Shown here: one piece after another, positions 1 through 64,000 of the stretch
How the letters are laid out: each line of letters starts with the position of its first letter
Position numbering within the stretch: the stretch's first letter is position 1
Origin: Buxus sempervirens
Taxonomy: Eukaryota; Streptophyta; Magnoliopsida; Buxales; Buxaceae
DNA length: 64,000 bases
Assembly: GCA_947561395.2 (NCBI GenBank)
Contig: OX387187.1
Span: forward strand, 23,107,829-23,171,828
Direction: 5' to 3'
Program-made: the position numbers and the translations under genes
Notes under the pieces: model-generated
The model's database searches: none
What the model saw: only the letters and a program-made list of their open reading frames with translations
Told to the model about the DNA's origin: nothing

Positions 1-417
1 AGTTTTGGTAGTGGAAATCCCGAAAAATCACAAATAGGAAGTTGTTGTTTGTAGCCTAGAAATCAGGTGGGATTCAAACCTAGTCACCCGATGTTTAGCT
101 CGAGCGGCCAACCTCACAACTGAAACTTGGATTTGGTAAGCCCAATCACTCGATGCAGGCTCGAGCACCCTATCGAGCATCCGTGTTATTTTCCAAAACC
201 CGAAACTAAAATTCCTAAATCAATTGGCCGCTTGAAACAGGCTCGAGCGTCGGTTCAAGCGACCATATCAGTAAACCCAGATTATCCAACTTGGGATGAG
301 TTCAACTATAGAATTACTTTTAACCAAATCCAACTTATGTACAAATAAGAATTAGGTAACTAGAGAGTGCTTGCACAGGAAGTATATTAAAATTCAATAA
401 AATGAAGAGTTTGTGCA
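1..417 (+). mobile_element. LTR copy B, left part (window opens inside it)
   Basis: This stretch precedes solo LTR A; the flanks of A (1-417 and 4443-5831) read as one interrupted plus-strand LTR of the same general type. It carries CTCGAG-centred words (near 100, 160 and 240) like the GC-rich module seen in other LTRs here. The start lies outside the window, so its TSD cannot be checked. The 73-codon ORF at 127-348 has no family resemblance. Assignment rests on order and orientation of LTR modules, not on a full alignment. Confidence 0.6.
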
Positions 418-867
418 TGTAGCAACCCAGATCCGGGTCTGCCCTATCACAGCACCAACCCGCACCCAAGACCTACTTATGGGCCCAATAGAACCTGATA
501 AACACAATTTCCTGGGAAATTACAATGTAATTATCAGAGTGCATGACTAAAGAAGCATGGAATAAAAATTTTCCATATAATCAAAAGATCATCTGTACTA
601 TAATCTCCAAAACATGATATACATGTGAACAAAATACAACTAAGGCAACTAACCATTCACAATGATCTCCCCAAAATATATAGATAAGTACAAAAGATTC
701 TTCCAAGAGTATAAGTCCAAAAATATTATTTACATCCTATATACAATCCCCAAGACAAAATACATCATCATAATAAGAGCCCTACTACAGGTAGAAATGG
801 TAGCCCTCTAGCCTTTACTCAAGCTCACCCTCAATAACTGCCCCGGTACGCGGCTCACCAAGCGGAT

Positions 868-929
868 CTGAAAACAAATCCGGTAAAACAAAACACGCAT
901 GAGACTTAAAGTCCCAGTAAGCAGCAAAC
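868..929 (-). other. Hairpin and 3'-splice-like block of LTR A
   Basis: On the minus strand this reads GTTTGCTGCTTAC, then a hairpin GGGACTT-AAGTCTC, a T-rich tract and TTTTCAG. The first 13 bases can pair with the 5'-splice-like motif at 2845-2833, 12 Watson-Crick pairs and one G-T pair. The hairpin stem differs from the GAGATA/TATCTC of other copies but still pairs. Confidence 0.7.
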
Positions 930-1124
930 ATGCATGCAGAGAAATAGTTTATGCAATTTTGTAACATCATGATAATATTCACAAGTATAAGATACCAAAT
1001 GTAAACCAAAACATCTCAAACAGATATAAAGTGTAATTCCAAGTCAAATATCTCAATCGGGTAATTCATGAAATCCAATCAACAGTTCCAAGTCAAATGT
1101 CCAAATCAGATTAATGATCGCTGT

Positions 1125-1360
1125 CCAAGATTAAGGCCAAGCGGAGTATTTCAACACTGCCGACGCACTCAAGGCCAAGTGGAGTACTTCTACACCGCGG
1201 ACGAAATCAAGGCCAAGTGGAGTACTTCTACACCGCCGACGCATCAAAGCCAAGTGGAATACCTCTACGCTGCCCGATGACTCAAGGCCAAGTGGAGTAC
1301 TTCTACGCTGCCCGATGAATCAAGGCTGAGCGGAGTACTTCTACACTGCCCCGATTCATG
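1125..1360. repeat. Tandem repeat, about 38 bp, five to six units
   Basis: The units share the core AAGGCCAAGTGGAGTACTTC and a variable tail (ACACCGCCGACG, ACGCTGCCCGATG). This is the short-tandem-repeat module that every LTR of this group carries between the GGATCC palindrome and the hairpin. Here the array lies between the GGATCC site at about 1424 and the hairpin at 901-915. Confidence 0.85.
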
Positions 1361-1496
1361 AAAACCAAAGTCAATCAAACGAGTACCATGAAGCCAATAC
1401 CAACACACTAATTAGACTCACTGTGGATCCACACTAAGAGCAATGTCCAATTAGACGACTCATAAATCATAACAAACCATTCAATTCTAAGAGTAA

Positions 1497-1614
1497 AACC
1501 AAAGTCAAGTGGAATTCCCCATCCACTACCAATTCATGCCAAGGGCAAGTGGAATTCCCCATCCACTTCCAATTCATGCCAAGGGCAAGTGGAATTCCCC
1601 ATCCACTTCTAGTT
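1497..1614. repeat. Tandem repeat, about 45 bp, three units
   Basis: Units carry AAGTGGAATTCCCCATCCAC followed by a short variable spacer ending in CCAATTCATGCC. It lies within solo LTR A, on the other side of the GGATCC site from the 38-bp array. Confidence 0.85.
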
Positions 1615-3003
1615 AAACCATAGGCCATATAAAGGTTTTTTTCAATATTGATTTCATAAATCCAAGCCAAATCAAAACGAAGGTCGTAAAATCCTCAAAA
1701 CACATTTTCGATGAGTGGGTTGATCTTAAAAATCCCAAATAAGTCACCATACCAAAATTCAATAGATTCCGAGACAAAAAGTTTTGGACCTTAAAAATAT
1801 TCCAAGTCTGGTTGAAAACGTTGACTTTTCAGTGTCGAATTTTTCTAGACAAATCTACAAGGAGTTTGGGGCTCAATTTCTGGTTGTAGTCTATTGAAGG
1901 GTATACAAATCATCTAGAATTTTCTGGGCTTCTGAATCACTCATTTGGATATCAAACTCAAAAAGTGGCCATTTTTGAAAATCGGGAAATCTGGAAATTT
2001 AGGCACAAACTGAAAAGTTGACTTTTTATTGGTTGGGAATTGGGCCTTGAGAGTATTTTTATTGGTTCCAAATGGGGGGTAAAACCTTATTTACATGTAA
2101 AGACTTAAGTAAATGGAGCAATAAATACACAGGACAAGGGTGCTATGCGAAAAGCTTGGGTTGTATGAGAAAGGGTTGTGGAGCACAAGGGTGAAGAGTT
2201 CTCAAAAACAAGATTCAACGCACGGACGTTGAGGTTTGGACGTTCGGGCGTTGAGGTAATACACAAAGGCAGCGCGCGCGCGTTAAGGAATTAAACGAGG
2301 CAGCGTGCGCGCTCTGAGGGTTGACGTTCGCACGCTAAGGCAATGGACGTGCGCGCGCTGAGGTTTAGCGTGCGCGCGCTAAGGCTCTAGATTAATCGCC
2401 CAAGTTAATCCTGAGCCGCGATTTAAAATAACAGAGCCTAGTTTTTAGGGTTTTGGCTCAGGATTAATTGTTAAATTTCAGGATTAATCGCAAGGTCGGG
2501 ATTCTGAAAGATTTTGACTATTTTCAACACAAAACTCATGGAAATTATTTCCAACACTTCCAACATCAAATAGGATTATCATAAAACATCCCAACATGCT
2601 TTAAAACACTTTCCAAACCAAAGATTCATCTCAAATCTCAAACCCTAATCTGAAATATAATCAATAGGGCTGGAAATCCATGGCAAATCAATAGAAGATT
2701 AAACAAGAGTATCATATCATCAAAACCCACGAATTTTAGAAGCAAATAGCAACATGCAAGATCATTTCTTCAAATAAATCAAACCCTAAAGAGAGAGAAT
2801 ACGAATTTTAGTAATTCATTTTGTTTTGAAGGGTTTGCTACTTACATGCTAATGGAAAAACTCAACTTCTCTTCAAGCTCTTCTCTCCTTCTTCTTCTTC
2901 CTCTTGAAGTTTCAAACAAACTCCCACACTTTCCCTCTTGTTTCATACGACCAAGACAAGAGAAATGGGTTTGCAAAACACTTAATTAGAAATTAGGGCA
3001 TCC

Positions 3004-3010
3004 TTTTATA
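3004..3010 (-). promoter_or_regulatory. TATA box of solo LTR A
   Basis: TTTTATA here gives TATAAAA on the minus strand, about 160 bp upstream of the 5'-splice-like motif, the same order seen in LTRs C, I and K. Confidence 0.5.
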
Positions 3011-3059
3011 TGCCTAAGTTTTGGGTCTTTCAAATCTGCCCCCAAACCAAGCTTTTATT

Positions 3060-4190
3060 TAACTAAATCCTAGGGTGTACCTAAGGCATACCAGGGGTAC
3101 CTTAGTGTCATTCGAGTGGGGTACCTTGGTATTAAGTGGGGTTCCTTAGTGTTAAGTGGGGTGTTTGCCTGAGTCACTTCAAAAGGCATGTTTTAGAAAT
3201 GCTTGGGAGGTGTACCTCAGTTAACACAAAAGGGTACCTCAGTTATACGAGGGGTACTTTAGTTATTTGAGGAGGTACCTTGATGTTTCAAAGGATTTAC
3301 CTTAGTCATTCTAAGGGGGTAAACTTTGAATAAGCTTAGGGGGTGTACTTCAGTTATATTGAGGAGGGTACTTAACTATAGAAGAGGTGTACTTTAGTTA
3401 TATAAGGGGTTATACCTTCAGCAAAACAATGCGGGGTTACCTTACTTATATAGGGTTTACTTTAGTTAAACAAAGGGGGTACTTTGGCTATATAGGGGGT
3501 GTACCCTAAGTAAAACAGTGGGGTGTACCTTACTTATATGAGAGGAGTACCTCTAGGAAATACAAGGGTGTACCCTAGGTAATATAAGGGATGTACCTTA
3601 GAAATGTAAAGGGATACTCTAGTTATACAAAGGGGGTACCCTAACTATATAAGGGATTATACCTTAGGCAAAACACAGGGGTACCTTAGGCAAACACAAG
3701 GGGGATACCTTAGGTAAACACAGGGGTACCTTAGGCAATTAAAGTAGGGTACCTTAGGGATACAAGTGGGGTACCTTAGGTATAATTGAGGGGTACTTTA
3801 AGTAACACTTGGGTGGTACCTTGGGTAATACTTGAGCATACCTTGGGCACTCAATCGGGGTACCTTAGGAAATACTTGGGTGTACCTTGGGTATAGAAGT
3901 AGGGTACCTGGGGTATACTTGAGAGGTTATTTGGGTATTCTTGAGAGATACTTAAGGTACACTTGAGAGGTACCTTGGGCATTCTTAAGAGTTACTTTGA
4001 GTATTCTTAGAGGATAATTTGGGTACACTTGGGAGGTACCTTGGGTACTCTTAGGAGTTACTTTAAGTATTCTTGGGAGTATTTTGGGTATACATGGGTA
4101 TACACTAGTGTTATCCGGGAGGGTACCTGGGGTAAACTTTAGGGTACCTTGGGTATACTTGGGAATTACTCTAGGTACACATAAGTCCAA
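3060..4190. repeat. GGTACC-rich minisatellite in U3 of LTR A
   Basis: More than thirty degenerate units of roughly 20-35 bp share GGGTACCTTAGG followed by a variable AT-rich stretch and a G run. Part of it reads open on the minus strand (3927-4217) only because the unit lacks stops in one frame. It sits upstream of the LTR TATA box, so it would be promoter-proximal enhancer-like DNA if the LTR is active. Confidence 0.9.
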
Positions 4191-4442
4191 TTTTTCAGAA
4201 TTTGATTTCCAATTCATTTAAGCAAATTGGAGAGTATCTTAGACAATTGGAATTTAGAAATAACATTAATTAAACTTACTTCAATAACCTTCATAACATT
4301 CATTTGATTCCTCTAAATCCTCAAGAATAATCCACATTTACCTCATCTTCATAACACAAATACTTAATTAGTCTAATAATCACACTTTGGATAATTAATC
4401 TTAATAATTAAATTATAATCCGAGTCGGGGTTTTACAGTGCA

Positions 4443-5831
4443 CATTTTGCTAAATTAGAATGTTGAGACACTTTTAGACCCAAATTCTTCTAGAACAAGC
4501 TTTTATTGATTCCACCATTTGTAACACTTCTTAAATATCATGCTTAAGGTGTCTCAGAAGGCCAATTATAGTAAAGAGTTCATATTAAGTAGTTGTCCAC
4601 CTTATCCATGAGTTGGTAGTTTTTTTTTGGGAATTTAAGGAGTATCTTAGGATATAAGTTTCACTGGTAGGAATTCTACATAGGTATCTCTCATACTACA
4701 TTATTAGCAAGAGTTTAATCCTGTGAGCACATATTCCTAGTCATATTTGAGAATTTGAATTGTTGACTTGGTTTTGAATTATTTGTTTTGCATCGGATTG
4801 ATTGGTTTTTTGCATGAGTTTGGTTTTATGGTGAATCCTCTTACTCAGAAATAGAAAGTTGTTTTATTAACATGAATGAGTTGTCATACAAACAGTTTTT
4901 AGAAAGTGAGTTTCCTTGAAAGATATGAATTTGTGAATCTCCATGATGGAGTGAATTTGGTCATGAGTGACCCATGGATTGTATTGAACTATTTTGAATA
5001 CTTGTGGATTTGTTTACAAGCTATTGGTTGAGCTTGCCTTGGATCCATGACTAAGCTTAGTAATGCAATTTTCTTCCTTCATTGGTGTAATGGCATGGCC
5101 TTGAGTGTTGCCACGACCGGGTTGTCAATGCCAAAACCCGGGGAGTAGGCCAACATTGGATGACAAAACCCTGAGTAGGCCGTCATTTCAGAGTTCTGAA
5201 ACCCTGAGTAAGTCGGAACTATGTACATGGAGGTGTGGATGTCACCTTGGCATGTCGATTACCCAATCTAAGCAAAATACGTGACATTAACCATGATATG
5301 AATTGTTAACTGTTGCTGTTGGACACTTGAGTATCTTTATCACTGAGATTATGCTGATTTTGGATTTCTATGGTATTTGTATGGTTTACTCGTAATTGGT
5401 TATTATTCGTGGCATGATTTAGAACTGATATGAACTATTTTAGCATGCATGTGCTACTTGCTGGGATATTTGTATCTCATCCATTTTGTTTTGGTTTTGT
5501 TTTCAGATACTTGTGGTGAGGCGATTGTTGGGGTAGATCCTTTCGGCACATATAGGGAGGAGGATTACTTTTATACTTCTTAGACTAGTAGGTTTATTCC
5601 TTGTATTGAGCTATTGTTGATATTCGGAAATTTAATAATTGGTATCAGATTTTATTGACTGATGGAAATTGTTGAATTGAATAAATTCCGCGCTTCCATA
5701 GTAGTTATTGTTGCACTCTGATTGTAAAACCCATATGATTCATCTAGCAATCATATGAGTCATGGGTCCATATTTAACCCCTGTGAGACATGTTATATCT
5801 TTATTGAACAACACAGATCCGGAGCGTTACA
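4443..5831 (+). mobile_element. LTR copy B, right part
   Basis: It continues the LTR interrupted by A. It contains the GGATCCATG anchor (about 5040), a variable module built on words such as CCGGGGAGTAGGCC (5100-5230), the hairpin block, and the terminus GGAGCGTTACA at 5821-5831. No PBS follows, so it looks like a solo LTR, though its start is outside the window. Confidence 0.75.
5452..5506 (+). other. Hairpin and 3'-splice-like block of LTR B
   Basis: TGCTACTTGC is followed by hairpin GGGATA-TTTG-TATCTC (5463-5478, one G-T pair) and a T-rich tract ending TTTTCAG at 5506. The expected 5' partner would lie upstream of the window. Confidence 0.65.
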
Positions 5832-6430
5832 TTTTCTGAAGAAAAATTTATCGCAATTCATTGTTATTGTTCTATATAACCAACTTAATATTGAAAAATA
5901 TAGAAATAATTACAAGAACATTTTCGATTTGAATTTAAAATGTAATTTCTTACTATTTTTTTAGAAGCATCCTCATTTACTGGTGTATTGTCCTTACGAG
6001 TGTGTATTTTTATAAACATTCAACTCGGGTCGGCGAGGCTTGCGTTGAGCTTGACTCCATCTAAAAACATTATGGGCGATTAAAATATAGTTAAATATTC
6101 CACCGAGAAGAAAAAATAGTGATTCGGCAATGTGGATTTCTATTTATGAGTTTGCTATAAAAATTACTTTACCAATGATAATCTATAGGCCTCACATTGC
6201 TGTACATTCACAAACATAGTTGAACCAGTTGTATGTCGCAACTTTTGCTTTGATCGATTATTCTTGATTCTTTCACATCGTTCCTACAATACACCAATTG
6301 AATATTATAAATGGTAGAAACTAATATAAGTTATAAAAAGTATAAACATGCACTTTGTAAATGAACTCATACATGTCCAATGCTCTTATTTTAAATTCTT
6401 AAATGATTTCATACCTTCCCAGTCAATGAA
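5832..6430. other. Unassigned AT-rich spacer
   Basis: I see no coding match, terminal repeat or tandem array here. The 69-codon ORF at 5755-5964 straddles the LTR end and is not a gene. It probably belongs to the 3' flank of the CACTA fragment to the right. Confidence 0.4.
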
Positions 6431-6455
6431 TTCCAGAATTGGATGAGATCAAGCC

Positions 6456-6890
6456 ACTATTCTTCTAAAAAATCATGTGGCTTTGTAGTATACCTCTCTG
6501 CGTTTGTCTCAAAAGGTTCGTAAAATTTATGTTTCAAATCGGACTTGTAATCTCGCCATTTTTTATTGAGAGACTGCATCACGTAGTGTTTCAAAGTCCC
6601 ATCTGTGTCAAACTTTGCCTTCATTACCCAAAATAAAAACAAAGAATGCAATTGTATTAATTTATGCACAAGGACGTGAAAAGAATGTAGTTAATAAAAA
6701 AACACACGATACCAATCAACTAGATCTTTTACCTCAATGCGCCTCCACGCTTTTTCTGTGTCGCCATCATTTACATCATGCCACGTATTAAAATTTAGAG
6801 GCAGGAAATGATTATCCCTTGCCAGTGTCCCACAAAAATTATTCAATTTGGAAGCATTGGGGCCAACTGGTTGTGCTCTATCATTCAAAA
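6456..6890 (-). pseudogene. CACTA Transposase_24-type gene fragment
   Basis: Two minus-strand pieces match the second gene of the larger CACTA element at 46179-47944. The piece at 6888-6691 has the block QPVGPNASKLNNFCGTLARD, aligned with QPIGPNASKLACFCGTLARD at 47.8 kb. The piece at 6669-6457 has MQSLNKKWRDYKSDLK, aligned with the same block near 47.5 kb. This is the plant Ptta/En/Spm transposase family (Pfam Transposase_24), the accessory protein of CACTA elements. Only the middle of the gene remains; start, end and terminal repeats were not found. Confidence 0.8.
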
Positions 6891-7315
6891 TCTAAGACTT
6901 AAATATATACAAGAAAATAATGTGGCATGAGCCGAAATTTTGGCAGCACCTCCCCTAAAATGGAAGGGGTGACCACACCCAAATAGGTCCCAAAATCAAA
7001 CAAACTGCAATAAAAAGTGTGTATACCATTCATATATCTAATTCCCACCCCCAATTTCATTCATTTAATTCCTTTTCATTCCCGTAAATCCAATTCATGC
7101 ATTCTAAGCACTAAATCAACAGTGTATGGGCAAACATAGGTAAAGACAGCAAAATCCAAATAACATGACTAATAACATGATAATCAAAATATAAATCTAT
7201 CGAGGGTTAAACAAATCTAATCACGATTAAGACAGAAACATTAGTTTTACATCAAGATGATAAAGACGACAGTACCCACAAATCTCTTTAAATAATACAA
7301 CCTTAAGGTTCTCAG

Positions 7316-7647
7316 TGTAACACCCCGGACCCATACCTGACAAGATATTGTCCGCCCTGGGCCCAATGGGCCCTCACGGATTTGATCTCAAGGGATAACA
7401 CGAGAAAACCTCCCAGTGGTCACCCATCTTAGCACTGCTCTCACCCGAGCACGCTTAACTTCAGGGTTCCAAGGGGATTTAGTCCCGTGTTATACCTTAA
7501 AAGGCCTCTTGCTTAGTAGGGGATCTCAAGACTACTTATAGCATCCCCGAGCATTGTGGGATCCCAACCATATGCACATCCTTGCCTGGTAGCTCGCCCA
7601 GTGAGATTACCCATTCATCCGCCCACTCAGACAGCCAGGATGTCACA
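7316..7647 (-). mobile_element. Cassandra (TRIM) solo LTR
   Basis: A 332-bp unit runs from TGTAACACCCC to GATGTCACA, with a perfect 5-bp TSD CTCAG at 7311-7315 and 7648-7652. On the minus strand its middle is like the 3' two-thirds of plant 5S rRNA, including GAAGTTAAGCGTGCT and AGATGGGTGACC. A 5S-like insert within a short LTR is the hallmark of Cassandra, a non-coding TRIM retrotransposon transcribed from the 5S-type internal promoter. Only one LTR is present, so it is a solo LTR. Confidence 0.93.
7396..7470 (-). other. 5S rRNA-like segment inside Cassandra
   Basis: Minus-strand order is CCTGAAGTTAAGCGTGCT, a GGGTGAGAGCAGTGCTAAG block, then GATGGGTGACC and a TCTCGTGTTA end. This covers the internal control region and 3' part of 5S rRNA. 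It is not a true 5S gene: the 5' third is missing and it lies between LTR termini. Confidence 0.85.
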
Positions 7648-8157
7648 CTCAGAATATTTCAACTCGATAATGTCTGTCAAACGACCATAATAGGTTAAGT
7701 TGCTTGTCGTTGGGGCTTTGTCTTTGGCACTTGAATAGCTTGTAGTAATTTCATTGATTGCAACACCACTATTTTGACTTTTACCCCATTTTTCTTTCCC
7801 CACAGTACAAAACTTATACCCATTAATTGCATACCCCTTAAGCCTATTTGCTGCAGAATATGGGCCTTGGGCAAGCAATTCAATTTATTCTAGCAACATC
7901 CTTTGGGCTCTTTTCAACATGTCAACCTATTTAAAGACCTTCCATGTATTCTCGACTAAGCCTGTCTCATCCAATTAAAAATTTTAACTTTAGTTTGTGT
8001 GTTAACACCATAAACAGAATTAAATTAATGATTTAAAGGATTAAATACCTATCCTTATGAATCCAACTCCTATCCATGATGTAGTAAGATTAGGAATCTT
8101 AGTGGGGTTAGTTAGAAAGTTTACTAAACCAAACAGGACTTCTATTTTGGGTGACCC

Positions 8158-8164
8158 TATAAAA
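8158..8164 (+). promoter_or_regulatory. TATA box of LTR C
   Basis: TATAAAA followed by GGGAAG, 270 bp upstream of the splice-like motif. LTR K has the same TATAAAAGGGG context at 30917. Confidence 0.5.
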
Positions 8165-9289
8165 GGGAAGTTTTAGGGAGGTGTTAGGGTTTCTTCTAAT
8201 CAAATCATATAGAGGAAAATGATGACAAAAGAGGGCTCTCACATTTGGGGAATTTATAGAGAGAAAGTGCTGTAGAAATTTCTAACCAGCATTCATCCAA
8301 TTGCAATCTAGAAAGATTCAACTGTTGGATTGGCCTCAAATTTGGGAATTTTGTCCATGACTGGTGGAGCTTCAATCTGGATAGTATCAGAATCTCAGCA
8401 ATAAATTGAAGAGAAGGATTTTGCATTGAGGCAAGTAGTAACACCTCGGTTTGTTTAATCGTTGCATGATTTTTGGTTTAATCTGGAATTAATGTATGAT
8501 GATTGAGATGCTTAACCATGTATTTTATACAATATATTTTGTGGTTTTAATTGATCATGGATAGGGTTTATGAGAACTTTCAAGCATGCTTAAAATATTG
8601 ATTTTATTCAGGTTTTGATTTAGATTTTTTGTAAATATATATTTAGATGTGTTTCAAATGATCTAACATGTTTAGAGGTTAAAAATATATGATCTAGAAG
8701 TGATTTGAGGAGTTGGTTTGATGTTATTTAGATTTAGAATGAAATTTTGCTAATTAAAGAAAAACCTAGAATTTGCGATTTTGTATGAGCGCCTGACATG
8801 TTAAATAAGGGAGTGCTAGATAGGTCACTTGAGCACCCTATTGAGCGCCCAAACCTAAATTTTCTGATTTTGTGAAATATACCTAGATTTTTACTATAAA
8901 ATGATTTTTAGACAGATCAAACATATGTACAAATAATATTTGGGTGTTTATGAGTTGTTTTTAGTGGTCAATTAATTTTTGTAAAAATTATACAAAGTTT
9001 TGGGTACGTTCTACTGAAATATATTTTGTTATGACTTGAAAGAGAGTTTTGGTTCTAGAATTTGTTTAAAATCAATTTGGTTGATTTCTACACCTGTAAA
9101 ACATTGTTTTAAACGTGATTCAAGTTTTGTAATTGATCTAAGTACTTTATAACAGATTATAGTACGTTGAGCCTATGTTTTGAAATATAATAAATATTGG
9201 AAAGAGGTTTTATATTATTAATTGAACATGGACAAACTACTTTATATACGAAATTTGGATTGTGGATTTATGCTCTTCTATGTATCATG

Positions 9290-10015
9290 GAATGATTTAT
9301 ATGCCATGATGGCAATGTGAGATATGTTTACCATCTGTGGTTGTGATTTGATTACCTCTTACGGGAAAGATGTGTTACCTCCTGTGGAGGAGGTGTAATT
9401 ACGATGTGATTGCATTCCATATGGGAGATGTATGTGTTACCACTTACGGATGAGATGTGTTACCTCCTGTGGGGGAGATGTAGTCTAGATTGGATTACAT
9501 CTTGCAGGGGAAAGACCTCATGTAGGGGAGATGTAATCATGATGTAATTGCATCCTGCATAGGAGATGTGTGTATAAATTACCATCTATGGGTGAGACAT
9601 GTTACCTCCTGTGGAGGAGATGTAGTCCAGATGGATTGCATCCTACAGGGGAGAGACCTCTTGTAAGGGAGATGTAAGCATGATGTGATTGCATTCCACA
9701 GGGGAGATGTGTGTGTTACCTCCTTTAGGGGAGATTTAGTTCCGATGGGATTGCATCCTATAGAAGAGATACCTCATGTGGAGGAGATGTGATTACTATG
9801 TGATTGCATCCTATATGGGATATTAGTGTGTGAGTTACCACCTGAGGGTGAGGGAGCTATCTCCTGTGGAGGAGATATAGGTGCTATGTGTTCACATTCT
9901 ACGGTTGAGTTATGCTATCTTCTACAGGGGGTGCCTGCAGTCTAGAGATTTGCATTCTCCTGCGGAAGAGGTGTGCGTACTATATGTTTACATCCTGCAG
10001 TAGAGGTAGGTTACT
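9290..10015. repeat. Tandem module built on small palindromes (LTR C)
   Basis: Repeated phrases such as ACCTCCTGTGGAGGAGATGT and GATTGCATCCT recur every 40-170 bp. Many phrases are self-complementary (CCTCC-TGT-GGAGG), so an RNA from this region would fold into a chain of short hairpins. It fills the place of the short-tandem module between the GGATCC anchor and the conserved hairpin in related LTRs. Confidence 0.85.
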
Positions 10016-10297
10016 ACCCGAAGATGAGCTTTAATATCTAATTATAAATGATTTTATTTCTTTTAAATAGAAAGAGATTGATCGATCGGTTTAGCCATGT
10101 TTTGACAAGAACGGTTTTATAAAGAAATATTAAAATGACATGATTAATATGATGAATCTGTATTAATTTGAGGAAATATTAGATTTGATTTATACAGATT
10201 TGTCTTCTTGTTATAGCGATACTTGTGATATTATTTTGCAAGTTATGAAAAGTTTGTAAATAATATGTATATATAAACTATTTTCTTTCATGCATGT

Positions 10298-10352
10298 TGC
10301 TACTTGCTGAGATTTTATATCTCATTCTTGCTTTTTAAATGTTTGTTTCTAG
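10298..10352 (+). other. Hairpin and 3'-splice-like block of LTR C
   Basis: CTACTTGC at 10300-10307 pairs over 8 bases with GCAAGTAG at 8431-8438. It is followed by hairpin GAGAT-loop-ATCTC (10309-10323) and a T-rich tract ending TTTCTAG at 10352. Confidence 0.65.
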
Positions 10353-10376
10353 GTGATCTTGGTGAGGACGCCACTA

Positions 10377-10435
10377 GGGTAGTCAAATAATGGGCTTGAA
10401 GAATTAAGAATCTAGAAGACGAGTAGAATATTGAT
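10377..10435 (+). repeat. About 60-bp direct repeat, left copy
   Basis: The sequence from GGGTAGTCAAATAATGGGCT to GAATATTGAT recurs at 13806-13866 with a few substitutions and a 2-bp indel. The two copies bracket LTR segment D. Confidence 0.9.
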
Positions 10436-10662
10436 GGAAAATCTCAGAAGTGGAGAAAAATGGGTCAATCGGATTTCTCAACCAAACCAAAGTGGAAAAT
10501 TTTATTTATATAAGTAAGGTGTGTAATTAAATTTTAATTTGGTTGGTTTAGAGTGGTTCAGTGGTGTGGCAAGTAGGGTATCAAGTGGAATCAGATAGTG
10601 CATGTGCAGGAAATTGGTGGAGGGTCAAAGCGTGTGATCATGAGTTAAGTTATCTGATGGCA

Positions 10663-10663
10663 G

Positions 10664-10705
<42 letters not shown>

Positions 10706-10747
10706 CAGTTGGTTCGTTCATTTGCTTCAGTTGGAGTTGAACGAACC
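10663..10747. repeat. Perfect AT palindrome next to a 10-bp inverted repeat
   Basis: GTAAC, an (AT)n core and GTTAC form a perfect 44-bp palindrome at 10663-10706. Directly after it, GGTTCGTTCA (10711-10720) and TGAACGAACC (10738-10747) make a second hairpin with a 17-nt loop. Both lie in the promoter-side part of LTR D. Confidence 0.9.
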
Positions 10748-13532
10748 ATAGGGAGATCTGGAAATTAGGGGGGAAAGGAAGAGGAGAGTTAGTTTTCAAG
10801 AGAACGATATGGATTGCAGTGGTGATCAGAAAGGGGGATCTAATATGATCGTTAGCTCTGTTGAAATAGCAGAGAAATGATCTTATGGCAGCAGCTCCAA
10901 AACGTCCAGGAGCAGAAATTTCAGCCAATTAAATCAAATTTCAGGTAAGATTTGTTTAGTTAGGTTAAAAATTCTTTGAGTTTAGCAGAAAAATTCGATC
11001 CAAGGAGATCTGATCCGGAAGATTAAAATTTCTGCAGTAGGTTCATACGATCAGATTTTGGTGATAATATTGCAAAACTGCAATGGATAACTTGAGGATT
11101 TGATCAGCTCAAATTGCTTCTATGAGGTAAGTAGCACTCCTAATTTTGGTTTAGAATGATTCAATAGAAGTGTAGTATCATATGAGCACATAGATTGCTG
11201 ATTCCCTTGTTTTTGGTTATCAATTGCGCCTAGATCATGGTAGAGTGTTTATATGCTTAAATTAAATTCAATCTCATGTTAAATAACTTTTTAGGGAATT
11301 AGAATCATGTTGGAAGTAATGTGAATGTGAATTATTAGGTCATGGATTTCCGGGTTTTTATGTTAGAGATTGCTGAAATTTTGATGGGAAGAAGGATGGG
11401 CAGCTGATCCATGTTAGTTGGGTTCTATGTATTACTTAAATCCAAATGTGAGTTAAATGTATCTTAGAGTGTTAGAATTATTTTAGAACTAGTTTGAATT
11501 TGAAACAGTAGATCAATCATGGTGGAATTACATTAGCCGTATCATATAATAGTAGAATTGTATGGGGTGCTAAGTGTTGCTGAGGGGCGCCTACCCTCCC
11601 AGCAGCTTACTTATCAGCACTCTTGTAATTGTTTTGAATTTCTACTGTGGGAATTATTTAGGGAATTCATTTAGAAGTTATTAAAGGACTTTTGATGAAT
11701 AGGAGATACTAGAAATGGGATCAGATTGGAGGCTTCAATTAATGAATTTGGGAACCTGTTTAGGTAGGAAATATGTTTAATTAGAGAAGTGAACTTGTGA
11801 TAATATCAACTTTAGTAATTTTTGTCAAGGTGCAGGTTATATTTGGAAATAAGTAGAGACGATTAAGGGGATTGAAGTGGATAATGATATGCTGAATTAG
11901 GATTATAAATTGAATCAATGAATGTAAAGTCAGGTTATGCATAGCCATGGTGTAATGAAATTTCAGAAGTTAGGATATTGAAACTTATTTTGGTGGAGTA
12001 CACATCTAGAGTCTAGTGTAGCTGTAATAGCTGAAATTTTCAGAACTTAAAAGTGGAAATCAATGTGTGGTTTTTAGATGAATCAAAAGTGCTAAGAAAA
12101 GCATTGAGGGCTTATGTTAAGGAAGAGTGATATAAGGGAATTTACTATAGAGGAAGCTATTGTTTGAGTCTAAAATGAGTATTACAAGCTTGAACTTAGT
12201 AGTAGTATTCAACTCTGGTTTTAGCATCCGGAACTGCAAGTCTAGCCTAGAACAACACTTTTATAGAAACTTGACTCTTAAAGGGATTTTATGGAAGTTA
12301 AAGGAAAGAGCTGGTAAATTAAATATAATGGTTAATTTTGGTTATCGGATGGTGTGTTGAGCTTCTGGGAACTATAGAATTTAATACTAAATGGTTGGGT
12401 ATGAGAATGCTTATTTTTAACAAATCAGATCAGATTGGAATAAGAGAGGATGGAGTAAATTACCATGATGAAACTATAAAGGAAACTTTTATAAAATTTC
12501 ATTATTAAGCTAAATTGAGAATAATGCTGGGATTAAAAGGGAATGTAGGAAGTTATTTTGGAATTGAAAGAACTATAAGGCATTACATGTAAAAACTTAT
12601 TATATAGAATAAATTGTGTCAATAATTTTCTAAACCCATGAATACGTTTGAACCTTGAGTATTATCATTGGATTTCATCTCAGATTAGACAGGATTGTCA
12701 TGAGTATGGAATTTTTACATCAAACCGGTTTTATGTGGATTCTACAGGAAAAGGATTTTAATCTGAATAGGGATGATTGGTTTTTCTGGTTTTGAATTGG
12801 TTTTCCTCCATGTACTTGGAGAGACGGATTGAGATGCCCATGTACTTGTGTTGATGCTATACCTCCGTGTAGTCAAGGATGCCCCATGTAATTGGGATGT
12901 TGTTGCCTCTATATACTCAGAGATGCCCCATGCACTTGGGATGATATGATCGTGATTGAGATGAGTTGTGCTTGCTAGATTTCACGGTTGGCTTTAGTTT
13001 TAGATTATAGTGGGCATAGCTTGATATGGATCCATTTAGGAACTAGATAGTGGAAAGGATTGTTCTTTGTTAGTCGTAATACTTTATTCACGCACGCATT
13101 TCCACTGTATCCTCAGTGAGGCCTAATCATATACTTGGCTGGCTGTGTCTATCCCTCATTTTATCATGTACTAGAATTATGATTGGATTAGTACATGCCA
13201 ACCCATCACTGTACTGGGTGGGTTCTTCCGCAATAAGACGATGATTGTGTACTCGGCTTCGCACCTAAGCCGGGAGGTGGCATAGTGGACATTGGCATTA
13301 CCCTTGTTAAAGGCAATCTTATTTTCATGAGTCCTGCTGTGACTTATCGACTGCTAATTTGATGATACAGATTTGATTGTTATACTGGATTATTCCTGTT
13401 ATCTCATACTGATCGATGGTTTACTGTTGGATTACTCGAGTTATTCGGAACTAATGCGTTATTGCTACTGTTGCATGATTTACAACTGTATCATATTTTA
13501 GAACTAATAAACTGTATTTGAGCATGCATGTT

Positions 13533-13584
13533 CTACTTACTGAGATATTTGTATCTCATACCGTTTGTTTTGTTTTGTTTTCAG
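13533..13584 (+). other. Hairpin and 3'-splice-like block of LTR D
   Basis: CTACTTAC at 13533-13540 pairs with GTAAGTAG at 11127-11134. It is followed by hairpin GAGATA-TTTG-TATCTC and a long T/G tract ending TTTTCAG at 13584. Confidence 0.68.
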
Positions 13585-13805
13585 ATCTTGGAAAGGACGA
13601 TATTTCGGGGTAAATATTGAGATCATGTGAGTATCAGATTATAGTTGGTATTATATTTGAGATGGGCTTAGTTGACTCTGATTTTATACATTTATTGTTT
13701 ATTTCATGTTTTCCTTCACTCTGATATAGTGATCCTGTGTGGATAAACTAACCCTTCAAGTACAAGTTACGGCTTTACGACGTAACTCAGATCCGAGGCA
13801 TTACA

Positions 13806-14122
13806 GGGTAGTCAAATAATGGGCTTAAAGAATTAAGAATCCAGAAGACAAGAGTAGAATATTGATATAGGTGTTTTTATTTTCGTCAAATAATAATAGA
13901 TGATATAGTAGAGTTTTAGAGTTAGTTAAGTTGTAGTTGTCTTTCATTTGATTAATTGATGTAATATTAAGATATAGATTCTAATGAATAATTTAAGCTT
14001 CTTAGCACTCTAATAACTCTTAATTCTTAATCTTATCTTTTGAGCTGATTGTGATGTACCACAAATTAATGCCTTGATTTGAGTCATGAAAAAACAATAT
14101 GACCCGGATTTGGGGCATTACA
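13806..14122 (+). mobile_element. LTR copy C, 3' tail
   Basis: It begins with the right copy of the 60-bp direct repeat and ends TGGGGCATTACA at 14122, a standard terminus for this LTR group. It reads as the remainder of LTR C after segment D. Confidence 0.65.
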
Positions 14123-15880
14123 ATTGTGAAGAAATTTGGTCAAAGATCTTTGCCCGTTTGGCCGGCTAGAAAGCCCTTTTGCTATCTCAAGCTGGATGGT
14201 TGGTCCTTATTAAATCAGTCATCTCCTCATGGCCAATTCATATGATGAACTGTTTTATGTTGCCACGTGACACATTGGTAAAGCTAGATAAACTTGATAG
14301 AGCCTTCTTCTAGAGAAAAGGTAAAGAGGATCAACAAGTGCACACCATCTACTGGAAGCGTTTAACTTTGCCAAAAAGAAATGGTGGTCTAATAGAGCTT
14401 TAATTATGAAGGTAGCTTGAAACCTAGCAATTGATAAAAAGGGGCTTGTGGATTCAATTTATGAAATACTCCTATTTTCCTAATTGTAATTTCCAAGAGG
14501 CTATCTTTCAAAACACCCATTCCTATGGGTGGACGGTTACTGATGGTAAAAATATTGACATATTCCAAGATAGATGGGTGGCAAGTTTGGAGACACTGCT
14601 AGAGGTCCAGAATAATCATGCAAGCTTCAATCTTCAGAAGGTGAGTCAACTGATCAACCCGCAATAGGTTAGTGGGATTATCAAGTAATTCAAACGTTTT
14701 GGGAAGGTATGACTCTCCAGAAAATCCTTTCCATACAAATCTCTTATACATTGGGAAATGATAGGAAACATTGGGTGTTCACTTCTTTTGGTAACTTCTC
14801 GGTCTCTTCAGCTTATCGCTTTCTTATGGGCCCTCAAGTGCAGAACCAAAACTCAACATGGTTGAAATGTTGGCACATGAAATGCGAAGTTCGCATAAAC
14901 TTCTTTTTGAGGAAATGTTTATCAGGCAGTTTGCCTACTGGTGACTTGTTACCATATAGGATTTCAAATATTGACAATGTCTGTGTCTTTATAAAAATGA
15001 ACAAGAAACTTTGGAGCATCTATAGATGAAATGCTCCTTCTCAAGGGCGGTTTGGTTTAAGACTATGGGAGGAATTCTTCAATCCTTGGAACCTCAAGCC
15101 TCTTTCTTCTAGTGGTTTTGCTACTTATACTCCTTAAACATGCCAAACAAAGACATTTCTAAACTGGATTTTCTCTCCCAGGTTGCTTGCTTTGGCTGGC
15201 AATGTGGAGAAGCCGAATTCAAATTCTGTTTCAATGAGTCATACCTTCAGTTGCAGAAACTTGCAAAGAGATCCATCTTCCTCAACATGATTCTAAGCTG
15301 CTGATTTCAAGTGCATTGCCCCATCCTTCCCAATCCAGCCCTCAAGAAGTTAAATGGAAGTTTCCAGCCTCTCCTTTCATCAAGTTTAACTTTGATGGAG
15401 CCTATAAGAGTACACAACAAAGAGCAGCTGGTGGTGCTATCTTTAGTGACTGCTAGGGTCGTTTCCAAAGAGGTTTTACATTTGAAACTTGTGCTTCTTC
15501 GGCTATTGTTGCTGAAGGATTAGCTATTTTGGAAGGTATCAAGATGGCAGCAGTGTAAAAATTCTCACATATTGTCATTGAGGGAGACTCCCTTGCTATT
15601 ATTCATCTTCTCCAAAATTCAGAATCTAATGTACTATGGAGTTTATTGGGTATCTTATCTCAAGTTCGGGATTTATGTTCCTTCTTTACCTCCATTTAGT
15701 TCCACATACTTTTAGAGAAGGGAATCGCGTTGTTGATTGTTTGGTAAACTTTGCCATTGATAGATTTTCCGCTTCTTGGATTTCTTCTCCTCCTACTGCT
15801 ATTTCGTTATTGTTGCTAAAGGATGCTACGGATTGTATTTTCTTAAGACATTAATATATTTCCGTTTCCTTACCAAACAA
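14123..15880 (+). pseudogene. L1-type LINE ORF2, 3' half, degenerate
   Basis: The plus strand encodes, with many stops and frameshifts, the end of a plant L1 ORF2. First comes the RT thumb-side block (KLAGWKALLLSQAGW and LIKSVISSWPIH near 14160-14250), then a zinc-binding RT-associated region (14700-15030), then an RNase H-like domain starting KFNFDGAYKS near 15385 with AEGLAILEGIK and VIEGDSLAIIHLL, and a tail REGNRVVDCLVNFA (15718). The 5' half, endonuclease and catalytic RT are missing; LTR C abuts on the left. Confidence 0.85.
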
Positions 15881-15884
15881 AAAA

Positions 15885-16955
15885 GAAGATAAGGTTTGGA
15901 AAACAGTGCGAAAAATCCCATGCCCGCAAAAAGTACATTTCTTTTTGTGGAAGTGTATTTACAATGGTATTAGTACAAATGACAAACTAAGTAGATGTAT
16001 TTAGCTTAAAATTGAAAATGGCCATCTCTGCCAACAATGCTAAGAGTCAAATGTCCACCTATTCACTGAATGCATATTTTACAAGGGTTTGCATGGTTTG
16101 TGACAATGGGTGGTCACCTGGATGGTAGAGGGAACTCCCAAAGCATCAAAGAATGGATTACTCAAGACCTTAATATAGCTGAGGAGAAGTTGATCAATAA
16201 CAAGACAATGAATGTAGTTGCCATAGCCAACCTATGCTGGGCAATTTGGAGAACAAGAAACAAGGTAGTCTTTGAATGTGCTAAACCTTATATAAATCTA
16301 ACTATCTTTTTATTTAATGTATTGTAGTATAACTCTATTGTTATCATTGAATAGGAAGAAAAACAAAAGACAGCTATAAAGGAACAAGCATTAATACACT
16401 GGGTTAAGCAAAATGCAAACTAGCTAAAGGTCAATGTAAATGGTGTGACAAGAGGCACGCGTAGAGATGCTTGTTTGGGGGTAATATGCGGAGACAAAGC
16501 TAGTATATTCAAATGCACAGTTGTTTTTATGGGGGGGAATATAATAGAATTGGTGACTAAGGCTAAAGCCCTACTGGTAGGAATTAAGATGGTGTAGCAA
16601 ATTATTCAAAACCTAAGAGCTACAAGGGTAATTATTTAGACTAATTCAAGGGCTAAATTGGATCTAGTTCATAAAGCCATAGTGGATATTCCTTGGACTA
16701 TTAGTGGTGATCTACAGGAGGCAAACTAGTTGATCAAATTTTGCCAAATATTAGTATTATGAACATCTACAAAGAGGCAAACTCAGTAACAAACAATCTA
16801 GCAAACTTTGCACCTGATTACTTTCCCTGTTATTGTGTTAAAACCCACTCAGTTTTCTGAATGATGTTTTGATATATGATTACATCAGGAGAACATACAT
16901 AAGGTTTATTTCACAGGACTCTTAGTATGTTATATTCTATTTTTCAAAAAAAAAA
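15885..16955 (+). pseudogene. Second LINE 3' fragment with poly(A)
   Basis: It starts with the zinc-binding RT-associated motif VWKTVRKIPCPQKVHFFLWK near 15892, distinct from the preceding copy. It continues through CQQC and HLFTEC blocks and a decayed RNase H-like region (near 16430-16800), and ends in a run of ten A at 16946-16955. Many stops are present. It is a separate, strongly 5'-truncated insertion next to the previous fragment. Confidence 0.8.
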
Positions 16956-17327
16956 GGGCAATTTTTCAACAAAATTTCATTCAATTAATCATGAGAGCCT
17001 TGATCTCACAATCAGGCATCATGTTTAAATTTTAAATTAAATAAAATATTCCCTCACAAGGAATTTTATACGTATTTAACACAAAACATGTCAAAAACAT
17101 ATACACAAGGATGTCTAAGGCACAAGTAAAAGCAACCTATATTACTCAACTAGTGTTAGGCTGCATAGCGAATTTTCTTCTAATAGGGTCTAACTAGGGT
17201 TCCATGAATGTAGAATTGTCTGAGCTGCATGCACCTTCAAATTATAAGGGTATATCATCTACCATCCTTTAAAATTGCAATGCACAATTATCTCTTGCGG
17301 TCAAAGATCACAATTCGATAACCCTAG
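16956..17327. other. Spacer without recognised features
   Basis: AT-rich sequence with no ORF of note, no terminal repeat and no RNA gene that I recognise. Confidence 0.4.
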
Positions 17328-17714
17328 TAGGTATGGCAACAAGGCGGATTTTGGCAAACCCAAATCCATCCCTATTAGTTTAGTCAATACTAAAACCTAA
17401 CCCGTCCCTATCAGGTTCATAACAAGACAGATTAGGTTGACCTGGTTTTAGCTAAGAATATATTTAAAAAACAATATTATTTAAATATAATATATAAATT
17501 AATAATATATTTATTAATATACAGTTTTATATACAATACATATGAAAATAATATTTAAAATGTATAAAAGTAATATTTTAATAGATTAAGATCAAGATTT
17601 GAGTTGGTTGGTTTGAACACAAACTCGCACCTATTCTCTAACCTGATTTGGACAATACCAAACCCTAACCATTAGGAGTGAGGTGGGCAGTTACCCATCC
17701 CATTTCCATCCCTA
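17328..17714. mobile_element. hAT-like MITE, 387 bp
   Basis: The left end TAGGTATGGCAAC and the right end, read inward on the other strand as TAGGGATGGAAATGGG, are imperfect terminal inverted repeats of the TAGGGGTGGCA type known in plant hAT elements. The 8-bp flanks AACCCTAG and AACCTAGG are near-identical, as expected of a worn hAT TSD. The inside is AT-rich and non-coding. Confidence 0.6.
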
Positions 17715-19605
17715 AACCTAGGTCACTTGTCATAGCTTGCTGCATGCCAATTCACAAGGAGGTAGGGTTGGAGAAGCAGTGATTAAAGGTTACTTGTTCC
17801 ACTATGTCCCAGGGTTCGAATTGGATTTAGACCCACTGTTCCCCATTATTTCTATTGCATTTAGATCCTCTATCAATGAACTAATACAATATGGGATGAC
17901 AATGTCTACTATTTCCTCCTGCAGTAGTAGAAAATATTGTTTTAGTGAAATGGCATCACGTACAGCATCTTACCTTTGGTGTGTGTGCGCACCTAAACCT
18001 GGCCTAGATCGCACACCGGGCGCACTTTTCGTGCGTGCCTCGGGACTTTCAGAGTCGCCACTGCCTGAGAGTGCAGGCAGACACGGTTTTGCCCTAATCG
18101 GGTCTAAGTCTGGTCTGCGGCTTTTCAGAGTTCTAGCTAAATCCTCGGTTACAATCCGGGGAAGTCCTAAAGACACCCCGGTCCGCCCCGTTGGTTTGAC
18201 GGGTCCCTCGGGTCTCCCTGGTTTTTTGAGTCAAATTCACCCTTCCTAGACCAGCATGCTGCTTATTGGGTCTGGTGGGGCCCTTTGGAGGTGTGGGTCC
18301 CTTTTATTTGATTTTATCTTTTTATTGATTTAAGTGGAGTGGGTCGGACCCGGGTCCCGTTGGAAGAACCGTGGGCTGCCATGGTTGGGCCTAGGGCCCA
18401 GTTGGGTTATTGGGTAACCCATTTGGTTATTTACTTATTTACATATTTCATGGGCTTAATGGGCTTGGATTTAGCCCATTAGCCAAGAGTCAAGTGGTCT
18501 TGGGCCTGTTTATTCAAAACAAGCCTAGTATGGACCAGTCAAAAGTGGGCCCCACAAGTGGGCCAAAGGGATCTTGATGGGCCTATCTAGGCCCAAAGTC
18601 CAAAAATGGGCTTAAGATAGCCCAAGTGGTTTAAGGGAATGGTTTAGACCGGATCAGGTCCAACCGGGCCGAGAAATTACATTTTTTAAGTTACATTTAT
18701 ATTGGACCGTGTTTTCTATACGGTCCATTGTCGCCCGTAGATGAAATCCGGTTCACCTTGCCCGTGGAGTAAACACGGTCCAGACGGGACCGTTCTGAGT
18801 TTACGGGCTCCTTCAGCTTTACATTTTGGCCGCCGATTCTGCTTGGGATCTGTTCTGCGGCCTTCTCAGGTATTCTGGCAGCTTCTGTTGGTTTCTTCAG
18901 ATCCTCCAGATGCTTCCTTGGTCACATTTGGCTTTCAAAGCCAACTTTCTTCTCTTTTTCTATTCTTTGGATCTTGTGCTTCTTTTTCCCCTTTCTTATT
19001 TGTTCAACCAACCACAATCCTCATTCAAGAAAGGAGGGGGGATATTACAAAAATTCGTGCATCTTCAAGTCATGTTAAAGAATAAAATGGGTCATTAAAT
19101 TTGTTAATTTAAGCATCCTTTAGACACTTTCTTCCTCCTTTCTCTCTCTTTTTATTTTTTTATAATGACCATCTTCCTGAAGTTGATCTCTCATGTCATT
19201 CAAAAACAACAATGGGATTAGTGGTTATAAGAACAAAATATAAGAAAGAAACTTGAAGAAACATTGAAATCAATAATGTTATATCATAAAATTTAACATA
19301 CTTACAATATGGTTTTTGTGAGTGATGAATTCTCCAGTGAATTTGACAGCGCTTCCGCGTCCTCCAAATTTTGTTAGGACGAAATGGGAAGAGCTTGGTT
19401 AAGGTGGATGGGTTTAAGGCCAAATTAAAGTGGATTTGGGCATGGTTTTTGGGGTAATCTTAGAGCATAGGGGTAGTTTGGGTATAAAAAGAGGTTTAGG
19501 TTTTGGAAGGGCAGTAATTGGGCAGGGTTTGGTCGTGGTAACAGCAAGGGAGAGAGAGAGTGAAGGCCTGGGAGAAGGCTTCTTCAAATGAGGGGGTGGC
19601 CTCTC

Positions 19606-19613
19606 TATTTATA
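19606..19613 (-). promoter_or_regulatory. TATA box of solo LTR E
   Basis: On the minus strand it reads GCCTATAAATAGAGAGG, identical in context to the TATA box of LTR M (61373-61380). Confidence 0.65.
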
Positions 19614-19627
19614 GGCAAAAATCCCGT

Positions 19628-19841
19628 GCCCGTATTTGAAGTACGGGCATGTCTTGCCCGTAATTTAAATACGAGCGTGCCTTGCCCGTAATTCAAATAC
19701 GGGCGAAAAACGCACATTTGCAAATCTCGCGAATCAGCCGTACGGGACGCGTGTCCCGCCGTACAGCGACGCGTGTCTGCTTAGAGAATCTTGCCGGTAT
19801 TTCAAATACGGGCATGCCCTGCACGTAATTCAAATACGGTC
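19628..19841. repeat. 28-bp-period palindromic repeats upstream of TATA (LTR E)
   Basis: Five imperfect palindromes GCCCGTA...TACGGGC start at 19628, 19656, 19684, 19793 and 19821. The spacing is 28 bp within each group. They lie just upstream of the TATA box on the minus strand. Confidence 0.85.
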
Positions 19842-20417
19842 CAGCACGTTTTTAAAATGTTTGGATTTCAAACCTTTATTCAACTTGGTTTTTTGCAAGA
19901 TTCTTATTCGATTTTTCGATTATTTTATTAAAAAAGCGAGATTCTCTTTATTAAAATATTATTAAACACATTTATCTTATTTATTTTATTGGTTTATTCC
20001 ATTTTTGCTCCCTTTTTTGCCACATGGGCAGTTTTTCTGAAACTTCAACTGCTCATAACTTCTTCATCCGGTGTCCGATTTCAGCAAACTTAGTGTCGTT
20101 GGAACCGGTCCGGAACCACCTGTCCACTGGGGTCAAGTTTGGCAGCTGAATTGGGGTCGAGCAAAAAGTCAACTTTCTGCTCCCCAAAAGTTTGACCAGC
20201 TTATATCTTTCTCATCTGGACTCTGATTCCAGCAAATTCAGTTGCGATGGAATCGTGTCGAAATGCTCTTTTCAATGAAATGAAGTTTGATGGCCAAATT
20301 TACTTGAATCAAAAAGTCAATTTTTGACCCCTTCAGGGTTTGACTTTTGACGTTTCATTTTTCTTTATTTTGGGGGGTGCAAAAATCAGGTGCTAATAGT
20401 GTGTTTTTGCTAAGAAA

Positions 20418-22814
20418 TGTCACGACCCGGAACCAAGTCTGCCCCTCCAAGGCACAACCCGTCCCAGACCGTGGCAAGTGGGCCAATACTCATGAAAAAA
20501 TACGACGGATTTTAAAACTTTTCTGTACAAGTGCAGGTGCAACAGTTTATACGTGTGCATATCAAAAGTGTGTTCTATATATAAAAGAAATGCATTAATA
20601 CACAAGAGTTAGTTACAAAAGACGGGTTACTATATCACTCCTCTCAAAGTACAAGGCTACAATCCAAAACTATACATGTATTTCAAAATAAAAGCCTAAG
20701 GCCTACAAAAGTCCTCTCAATACCCAAGGCTTTCTCTTTGCCTCTATCCCCCAGCCCGGTCATTCACACCGGACGTCGATGGATCTGAAAAATAAGAAGT
20801 AAAGCAACTGTGAGACGAATTTCTCAGTAAGCAACACATGCATGCATGAGAAAACACAATTTATGCATATATCAATCGGTTAAATCATGATATGCAGTTT
20901 ATTTGAAATTATAATCAATAATCACAGTTCAGTGCCATACAAATTGGTGCATGCTTGTGCATTAGTGTACAGTTAATGCATTTAATACAATCTTTCATCC
21001 AATCTCACAATTGGTCATACAGGTAATTTGGTATCATACTATACATCATCAATATTTCTCATCTAGCTTCACCGATTACATGCGGTGGCTAGGCATCTAC
21101 GCCGATCTTACGTGACGTAGGCATCTAATACTCTAGTTACATATGTCGTATGAGTATCCATAGATGATTACTCAATAATACTTAAGGTGGTATCACAATA
21201 CCGTTGAAAACATCAATCACAATTATTCATCTAGCTTCACCGTCTACACATGGTGGCTAGGTATCAATTACACATCCATTGCTGTCTACACATAGCCAAT
21301 GGGCATCGGCCACCGAATACACAAGGTGCCGGAATGATACTCATCCATTGCTAATTACACATAGCGAAGCATCGGCCACCGAATTCACATGGTGTTGGAA
21401 TAATGCGGTATAACACGAACAGTAACAATGGCCCTTGGCCATGGCGTATGTGTATAAACAATCCTACTTGTATAACACGAACAATGGTGAGGTTACGTTC
21501 AATACCATGTGCATCATGCACTAAGGCTTGCCGGATCTCAAGGGTAGCCTTTGGCCTTACCCGAGTCATTCTTGGGCCAAGCCCTTATTCATTACTCATG
21601 GATTCTGGGTCACTGCCCTCCATTCACTATCAATAACCTTGGGCCACTACGAGTGCCCTTTCATTCACTATCAACAACCTTGGACCACTACGGGTGCCCT
21701 CACTATAAGGGTCAAGGGAAAAGAGTTGGCTTTTCCAGAAATTCCACCTTTCGGGTCTCATTCAGGCAACCTATGCCTTAATTCTTTGATACTTGCACAA
21801 CTGGGTCTTGGATCTTGATTTCTACTTCTAAAGGTCAATTGAGAGGTGTTTGAAGTGGTGGAAACAAGTTATCCTAATCCTATAGTTCTCTGGGACAGAA
21901 ACCCCTTTGTGAGACCTTCCCTGGTAACACGTACCAAAAGACCTTGGTACTTGGAATTTCGAGATACTACCACTTGGAACACTTCCTTTACTTGAAATTC
22001 TAGCTTATACATTTGTCAGATTTGAATACAAACCATCGGTGGTCAATCTGGGCTGAAATCCTCTTTTCAGAACTTTTCTTACATTTCATGACTCTACTTG
22101 GCAATCTATGCCTCAATACTCTCGAGACTTGTGCAACTTGGGTTTGGTTCTTGTATTCAACTTCCATAGGTTATTTGAAAGGTATTTGAAGTGGCGGAAT
22201 CACTCTATCCCACTTCTATAAAAGTCTGGAACAAAATTCTCTCTATGAGACCTATTTCAGCAAAACGTACCCAAATTCTTTTCTATTTGCAATTTGGTGT
22301 GAACTCCAGTTGGAACACCTCCTAAACACTTAACTCTCACTTATACATGGGTTGGAATTGAATGAAAGCAAATGGTAATTCATTTTGCGCTCAAAACTCA
22401 AGATTTGGGAAAACAGGGCAGGGTGCTCTATAGGTCGCTCGAGCCTGCTTCGAGCGGCCATAATTTAACTCTCGGGTTCTTCTGTTGAAACAAGGCGCTA
22501 GAACAGTCACTCGAGCGATGCTCGAGTGGCCATGACTCAAAACTCTATCTAAGGCCACTTAAAACTGCTGCCTGCTGGGTTTTCTCAGCAGCTCGCGAAA
22601 TCCGATTTTCGGGGATTTAGGGTTTTTCTCAAATCTCACTTGTTTAGGGTGTTTTTGGGCTCTAATTTGCTCCTAGCATGTGTAGTTATCTACTACTAAC
22701 AAAACCAACAAGAAAAATCCCCTCTATTTACACAAATAAGCATTTTCATACTCAAACTGTAACATTTATATCTCATGCACGAAAATGGCCGAAATTTGAA
22801 ATATGGGGAGGGGT
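20418..22814 (-). mobile_element. LTR copy H, 3' part (minus strand)
   Basis: It begins TGTCACGACCCGG, the complement of a CCGGGTCGTGACA terminus, and continues beyond insertion I at 28523-29113. It has the hairpin block (20785-20837), a tandem module with words such as CACCGAATACACA (21060-21700), and CTCGAGCG words at 22430-22530. Its right terminus is GAGGTTTCACA at 29113. The flanks (AGAAA and AAAAT) do not form a clean TSD. Net length is about 3.0 kb. Confidence 0.8.
20785..20837 (-). other. Hairpin and 3'-splice-like block of LTR H
   Basis: On the minus strand GTGTTGCTTAC (20837-20827) pairs perfectly over 11 bases with GTAAGCAACAC at 28534-28524. It is followed by hairpin GAGA-loop-TCTC and a T-rich tract ending TTTTTCAG at 20785. 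Confidence 0.7.
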
Positions 22815-23087
22815 TGTAAAACCCCAGTTTTTAGTAAGAATTTAATTAAAAGATTAACTAGTAGATTTAATTAAATTAATTGTGAGTAGAGATTTCGGCC
22901 ATTAGGTAGCAAAGAATAAATTGAAATTTTATTAAGTAAGTGAGTATTTAATTTGTAGTGATTAGAAATTAATAAACAAATATTTTATGTTATCCTCAAC
23001 TTTAGGGAAGGGTAAATATGAGATTTCGATGGTTAAGTTAAGGTGAGTAATAAATCCATTAGGTTAAGGGAAGAGGGTTTCGAGGCT

Positions 23088-23094
23088 TATAAAT
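23088..23094 (+). promoter_or_regulatory. TATA box of LTR I
   Basis: TATAAAT lies about 170 bp upstream of the splice-like GTGAGTAG motif, in the same relative place as in copies C and K. Confidence 0.45.
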
Positions 23095-24573
23095 AGATTA
23101 TTAGGTTAAAATTTCGGGTTGAAGGAAAAAGAAACTAGAGGCCACGTATTTAGATTTGGCCACCGCCTGGTACCTAAGTGCGTCGGCCGATAAGCTTTGA
23201 TCTTCAGAGGAGACTATCAAAAAGGGGTTGGAAGCTAGAAGGAAATCCTCTATTCGGTGAGTAGAATCGTTTTAATTAGGTGTTTTGGTTTTGATATAAT
23301 AGTTTAGCCATGAAGCATGGTTTCAGAATAACATAGTTTTCGAGCATGAGTTATTTGATGAGATTCAGGTCGTGATATAAAGTTGTTTAAATTAAATCCG
23401 AATCATGTTTAAAAGTGTTTGGGGGATGGTAGAAGCATAGAAAGAGGTAAAAAAATATGGTCAGTCATGGAGATCTAGAGTTAACAGAGAGTCGCGTTTC
23501 GAGGGTCGGATCCGCCGAGTTGCCGCCAACCATATTACCTCAGCGGCAGCTCAGCGCGGGATTGATTTTGGATTTGCTGAGTTCTCGCCAACCTTGCGCC
23601 AACTACTTTTAGTCCGCGCGAGACACTAATTGGGTATACGCCGAGTTGGGGCCGACCTCGTGCCAAGCGCCAGAGGTTAGCACTACCACTAAAACCTGCC
23701 GAACGTTGTGTTTGACCAATCCAAGCCAATTTTTGATACTTTGAGACTTCAACCTCTTACCCAAAGACTAGATTAGGATATTAGAAATATTATATCTGTT
23801 CAAAACAATTGGGAGAGCATTAAATCAAATTCTGGGGATTTCATTAAGTTTCCAAAGTGTGAATTGAAGGAATCTGGGTAGGTTATTTGCTGTTCATGAC
23901 ACTATAAGTTAATGAGTCTGTTTTGTTTATGTATTATATTTTTTTTCTGATTATGGATTTATTTAATATGGATTTGTTTGATATCAAAGGACTAAATAGT
24001 ATTGTAAATTTCTTGTGTGAGTAAGAGGATTTTACTGCTGATGAGGTTTGTTGTTTCGGGGTTAGGATACCTACTGAAATTACATGAGTTGTTATTCTGG
24101 TTGGAATGACTTGTGATGAGTGTATTGGGATACGCATGATGGTAATCGGTGTGGGTTTATTGTTTTGCAAATACTAAGTTTTATGAAATTGTTATTTTGG
24201 TTTTGGTTTAGCTTCCCTTGGATCCATGCCTAAGCTTAGTAATGTGATGGTATTGTTTGTTGGTGTAATTGCATGGCCTTGTATGTTACCACGACCGTTC
24301 TAGAGCAACAAGATACCTTGAGTAGGCCTGGTCGTCAATGGCGATACCCGGAGTAGACCAGCATTGGATGATGATACCCTGAGTAGGCCGTCATTTCAGA
24401 GTGTCTGATACCCTGAGTAAGCCAGAACTGTGTACATAGAGGTGTGGATGTCTCCTTGGCAAGTGAATTAACCAATTTAAGCAATATACATGACATTGAA
24501 TTTCATGGTTTAATCGGCATTGTAGTTATTGTTGTGGAAAATTTTGATTGGAACTTGAATCTAAAATTCTGAA

Positions 24574-27500
24574 TGTAAAACCCCGAATTTTTAATAATAT
24601 TAAAAATTGGATTTTAGGGTTTAGTAATTAATAAATTGGATTAAGAAGGATTTTAAATACATCGTAACCCCATATTTTTATTAATTATAATTGAAAAAAA
24701 TAATTAATAAATTTTAAAAAATTAATATTGGTGGATTTTCAGGTGAGGGTCAAGCAAGGGTAATTTGGGAACTTTGGAAAAATTCGATTTATATGAATTA
24801 AGGGTAAGTGATGTTATATTTTAGTTTCAATATTAAATAAATATTATGAGAAAAATTTAGAGCTGGAAACAAATAATAATATAAGTGTGTTGTTGGTTAG
24901 GATTGTAAATCAAATAACCAAGGGTCGATAGGCTATTGGTGTAGGCAATTGGTGGAGTGGAGTTGCACCAGATCATGAAGAAGTTGAAGAGTTAGGTTGC
25001 TGGAGAGTTAGACCTTTGGGTTTCTAAAGGCTGCTGGAGAGTTAGATTTAGACCCTTGGGATTCTAAAAACTTTTGGAGCATTAAACTAAAAGTCTTGAC
25101 TCTTGGGTTGCTGAAGTGAGACTTTTGGATTGCTGAAGCTAGACAATTGGAGAAAATGTAGAGGAGAAAAACTGCTGGAGAGTTGCTGGAGAAATAGGCT
25201 TTTGAGCTCCCAAGGGCTGCTGGAGAAAGGACTCTTGGAGTTCTAGATACTAGGGAAAGGTCTATTGAAATTATTGCTACTAGAGAAAGGACTCTTGGAG
25301 TCCTTGTTGCTGGAGAAAAGAGAAGCAGCATAAGGGGGAGAACCAGAATTAGTTTGAAGTATTTTGGAAGAATTTTCTGCAGCAAAACTCAAGTGGTAGA
25401 GTGCTCCAGACGTCCAGATCAGATTTTGAAGGGGTTTTGACCATGGTGAATAATTGAGTGCATTGCTGGGTTATTGAAGTTGGGAGGCCAGCAGATATAA
25501 GGCAAGTAGCCCTTTCAAATGTCATGATTTTCGTGTGTTTTGTGGACATCTTGAAATTTAGTTTTGAATTGAACAAAATTGATAGAAACTGTTAAAACCC
25601 AGATTCTGCAGAAAATTTCAGAAAGATGGAATTTTTAGACTGATTTAGAGATATATTTAGGTTTCGGTTTTTGAATGAAAGTTGTTCCATTATTTCTCTA
25701 TTTTCACTAAAAATATATATTCTGGGATAAAACCCTATGATTTAGTAATGTTAATTGAATTATTACAGCTGTTGGTCTGTACAGGATTTTGAATTAAAGT
25801 AGATTTTGAAAACTTATAATTAATTAACCAAGAGGAATTTTCCAAAACTGCTATTAGTTATTTTAGTGTATTGAGTTAGAAGTCTAACAAACCAGATTTA
25901 ATGTTATTTTGTTAAGAAATGAATGAGTTATGGGGATTTGTTTCTTACTAGGTCAGAAAACACAGAATTGATATAGTTATGATTAAAATTCAATAGAAAA
26001 TAAATAGACTATAACTTATGATGGATTTAGGTTTGTTTTATATTCTGAAAATTCCCAGATTAATAAGAGGGTAGATTTTAAGGTATTTTTACATCGTGGA
26101 GAGTTTAAGTTTAGAGGTTGTTGAAATGTTTGTTTTGGGCTAAATTGGAGAGTATATTTCGTATAAATTGTTTGAACAATTCAATTAAATCCAAACCTGT
26201 GCAAAAACACTATTTAGAGGATTAGAATTAAGGTAGAAAAAGTTTGAATAAGAAATTTTAGATCAGTCCATGTGAATTTTGAATTCTAAGTTTAGAGGTT
26301 GCTAAAATGTCTGTTTTGGGACTGCACCCACTTTTTCACAAAAGTGAATTTTTTTAGGTATCAAACGACAGATTTGGGTACGATGGTCCTCATGAAAATT
26401 GTAGGGTTTTGGGTCTAGATTCATTTAAAAGTATATATTTAATATAAGCTCACTGTTGGGTAATTTAAAATACATTTTCCTTGTGCACCTGTCTGCACAG
26501 ATTTTTCTGGAAAGTGTAGTTTGTTTGGACATAATTTTCTAATCACAGTAGTTCTGTAGAAACTGTTATTAGGTGATGAAAAAGGGTGAGTGAGGAAACT
26601 AACTAACAATATTTTAGAGGATTTGGTCTAAAATTGATTCAGTTTTGGGGATTGAATAGTACTAATGCATATGTGGCAGATTTGGAATTTGAGTAAAACT
26701 TTATACTTTCTAATATTTCAGATTATGTCCATTCTCTTAGTTGCTTAAATTGATTTGTTCAAAATTCTAAACAGGATTTCCAGAACTAATAGAACCCTAC
26801 GAAAAGTAAAGTTGAGTATAAATTTGAAGGAGAGATTATGTGGAAATATGTAAAAGAAATTTTGCTAATCGAAGAGTTTTTGACCTGATTATAATATTAT
26901 TAAATTTTCTGTTCTTTATTTGTGACCTGATTAGAAATTGGTTATGTTTTCTTCGAAAGATTGCTGGTTTCTAATTTTGGTTAATTTATAAAGTACTTTT
27001 ACCAGTTGTGTCAAATTATGGAAATTTCCATTGTTGAGAATTCTAATGGATTGTTGAGCTGAATTTGGTAGTGTTAATGACTCCATTTTCTTGAGCATTA
27101 TTTTGATTTGACTTGAGTTAATTTTTAGTAAATATAGACAGTTTTAAATAAAAGGGTTTTTGTGCTTCAATTGTCTAATTCATTTTGATTCATTCTTGGA
27201 TTTTCATGAGAAATATTTTGGGAAACTCCATGAGGGAGTAAGTTGGCCCTGAGTAGCCATGAATATGTTACTCGCATTCAGTTGTATAATGGTTTGCATG
27301 TTGAAATATTTTGGTTTGAATCGAAGTCCTTGCTTTACTGGTTGGTTTAATCATTTAAACTATTTAGGGCATAGCACGTTATGGATCCATAATTTAGCTA
27401 GTAAGTGAAGTCTGTCTTATTTGTTTGGTTAAAGTCTAGCTTCCTTCATGCGTTTCCTTTATGTGGAGAGGCCTTCCATGAGGGAAGTGCTGCGAACTAA

Positions 27501-28176
27501 GAGGGATTTATTTTATGCGTTTCCTCCATATAAAGAGGCCTTCCATGAGGGATGTGCTGCAACAGCTCCGTTTCCACCCCATGAGGGGGTGAGGTCTATT
27601 GTTGGCAGCAGTTACGACAGTGGTTCTTAGACTGGATTGATATCCGTTTCCACCCTTGGAGAGGGTGAGGTCTTGTGATTTCCACCAAGAGACGATATAT
27701 TGGAAACAGTTTACAGAGGTATCAGATTTGGCAGAGGTTCTCGGACTGGAACTGTTTGGAGTTAGAACTTAACCTTACAAAGTGGTCAAATTTCACAAGT
27801 CCCACCTTATTATGAAGTTTGATATTGTTTTGCCAGATTAGTCGGATTAATCGATTTATTCGTGGTTAGTCGTTGAGTATGTTTTAATCGTGCATGTTTT
27901 AGAAATTAAATTAAATATGTTTGAGCATGCATTGCTACTTGCTGAGATAGTCGTATCTCATTCCTTTTGTTTTGTTTTGTTTTCAGATCTCAGAGAGGAC
28001 GATACAGGCGGGTTTATGCTTGGTTCAGGTGAGTTGGGGAAAATTTAAGTTGACTCTGATTATGTTATTGCCATTTCATGTTTTCCTTACTCTGATATAG
28101 CGATCCTGTATAGAAAAGCTAACTCCTCGGGGACAAGTTATGGTTCCATTACGTAACCCAGTTCCGGGGCGTTACA
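24574..28176 (+). mobile_element. Solo LTR J, 3.6 kb, nested in I
   Basis: Termini TGTAAAACCCC and GGGGCGTTACA are flanked by a perfect TSD CTGAA at 24569-24573 and 28177-28181. It has a U3 with repeated phrases CTGCTGGAG and ACTCTTGGAGT (25010-25330), a GC-type motif AAG/GCAAGTAGC (25502), ATGGATCCAT (27380), a CTTCCATGAGGG tandem module (27450-27680) and the hairpin block. No internal retroviral genes are present. ORFs at 25008-25385 and 25349-25576 are chance frames. Confidence 0.93.
27934..27986 (+). other. Hairpin and 3'-splice-like block of LTR J
   Basis: GCTACTTGC (27934-27942) pairs perfectly over 9 bases with GCAAGTAGC at 25502-25510. It is followed by hairpin GAGATA-GTCG-TATCTC (27944-27959) and a TTTTG tract ending TTTTCAG. 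Confidence 0.7.
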
Positions 28177-28262
28177 CTGAATTATTTTATTGATTTATTT
28201 GTGTTCGCTATTTATCGTGGCATGTATTTATAACTGATGATAACTATTTCTGCATGCATATG

Positions 28263-28314
28263 CTACTCGCTGAGATATTCGTATCTCATTCCGTCGTTTC
28301 TATTTTGTTTTCAG
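28263..28314 (+). other. Hairpin and 3'-splice-like block of LTR I
   Basis: CTACTCGC (28263-28270) pairs with GTGAGTAG at 23257-23264 (one T-G pair; a G-C pair replaces the A-T pair of other copies). It is followed by hairpin GAGATA-TTCG-TATCTC (28272-28287) and TTTTCAG. Confidence 0.7.
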
Positions 28315-28522
28315 ATACTCTTGGAGAGCTCGATACTTGCGGGTAGATACTTAGTCATATGAGTTATTTCAGTTGGGTTTATTTTAGCACATCCTGTTCT
28401 ATAGTTTACTGTATATTCATGTTTTTCCTTCACTCTGATATTGCGATCCTGTGACACTTATTAACCTCTGGAGACGAGTTATGGATTTTCTACGTAACTT
28501 GGATCTGGGGCGTTACAGGGGT

Positions 28523-29113
28523 GGTGTTGCTTACCTCTTGCAAACACTTTAGCAAGTCTTCTTGCTTGCTAATCAACCCACGAATAGCACTCCTTGTGCC
28601 TCTTGGTTGTTTCCTCCACCAAATCCAATCAAATGCTCCCAAACGAAAATGGCACTTGGGTTTTCTTCTTTTGCTTTTCTTGCAATTAGACTCCTTCAAT
28701 GATTTGAGAATGAATGGGGGACGAAAATGGGGTGATAAGGGAAGCAAATGAAGAGAAAGAGAAGAAGATGAAGGTGGGAGAGAGAAGAGAGGAAGAAAGG
28801 GTTTTGGGCAAGGGTTTGGTCGTATGGTGTTTTGGGTTTGTTTATTTCACTTAAGTGGCTTCTCCACCAAACACCAAATATTTCAGTTTTGCCATTCCTT
28901 TCCTACATTGAAAATATCCTATTAACACTTAGCTAATTTATCTTACCATGGAAAATCTTATTTAACCAAATAGAGGTTGCTTACCTCAACAGGCTGTTGA
29001 CAGCCCGGGACTTAGCCACTTTAGCTGGCTTTAGGCTTGGGCTCCTCCCACTTCACCTGCACATCACACTAATTAGTTGGGGTGTGCTAGGGGTATTAGG
29101 ACGAGGTTTCACA
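28523..29113 (-). mobile_element. LTR copy H, 5' part (minus strand)
   Basis: This resumes H after the TSD of I. On the minus strand it opens with TGTGAAACCTCG at 29113 and reaches the splice-like motif GAG/GTAAGCAACAC at 28534. The overlapping ORFs at 28490-28751 are not gene-like. Confidence 0.75.
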
Positions 29114-29559
29114 AAAATGTCTTTTCACACTTTTCCTAGGCTCCATTTGTCTTAATGTAATTGAAAAATGTTTTCAAGAAAATCAAATTTTTGATGGACA
29201 TTGGAAAATAGAGTAGAAATTAGAAATTTTCATTTTCTTATGTTTGGAAGAAATGAAATAACCAATGAAAATTACCTGAAACTTGATATAACCCATTGGC
29301 TAAAAAAATTTAGATAAATTACAGAATTATTAAAAAAACCTATATAACAATTTAAAACAACATAAAATTAAAAAATTCTAAATAATAATTGGCATCATTC
29401 ATATTCAAGTAAAATTTTAACTATATCAAAATAAAACCACAAGCAGAATTAATAATAATAAACATTTTCAAATATCTGTACCTATTATTATAATCTAAAG
29501 TATTAACTAAGACTTGTAAGTACTAAAAAGAATTTAACAATTAGCACTTCCTTTATAAC

Positions 29560-30135
29560 ATTTTATTTGGGTCAAATTTTTGCAACCAATATTTACGAAG
29601 CATATTATTCATAGCCAAGAATGCTTGTGCAATGTCTTTGTGTTATACGAGATAATCAAAATCTGATGTAAGAAATGTATCTTCAAGGCCTTCAATCTTT
29701 TTTATTTCTTCATATTACACATTGTAATATGATTTCCAAATAGCTCATTAATTGCTGCTGCAATTTTTCCAATTTGCATTATCATTACTTCAACTTTTTT
29801 CTTCCATGCCTTTAAAAGAACTTCCAAGAATAACTTCTTCAATTTCTATATTTTCTGACATCCTTTTCCACCGTCCTTTTGGAATGCTATTGCTTGTCTA
29901 TCTATGTGTCAAATATGAGATGTTTGATGCCATTGACATCATCAACAAACTTGTTTTCATCTTCATCACACAATTCAATTGAGCTTTCTGTGCCATAAAA
30001 GCTCTTAATAAAATCTACTCTTGCATGATCATCCCTACACACAAGAGCCTTCACCTCAAACATTTCTATTAGCTTAAAAACTATGCTTTACTAGAATGTG
30101 CCTGAGTTCAAAACAACAAATGATTACATATGTAT
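29560..30135 (-). pseudogene. Harbinger ORF1 (Myb/SANT-like), 3' exon
   Basis: On the minus strand, after an AACTCAG acceptor-like site, broken frames read through EMFEVKALVCRDDHARVDF and a following acidic stretch with DEDENKFVDD. This is the arrangement of the Myb/SANT-like accessory protein of plant PIF/Harbinger elements. Stops and frameshifts are frequent. The plus-strand ORF at 29752-29982 is its shadow. Confidence 0.6.
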
Positions 30136-30916
30136 CATATTGTTAATAACTAAGTAATGAAAGGAATATATATATATATATGTAAAATCCAGGATTTTCC
30201 TAAAATAAAGTAAATTAAATAAGCCTAAATATTAAGAAGTTAAGATTTAATTTAGGTATTGGAGGAATAATATTATGATCCAAAGAGATATTAGTAACTA
30301 AATAAATAAACAATAATTTTGCGTAATTAGGAATTTAAATAGTGGGTTCATTTAAATAGGAAAGAGCATGGTTGATTTAGATAAATTGGGAGAGTAAATT
30401 AAATATAAAGGATTGAAGAAGATACGTATTAATCCAAGTGCATTATATGGTTAAGATTGATGTGAGAAATAAAGAGGAGAATTTTTGGGAAAAGATCCAA
30501 AAGTTAAATATGGAATTTCAAGAAAAGGGTATTTTGGTTATTTTCCAATTAGCCAAATTAATATATTGAGTAAGTAAATAATTATTAGACTTGAAATATT
30601 TAACTAGACTTAATTTGGGTTAGGTTTGGATTTAAATAGCAAATTACGGCTTAAAAGCAGGAAAAATGGCATATTGGTGATTATTGTTGATAAGGAGCCT
30701 TAAATGAGGATGAGAGGAGCTTTGGGGTGTTTTAGTAATATTTTAAAATAAGAAATTAAATTAGCACGAAAATAAATTAAATTAAGACCTTCTTTTATAT
30801 GAGATACTTAAAGAAGGAATTAGAAGGAGGGTTAAGACAGGGAGGTTTCCAATTAAGAGTGGGAATCCTGTTTAAAAGGTCTCCTAAACCTAGTGGGACT
30901 TCTAATTAAGAGAGCT

Positions 30917-30923
30917 TATAAAA
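30917..30923 (+). promoter_or_regulatory. TATA box of LTR K
   Basis: TATAAAA followed by GGGGAGG, 550 bp upstream of the splice-like motif. Confidence 0.5.
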
Positions 30924-33182
30924 GGGGAGGTCTAGGAAAGGTTTAGAGTTTTTAGCAAGTCAAAAATAAGGAGGAAAGAGAAGCAAATTCGTGCTAGGGC
31001 TTGGAGAAAAATAAGGGGAAGAAGAGAATGAGAGAAAAGAGAGGAAAGAGAAAAAAACAAAGGGAGGTGCTGCAGAGGTTCGACCAGCATACTTTGAACG
31101 ATGATCCCCGGGGATCCAGTCGTTGGATCGTCATGAAATTTGGAGGTTATGATCTATATATGATATACTTTAATCGGAACGGTGGAGATCAGATTTAGAG
31201 GAGTCTAAGGTGGTGTGAACTAACCCAGAAGTCGGTGGAAATCAGATTTAGAAAGAAAAATGAGTTGCAGAGATGGCCGACTAACCAACTTCGAATGACG
31301 AGATAGGTAAATCCAACCGTTGGAATAAGCGGAAATTTTAGGGTTTTGTTCTACTCATAGAGGAATTCTAATTGAACGGTAGAGATCTAAATTGGAGAAG
31401 TTTAGAGGGGTGGGGTCAAGCTCCAAAAATTGGCACAGAAGAAGTTCTGAAAAATCTGGGTTCATAAAAAAGGCAAGTAGCAAACACTTGAAACTGGAGG
31501 AACTACATGTTTTCTTTTGATTTTGATGTGTGATCGTATTGGTTTTTAAGTTGGATTTCATTGGAAAAGTTAGATGATTATAAAGTTTTGATTTGGTGAT
31601 TTAAATCTCTCTTTAAGAATGAAGAAAAGTGTTGCTCATGGGTGGTTTCATTTAGAAAGAAATCTTCGATAAATTTTAATCACCAACATTTGATTAGGAT
31701 TGTCATAGAAGTAATTTGGAATGAAATTTAGATGTTTAGAAACAATTTATAGCCATAGGAATTTGAGAAGTTTCGGAAATTATGAAAAAACGCAGAAAAA
31801 CTGAGTTTTGGGCAGAGCGCTAGAACAGTCGCTCGAGCGCCCTATCTGTATACTTTAAACCAGAACATGGAAACAAGTCACTTGATACACCGTTCGAGCG
31901 CAACCACGGGTGACCTGCCTGTGTATCTAAAACAGAACCCGTAATTATAGCTGCTAGAACAGTCGCTCGAGCGCCTCTTCGAGCGACCGATGTCAGAAAT
32001 TCCAGATTTTGGGATTCATGCACAGATTTAATTTCTAATGATTTTTCTGTAAATTCTAAAGTTGTAACACCTGTAGCTAGGTTAATTTGAGATGTAGAAA
32101 GTGGCTGAATTATATTTGAATTAAAGAATAGTGATTTGGGACGATGATTGTAAATATAAAACTTTTGGAGATATCTTAAGTAAAAAGAGGTCACAACCTA
32201 TTTGGATCTGATTTTGGGTAACCTAACCTATTCTTAAACTTCAATATAGACCTAAGACACCTTCTGAAAGTACTAAATAACAAAGTTAATACTTTTTGAC
32301 ACATTGGGTTCTAGATGAAGGAAAGTTGGATGTTTATAGAAAATAGAAATAAAGAAGTTTTAATCAAGAGTTGGGAACATTGTTAATGTCTTGAATTATT
32401 GCCTTTTAAACAAAACTTAATTTTGGGAGTTCCTGCATTTGTATTTGAACTATCTAAGCATGCTTTGAGCTCCTAATGATTTATGTATATACTTGGATTA
32501 TTTTGCCGTTGAAATCTAGAGTTTGGACATATGACGTGGTACATCTTGTGTTGGTTTTTGGGTCACTGGTGTGAGAAGGCTGGTGTTTGATTTATTGTTT
32601 CCGCATGGGGGGATTTGGTTATACAGATAAGGTTCTGTATTTGGTGGGTGTTATTGAGAAGTATGTTCATTCCCTAGTTTGGTTTTCCACAATCGTGTGG
32701 GTTTCGTAAATACATTTTTAATTGATATGTTATTAAGAGTTTTTGATTATGAGTTGTGTCTAGCAAGCTTAGCTCTTACATGGATCCATTAGAGTAGCTA
32801 GTAAATGAAATTGTTTTCTAGAGGGTGTTTGAATTCTGTGTCATAGGCATTCCATCACCGCTCCTGGATTGGTCGGTCGCTACGTTACCCACTCCTGGAT
32901 AGGTTGGGCCGTACATGCTAACTCATGGTTGGGTTCTTCCGTTGGTGTTGAATAGCCAGACTGTAGGGCGGCTGGTCCATCGTAAATCGGTTAGGTAGCA
33001 TATTGGCACATGTCTACTCTTTTCTGTCTACAATTCCGTTAGTCCTGTGGTTTCACATGTGTGGTATGCTGTTTGCCATGATTTCTCTATATTATTGTTT
33101 TTCTTGTTGATGATGTTGTTGGTTTAATCATACACCTCATGACTTATTTTATATAAACATGGACTGATTTCATGCATGCACC

Positions 33183-33231
33183 TTGCTACTTGTTGAGATT
33201 TATTCTCACTCCGGTTTCTCCCATTTTTCAG
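33183..33231 (+). other. Hairpin and 3'-splice-like block of LTR K
   Basis: TTGCTACTTGT (33183-33193) pairs over 11 bases, one of them G-T, with GCAAGTAGCAA at 31473-31483. It is followed by hairpin GAGA-TTTAT-TCTC and a pyrimidine tract ending TTTTTCAG. Confidence 0.7.
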
Positions 33232-33519
33232 GTATTCTTGGAGAGGACGACAACATTGGTCTAGTATGTAAAGGGGTAGTCAGTTTAGTTGTAGATTAGC
33301 TTCCTGAGATTAAAAACATTGTAATGGCTTAAAGTTTATTTGCTATTGGATATTATTTCAAGTTTCTGCATTTACTCTGATTACAAAGTTAGAAAACGTT
33401 TTAAATTGATTCAAATTTTTAGTTACTTTTGTTACTTACCATAACACCTCGGGTTTTGGGAAATGGACCCGGAACCGGAGCGTTATAATATATATATATA
33501 TATATATAATCACATCCTA

Positions 33520-33885
33520 TCATACTTTAACATATTCAGAATATTCCTTTGATCCTGCATTGATGACTTTGGCATCTTCATCCCATCCAAACACAAAATT
33601 ACTTTAAACTTTCTGTATTTTACTTCATAATGCTTTAGTAGTTCCATAATGATTGATCGCATGTCCAATAAGGTATCCAACTTCAAATGTCTCAGTTATG
33701 GCTCTATTAACAAGGCTGTAGGATTCACTTTTGAATATCTTGTTAATTTTGTTTCCTACACTCGCTTCGTTATCAAGTATACAAATGAAAAGATCATTTA
33801 TTCATTTTGTCCATCTAAATTGCTTGATCTTGAGCTTTTTGCTATCAGGTGCTTCTTCTTTTTCCTTATCATTTAAGTCAGCTAT
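33520..33885 (-). pseudogene. Harbinger ORF1 (Myb/SANT-like), 5' exon
   Basis: Minus-strand frames show FRWTK at the start, INKIFKSESYSLVNRAI in the middle and FGWDEDAKVINAGSKEYS at the end. These are the conserved blocks of the plant Myb/SANT-like domain found in PIF/Harbinger ORF1. The block ends with YVK and a GTATG donor-like site near 33518, just right of LTR K. Internal stops show decay. Confidence 0.72.
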
Positions 33886-34329
33886 TTTGTTGAAAAAACT
33901 TACATATTTAAACAAATTCATTTCTATTTCATTGAAAAAAAAAAACACATGCACATACAAATGATCATAATCAGTTCATATAAAAAATATACACCATTTT
34001 TATTAATATCAAATAAACAAGATATTCCATACAAAGTATGCTATTTATTACTACGAAAACATTAAAATCTTTTTGTCTAAACATAAAAAACAAAACAAAA
34101 TTTCATCTTCTAGCTTTATACTCAGCATACATCATATTGGTTATTATTACATCTCTTCTCATAGCCCATTCTTCCCTCTCCTATCTTTGTGTTCTTCTAG
34201 GTCTTTGTTTTCTTATAGATCTTTATGATGTAGCTAAAATCTCTCAATTTTTCTGATGCATAAATATATCATTATGATCAACTCCTATTATATGGTTGTG
34301 TAAACACAGCATACAAGTGCAACATCTAC

Positions 34330-35280
34330 TTGGATTGCATATTTTCAGTATGGCTCAGTATCTAATAAAAGAAAAGATTTTTCCAACACTCCAAAAATCT
34401 ATTCAACGGCATTTCTTAAAGATGAATGTCGAGGTTGAACAGGTTTCCTTCATTTTCAGGTGAATGGTCAAAGTATTCTTTTAGATGGTATCGAATATCA
34501 TGATGTGGTGGAATAAATCCATTTCAAAGACAGTATCCGGCATCTGCAAGAAAATATTTTCCTATAAGATTAATGAGCTATTATTTATAATGTATAAAAA
34601 TATACATATTCATTTTGTAAATAAAAACTACTTTCAAGTTACCTTCAAGCATTTGAAGTCCATAAGGTTTTAATAAGGCAACTTCCAAAATTTTAGAGTC
34701 ATATGCTGATCCTTCCCACCCAGCAAGCACACATATACATAAATTTAAGATTAAACACTTTGTATTAATCCATGTTTTCGTCTACGAGATCTTCCCTAAA
34801 TTGTGATAAGAACTGAAGCACGAGCAACTGTTCCTCTATCGTTCCAATACAATCCTATTGATTGTTAATAATTTAGTAAAAGATTTATAAACTTCAAAAA
34901 TAAAGTCCTACACTATAAAGAAGAAGAACATTGTTAGCTACTAAATTCTTACTTTTAACTTTGGCCAGTATCTTCGATTATTTTGAATCTCTGAAGGAAT
35001 AGAAGATTGTGGTGTGTTATGCAATTTTATGGTTGATCTTAGTATTATACTGAAATATCAATGTACAGTTTATACATATCTAAAGAGACAAGAACCAATA
35101 ACTCGTAATCTCACATTGTGACCAATGATGTGGAGGAATATTAATAATTGTTCTTCCACAATTACATTCAATGTAAGTTGAAGTAGATCCTTCTTTTTGA
35201 TAATATCATAAAGCCTAAAATTAGCTTTTGAAATCATGGGTATAATATTTGCATATTGTGATTCACTTCCATACATTATA
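34330..35280 (-). pseudogene. PIF/Harbinger transposase, degenerate
   Basis: The N-terminal block EEQLLIFLHIIGHNVRLRV (35276-35070) is the plant Harbinger helix-turn-helix region. Downstream come AGWEGSAYDSKIL near 34724-34691 and then YHLKEYFDH...LFN near 34505-34430, blocks of the DDE_Tnp_4 nuclease domain. A frame ending in a FGVL-like position (about 34390) follows. Stops, indels and a missing middle show it is dead. Role in an active copy: cut-and-paste transposition with ORF1. Confidence 0.82.
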
Positions 35281-35349
35281 CTACTTTTGTAAACTCCTCT
35301 ATGTTTATCTCTATTAGTACAAGGACTTCTCGGTATAATAGTAGAGCTG

Positions 35350-36866
35350 ATGGTTATAAGTGCTGTTACACATGCAGACTTGTGCCTCTACCCAGATGTT
35401 AACCTACCGGCCAAGTTTAAGTGCCCAGACCTAGACAAATACGATGGCACTAGCTGCCCCATGAGCCATTTGAAGTTGTACTGCGGGGCCCTATGGCAGT
35501 TCGATCGGGATGATAGCATACTGATTCAACTCTTCCAAAGGAGCTTGATTGGAACTGCTTTGAGGTGGTTCGCCACCTTAGACCATGGAAGGATTAGAAG
35601 ATGGAAAGACCTAGCAGATGCCTTCCTGGCCCAGTACAAGTTCAATTTTGAGATCATGCCAAATAGTATGATGTGATGAAGATGAGCAAAAGTAAGGACG
35701 AATCTGTAAGGCAATATGCCAAAAGATGGAGGGAGACTGCCTCTCAGGTTAGGCCACCTATGTTGGAGCCAGAAATGATCTCCACTTTCATCAGCACACT
35801 GGGGTAACCGTTTTACAGTCACTTGGTGGGTCAAACTACTACCAACTTTGCTGCGCTAGTGCAAGTGGCAGACAAAATTGAAGATGGGATCAAGTCTGGG
35901 AAAATAGCTGATTACTCTGCAGTGTTGAACCATGAAGCTTCCACCACTTTCTCTACACAGAAAAAGGAGAATGGTAATTGAAGAAGAAAGAATGAAGAAA
36001 GGAGAGAAGCAGAAGTGAATATGGTGCAACTTCCCAGGGAACTCTTTCAAATCAATGTCCATCCACCTCCTATTAAGCCAACCCATTAAGTTCCTTTGCC
36101 GCCTATCCAAGTTAATGTCCTTTCCGTACAGCCTGTGAAGGAGGAAACAGAAGTAAGGAAGAGAACGGAGTTTTCAAAACTATCTATGAGACCATCTGAA
36201 CTTTTGCCTACCTTACTTCAAAAGGGTTATGTGACTTTGAAGTTGCCAAATCCTCATGCAAGCAAGGGGAAGAATTATGATTCATCTGCAATCTATGATT
36301 ATCATATGAGCACTCCAGGGCATACCACAGATCATTATTTGGCCCTAAAGCATGCAATTCAGGATTTGTTGGATAATAATTCCTTATCATTCAATTCAGT
36401 CACACCCATCCCATCTACCAATAACAATGGGGCAGGTAGCTCAAATGCAGTAGGGGCAATTTTTCCAGGGAAAAAAGGATTTGACCCTTCTCAACTTATT
36501 GCTCCGGTTGGTACCACAATCCGAGTTTACTTTGAAAAAGAAGATGAATGGGGCCATGTGGAGAAAGAGACTCACACAGGGGCAGATTTTAAGCTGAAGT
36601 TGAAAAAAAATGAAATGACAGGTGAAAGGGCAGAGGAGGTGCAAACAATTCCCTTTGAGCAATTTGAGCAAACAAATGGCCTAGCACTGGATGTTGAACA
36701 AGAATTCAGTATGGACGATAATGATTTTCCGAAGGGTATGGAATCACTCTTCATACAAGAAGAAAATGAAGCAGAGGTAATTGAAAAAGGAAAATCTCAA
36801 GAAAAGAAAAAAGAAGAATCAAATGAAAAGATTGAGGCCAGGTTTAAGCTTCCATTGGTTGACTAG
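35350..36866 (+). pseudogene. Ogre/Tat-like gag, degenerate
   Basis: Plus-strand frames show FKCPDLDKYDGTSCPMSHL, LFQRSLIGTALRWF, DAFLAQYKFN, then QYAKRWRETASQVRPPMLE and KIEDGIKSGK, the core of Ty3/gypsy gag as in Ogre/Tat elements. It is broken by a stop and frameshift at 35676 and a TAA near 35804. A longer frame (36096-36866, 256 codons) follows with GHTTDHYLALKHAIQDLLD, the block after gag in that clade, and an acidic tail. No pol is present; solo-LTR-rich element L cuts it at 37678. Confidence 0.8.
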
Positions 36867-37677
36867 GCTGCAATCTAGATTCCATATCAAGGAATGTCAC
36901 TTCTTTCATAGACTGAGCATAACGCCCCAGGGAAGGAGATCATCCCAAATCATGAAATTAGAGGTTTGCCTCACTCAGTAGGAGAAAGATATTTTCTAAA
37001 AAAGAAAGAAAAGTCAGCTTCTGCCTTTAAGAACAGGGGCAGTTTTCAAACTCCTGTGTTCTTTGAAAAGCAACCCCCATAAAAATAATGCACATTTCCT
37101 GAGGATCCTAAAGAGCCTTGTTCTCAAGAAGTGGTTTCAATAAAGGCTCTTCAAAAAAAAAAAGATTTTCCCCTTTAACATTTTTAAGAAAAAAGAAAAA
37201 AGTTTTCTACAAGGTACTTTTTACTTATGAGTTATATCTCCCATTGAATTTCATTAAGTTGAATATGACTTTAACATTGGACTCAATTTTGAGACCAAAA
37301 TCGAAGAAAAAGACATTTTATAAGAAAATTCAAATCCTTTTAAGTGTCGTGAGAAGAATATTCTGCAAAATTATGAAGTGACCAATTTTATGGCCTTTGG
37401 AACCAAAGATGACCCACAGTCTCTAACAGAAAAGATAGAAAAAGATTTGAAGTTTCTTCATTAAAATACAGAAAGGATGGCACCACTTGCTAATTCGTTC
37501 AAAGGGAAGTTGATAATATTGTTTGAAGAAATTTTGGGGCTTTGCACTTGAAAGTATGGGAGAATTTGATCTTTTCGTTGGAAATAGAATTGTGCATCAT
37601 TTGATGGAAAGAATCCAAATTCATAAGATTGATCAAAAGGTGAAGAACTTGTTAATAATAGAGGTTCTATTTGAAGA
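36867..37677 (+). other. Downstream internal region of the Ogre-like element
   Basis: Short broken frames and A-rich runs, with no protease or RT motif. It seems to continue the decayed internal part of the Ogre-like element up to the L insertion. Confidence 0.4.
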
Positions 37678-38135
37678 TGTAGCACCCCGGAACTAGGTCT
37701 ACCCCAGGTAGGGCACTACTGGCTCCCGAGCGCTAATTTAGGGCCCAAAGCATGATGAAAATAATCTAAAGAACTAACCAATACACTTATAATAAAATCC
37801 TAAAATTTTCAGAAAAACGGCTATATAACGCCTATAAATACAAGGCTGAGCTAAGCCCCCAATACCTGATAATCACAAGATAAACATATATATCCATTCC
37901 AAAAACTAAACCATCAAACATACACAGATATAAAATAAAGTTCACTAACTTTCACACCCTCTCTCTCTTTCTTCATTTACAACATATACAATGTACAGTT
38001 TCCACATATATTAACATATACAATTATCCAAAAATTGTTGCCTTCTCAACCTCTAATCAGGACGGTAGTAATCTTCTGGTCGATATTCAGGATAACCCTC
38101 AAACCCGGCCCCACTAGGCATTTCACCCACCGGAT

Positions 38136-38195
38136 CTGAAAACAAAACCGGTAAAACAAAAACTCGCGTGAGATTAATATCTCAATAAGTAGCAT
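38136..38195 (-). other. Hairpin and 3'-splice-like block of L 3' LTR
   Basis: On the minus strand ATGCTACTT (38195-38187) pairs over 9 bases with AAGTAGCAT (40358-40350). Hairpin GAGAT-ATTA-ATCTC (38183-38170) and a T-rich tract ending TTTTCAG follow. Confidence 0.66.
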
Positions 38196-40429
38196 AATGC
38201 AAGTTATAAACAGTTTATGCAATTTTAAATAATAAAATAACATGCTATATATCATACGATCAATTCCATCAAATCATGCAAAGAACAATTCACATATAGC
38301 AACACAATTTCAGAAAGTAAAGTGTTTGTGCAAGATTCATGAATTAGCGTGTCTGTAAATAGGGTTAACCACCCTTAGCTGGTTTTCAACTTCACTACCC
38401 GTTGTCGAAGCCATGCACGGTCATCGCACGAGTGGAGCACCCACGCATGGGCTGGCACACTGCAGCTCATCGATCCCACACGAAGGCCTCACTGATCCCA
38501 TACGGTGGTACGCAATTAGCCCGGGGTATTAACTCAACAAGCCAACACTAACGCACGATCTAGACTGACTATGGATCCACGACCAACTCTACGCGGCCTA
38601 GACTCGTATATAATCATAATAACCAGTTCAATCCTTTACTAACCAAAATCCATAAGAAACCATCTGCCATCACATTCGTTACCAAAGCCACCTTGGCTAA
38701 ACACCTCTTTTATCAACCAAGTCCAAAACATGACATCTACCCAATGCTTCCAAGCATAATAACTTAATCATTATATTTCCACACTAACCCAAACCAAATA
38801 ATTCCATCATTTCTAGGAGTTCAAATCTGAAATATTAGAAAGCATTTGAGATCTAAAAGCTTGCATCACTTCTACACAGAAGCCTTACCAAATTCTACCA
38901 TGTAAAGGAAAGTAAGTTTTTGGAATATATCTAAATTGATCTCATGAATCCTTACCTATAGTAATAACATAGAGGTTACTAGAATGATGTAAGATAACCT
39001 CTAATGATATAAAACTTCCTTTTTGGATGTTTTTATGGGTTTTAGACTCCAAATGGTATTCAGACTCCAATTGTATCAAATTTGCCATATATGCACTAGT
39101 ACTATTACATATCCCATAAATAACTCAATTATAAACTAAATCCTCTGAAATATAGTTAGTTAGCTTCCTAATGCATCCATTTACATCACCTAATAGCAAA
39201 TTTTGAAAAATAACTTTGTTAGAAAAATATGTCCAAACAAAGTAGACTTTTTAGAAAAATCTGTGCAGAAAAGTGCACAAAGAAAATATATTTTGAATGA
39301 CTAAACAATAACCTTATATTAGAAATATATTTTTAAAAGAATCTAGACTCAACACCCTACAATTGTCATAGAGTCTATCTTACCTAAATCTGTCATTTGA
39401 TAACTCCAAAAATTCACTTTTGTAGAGATTTTGGGTGTAGTCCAAAAATACCATAATCCCTACTTAATACATCCAACTTATATCCATCTACCTCAACCCA
39501 AAACTAACACTTTAGTAACATAGGTTACTCTTAAACTTATCATTCCCACAGCTTTTCTAAAGATCAGACTTAGGATAATCATTTCCAAGTCCATAACAAA
39601 CCTTCAAACACCCAAATTTAGATAGAACCTCTATAAAATGCCCAATTGTATTCCCTTTGCATGATTGAATTCTCTGATTTATATAACCACAAGGATACTT
39701 CATATACAGCAGCATAGGAGCACTAAAATCAGATTTCCTAACCATTCCTAACCACACTTTAATCACCCTAAATCTCAAATAATAATAATACTATTCTTTA
39801 TTTATGGAACAACTAAATATTTCCAGCAATAAAAACCATAATCTGAAAAGTAGAAATCTGAACCTAAACTAAAATCAGATCCTAATTTTAAGCTCTCATG
39901 CCAAATAAAAACCTAAAATCAGAACCTAGCTTAGAGTTCTCATCACAATTAATAAACAATAGAAGAGTCCAACAAAAATTTCCAGCAACAGAAATCCATC
40001 ACTAGGAATCTAACCATCACAAATTAAGGTTTTCAACTAGTCTATCGATCACCCCAATAATGGCTGATGAACAAAATTGCAACCCAACAGAATAATCTGA
40101 TTCAATCCATTTCAATCAATTTGTTTCAATCACTTTCATACAACCCTAACTAACTCATGGAGAAAACGGCAACTCCTAGCCCCAGGTGTTGTTGTAATTT
40201 GGTGAAGTCAAAAGAACCCCATGTAGACAGTCGCATGACTGCTCTGTTGGGCGTTTTATTACAACAGCAAAGGAACATAACGAGAACTAAAAGAAGTCAA
40301 CAGCAACCAATCGAAAACAACCACGATCGATTAAACAGCGGAAAAATTGATGCTACTTGCCAGATTTTGCAATCCACACACCCAATTTAGAACCAGTTGC
40401 CCAAAACAGAACCCCTTTTCTTCTTCCCT

Positions 40430-40720
40430 CTTTGTTTTTTGCATTTCCCCCCCCCCCCCCCTGTTTGATTAGCCCTCAACGAACAACCCCCTTGCTTCCC
40501 TTCTTCTTTTCTTCTTCTTCTTCTTCTCTTCTTCTCTTCCCCACGTTTTCTTCTCCTCTTCTCTTCCTCTCTTTTCTCCTCCTTCTCCTCCACTCGATTT
40601 CCCCCTTTGTGCGTTTTCTCTTGAACGACCAAAATGGACAAACACTCTTCCTCTTCTTCTTCTCCTCCGTCCCCCTTCTCTACGATTTCCCCTTGCTTTG
40701 TTTTCGTTTTCTTCTTCTAA
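40430..40720. repeat. CT-rich tract with poly(C) in L LTR
   Basis: Runs of CTT/CTC and 15 consecutive C (40447-40461) give a GA-rich RNA on the minus strand. The long ORFs on both strands here (40357-40842, 40387-40641, 40469-40750) come from this low complexity and are not genes. Confidence 0.85.
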
Positions 40721-40955
40721 CCCTAATGACCCAAACACATAAACCCCCAAATGAAAAAACGAAATTTGCTTTTGTTTTTTTTTTTTTTTCTAAACCATTG
40801 AACCAGTTCATTAACTTGAACCAAACACCATTAAACCACTAAGCTAACCAACCCAGTCAAACCAACTGGTTTAATTGAATTTTTATTCCTCTAATTGTTC
40901 TTATTTAATAAATTTTAATTGAAACTAAAATTTTCTAAAATTCCAGGGTTTTACA

Positions 40956-40970
40956 TCCTACCCTCCAACA
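40956..40970 (-). other. Polypurine tract of element L
   Basis: On the minus strand TGTTGGAGGGTAGGA directly precedes the LTR start TGTAAAACCC. This is the expected place for priming plus-strand DNA synthesis. Confidence 0.8.
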
Positions 40971-41439
40971 AAAGAATTTCGTCCTCAAAATTCACATCAC
41001 ACTATTCAAGAAATCTGCAAAAATAACTTAAAGAAAGTATTATAACTTTATTGTTCTCCTTCCCCACACATAGACCCGTCCGCCCAGGTGAAGGTTGAGA
41101 AAAAAATCAAGAAATTTTATCTTAGTTTAATTCATACAACAATTATACAACACATTTATAGTTTAAGCTCATTATATCAATATCAATACCCCATTTGTAT
41201 AAAGTTAAATATTTAGGTAATTGCCCAACATTGGCCGATGCTCTGCAGTACCCAAATACCACTAAATACAATTAGCTCATCATCCACCAACAAGCAATAT
41301 AAAATACAATAAACATGCAGTGTAATTGAACAAGAAAATTTTTCTTCATTATGCATATCAATATTACTTATTAAACACTTCTCTGAATTTATCACATCAA
41401 ATCTATCATCATGATTTAAATTATAGCAACTAATGTCTA

Positions 41440-42409
41440 TATTACCTCAGGGCTATCTGAAGAGTTCTGGGTATCTCCTCATCATCTCCTCCTTTCTTTC
41501 CCAAGTGTTAGCTCAAGATGGCCAGATCACCTCTACTAAAGGAATTGTTTTATTCAGTAACACCTGATCTTTCCGACCCACAATTTGAACAGTTCGTGGG
41601 ACATCTGGTGAATCCTTTGGTATGCAACTAGGTATCAGGAAAGGGTCACCACATAAAAAGCTCTGTGTAGGATGTCCCGGGATATTAAGGATCACGAGTT
41701 GTTGATAACAATCTAGAACAACATGGTATTTGACCATCAAATCCATCCCTAAGATCACCTTAATTTTGTTATACATCGGGACTTCCATTAAATCTACTGT
41801 CATTTGTATATCTCCCTTCTGAACATTGCAGTCGTGAAATGTCCTTCGAACTGCCTCCAACACTCCTCCAATCGTATTTAGACGTTCCATACTCTCAGTA
41901 ATCTTTGAATAAGAATGTATGGTACTTAAGAATTCAGGATCGGCAAGAGATGATTGGGCTCCTGTGTCAAAGAGACAAACTATTGCGCTGCCCCCAATCA
42001 GTAATGTGCATCCTATGACTCCATATACTAATCGTGCCTCAGATGATCCCTCCTGAGTTGGATTGGAATCTTCCTCAGGTGAAATCTCCTCACTAGGGTC
42101 CTCTTCCATTGATGTGATCTCAATTAGTTCTATTTCTTTTGGTTCTTCGCTACTCGAAGCTTGAGGTTCACTGAGATCTTTTTCCTCACTCAAGTGCTCA
42201 CTAGGATCCTCTTCACTCCAGTGTTCACTGGGATCCTCTTCACTCATATGTTCACTGGGATCCTCTTCACTCATATATTCACTGGGATCCTCTTCACTCA
42301 TATGTGGTTCTTTAGAGGAATCTCCCTTTTTATCTACTATGCTGGTCTTTAACTGCATAACAATACAATAAAATGCATTGCTACACAACTCCATGTAGTC
42401 TAAAGCCAA
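41440..42409 (-). CDS. Protease-like ORF joined to an integrase C-terminal-like tail
   Basis: A 298-codon frame (42409-41513) starts with a linker holding four to five units of an acidic 9-residue repeat (EDPSEHMSE). It goes on to a retropepsin-like domain with CLFDTGAQSS (active-site type D-T/S-G) and VILGMDLMVKYHVVLDC, the end of the plant Ty3/gypsy protease. Soon after, RKDQVLLNKTIPLVEVIW appears, which resembles the integrase-tail/chromodomain region that normally lies about a thousand residues later. After the stop, broken frames continue with TWERKEEMM and YPEL. The simplest reading is an internal deletion of RT, RNase H and integrase core that kept the frame. Confidence 0.75.
42180..42310. 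repeat. 27-bp coding tandem repeat
   Basis: CACTGGGATCCTCTTCACTC units encode the minus-strand acidic repeat EDPSEHMSE. The unit length is a multiple of three, so copy changes keep the frame. Confidence 0.88.
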
Positions 42410-42759
42410 TTAAATAATATGACACAACAACTAGCGTAGTTATGCTTAGCATGGTCAGCTATAATCCTAGAGGATCTGGTTTCACTCACTCTGGTCTCAA
42501 CAAGGCACTTTTGTTAAGATTCGGGCACTACAATAATTCACATAATATAATTGACATAATGCACCCAAACAATATCATAAATAAACTAAAGAAAGATCAC
42601 AAATTTTAGACAACAGATAAAGAGTATCCGATAACAGAAATAATACTCTCAGATTGTATTAGGTAAGAGTTCAACCTTAATTTCAGTCTTTCTTGAAGGT
42701 GAAAAACTTGGTAGCTCAATTAAAATATAACAGGTAGCCACTTATAAGGGTAAAGTACC

Positions 42760-44127
42760 TCCATCAGGTGTTGGAGCATCTAACTTAGGTTCCTGCTCCT
42801 CGTGGACAGTGATAGCAAAGGCTCTACCCTGTGGTTGTGGTCGTGGAGCTGCAGGCTGTGGCCTCTGCTCAATTCTCTGTGGTGCCCTTATGCCTAACGG
42901 CCTATCTTGCTGCCTCGGACCTACTGGTACTCTCTAATTCTGCCATTGTCTCTGGAAACGAGGAGGCACTACAGTCAGAGGTGGTGCTGCGATAGGCTGC
43001 ACTGGTCTAGTCTGTAACCTCTGGTAAGTAGCAGGATGCAGGCACTCTGCCATGCGGTGTCCATGCTGTCCACATCGATAACAGGCCCCTGGTGGAGCAA
43101 AACATGGACTAGGGATGTGGAACTGTCAGCATCTAGGACAGCCACCTTCAACGGGCCTACCACTCTGCCCTTCGGAAGACCTTGCTCCCATTGAATACCT
43201 CCTCTGATCTGGGTATCCTATTCTCTACCTCTTATCTCCAGAGTACCATTGTTCACTAGTCGGTCGAGGTGGCATTCTCCTCCCTGCCATCTCTCCCATC
43301 CTCTAAGTGGTAGATCTCTCTGCCATTGATGCTCTGCGAACAGTCTCACGAAAACTACTACTTAGAAACATCTCCACTCGGTTCTTAATGTCGGGCCTCA
43401 GACCTCTCTCAAAATGTCTAGTCTTCTTGGCCTCTATGTCTACCAAGTGTGGAGCAAACCGAGACAATTCTGAGAATCTCTCTTCATACTGAGCTATACT
43501 CGAGCTTCCCTGAGAAATGGTTAGAAACTCAGACTCCTTTTGGATTCTCACCTCCTCCGGAAAATAGCGAAGGTAAAAGTGGTCCTTGAATCCCTTCCAA
43601 GTCAAAGGAATCCCTGCTTTAGTTACTTCTCTCTGTATAGACCTCCACCAATGCTCTGCCTCCCCCTCAAGCATATAACTTGCTAATCTAACCTTACAAT
43701 CTTCTCTGTATTCAGTTGCCTCGAAGATTTTCTTGATGTGCATAAGCCATCTTTCCACTTCCATGGGGTCAGCGTAACCATGAAAGGAAGGTGGGGACAT
43801 CTTCCTAAACTCCCTCATCGCATTCGGTGCATGACCCTCTCCTTCTTGCCCTTGTTCCCTATGATTTCTGGGCTGGTTCATGTACTGCCCATGCTATTGA
43901 TTCACAGCAGCTTGCTGTTGAAATAGGGCTGAGACTTGTCCAAAAGCCCTCCATACAACATCCATCTGAACTGCAGGGGCTGGGGCATCAGGTGGAGCAT
44001 CCATCGGGACATTAACATTAACTGGTGCTCCAGCTGGCACTTCCACCGGATTCTCAAATGGCTCAAAAGCAGGCACATACTCTACTGTTGCAGCTCTATG
44101 AGGTCTACCTCGCCTTGCCATATTCAA
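42760..44127 (-). pseudogene. Ty3/gypsy gag of element L, with nonsense codons
   Basis: The frame from 44127 runs to an amber stop at 43894-43896, then stays open in the same frame to 43303. The main part has FRKMSPPSFHGYADPMEVER, AEHWWRS, FKDHFYLRYFPEEVR, IAQYEERFSELSRFAPHLV and ERGLRPDIKNRV, the plant chromovirus gag core. Downstream, after more stops, lies a zinc knuckle CYRCGQHGHRMAEC (43083-43042; C-X2-C-X4-H-X4-C). Without stops it would be a nearly standard-length gag; with them it is inactive unless read through. Confidence 0.88.
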
Positions 44128-44260
44128 CTACAATACAAAGAAACTCAATTAAGCACAAGAACTCTCATCCTAATCACAATCACTTAGAGGGGTTTATCTA
44201 GTGTGCACTCATTCCCATAAACCACCCTAAGGATTCTAATTCCTAAGTTTGATCAATTTT

Positions 44261-44272
44261 GCTCTGATACCA
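44261..44272 (-). other. Primer binding site (tRNA-iMet) of L
   Basis: On the minus strand TGGTATCAGAGC lies 4 bases after the 5' LTR end (TGCTACA). It is the standard complement of the 3' end of plant initiator-methionine tRNA. Confidence 0.93.
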
Positions 44273-44276
44273 TTTT

Positions 44277-45299
44277 TGTAGCACCCCGGAACCAGGTCTA
44301 CCCCAGGTAGGGAACTACTGGCTCCCAAGCGCTAATTTAGGGCCCAAAGCGTGATGAAAATAATCTAAAGAACTAACCAATACACTTATAATAAAATCCT
44401 AAAATTTTCAGAAAAATGGCTATATAATACCTGTAAATACAAGGCTGGGCTAAGCCCCCAATACCTGATAATCACAAGATAAACATATACATCCATTCCA
44501 AAAACTAAACCATCAAACATACACAGATCTAAAATAAAGTTCACTAAGTTTCACACCCTATCTCTCTTTCTCTCTTCATTTACAACATATACAATGTACA
44601 GTTTCCAAAAATATTAACATATACAATTATCCAAAAATTTTTGCCTTCTCAACCTCTAATAAGGACGATAGTAATCTTTCGGCCGATATTCAGGATAACC
44701 CTCAAACTTGGCCCCACTACGCGTTTCACCCGCTGGATCTGAAAACAAAACCGGTAAAACAAAAAACTCGCGTGAGACTAATGTCTTAGTAAGTATCATA
44801 ATGCAAGTTATAAACAGTTTATGCAATTTTAAATAATAAAATAACATGCTACATATCATACGATCAATTCCATCAAATCATGCGAAGAATAATTCACATA
44901 TAGCAACACAATTTCAGAAAGTAAATTGTTTGTGCAAGATTCATGAATTAGAATGCCTGTAAATCGGGTTAACCACCCTTAGTTGGTTTGCCACCTCACT
45001 ACCCATCGTCGAAGCCACGCACGGTCATTGCACGAGTGGAGCACCCACGCATGGGCTGGCACACTGTAGCTCATCAATCCCACACGAAGGCCTCACCGAT
45101 CCCACACGGTGGTACGCAATTAGCCCGGGGTATTAACTCGACAAGCCAACACTAACGCACGATCTAGACTAACTGTGGATCCACGACCAACTCTATGCAG
45201 CCTAGACTCGTATAAAATCGTAATAACCAGTCCAATCCTTTACTAACAAAAACCCATAAGAAACCATCCGCCATCATATTCGTTACCAAAGCCACCTTG
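44277..45299 (-). repeat. 5' LTR of element L, truncated by CACTA
   Basis: It aligns with 37678-38697 of the 3' LTR and stops at CCACCTTG, where the CACTA end TACTACAAAAA begins. The 3' LTR continues GGCTAAACACC at this point. The remainder should lie beyond the CACTA element, outside the window. Confidence 0.9.
44739..44796 (-). other. Hairpin and 3'-splice-like block of L 5' LTR
   Basis: The hairpin on the minus strand is AAGAC-ATTA-GTCTC, against GAGAT-ATTA-ATCTC in the 3' LTR. The inner pair changed from T-A to C-G on both sides, although the outermost pair is now A-C. The 5' partner motif is cut off by the CACTA insertion. Confidence 0.6.
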
Positions 45300-45720
45300 T
45301 ACTACAAAAAAAATCTACTTTTACCGACGGTAGAATACCACCGGTAAAAGTCACATTACCGTCGTTAAAGCCTTAAGCAGCGATAAAGCCTCCCGCCGCT
45401 TAATACTAAGCCGCTAAACTAATCCGCGACGACCACAACGACGGTAGGAAGATTACCGCCGGCATTTTGGAGAAATAGCCAACGCGGATTTCGCGGCGAT
45501 AATTACTGTCGTTAAAAGTAGTTTTGCCAGTGGTTTCTACCGCCGCTTAATAAGAAACTTTTAACGGCGGAATTAGGTACTGCCGCTAAAATCCTCATGT
45601 GCTTCCATTTGCCTATGAGCGGCGGTTACCGCCGCTAATACTTTGTATAGTTACTACGTTTCATGTCTTCAGCGGCGGTAATTACCGCCGCCTAAAACTT
45701 TTGGGCCTTTAGTGGCAGCT
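45300..45720. repeat. CACTA terminal and subterminal repeats, left end
   Basis: At least ten direct and inverted copies of a GCGGCGGTAA-type word occur, for example AGCGGCGGTTACCGCCGCTAA near 45620 and GCGGCGGTAATTACCGCCGC near 45673. In En/Spm-type elements such subterminal arrays bind the accessory transposase. Confidence 0.85.
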
Positions 45721-46178
45721 GCTATCACCACTAAAGGCCTTTACCTGCATATACAAAAATTATAATTAGTGCCATGAAAATCCTGTAAAATACCACATTT
45801 CGTGGCAAATTTTATAACAAATAGAACAAAAGAATTACAAAAAAGAAAGTGAATTAAAAGAGATTCTAATAAAATTAAAGTACTCCAAACATTCATGTCA
45901 TATAAATTAAACTAAATAACAGTAAATTGATGGTTTCCATTAACAAATGATATTGCAACTCGTATCAATTTAATAGCCCTGCATGGAAATAGCAATGAAT
46001 CATGCGTCAGTAAAATTATAAGTAGACAATAAAAATTTAGCCAATATATATATATATATATAACCGAAGCTATCTTGTGTTACTCACCTCAAATAATAAG
46101 AGTGTCTAGCTAAAATCCTGAGGAGGACTATCATTTGCAAAAGTTTCGCCAGGAGGCTATAAATTGTAACAAAGATCA

Positions 46179-47944
46179 TTAAGTGTGGTATCTAAATATA
46201 AAGATGATATGAACTTGTGCTATATGTATTTTTGTAAGGCATTTATATAATACCTGTGTTTGACGGTTACTCATCATTAAGTTTTTAAAGTCTGCAAAAT
46301 CTCTGGCATGTTGTGCAACAATTGATTCAATTGATTCTCGTTGTCGCTTCTCCTCTTCTAGCCGCTCCTCCGTTCGTTGCAATTGTTCTCGCATCCTATT
46401 AAACTTATCTATATCGACATACCAAGATGACGTACTCGAGGATGCGCTACCCCACAGCCTAGTGGGAGTGTGGCCTAACCCACAACACTGCACCCTGCCA
46501 TGTGTGTCATGCCCCATGACTTGAGTATATACATCATCTCAGGCTGTCGAATCTGGCATGCCTTGTTCCATGATAGTTCGCATTTGATCCTGGAAAAAAT
46601 ATTTATGCAATCATTGAGTTATCAAAATAGATGCTAATAAAGTTAATCGTATGCTACAATTATACCTACAATAAGAGGAAATAACTTACTATCTTGTCAG
46701 CCACTTCATCATTGATTTGCGTGCCATCTTTTCGAGTATTCATTCTTATAAAAGTCTCAGCACGGCCTGCTGATCCCTAATGAAAAAAATATGGCGTTAA
46801 TTCATCATAAATCATTTAAACATCCACAAGCAGAAATTAATACAATTGACCCGATTAAAAAGATGAAGAAATATAAAAACGAAGAACACATGTAGAGATA
46901 AATAAAGAAAAAATAATACAAATTTCGACAGCATCTCCCCTAAAAATAGAGAATTTTCCAAACCAAATTGGTGTAAAATAAAGCCATTCAACCTGAAAAA
47001 CAAAAAAAGAACGCAAAACGTAGCATTAATATACAATATTCCTCATTCTAAACATTTAATCTTATCATACAAGAAAATAGAAAAGCTACTATACAACTTA
47101 GAAGAGATAAGAAAGCAATGAAATAAGGTTGTACACTATGAAAACCGATCATCAAGTTGATGAGGTGACCAGATTTATAATAGTATATCAAGACATTCAT
47201 AAGTGGCCATTTGTTATACCTGTTCGTTTTTTACCCTGGCAAAGCTCTTTGTCCCAGCCGTATGATTAAGTGTCTGGTTGGCACAATTACTTTTATTCCT
47301 TGCTGATGCGTTATGCAACATATAATCATACAAAGTCAATAAACAAGGATGCAGTAGCTTTAGAAGACATATTAACTATTTAACAAATTACTTGGGCTCT
47401 TTGTGAGTTCCAGTACTATACTATAATTGCCCATTGCTCCTCTACCACATCTGGTGGGCGATGATTTATACGTTCAGCATTTGTTTCGTATGGATCATAA
47501 TGGTTCAACTTCAAATCAGACTTATATTCCCTCCATTTTTTATTAATTGATTGCATGATAACATCCCGTAACCTATCTTCAACCTCAAATTCCTACTGTG
47601 CATAACAAATTGAAATTTAAAAGTTAATACCAATTAGCTAAATATGTGGACATTTTGAGCAATGAACTACATTAAAATTTAGATTATATACCTTTATAAG
47701 CGACCACGCTCGGTCCTTCTCCCTATCTGTGACTTCTCGCCAGTCAAAGCGATTCAGGGGTATAACACGTCCATCGCGTGCCAGTGTCCCACAAAAACAA
47801 GCCAATTTGGAGGCATTTGGTCCAATTGGCTGCCCCAATTCATCTACATCAATGCTGAACTTTTCTCCAGGTCGAAGTTTTAGTAAATCAAAGCATCTAG
47901 TAGGGCCTCTACCCCTCCTAGCTGCCCCACCCTCTGCCATCTAA
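46179..47944 (-). pseudogene. CACTA accessory transposase (Transposase_24/Ptta-En-Spm), multi-exon
   Basis: Minus-strand exons in order: 47940-47690 (RRGRGPTRCFDLLKLRPGEK, QPIGPNASKLACFCGTLARD), about 47590-47396 (SINKKWREYKSDLK, DPYETNAERINHRPPDVVEE), about 47300-47222 (ANQTLNHTAGTKSFARVKNEQ, then a GT donor), about 46780-46690 (AETFIRMNTRKDGTQINDE), and 46600-46230 (YTQVMGHDTHGRVQCCGLG, then a coiled-coil-like R/E/Q-rich end). One in-frame TGA precedes DDVYTQV. The gene is otherwise well kept. Its likely role in an active element is binding the subterminal repeats; here it may be dead or need the stop bypassed. Confidence 0.8.
46893..47010. repeat. Direct duplication shared with 51927-52045
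   Basis: AGAGATAAATAAAGAAAAAA and CGACAGCATCTCCCCTAAAAA recur 5 kb to the right with few changes, extending over about 120 bp. A related stretch occurs at 6930-6960 in the other CACTA fragment. It is probably an internal repeat of the element. Confidence 0.8.
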
Positions 47945-49604
47945 TAAAATACATTATATTCTGTAGAAAATATAATCATACAAGTCAATAACAATCTGAT
48001 TCATCATAAAGGGCTATTGTTTGTTAGTTAGTTTAATAGAAGAAAATAGTGTGTCATATTCAAGACAAAAAATGCACCATGCAAAGGTACGTATTTTTGT
48101 AAATTTATCAACTACAATTCAAATACAATTCATTCATGGTCATCATCAAAATCCGATCCCTGTTCGTCATGAACAGGATCACTAGAAGATGCGAGCTGTT
48201 CTGTACTTGTATGAGAATGAGCATCAACTGTTGTGCCAGGTACGTCTTCCCTTGCCCAACTCAACCCATCAACCTCTTCTTCATTATTTGTTACAAGTTG
48301 GGTAGCATATGGCTCGCAATCAATGGGTTGATCATCATTCGTGATCAATTCAAACAAGTCCCTTAGCTTAGTCTTCACAACAACATTCCACTCTTCATCG
48401 ATTGGATCCACCACAAAGAAAACTTGTTCAGCTTGAGATGCGAACACAAACAGATCATCCATGACATGTTGACCAGTATATAATAACCGTTTGAAGTTCA
48501 CAAGCGTAAATCCTAACTCATCTGTCTTAATGCCTCTTCCTTGTGTCATGATATCAACCCAATCACACTTAAACAGCACATGTCTAAGCTGCTCTGAATA
48601 TGCCAATTCAACCACATCAGTCAAACACTCGTAAAAAGACATATAACTTGTTATTGGATTTTTATCTTTCGTACTAGCGTAGCTAGTAGTGATTGCTTTT
48701 ACCACAATACTGCTATTCTGACTCTTTGAGGATTTCTCTTTCTCCATCGTGCAAAAACGATATCCATTGCTTATGTATCCCTTGAATCTTTTTGCTATTG
48801 ATTGTGGCCCCTGTGACAACAACATAATGTCCTCGGAGATGGCACTATTTGATGCTTTTAGTGTCTTGACTTATAAATAAAGGGCCAAGTAGGTTAAGAA
48901 ATGCAATATTAAACAACACATGTGAAGCTATAATTCTATAAATGAAATAAGGTTTCTTACATGTTCTTTAAACCACTGCATGAATTCATTATTATATTTC
49001 TTTTGTATGTCATGTTCCCTTGCCCTAAGAGTTAACATCTTAAGAAGGCTTAGATGGCGCCTGTAATGTAAAATACAATGATTAATTCAAAGAATATGAA
49101 AATATTATAATATAGAAACAAATGGATGAGGTAAGCAAGTAACTTCTTACATTCGAAAACTTGCAACCCTATCATCATTGAAAAGCACATAACGATGCGC
49201 TTGTGCCCACTCAATATTGGATAATTTATATGGTTGGGCACTTCCAATTGTAGTTTCATCATAGTTTCGTTCTTTACGGCCGATTAGTTTTTGATTCTAC
49301 GTTAGGTAAGTATCGGGAACAGAATATCGTACATTCTTCCGCAATATACCCTTCTACAATTGACCCCTCTGGTTGTGCTCGATTGCGCACATATGACTTT
49401 AGGGTGTACAAGTACCTATTATGAAAAACAAAAAATCTTGATAATCAAGATGATTCGATAGCGAAATACAAGGAAACACATTTAATAAGGCTGTTGTAAT
49501 TCGTACCTTTCAATTGGATACATCCAACGATATTGGATAGGTCCCCCTTCTATAGCTTCTGCAGCTAAGTGAATTGGCAAATGCACTATAATATCAAAGA
49601 ACGA

Positions 49605-49618
49605 GGGGGGGGGGGGGG
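49605..49618. repeat. Poly(G), 14 bases, in TNP2
   Basis: On the minus strand it encodes the proline run in the ISPPPP stretch of the DUF4218 region, so any length change shifts the frame. Confidence 0.95.
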
Positions 49619-51525
49619 AAATCCTCTCCATTTGGCATAATACTTGTGCAATACTATCTTGAAGGCTCTTCAAGTCATCAACTTCACAAACTTTGGAACA
49701 CAATTGATGAAAAAAGTTGCACAACTCTATCAATACGAATGCTACATTCTTCGGCAACACTTTCCGAATAGCAAGAGGCAATAGTTGATGCAGCAACACA
49801 TGGAAATCATGACTTTTAAGACCAAATGTCTTCCGTTCTTTACTACTCACCCGTTTAGCAATGTTGGACGAATAACCATCTAGAACCTTCATATTTTTCA
49901 GCGCTTTGCAAAATATATCTTGTTCCCGTTTGTCTAGTGAGAAGCATGCAGCCGGCAAACATGCTTTCTTTCTATCTGGTAACATCTGTGGATGAAGTGC
50001 GTGTCTAATACCCATGTCAACCAAATCCAAGCGCGCCTTAAAGTTGTCCTTCGTTTTTCCATCAATATTTAACAATGTACCAAGTATACTATCGAAAACA
50101 TTCTTCTCAATATGCATCACGTCCAAATTATGTTTGATCATAATATCCCTCCAATATGGCAATTCAAAAAATATGCTCTTTTTCTTCCTATTAAAGGGCA
50201 TCGCTCCTTTACCAATGTTTTTAGAGTACTTCTTACTAGTATGCTTCCCGAATACATGTAAATTGCCTGTTAAGTGATCGAGAATATCCCACCAGATTAA
50301 TACTGTTGGAGCTTCCCTTGTCTCTGTGGTACCATCGAAGGATTGTTTTTGCTTTCGAAACTTATGATCAAGAGGTAGGAATCGACGATGACCCATATTA
50401 CAATGCTTTGGGCTATGACGCAAATACTTAGAACACGTGTCTTTATGACAAGAAGGGCATGCAAGTTTCCCTTTAGTGCTCCAACCCGAAAGCATAGCAT
50501 ACCCAGGGAAATCACTAATTGTCCAAATTAACCCTGCACGCAGAGTGAAGACCTCCTTTCTTTACACTCATATGTCTCAACCCCAGAAACCCATAGGTCT
50601 TTTAACTCTTCTATAAGAGGGCGCAAGTACACATCTATATCATTTCCCGGCCCCTTCGGCTCTTGTATGAGTAAAGAAAGGATCATGTTTAGTTGTTTCA
50701 TGCACAACCACAGTGGCAAGTTATATAGAATCAAAATAACTGGCCAAGTGCTGTGGGTGATACTCATTGTTCTAAATGGATTGAAGCCATCAGATGCTAA
50801 GCCCAGCCTAACATTACGAGGATCAGAACTGAACTCGCTATTCATCACATCAAAATATTTCCTAGTCATAGAATCTGCAGGATGCCTTAACTTATCATCA
50901 TCAGTACGACCATGTACATGCCATCTCATATCATTGGCAATCTTGGAAGACATATACAATCTTTGAAGATGCGGCTTCAAAGGAAAGTGCCTTAATATCT
51001 TTTCTGCCTTTTTCTTTCCCTTTTTATTGGAATGACTGTCTTCGGATTTCCATCTAGAAGTACCGCAAATATCACACTTTTGTTTTTCGCTAGTTTCATT
51101 CCAATATAGCATATAGTCATTTGGGCACGCATCTATTTTGTTATAATTAAGACCCAGATCCGATATCATTGTCTTTACCTGTGAACTAGGTTCTGGAAAT
51201 TTTGACACAAATGGAAATGTCTCTCTCAACAACTCAAGCGTCAAACTCAATGACGTATTGCTCCATCCACTGAGGCAATTTATATGAAATATTTTAACAA
51301 TGAATGGCAATTTCGTGTGGCTTTTACACCCCGGGTATAACTCTTCTCCAGCATCATGGAACAGTTTCTCAAACTGTGGATTATCCTCTTTTGGGGTATC
51401 ATCTGATGGCATATGTGAAGAACTCGCAGATACGTCCATTTCATCCTACACCCCATAAGCTTCTTTAACCATGAGCCTAACTTCATCACCCACAAATTGT
51501 GCATCATCTACTATGGGATTAACAT

Positions 51526-51543
51526 GGGGGGGGGGGGGGGGGG
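51526..51543. repeat. Poly(G), 18 bases, in TNP2 N-terminal region
   Basis: It separates the N-terminal domain frame (51734-51519) from the rest of TNP2. Its length, real or mis-sequenced, sets whether the two join in frame. Confidence 0.95.
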
Positions 51544-52689
51544 TGTTGTGAATCGAGAATATCCTCCCCATGATAGTACCACTTTGTGTAGTTTTGGTCA
51601 AATCCATTACAAATCATGTGTTCGTATGTGACTTCTTCACTCTGATACAACACATTATTACATTTCGGACAAGGACACTTCAACAACACATTAATAGTTG
51701 CCCTGCAAGAACATGCGAATTTGATGAAACCCAAGACTCCATCTCGAAAATCTTTACTAGCCCTATTCCATCCATAGTAAACGTAACATATTTAGTTAAT
51801 AAATATAGATACACACCCTTCATCAAAACATTAAGAAATTAACTTTCTGAATACCTAGATCTCCTCATCATAATATCAGTGCTATTAAACAACATTAGAA
51901 CAGAAAATATAAAAACAAGGAACTTAAAGAGATAAATAAAGAAAAAATACAAATTTCGACAGTATCTCCCCTAAAAATAGAGCATTGTCCAGACCAAATT
52001 GGTCTAAAATAATAATGGTTTAACCTAGAAACAAAGACAAAGTCGAAATGTTGCATTCATATACAATCAAAAAATAGCATCCACATCCATATCCACCACG
52101 ATATTCATCATAATTAAATAAACTAAAACACAAATAAATTAATCATCTGATCAGATCAAATAGATCAATAAATCAGATCAACTGAACGGACTTTCCAAAT
52201 ACCAGTTAGTTCCCCTAGGTTGCCTTCAATCCCAGTCGGATGATAATCCAAAAGCTATTCCTCAGTAGAGCCCGGTTGGCGGTATTTTGTTGAACATAGG
52301 TACATATCTCAAGCCAGGGGCGTCTGTTGATCTGTCTTAGTACTTCTAGAGTCCCTAAAAGGCGGCAGAGCCAACCATGACTTGATCTTGAGAAATTGAA
52401 CTTATCGATCTAATCTTTTGATTTTTGAAATAAATTGAAGACAGCAAAACGAATACCAAAAATTACAATGCATATCATATGCCATGGCCTAAATACTTAC
52501 AGCATGACACATTATAGATACTAGAGAATAAATACTTACCCATTCTAGAGGCAAAAAAAATCAAATTAAATGCCTCACAAAAACAAACAGGATCCATTAA
52601 TACTTACAATTAAATGCCTCACAAAAAGCCTCTTTGTTTCACAGAAAACAAATAGGATCCATTAATACAGTATTTATACCCTTAATACC

Positions 52690-53030
52690 TCCCGACTGCA
52701 ATGAGAAGTGAAGAAACTATGTTTGTACATACTATAAAAAGACGGCAAATAAAACTAATGTGTTTACAAGAAACCAAATGGAAAGGGGATAAGGCTGAGA
52801 AGGTTAATGGGTATAAACTTTCGTACAAATTGAAAGGTAACAATAGAAATGCAATGGGCTTAACGACTAATAACAATACGAAAAATAATATTGTTTGTGT
52901 TAGAAAAACTAAAAATAGAATAATGTTGATTACGTTAGTCATAGTTCAAGAAATTTTTAAACATTATCAGCACCTATGCACCTAAAGTGGGTATAGATGA
53001 CAACATTAAGCCATTTGAAGGGTTTCCAAG
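52690..53030 (+). pseudogene. RTE-clade LINE endonuclease fragment
   Basis: The frame 52701-52985 carries RRQIKLMCLQETKWKGDKAE, the start of the apurinic-type endonuclease of plant RTE LINEs. A frameshifted continuation IISTYAPKVGIDDN lies near 52965-53010. Nothing further of the LINE remains. It lies inside the CACTA element on the opposite strand to its genes. Confidence 0.82.
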
Positions 53031-53034
53031 AAGT

Positions 53035-54180
53035 AATTCCCAAGATCTATTTATTGTGCCATTTCGCACAAATTTCATCTGCACACCACACAAAGCACCA
53101 AAGCACAAATTGTTTTAACATGGATTAATTTGAGCCTTGGGTGATCCAAGAATGAGCCAAGGATATAACAGAAAGATGAAGGCTAAGAACGAGAAAAAAG
53201 GTAATGAACTACTTTAAAGGCTACCCTATGCAACTTGGTGGTGTTTGGAAGGAAAGATGCTAGCATCTTTGTCAAGGAGAGTATGAAAGAACGTAATGCT
53301 AAAACGTGAGAAAGAAACAAATATCCCAATCTAATCGTGAGAAAGAAACAAAATTCAAAAGGCTTGCAATCTTTATTTATATTTAAAATAAGTCCCAATC
53401 TAATCATAAGAAAGAAACAAAATGCTAAAACGTTGAAAACATAACATCAGAATCCTTCTTCTTAATTAGTACACCATAGCATTGCTTTGAGATGGCAAGA
53501 TCAGCAAATATCCCATTGATGTTTATTTTCTCTGTTGAAAAATTCAGTAATACAAGTCATCCAACCAAATACCCTTTTTTTTTACAGAAACACAACGATT
53601 CAGCAACAATAGATTTACCATGTTGGATTCTAAATCAACATGATTGATGGCATAACAAACCTGGATTATTTTATATAAGTAGATACAACACAACTTACCA
53701 GAATAGTTGACCACAAAAGAAATAACATATATATTTAAAATGAAAATATCCTTTAAAGTCAGGTTTTATATAACGCATAACTGAGCTAGTTAAATGGTGG
53801 TTATTGTTTAGAAAAGCAACAATTAAAATGTCTTTTTGAATATTCTTATTGATTTTTTTCTTTTGGATAATTAATGAGAGATATCATAAAGGATCAAAGT
53901 GAGAGAAAGCACATAGCACCCATGAGAGATAGATTCAAAGCCGTAAAAGAAAAGGTAATCCAAGAAGTACATTGTGTCATCATAGAGAGATAAACTACCT
54001 CAAGAATGCTACAGTAGACCAATCATGCATAATATCATTACAAGCGATCACCTTAAATTCATCTAGGATAAAGGCCATGAACCCACTAGTGCCACTTTGT
54101 CCTCAAGAATCCCTAGCTTCCTTATATGTGCCCTCTCAGAGATACATTGATTACTAGCCAATCATACAAACCAAATGGTG
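53035..54180. other. CACTA interior without recognised coding sequence
   Basis: AT-rich sequence with short random frames. Near 53290-53420 a phrase with GAGAAAGAAACAAA recurs twice. No RNA gene or terminal repeat was seen. Confidence 0.4.
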
Positions 54181-54189
54181 GTGAAGAAG

Positions 54190-54400
54190 GCTGCATTATA
54201 CATTAACTTACCTTTCCGCCTAAGGTATATGAACCACCATTGCTCCACAAGATCCAATAGGATCCTCGAAAAGATCCATCTCAAGCACTGTCATGCTTAA
54301 GAGGAATGACCAAAGGAACCCACGAACTCACAATGAAAAAATATGTGATTCATTGACTCCTGGTCCTTTGGGCACAAAACACACAAGTTCAACAATATAG
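54190..54400 (-). pseudogene. LINE zinc-binding (zf-RVT) fragment
   Basis: On the minus strand, CVLCPKDQESMNHIFFHCEF is the zinc-binding RT-associated motif of plant L1 ORF2. The reading then meets stops. It is a small remnant inside the CACTA element. Confidence 0.7.
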
Positions 54401-54621
54401 CTAAGTAGTTCATCTCCCTTGAGGCACACACCACACACACACACGTTCAGTGATATAGCTAATTAGTTCTTCTGCCCTTAAAAGTATTGTAAGCACCTCA
54501 TTTTTGCGCTCCCATAAAAACCAGAAATTCAAACCCTGGACAGAAAGTCAAACCCTAACGGGTGAAAAGTTGACTTTTTGATCAACTGAAAATTGGCCAC
54601 CTCGCTTTATGCCATTGAATA

Positions 54622-55260
54622 GAGAATCTCGACACGATTCCAACGCAACTGAGTTTGCAGGAATCGGGGTCCGAATGAAGGTTCTGCGGGCGGTCAAACC
54701 TGAGCAGAGCCAAAAGTTGACTTTCTGCTAAAATCCGATCCAGAGGCCTACCCCTAGGTCATTGGATAGAGAATCTCGACACGGTTCCAACGCAACTGAG
54801 TTTGCAAGAATCGGGGTCCGGATGAAGGTTCTGTGGGCGGTCAAACCTGAGCAGAGCCAAAAGTTGACTTTCTGCTAAAATCCGATCCAGAGGCCTACCC
54901 CTAGGTCATTGGATAGAGAATCTTGACACGGTTCCAACGCAACTGAGTTTGCAGGAATCGGGGTACGGATGAAGGTTCTGCGGGCGGTCAAACTTGAGCA
55001 AAGCCAAAAGTTGACTTTCTGCTAAAATCCGATCCAGAGGCCTACCCCTAGGTCATTGGATAGAGAATCTCAACACGGTTCCAATGCAACTGAGTTTGCA
55101 GGAATCGGGGTCCAGATGAAGGTTCTGCAAGCGGTCAAACTTGAACGAAGCCAAAAATTGACTTTCTGCTAAAATCCGATCCGGAGGCCTACCCCTAGGT
55201 CATCGGATAGAGGGCTCTGATACGATTCTAACGCAACTAAGTTTGCCCAGATCGGAGCCC
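54622..55260. repeat. 147-bp tandem repeat, four-plus units (LTR F)
   Basis: The phrase GAGAATCTCGACACGGTTCC starts at 54622, 54769, 54916 and 55063, with a degenerate start at 55210, giving an exact 147-bp period. Every unit carries GTTGACTTTCTGC and a GGTCAAAC box, both containing the TTGAC W-box core. Confidence 0.95.
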
Positions 55261-55612
55261 GGGTAAAGAAAATCTGAGCTGACGAAATTCCCGAGCAGCA
55301 AAACCGGCAATCTGCGCACGTGGCAAAAAGCTGCACACGTGGCGAGTTGCACAGGAAAATATCTCGGGGATCAAATCCGTAAATATCCAAATATACGAAA
55401 TATCCCAGGGACAAAATCTGTAAAAATCCGAGAATATTGGATTAAACAAAAAATTGCCAGGGACTAAATCTTAATTTCCGGATTTTTTAGACAAACAAGC
55501 GGCCGCATTATATTTTTTGTCATAATTATGCCGCTCGCGCGAACGTGGCAAGCGGTATGCGCTCACCTTGAGCTGGGCGCCAAAGTGAGCGGATACCCCT
55601 TCTCCCTTGCCT

Positions 55613-55618
55613 ATATAA
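55613..55618 (+). promoter_or_regulatory. TATA box of LTR F
   Basis: GCCTATATAAGCCGCG lies downstream of the 147-bp array and upstream of the leader, in the position seen in E and M. Confidence 0.55.
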
Positions 55619-57403
55619 GCCGCGCGAGTGCTCGTGCAAAGGGGTTCGGACATTTTTTTTGGGACTGGATCATTTTTAGGGTTGGGGATTTTGGGGTTCG
55701 GGGGATCATTTGAAGGTTCGGAAAAAATTTTGGTTGGAGGATTTTAGGTGGAAAGATTTTCGGTCAGGAGCTTTTCTTGGGCAGGGGTTTTGGGTTGTTC
55801 TTCGTCAGGTTTGAGTTTCCATTAGCTCACTCCCTTTTCCTTCTTCTTCCTTCACCCGAACCCCCCCCCCCCCCCTCTCTCTTCATCCCGGCTTGCCTCC
55901 AAAAACCCCCAGACAATCTCCTCCCCTCCTTCATTCTCATCCATCTCCAATAAAGAGGTGGAAAGCTTGTGGCTGTTGGTGGAGAAAAGGGATTTTCCAA
56001 CTGCCGTCGGAGCTCCAGGGGAAGGCTACGCACCTCAAGAAAATCTCAAGCACTCTCAGGTATCACCCCTCGGCACTTTCCTTTTTTTGTCATATATATA
56101 AAAACAGATGCATGATGCCATGTTTAGGAACTTAAGTCTCTCCCCAGCTCATATTCGATGTTCATTTTCAAGGGAGTATGTTCCCTGTTACTGTTAAGTG
56201 AGTCTCATGTACCCTGTATACCCCCCTCCTCTTTCCCTTCTCTGAATCTTCCTGAGTTGAAGTAGGGATTTTAGGTTCTAAGGTTGGGTTGATTCGTAGG
56301 TGATGCATGCTAGGTAAGGATCCCACTGTCATGTTCATATAGGGTTTGCTATTCCTACTGCTGCATGCATGTGCTCTAGCTTGGGTTATCCTGCATGGTT
56401 CTTCTTGATTTCCTTGAGGGCTAGAAGCATACACACACACCCTGTGGTCTGAAATAATCTTATATGAGTTGTGCTATTTCCATTTGAATACAAGTTTAAG
56501 TGTCTTCTGGGGAGTGGTCGAAGCCCTGGGAGGGCTTACAGAGCTTAAAAAACCACTTACAGAGCTTCAAAACCTTAAAAATGGGGTTTTAAAACCAAAC
56601 AGTGAGCATCGGGTGTCCGCCGAGTTCGCGCGAAGCTCACGCCCACTTCGCGCGAAGTGAGCGCGAGCTTCGCGTAAGCGCTTTTTGCGCTTCGCGGATT
56701 TTTTCGATCCGCCCAACCCGCGCCTAGTGCCTGAGGTCGGTGCATACCCCTAAAACATGCTGAATTGCTAGATTTTTGAAAAGTTTCGAAAATACCCTTT
56801 ATCGTACAGCGGGGGCTTCGCCCCCCGCACCCCCACCCCCCTTTGTTCGCTACGCGTCCAACTAATTCCTTGGTGCAGGGAGGTACCCCACCCCGTGGGC
56901 TCCGCTTCACTCCGCCCACAGGGGCCCCGGGTACCTCCCCTTGGACCCAGCATAGTGAGTCAATCTCCCCCTGACAAGTGTCATCTTTGTATATTTTTCT
57001 ATGATTATTGCTGGATGTGAGTGCTATTTCCGAACCAAACCGGATAAACCAACAGGGTTTCCGGGTGACCCGGAAACCCAACATGGGACTTGGACCTTCG
57101 GTCCAACCTGATTTCCAGTGGACCTTCCAACGGGGCCCACCCGGCCCAATAAACATGTATGCATGCAACTTAATCAAGATAAGCAAAATTAACCAACTAA
57201 ACCGGGCGAGCCAAACTTAAGGTGGTCCACCCTAACCAAACTCGTGAAATTGATGCAAAAATTGCATGGTTTGACCGAGACCAAGGGCAAGGGCCTACCG
57301 GGCTCGCCAAAGCCCACCAACCGAACCAAGGAAGGGTGCAAACCCTAACTTCTGGCAACTTGGGTTTACAGGCCCAGATTTGGACTACGGGCCCCAAGCC
57401 CAG

Positions 57404-59693
57404 TGTAAAACCCCGAATTTTCCTTAAATAATAAATTAAATTAGTAAATAATATTACTAAGGGTTATGATTGATGGGAATATTTTATTATTGTAGGGGGT
57501 GATCAATTTAGCGGAGATCCAGAATTAGATGCAGATCTGACCGTCCGATCTTGAGATATCGAGGTATGTATTCTAATTGGGCGAGGTGTATAGGAGAGTT
57601 TGCATGGAGATACATGGGATCAGGGAGTATATATATGTATTAAATAACCTAAATCGTATTGTCGCTCGTATTACTCAACCGCAAGCGATGAAAGTTGAAC
57701 GACCGAGTTACCTTGCTCTGAGTGTTGCTTTGCAACTGAAGAGAGATTTGAGGGTTTCTGTTCAGAAGAGAAGAAGAGGAACGCGCGTATACGAGGTAGG
57801 TGACACCGTTTTGCTTTCAGAAATTTGATTTTCCCTAGTTTAATCGCAAACGCATGTTTCTATTATATGTATTGGTGTATTTAGCTAGATAAGCATGTTA
57901 TAAATACATTGGAATGAGTTTAGACGAGAAAAATCATGATTTAGAACTGTTTCTGCTCGATTTTGTATGACCGCCGACCTCGACTGTTCTCGGCGATCCT
58001 CGGCGCTGGTTAAAAAAATTAGGACGCCGTAGACCGGGAGAAGACGAACCGCGGGTGCTCGATTTTGCACTACCGCCGACTTGGGACCGCTAGGGCGATC
58101 CTAGGCGCTCTAAGCAGAAAATCCAGATTTTCATAATTTCGAACCTAATTCAATTCTAAACTATTTTTAGACAATTTTAATGATTAATTAAGGTACTATA
58201 AGACCAAAATAAACTACCTAAATCCCTGTTTTATAGAAAAATAAATTAGGGAGATATTTAGGACATTAGTCGCCAAGTTTTCAAAGGTAATTGAGAAATG
58301 TGATTTTGGAAAAGCCTAACTACACTTGATTTTCAAAACACCTCTAAATGACATTATAAATCAAAATACATTCTAAAGAGAATACAGAATTCAGATGAAC
58401 AAATATTGAAGTAAATGTACAGATATAACCATTATATGCCGCTAGGCACCAACCCTTATAGAAATATGATACTTTAGGGAAATTTTGGAGTCTAGTGGGC
58501 ATAGCTGGTTATGGATCCATAGTCGTGGCTAGATAGCTGAGAGATATGTCATTTGGGTTGAGTTACTCCTATATGCGACGCGCTTCCTTTGCAAGTTAGT
58601 TTGTCTGGGAAGGTCCTATGTCTGGAGGGACACCCCGGTGAGCCGCTGGTGATTCCCTGTACATGTGGATAAGCAACATCTCCATGTATTGATTCTGGTG
58701 CTGCATGCTGGTGGTACATGCCAACTCTGATGGGTACGTGTCCAATAAGTCGGTGACTACGGCTCTTGTCTAAGCTGCGCTGCATGGGGCTTGAGTATCA
58801 TTAGTAGCATCGCTCCTAAGTCGCACGGTGGTATAGCAATTGGTTGAGAATCATCTCAAAAGTTTTATCTATCTTTGTGAGTCCTACAATGACACTGAAA
58901 TCATAACACGTGGTATTATTGTTGTATACATGCGGGAGGCATGTGATTGAGATATTGGTCGGATGTGACTGCTTAGTACATCCTGACAATGTGTGAACTA
59001 TGTTACTGATTTGACTATTGTATTCTCATATTAAACTTGCTGAAGTTCATTTCTAGAACTGTTTATCCAACTGTTTTGTGTTAATGAATAGTATAAATGA
59101 TTATGTAAGCCTGATTAGTCGATGTTGCTTAATCGTGCATGAACTGTTACTTTACTTATATTAACTGTTTAATCATGCATGTGTTACCTACTGGGATATT
59201 CGTATCTCACCCTACTGTTATTCCATTTTTTCAGCTGATACGCGAGAGGGGGATCTCTTAGACTTCCAGGGAGAGATAGCTGAGTATTCTCCGGAGGATT
59301 ACTATTATCCAGATCTTGTCTGAGGTGGATTGTTGCTATAGACTTAGTACATTTGATTGGATTATTATTATTCATTGGATTGATGTATTGAGAGATGAGA
59401 GAGATAGTACCCAGTTATTTTACCAGACTTTGATATTACTAATTAATGGTCAAACTTTATGTCTATGTTGAGGATTTTGAACTACACTTCCGCATATACT
59501 TGTTTCCGCAACTCTGATAGTATAATAAGATAATGGATTTTGAATTATTTGGTCTGGTATGTTTTGATGTTGTATATGATATGGGCCAGTAACACCTCGG
59601 ATTTGGTTGTTGAACTAAATTGGGGTTGTTACAGTAGCGATCCGGGTTCGGGTCGGGTGCCAGTTCGCACTGATCCGGGTTCGGGGCATTACA
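57404..59693 (+). mobile_element. Solo LTR G, 2.3 kb, nested in F
   Basis: Termini TGTAAAACCCCG and CGGGGCATTACA are flanked by a perfect TSD CCCAG at 57399-57403 and 59694-59698. It has GAG/GTAGGTGACAC (57796), a GC-rich module with CCGCCGAC and CTCGGCG words (57965-58110), TGGATCCAT (58512), a variable module (58560-58850) and the hairpin block (59181-59234). No coding capacity. Confidence 0.93.
59181..59234 (+). other. Hairpin and 3'-splice-like block of LTR G
   Basis: GTGTTACCTAC (59181-59191) pairs with GTAGGTGACAC (57796-57806) over 11 bases, one of them G-T. Both sides differ from the usual sequence. Hairpin GGGATA-TTCG-TATCTC (59193-59208) and TTTTTTCAG follow. Confidence 0.7.
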
Positions 59694-60309
59694 CCCAGTG
59701 TCCAACTCACTTTGGCAAATTAAAAAGATAAATCTAAATTATTTGGCCACCATGTGGGCCCACCTAAGAGGCCCGCAAACCAATCCGGCCCGCTTTGCAT
59801 ATAAATCACTTAGTAATCCAACTTGAACTCCGAAATAAAATCAACTCATTGAACCAAAAATCCTAAGGGCCTCTCGGGCTTAGACTGAGGCCTACATGGG
59901 TACATGGGCTTGACTAAGCCCACCAAGGACACCAGGGGCCTTCCAACGGGGCCCACCCAACCAGACCCACATCACCTAATTAATCAAGATAAAAGCAATT
60001 AAAGGGACCCACACCACTCAGGTGGTCCTGCCAGACTTAAACAAATTGTATATCGGATTAGGAATCGGGTGAGACCAAAGTAAGCTGACTCAAACCAGGA
60101 TAAACCTAAGGGACCCGTCACCCGACGGGGTGGACCGAGGTGTCTACCGACTTCCCCGGACCGCAACCAAGAACAGACTTAGAATCTCAAGCCGCAGACC
60201 AAAAAGCCCTAATAGACAAGGTTAGGCACCCAAGTGTCCGCCTGCACCCCATCAGGCGGTGGCGACTCCGAATTCCCTCGTGCCGCGTTTCCGACACGCG
60301 CACAAGTAT

Positions 60310-60730
60310 GTCAAGACTTGAGAGTGTTAACGCCATTGATTGATCTTCCTCTTACCCCAACCAAACCACAGCCCACCCCTTTTAGATCTTTCAAGTTTCA
60401 ACACATACCATTTCACAACTTCTCAAATGTTAACACCTAGTGCACAAAGAAGGCATGAACAATTTGGTTTGCTAAAAGGCTTTCTGTGAGGCATTAGGAC
60501 CAAGATCCATTAATACCTGCGAACGGCGACGGCGGCTTGGCGATGGAGAACGGCGACGGCAGCTTGGTGACAACAACGAGCAAATGGCAGCAGCAAGCAA
60601 CCCTGGCAAGAATAGAAGAAAACTTCGCGCAGAGAAGAAAACCCCAGTTCGCGTGAATTGGGGATTTATACCCTTTTAGCGGCGGTAATAAGTTACCACC
60701 GCTAAAACCCCAGTTCGCACGATTAGGGAT
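60310..60730. repeat. CACTA right subterminal segment
   Basis: After the TSD of F, sequence with GGCGACGGCGG words and TTTTAGCGGCGGTAATAAG (60674) resembles the left subterminal region. A phrase ACCCCAGTTCGC repeats twice (60642, 60708). The segment ends at GGGAT, the presumed TSD of LTR M. Confidence 0.7.
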
Positions 60731-61372
60731 TGTTAGCACCTCATTTTTGCACCCCAAAAAATGTAGAAAATGAAAATTTCAATTAAAAAGTCAAACCTTG
60801 AGGGGGCCAAAAAATTGACTTTTTGATTCAAGTAAATTTGGCCATCAAACTTCATCTTGTTGAAAAGAGCATTTCGACATAGTTCCAACGCAACCAAGTT
60901 TGCTGGAATCAGAGTCCAGATGAGAAAATTATGAGTTGGTCAAACTTTTGGGGAGCAAAAAGTTGACTTTCTGCTTGACCCCAATTCAACTACCAAACTT
61001 GATCCCAATGGATAGGTGGTTCCGAGCCGGTTCCAACGACACTAAGTTTGTTGAAATCGGACACCGGATGAAGAAGTTATGAGCAGTTAATAAAGGGAAT
61101 CTCGTTTTTTAATAAAATAATCGGAAAAATCGAACAAAATCTTGCTAAAAACCAAATTGAATAAAGGTTTGAAATCCAAACATTTTAAAAACGTGCTGGA
61201 CCGTATTTCAAATACGGGCAAGCTTCTGGAAGAAGACACGCGTCGCTGTACGGCGGGACACACGTCCCGTACGGCCGATTTCACGAGATTTGGAAATGTG
61301 CGTTTTTCGCCTGTATTTGAATTACGGGCAAGGCACACCCGTACTTCAAATACGGGCACGCCCCTTTTTGCC

Positions 61373-61380
61373 TATAAATA
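61373..61380 (+). promoter_or_regulatory. TATA box of LTR M
   Basis: GCCTATAAATAGAGAGG, as in LTR E, followed at once by a run of 20 C (61387-61406). LTR E has only a short C run here. Confidence 0.65.
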
Positions 61381-61386
61381 GAGAGG

Positions 61387-61406
61387 CCCCCCCCCCCCCC
61401 CCCCCC
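61387..61406. repeat. Poly(C), 20 bases, next to the TATA box
   Basis: It is the longest of five G/C homopolymers in the window and lies where the transcript would begin. Confidence 0.95.
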
Positions 61407-61862
61407 ACCCTCATTTGAAGAAGCCAAGTCCCAAGGCCTTCCACCCTCTCCTCCTTGACGTTTTACACGTCCAACCCCTGCCCAAGTCCTGCCACTCCAA
61501 TACCCATACGCCAAATACCCAAAATACCCCTGAAATGCTGCCAAACCTTCCCATTTTACCTTGCAAGCACAAATAACCCATCAAACCTCTTTCAAATTCG
61601 GTTCAAAGAATTCAATGGGACACGGAAGCGCTGCTGAAATCATCAAAGATCCATAACTCACCAAAAAATAAGCGAGAAGTGACACTGTAAGTATTCTTGC
61701 TACATTGTATTCAAATAATCTAATCTTGGGAATTTCTTCTAATCCTTTTGTTTCTTTTCTCATCTTCTAAGTTTGCTTGGCGATTGGTTTCGAAGTGGGT
61801 GATTGGTTTCGAAGTTTGCTTGGGCGACTAGGGCGACTAGGGTTTTGCTTGGGCGACTTGCA

Positions 61863-63302
61863 ATGGCCGCCAATGTGATTCTTGGAGGATCCTCTTCCAT
61901 TCCTCCAGATATCCCTAGGACATACGCCAATGTTCTTTCTTCTTCTTCTCCCTCTCTTAGGGTTGAGGATGCTGGTATTCCTCGGAAAAAAGTGGAATCC
62001 TTCAATGGCTCGCCTGCTATTATTTTCTCAGATGCAGACATCAACAAATCTATACATTCTCTAGCATTCACGTTGGTGGCTAAGTTCTCTTTTGGGAGAC
62101 CTTCGGTTGACACAGTCAGAGAACACATCAGGAGATACTGGAATATCTCTGGGGACTTTCATGTTGGAGTGATGGACTCTCGGCACTTTCTCCTTCGTTT
62201 CCAGGAGGAACTTGATTTCATTAAGGTCTGGACCAGAGAATCGTTCGTTATCAATGGGTATTCCTTCCGTCTGTTTCAGTGGTCTTACAAATTTGATCCT
62301 TCAAAGGAGTCGGCCCTTGCCCCTGTCTGGATATCTTTCCCCCATTTACCTCTGAACTTATTCCCACAATCCTTTTTATTTTCCATAGCTGGTGCTATTG
62401 ATAAACCTCTAACAATGGACAATCCCACAAAAAATTGCACACGCCCCAACCTGGCCAGGGTGTGTGTCCTTCTTGATCTGTTAAAGGAACACCCCAACAG
62501 AATTTGGATTGGCATGGGATCTGACTTTGGAAGATGGCAGAATGTTGTCTATGAGAATGTTCCTCCCTACTGCTCTAAATGCTACTCTCGAGGACATCAA
62601 GAATCAAATTGCAAAACAAGCCAGAGGAAAAATCATCAACACGTGAAGGAATCTAATGCAGGTGCTTCCCACATACAATATCGAGCCATAGGTCATTTTT
62701 CTGAGTTTCCCTCTATGGAGAATACCTTTGATTTGCTTCCTCCTCAAGGGTCTGATATCTCTCAAGTCCAAAACATTTCTGCTGCCGAGCACATTTCATT
62801 GGAGATTCCTGGAGTTGCCGCAAAGGTTTCACCCCAAGTTCCAAGCATCGTCGACATACAGAAGAATTTAGAAGTTATTGAACAAGCATCTGACCATCAT
62901 AGGATCTCAAATGTTAATGCTCTTCAATTGACCAAAGCCCCTTTCAGATTTTCTAAAGATGCTGAGCATTCAGATCTACCCATCGAGAAAGATTCAATGA
63001 AGGAGGCAGCAGAGAACAGGTTTTCACAAGCTCTTAATTTGCATTCTCTGCCCAAGGAGAAAATTCAGTTATCTTTTGAAGATACAAAAGCATCCTTAAG
63101 AAAAGAGGTGGACATTATAGAAAGAAGAATGTCTTACACTTTTGCAAAATTTCCAGAGCAGTCTTCCCATACTCATCAAGGTCGAAAGGTGTTAAAGAAA
63201 CCAGGAACACAGCTAAAACAAGACAATGGCAAAGACTCCAGAATTTCAACCAGGTCCAAAGTTTGGACCAATGCTGATCACTCCTCCTCAGTTTTACCAT
63301 GA
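61863..63302 (+). CDS. L1 LINE ORF1 (DUF4283, zinc knuckle)
   Basis: The frame is open from 61803; the ATG at 61863 (GCAATGGCCGCC) has the better start context and gives 479 codons. An N-terminal DUF4283-like RNA-binding domain covers about residues 50-210 (FGRPSVDTVREHIRRYW, LLRFQEELDFIKVWTRESF, WISFPHLPLNLF). A CCHC knuckle CSKCYSRGHQESNC follows near residue 245. The rest is polar and unstructured. Such proteins coat LINE RNA. The stop overlaps the ORF2 start as ATGA, and no stop or shift breaks the frame. Length is usual for plant L1 ORF1. Confidence 0.92.
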   Translation: MAANVILGGSSSIPPDIPRTYANVLSSSSPSLRVEDAGIPRKKVESFNGSPAIIFSDADINKSIHSLAFTLVAKFSFGRPSVDTVREHIRRYWNISGDFHVGVMDSRHFLLRFQEELDFIKVWTRESFVINGYSFRLFQWSYKFDPSKESALAPVWISFPHLPLNLFPQSFLFSIAGAIDKPLTMDNPTKNCTRPNLARVCVLLDLLKEHPNRIWIGMGSDFGRWQNVVYENVPPYCSKCYSRGHQESNCKTSQRKNHQHVKESNAGASHIQYRAIGHFSEFPSMENTFDLLPPQGSDISQVQNISAAEHISLEIPGVAAKVSPQVPSIVDIQKNLEVIEQASDHHRISNVNALQLTKAPFRFSKDAEHSDLPIEKDSMKEAAENRFSQALNLHSLPKEKIQLSFEDTKASLRKEVDIIERRMSYTFAKFPEQSSHTHQGRKVLKKPGTQLKQDNGKDSRISTRSKVWTNADHSSSVLP

Positions 63303-64000
63303 TCCCAATCCTTGCTTGGAACATTCGAGGAATAGCTAATAAAGAATCAAGAAGTATGCTGAAAACCCATTTAAACTCCCACAAGATTCAGTGTGTTGCT
63401 GTCTTCGAACCCATGATCCCATTTCGTCACTGCAGAAAAATTGCTCATGGGTTAAAAATGGATAACTTTGAAAGTAATGAGCATGTTGGTGGTAAAATCT
63501 GGCTTATGTGGATGGAGAAAATCTCTATTGAAGTCATTTCGGCTACTGATCAAAGTGTTACTGCAATGGTTAGCCCTTCTCAACCTCATATTTTTTTTAC
63601 CTTTTCTCCTTACCTTTGTTTATGCAAAATGCGATAGAATGGAAAGAAGATCTCTTTGGGCTCATCTCTTAGACATATCGGTTACAACCACAGTTCCTTG
63701 GTTCATTGGTGGTGATTTCAATGCAATTGCTTCTGTTATGGAGAAAAAAGGGGGCAGATCCAATGACCATAGATCTATGGCTGAGTTCCAGGATTTCATT
63801 CACAGAGCTGGTCTTCATGACATGGGGTTCTCAGGAAATAACTTCACATGGAGTAATGAGCAGCATGGTCAAAGATGTATCTGGGCAAGACTTGACAGAT
63901 TCCTATCCAATTCTCAAGCATTAGTTAGCTATTCCAATCAGATTTCTCACTTGCCAAGAGTTTGCTCAGACCACTGTCCTATTCTTCTATCTCATAATAC
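63299..64000 (+). pseudogene. L1 LINE ORF2, 5' part, frameshifted, runs off the window
   Basis: It starts ATG inside the ORF1 stop. The endonuclease domain begins ILAWNIRGIANK. After 63601 an extra 13-bp stretch TTTTCTCCTTACC (63602-63614), like the pyrimidine run before it, shifts the frame and ends the first reading at 63637. In the other frame it stays open to the window end with WFIGGDFNAI, LDRFLSNS and SDHCPIL, the GDFN and SDH catalytic motifs of the apurinic-type endonuclease. RT and the rest are outside. Apart from the shift it looks well kept, so the insertion is probably young. Confidence 0.9.

Follow-up and report, generated by a model that had tools for sequence, protein, structure and literature searches.

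Introduction

How LTR elements use one transcript both as mRNA and as genome is a long-standing question. The window analysed here, a stretch of 64,000 nucleotides of Buxus sempervirens DNA, raises it in a particular form, as nine LTRs carry a motif resembling a 5' splice site that is complementary to a distant partner lying directly before a hairpin and a 3' splice-site-like YAG. A co-varying fold on both splice signals of an LTR intron, if true, would give plant elements a sequence-encoded switch that can be tested, one that may let them apportion RNA between translation and copying. Such a fold would also help explain how introns survive in LTRs despite the loss expected from copying spliced RNA.

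Results and Discussion

LTRs and partner-hairpin units of the window

The following features were located; beyond the nine copies of the first-pass annotation, two extra partner and hairpin units (B and L2) were found. Pair counts below refer to all nine LTRs with a motif in the window, leaving B and L2 out of the eleven units.

418..4437, minus strand: solo LTR A, TSD TGCAC, by reading; apparently inserted in LTR B
2833..2845, minus strand: A motif with GT 5' splice site, GTAAGTAGCAAAC
917..929, minus strand: A partner, 13 pairs including one G-U
868..916, minus strand: A hairpin (900-916), branch-point match, T-rich tract and 3' CAG
5451..5506, plus strand: B partner, hairpin (5462-5479) and 3' CAG; motif absent from the window
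8431..8443, plus strand: C motif with GC 5' splice site, 13 pairs including one G-U
10295..10352, plus strand: C partner, hairpin, branch-point match and 3' TAG
11127..11134, plus strand: D motif with GT 5' splice site, 8 pairs in a row; the weakest of the nine
13533..13584, plus strand: D partner, hairpin, branch-point match and 3' CAG
22815..28517, plus strand: LTR I, TSD GGGGT, containing nested solo LTR J and itself within LTR H
23257..23264, plus strand: I motif GTGAGTAG, 8 pairs including one G-U
28263..28314, plus strand: I partner, hairpin, branch-point match and 3' CAG
24574..28176, plus strand: solo LTR J, TSD CTGAA, nested in LTR I
25502..25510, plus strand: J motif with GC 5' splice site, 9 pairs
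27934..27986, plus strand: J partner, hairpin, branch-point match and 3' CAG
28524..28534, minus strand: H motif GTAAGCAACAC, 11 pairs
20785..20837, minus strand: H partner (20827-20837), hairpin, branch-point match and 3' CAG
30181..33487, plus strand: solo LTR K, TSD ATATA in an AT-rich stretch
31473..31483, plus strand: K motif with GC 5' splice site, 11 pairs including one G-U
33183..33231, plus strand: K partner, hairpin, branch-point match and 3' CAG
37678..40955, minus strand: LTR L, taken as the 3' LTR of one element, with L2 as its 5' LTR
40350..40360, minus strand: L motif GCAAGTAGCAT, a G-U, a C-A mismatch, then 9 pairs
38136..38195, minus strand: L partner (38185-38195), hairpin, branch-point match and 3' CAG
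44739..44799, minus strand: L2 partner, hairpin (44773-44788), branch-point match and 3' CAG; motif absent from the window
44277, minus strand: end of LTR L2, beside tggtatcagagc
57404..59693, plus strand: solo LTR G, TSD CCCAG
57796..57806, plus strand: G motif GTAGGTGACAC, 11 pairs including one G-U
59181..59234, plus strand: G partner, hairpin, branch-point match and 3' CAG

The LTRs belong to a diverged group of plant Ty3-type retrotransposons, as LTR termini, 5-bp TSDs (G, I, J and K, the last in AT-rich DNA, and A by reading), a primer-binding site, gag and protease are present. Element L encodes the gag domains PF03732 and Ty3_capsid and the protease domain RVP_2, and the motif beside L2 is what we take to be the primer-binding site; the lineage is presumably Tekay/Del of the chromoviruses. 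No pol was seen by eye among stop-to-stop frames of at least 90 aa. The gag protein search matched one Lupinus protein, the protease search gave no match at E <= 0.001, and neither related DNA (unit patterns) nor the gag peptide matched viral contigs. Among genome contigs, one search gave no match and another gave two loci, both in records titled as bacterial; these were without a convincing motif and were taken as chance.

LTR B seems to be split by solo LTR A. The likeness of L2 to L ends at 45299, where we read a CACTA-like end. For B and L2 the window held no convincing motif (best score 9-16 by search setting); a candidate for L2 at 52607 with 10 pairs was rejected, being without G at -1 and in surroundings unlike those of the L motif.

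Pairing and covariation

All nine motif and partner pairs claimed by the first-pass annotation were present at their coordinates and strands. Its location of the C pairing was right, and its length of 8 was an underestimate, the pairing covering 13 positions including one G-U; likewise the L pairing was rightly placed, while its motif was drawn too short, since the full GCAAGTAGCAT begins at 40360. Base two was as described, T-A in A, D, G and H, C-G in C, J and K, T-G in I, and mismatched (C-A) in L. Across the first 11 pairs of the nine copies, 94 of 99 cells are standard (88 Watson-Crick, 6 G-U), and the cells outside Watson-Crick pairing (6 G-U, 1 A-C, 4 other) are those expected for RNA rather than DNA. 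The pairing exists only at register 0 (86 vs at most 14 at 16 other offsets). Both sides have changed at 6 of the 11 pairs.

The co-varying long-range pairing that the annotation proposed was supported for the nine copies as a set by permutation, by a tree-aware null and by shuffles. When partners were re-assigned among copies, the observed score was reached in 18 of 362,880 permutations at width 11, and in 576, 288, 720 and 2 of 362,880 at widths 6, 8, 9 and 13, respectively. The tree-aware null, whose tree was built from nine sequences on short, poorly alignable flanks, reached the observed motif and partner score in 0 of 4000 runs. Shuffles equalled the number of paired cells in 0/500, the covariation score in 0/500 and the pairs changed on both sides in 1/500; further pair types showed no excess over shuffles (277/500). 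A rule anchored on the hairpin regained the noted motif in 7-8 of the nine copies, depending on search width (scores 16-25), and scored 15 or less at 39 control hairpins.

Chance or shared descent, in which both sides were inherited together from one ancestor or were picked by eye, has to be weighed against these figures. Within the region, shuffled partners matched the observed score at some site in few of 300 trials for A (0), C (1), H (8), K (5) and G (6), whereas J, I, D and L were not significant singly (56, 104, 176 and 248 of 300). The own partner was best or tied best of the 11 partners for A, C, H and G only, and the sample is nine sequences, with the tree limited by its flanks. The annotation itself had named a single sub-family as the case that would undo its claim; flanks of different elements are just 36-64% identical, so the LTRs are not one sub-family. 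Moreover, pair 2 differs on both sides between the sister copies D and J, and pair 8 is changed in the distant copies H and G. With the permutations, the tree-aware null, the shuffles and the anchored recovery against control hairpins, this makes chance or descent extremely improbable.

An unanchored search within 9 kb returned the motif as top match in 5/9 copies (A, H, J, K, L). For D, two other sites score equal to or above its motif; the rival at 10569 pairs better (18 vs 17) but seems to lie within the tail of LTR C. A rival of 15 pairs for G, at 56296, was rejected as lying upstream of the start of LTR G. The hairpin was also considered as independent covariation evidence and dropped, since it adds little: 4 of its 6 pairs are invariant across copies, and the tree-aware null reached its pairing in 1480/4000 and its Watson-Crick pairing in 150/4000 runs.

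Intron-like anatomy of the LTR

The annotation had placed the pairing at the ends of an intron of 1.4-2.5 kb. That an intron-like segment of this size has paired, co-varying ends is upheld, and its anatomy fits a putative spliceosomal intron of GT/GC-AG type that takes up most of the LTR. A 5' site with a U1 match was found in 9/9 copies, five with GT and four with GC, the latter all GCAAGT, and in A, C, I, K and G it lies downstream of TATA-like boxes. The helix begins at intron base 1 in 8/9 copies, L being mismatched at base 2. Directly next to the helix comes the hairpin, which ends on the A of CTCAY, a match to the branch-point consensus. That consensus is YTNAY, about 18-40 nt before the AG; here CTCA followed by T or C stands 23-34 nt before the 3' AG in 11/11 units, a match that is partly forced by the hairpin arm, with the base after CTCA alone free of the hairpin. 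A T-rich tract and YAG follow in 11/11 units. Outside the helix, G occupies position -1 in 8/9 copies (P 0.00026).

Composition changes at the 5' site, where T content rises from 0.22-0.32 in the 130 nt before it to 0.33-0.43 in the 130 nt after it in 8/8 measurable copies, H being left out as just 18 nt precede its insert. At the 3' side the step is absent in some copies (exon 2 T 0.23-0.43; in D 0.43 on both sides). ATG density is 11.1 per kb in exon 1 (the five copies with a TATA-like box) vs 25.7 in introns (nine copies). In the five copies whose LTR end is certain (I, J, K, L, G), 3-10 ATGs remain in exon 2, so splicing would not yield a clean leader. A coding exon 2 was rejected: translation past the 3' site yields peptides of 9-29 aa that resemble one another, but a stop stands immediately ahead of the junction in C, D and J, and exon 1 of I lacks an ATG. 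No Rfam family, group I/II self-splicing introns included, matched the window at the gathering score.

A palindrome, GCATGCA or CATGCATG, occurs just upstream of the partner in 9/11 units, as a dimer contact might. It suits a conserved RNA fold with another job, such as packaging, dimerisation or export, that merely resembles splice sites. Such a fold would have no need for the G at -1, a well-placed branch-point match, YAG in 11/11 units or the composition step, and we regard it as quite improbable.

Comparison with known systems

According to a review (PMC12786077), plant LTR elements are generally intronless, with EVADE and Ogre excepted; these are alike in carrying functional introns, and EVADE differs in that its splicing takes out the protease domain. 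BARE1, likewise an LTR retrotransposon of plants, keeps its RNA in separate pools, one of them spliced (Gag-only), and has a U-rich intron; however, in the accessible text of PMC3735527 that intron is 104 nt long at the end of gag, with neither an LTR intron nor terminal pairing described. The HIV-1 leader also sorts transcripts into genome and mRNA by RNA fold, but does so with a short leader and a start-site switch, and pairing of intron ends over kilobases does not appear in the available part of PMC11331132. The open-access literature searched gave no intron within an LTR of this kind, wider print lying beyond that search, nor did the open-access texts, as far as available, on Tekay and splicing. 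For the HIV-1 major splice donor, structure was reportedly described by Abbink and Berkhout in 2008. What appears new is a helix from intron base 1 abutting a hairpin that ends in the putative branch-point A.

The closest layout is that of foamy virus. In PMC3694450, the major splice donor lies in R, so that a 5' splice site inside the LTR is present at both RNA ends, the folds around the donor differ between the two LTRs, and RNA structure is said to block U1 at the 3' LTR. By this precedent, U1 bound to the 5' splice site of R would keep the 5' LTR from using its poly(A) site; at the 3' LTR the fold would bar U1 and so permit cleavage, and splicing would be secondary. Here, unlike in that account, one and the same LTR contains the branch-point match, the 3' splice site and a distant complementary partner. 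The partner is 1.4-2.5 kb off, while 462 nt of added distance relieved poly(A) suppression in the same source, and 11/11 units retain a branch-point match with a 3' splice site, neither of which poly(A) choice would need; this makes the explanation distinctly unlikely.

Possible masking of the splice signals and a proposed mechanism

Since the helix starts at intron base 1 and the hairpin ends in the branch-point A, the fold would cover both the 5' splice site and the branch point. Comparing a partner duplex of 13 bases with 11 bases of U1, and ignoring kilobase-loop closure, U1 proteins and RNA modification, the computed partner pairing exceeded that of the U1 5' end in 8/9 copies, with a margin of 5-11 kcal/mol in seven. 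D is the exception, its U1 pairing being stronger than that with the partner (-12.3 vs -10.2), and in I the two are equal (-11.0 vs -11.2), so masking cannot be uniform across copies.

Ordinary introns with terminal complementarity have their ends bridged by pairing, usually beside and not on the splice signals. The fold described here could in the same way join the ends of a long intron and aid splicing, with U1 and U2 displacing the pairs when acting. G1 is set directly beside the branch-point A in the helix, and its paired base lies 38-49 nt before the last base of the intron in all nine copies, which would suit the looping of a 1.4-2.5 kb intron; but the 5' splice site is itself paired in the helix, the hairpin takes in the branch-point A, and the partner outcompetes U1 in the computed energies of 8/9 copies. 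We therefore consider looping unlikely. The annotation had offered both holding together and hiding of the intron ends; from the base sequence, hiding appears to fit better and holding together less well, given that the U1 site is itself part of the helix and the branch-point match part of the hairpin.

The reading that we prefer, with a probability of roughly 55%, is one of self-masking: by a kinetic choice, the fold would hold a share of the RNA back from splicing for use as genome. Ahead of the putative GT/GC-AG intron would come a first exon, rich in purines and following the promoter, and behind it a second exon close to where the LTR ends. Intron bases +1 to +8..+13 would pair with the stretch immediately in front of the hairpin, whose closing A is that of the branch-point match. 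In folded RNA, U1 and the branch-point machinery would be excluded. As the 5' splice site is transcribed 1.4-2.5 kb ahead of its partner, RNA caught early by U1 would be spliced and become mRNA, perhaps the gag mRNA that the annotation suggested, whereas RNA escaping U1 would fold shut, stay unspliced and serve as template for reverse transcription. At the 3' LTR, the folded RNA would be the unspliced end.

A further step, possible yet doubtful in our view, would make the U1-like strand and the branch-A hairpin element-borne stand-ins for U1 and for branch-point docking, a double lock that may set the share of spliced mRNA and unspliced genome lineage-wide. G1 and the branch A would face each other across a coaxial junction, and the 2'-5' bond of the lariat, flanked by the helix, might be shielded from debranching and leave R sequence as a stable circle.

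A search with the exon 2 parts of the eleven units gave no match at E <= 0.001 farther than 260 nt from any unit, a weak test for LTRs without the intron because the units themselves were found by the hairpin. The partner, hairpin and CAG together may serve as a marker for finding such LTRs.

Complementary ends of the intron-like LTR segment

Nine LTR copies (A, C, D, G, H, I, J, K and L) carry a motif, a 5'-splice-like site near the LTR promoter, and a distant complementary partner lying directly before a hairpin and a 3' AG, and every one of these nine pairs was found where the first-pass annotation had placed it. Anchoring at the base before the hairpin gave 99 cells (11 positions in 9 copies), comprising 88 Watson-Crick, 6 G-U, 1 A-C and 4 other combinations, and the summed score was 86 at offset 0 and at most 14 at all other offsets between -8 and +8. 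In eight of the nine copies the helix begins with the first intron base, whose partner immediately precedes the hairpin; the exception is L, with G-U at pair 1 and a mismatch at pair 2. Changes on both sides occurred in 6 of the 11 pairs and amounted to 13 cells in the helix, or 14 with the hairpin included.

Helix pairs changed on both sides, counted from the first intron base (motif base first)
Pair 2: T-A or C-G
Pair 3: A-T, or G-C in I
Pair 4: A-T, or G-C in G
Pair 6: T-A, or C-G in H
Pair 8: G-C, or A-T in H and G
Pair 11: three pair types

Exhaustive re-assignment of partners (362,880 permutations) reached the observed score 576, 288, 720, 18 and 2 times at widths 6, 8, 9, 11 and 13, respectively, all counts being based on nine copies within one window. 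In a cross table with 11 partners, the own partner was best or tied best only for motifs A, C, H and G, because many copies have near-identical sides and the differing copies carry the signal. Covariation-tool shuffles never reached the observed paired cells or covariation score (0/500 each), reached the pairs changed on both sides in 1/500 and reached the further pair types in 277/500. Copy by copy, the pairing is distinguishable from shuffled partners in A, C, H, K and G but not in J, I, D or L.

The nine copies are not one sub-family, a possibility that the first-pass annotation had considered. D and J, sister copies in the flank tree, carry different bases on each side of pair 2. C-G at pair 2 is found in C and K and T-A in their neighbour H, and the A-T of pair 8 is common to H and G, which are far apart in that tree. 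When the same number of partner changes was dropped on the flank tree, a weak one built from short flanks that are 36-64% identical between different elements (94% for L and L2, the two LTRs of one element), 0 of 4000 replicates reached the observed 94 (null mean 78.2, maximum 87).

Recovery of the motifs from the hairpins

Hexamers resembling 5' splice sites, with G at -1 and upstream of the hairpin, were scored by anchored pairing over 2600 nt, or 8000 nt for I and H, which contain inserts. The motif of the first-pass annotation ranked top in eight of nine copies (scores 16-25); A, which has T at -1, was missed for that reason. Control hairpin-like sites (39, on both strands, some of them overlapping) never scored above 15, and a score of 16 was reached by 1 of 1500 random anchors. 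Once inserts were masked and all widths made equal, recovery was 8/9 at 2400 nt and 7/9 at 3000 and 4000 nt, where the best site of D shifts to 10569; control maxima were 15 throughout these runs. Dropping the -1 rule gave 8, 7 and 7 of 9 at the three widths; D fails at each of them, and at 3000 and 4000 nt G is beaten by 56296, a site outside its LTR. These runs leave D as the doubtful copy. B and L2, two partner-plus-hairpin units without a convincing motif in the window, scored 9-15 and 15-16.

Upstream of LTR G, 56290-56310 (GTAGGTGATGCATGC) is complementary to the partner of G over 15 positions, by chance or as an LTR relic. The core of the H motif, gagGTAAGCAAC, occurs again unchanged at 28976-28987 on the minus strand, 450 nt upstream of the motif.

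Features of the predicted exons and intron

The segment measures 1439-2485 nt with nested inserts left out, in agreement with the 1.4-2.5 kb proposed earlier. The predicted 5' site is GT in five copies and GC in four (C, J, K and L, all GCAAGT), with G at -1 in 8/9. Each of the 11 units matches the branch-point consensus YTNAY 23-34 nt before the AG: the 3' arm of the hairpin ends in CTCA and the next base is T or C. As the hairpin itself needs CTCA, only the last base of the match is independent. Plant introns are marked by U-richness, according to the BARE paper (PMC3735527). Before the 5' site the T fraction is 0.22-0.32 and beyond it 0.33-0.43, a rise seen in 8/8 copies with sufficient sequence, and over the final 150 nt of the intron it is 0.41-0.49 in 9/9; exon 2 is mixed (0.23-0.43), and D shows no drop. 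Purines make up 54-68% of the 130 nt before the 5' site. For A, C, I, K and G, exon 1 is estimated at 134-525 nt from the TATA-like box and has an ATG density of 11.1 per kb, compared with 25.7 per kb for the introns; exon 2 has 19.5 per kb in six copies, D being counted with an LTR end at 14122 that is doubted because 13805 also resembles an end. An Rfam search gave no match.

Predicted exon 2 starts in the 11 units
867, 5507, 10353, 13585, 20784, 27987, 28315, 33232, 38135, 44738 and 59235

Read in the frame G|NN, the sequence downstream of the 3' splice site gives short, somewhat similar peptides (D-x-x-G-E; EDYYxPD in L and G), which may reflect an exonic enhancer or a relic of coding sequence; in C, D and J an exon 1 stop lies just before the junction. 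In nine of the 11 units, all except L and L2, a palindromic GCATGCA/CATGCATG precedes the partner by no more than a few bases (e.g. 13522-13530); it is possibly a dimer contact or regulatory site.

Possible competition with U1 and possible RNA fates

The A of the branch-point match sits in the last hairpin pair in all units. End-to-end stacking of the two helices may be possible and would place G1 beside this A, and the fold would cover the predicted 5' splice site and branch-point match together. Computed duplex energies, without loop closure or U1 proteins, favoured the partner over the U1 5' end in eight of nine copies, by 5-11 kcal/mol in seven and 0.2 in I, D being the exception. The GC copies lose pairing with U1 at +2 and C, J and K gain a C-G pair, and are therefore tilted to the closed form.

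From the sequence we infer splicing, its timing and the fates of the RNA as follows. U1 would reach the nascent RNA before the partner is transcribed; early capture would lead to splicing, and on escape the fold would close. Closed RNA would stay unspliced, as is needed of the reverse-transcription template, because copying spliced RNA would give LTRs without the intron. The 3' LTR lacks an exon close to the cap, and there the closed form would prevail. Both LTRs of element L keep the 3' part of the intron, and the template of this element was therefore unspliced there. The intron 3' part is kept in 11/11 units, which were themselves found by that part, and exon 2 pieces used as queries found no further copies in the window.

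In foamy viruses, the 5' splice site lies in R, U1 suppresses the 5' poly(A) site and structure blocks U1 at the 3' LTR (PMC3694450); HIV-1 genome is sorted from mRNA by leader folds (PMC11331132). Splicing in BARE1 (PMC3735527) and EVADE (PMC12786077) is within coding regions, and the latter paper, a 2025 review, describes plant elements as generally intronless, such cases excepted. A narrow phrase search with partial coverage of the literature found no description of a paired-end intron inside plant LTRs.

Elements carrying the LTRs

The DNA of the window is plant-like and contains nested LTRs of Ty3-type elements, presumably of the Tekay/Del lineage. LTRs A, G, I, J, K and L start with TGTAAAA and end with TTACA, TTATA or CTACA, and 5-bp duplications flank J, I, G and K (the last in AT-rich DNA) and, by reading the sequence, A. 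tggtatcagagc, which we take to be the Met-tRNA primer site, adjoins the L2 LTR end. Gag (PF03732, Ty3_capsid) and protease (RVP_2) were detected in element L/L2, which is probably non-autonomous because no pol was seen between its LTRs (40956-44276, minus), where gag and protease frames are present. About 60 nt following the 3' splice site of LTR C (10376-10440) recur slightly altered immediately after the apparent end of LTR D (13806-13870), much longer than a target-site duplication.

Other features of the window
About 45302 to beyond 51439, minus: CACTA-type element (Transposase_21), seemingly inserted in LTR L2
3080-4180, in LTR A: degenerate tandem repeats resembling GGTACCTTAG, spanning about 1 kb on the upstream side of the TATA-like box
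54461-55342: 147-bp tandem array, with related copies at 20047-20396 and 60733-61088, one pair inverted and 40 kb apart
61803-63302: LINE-like first ORF with DUF4283
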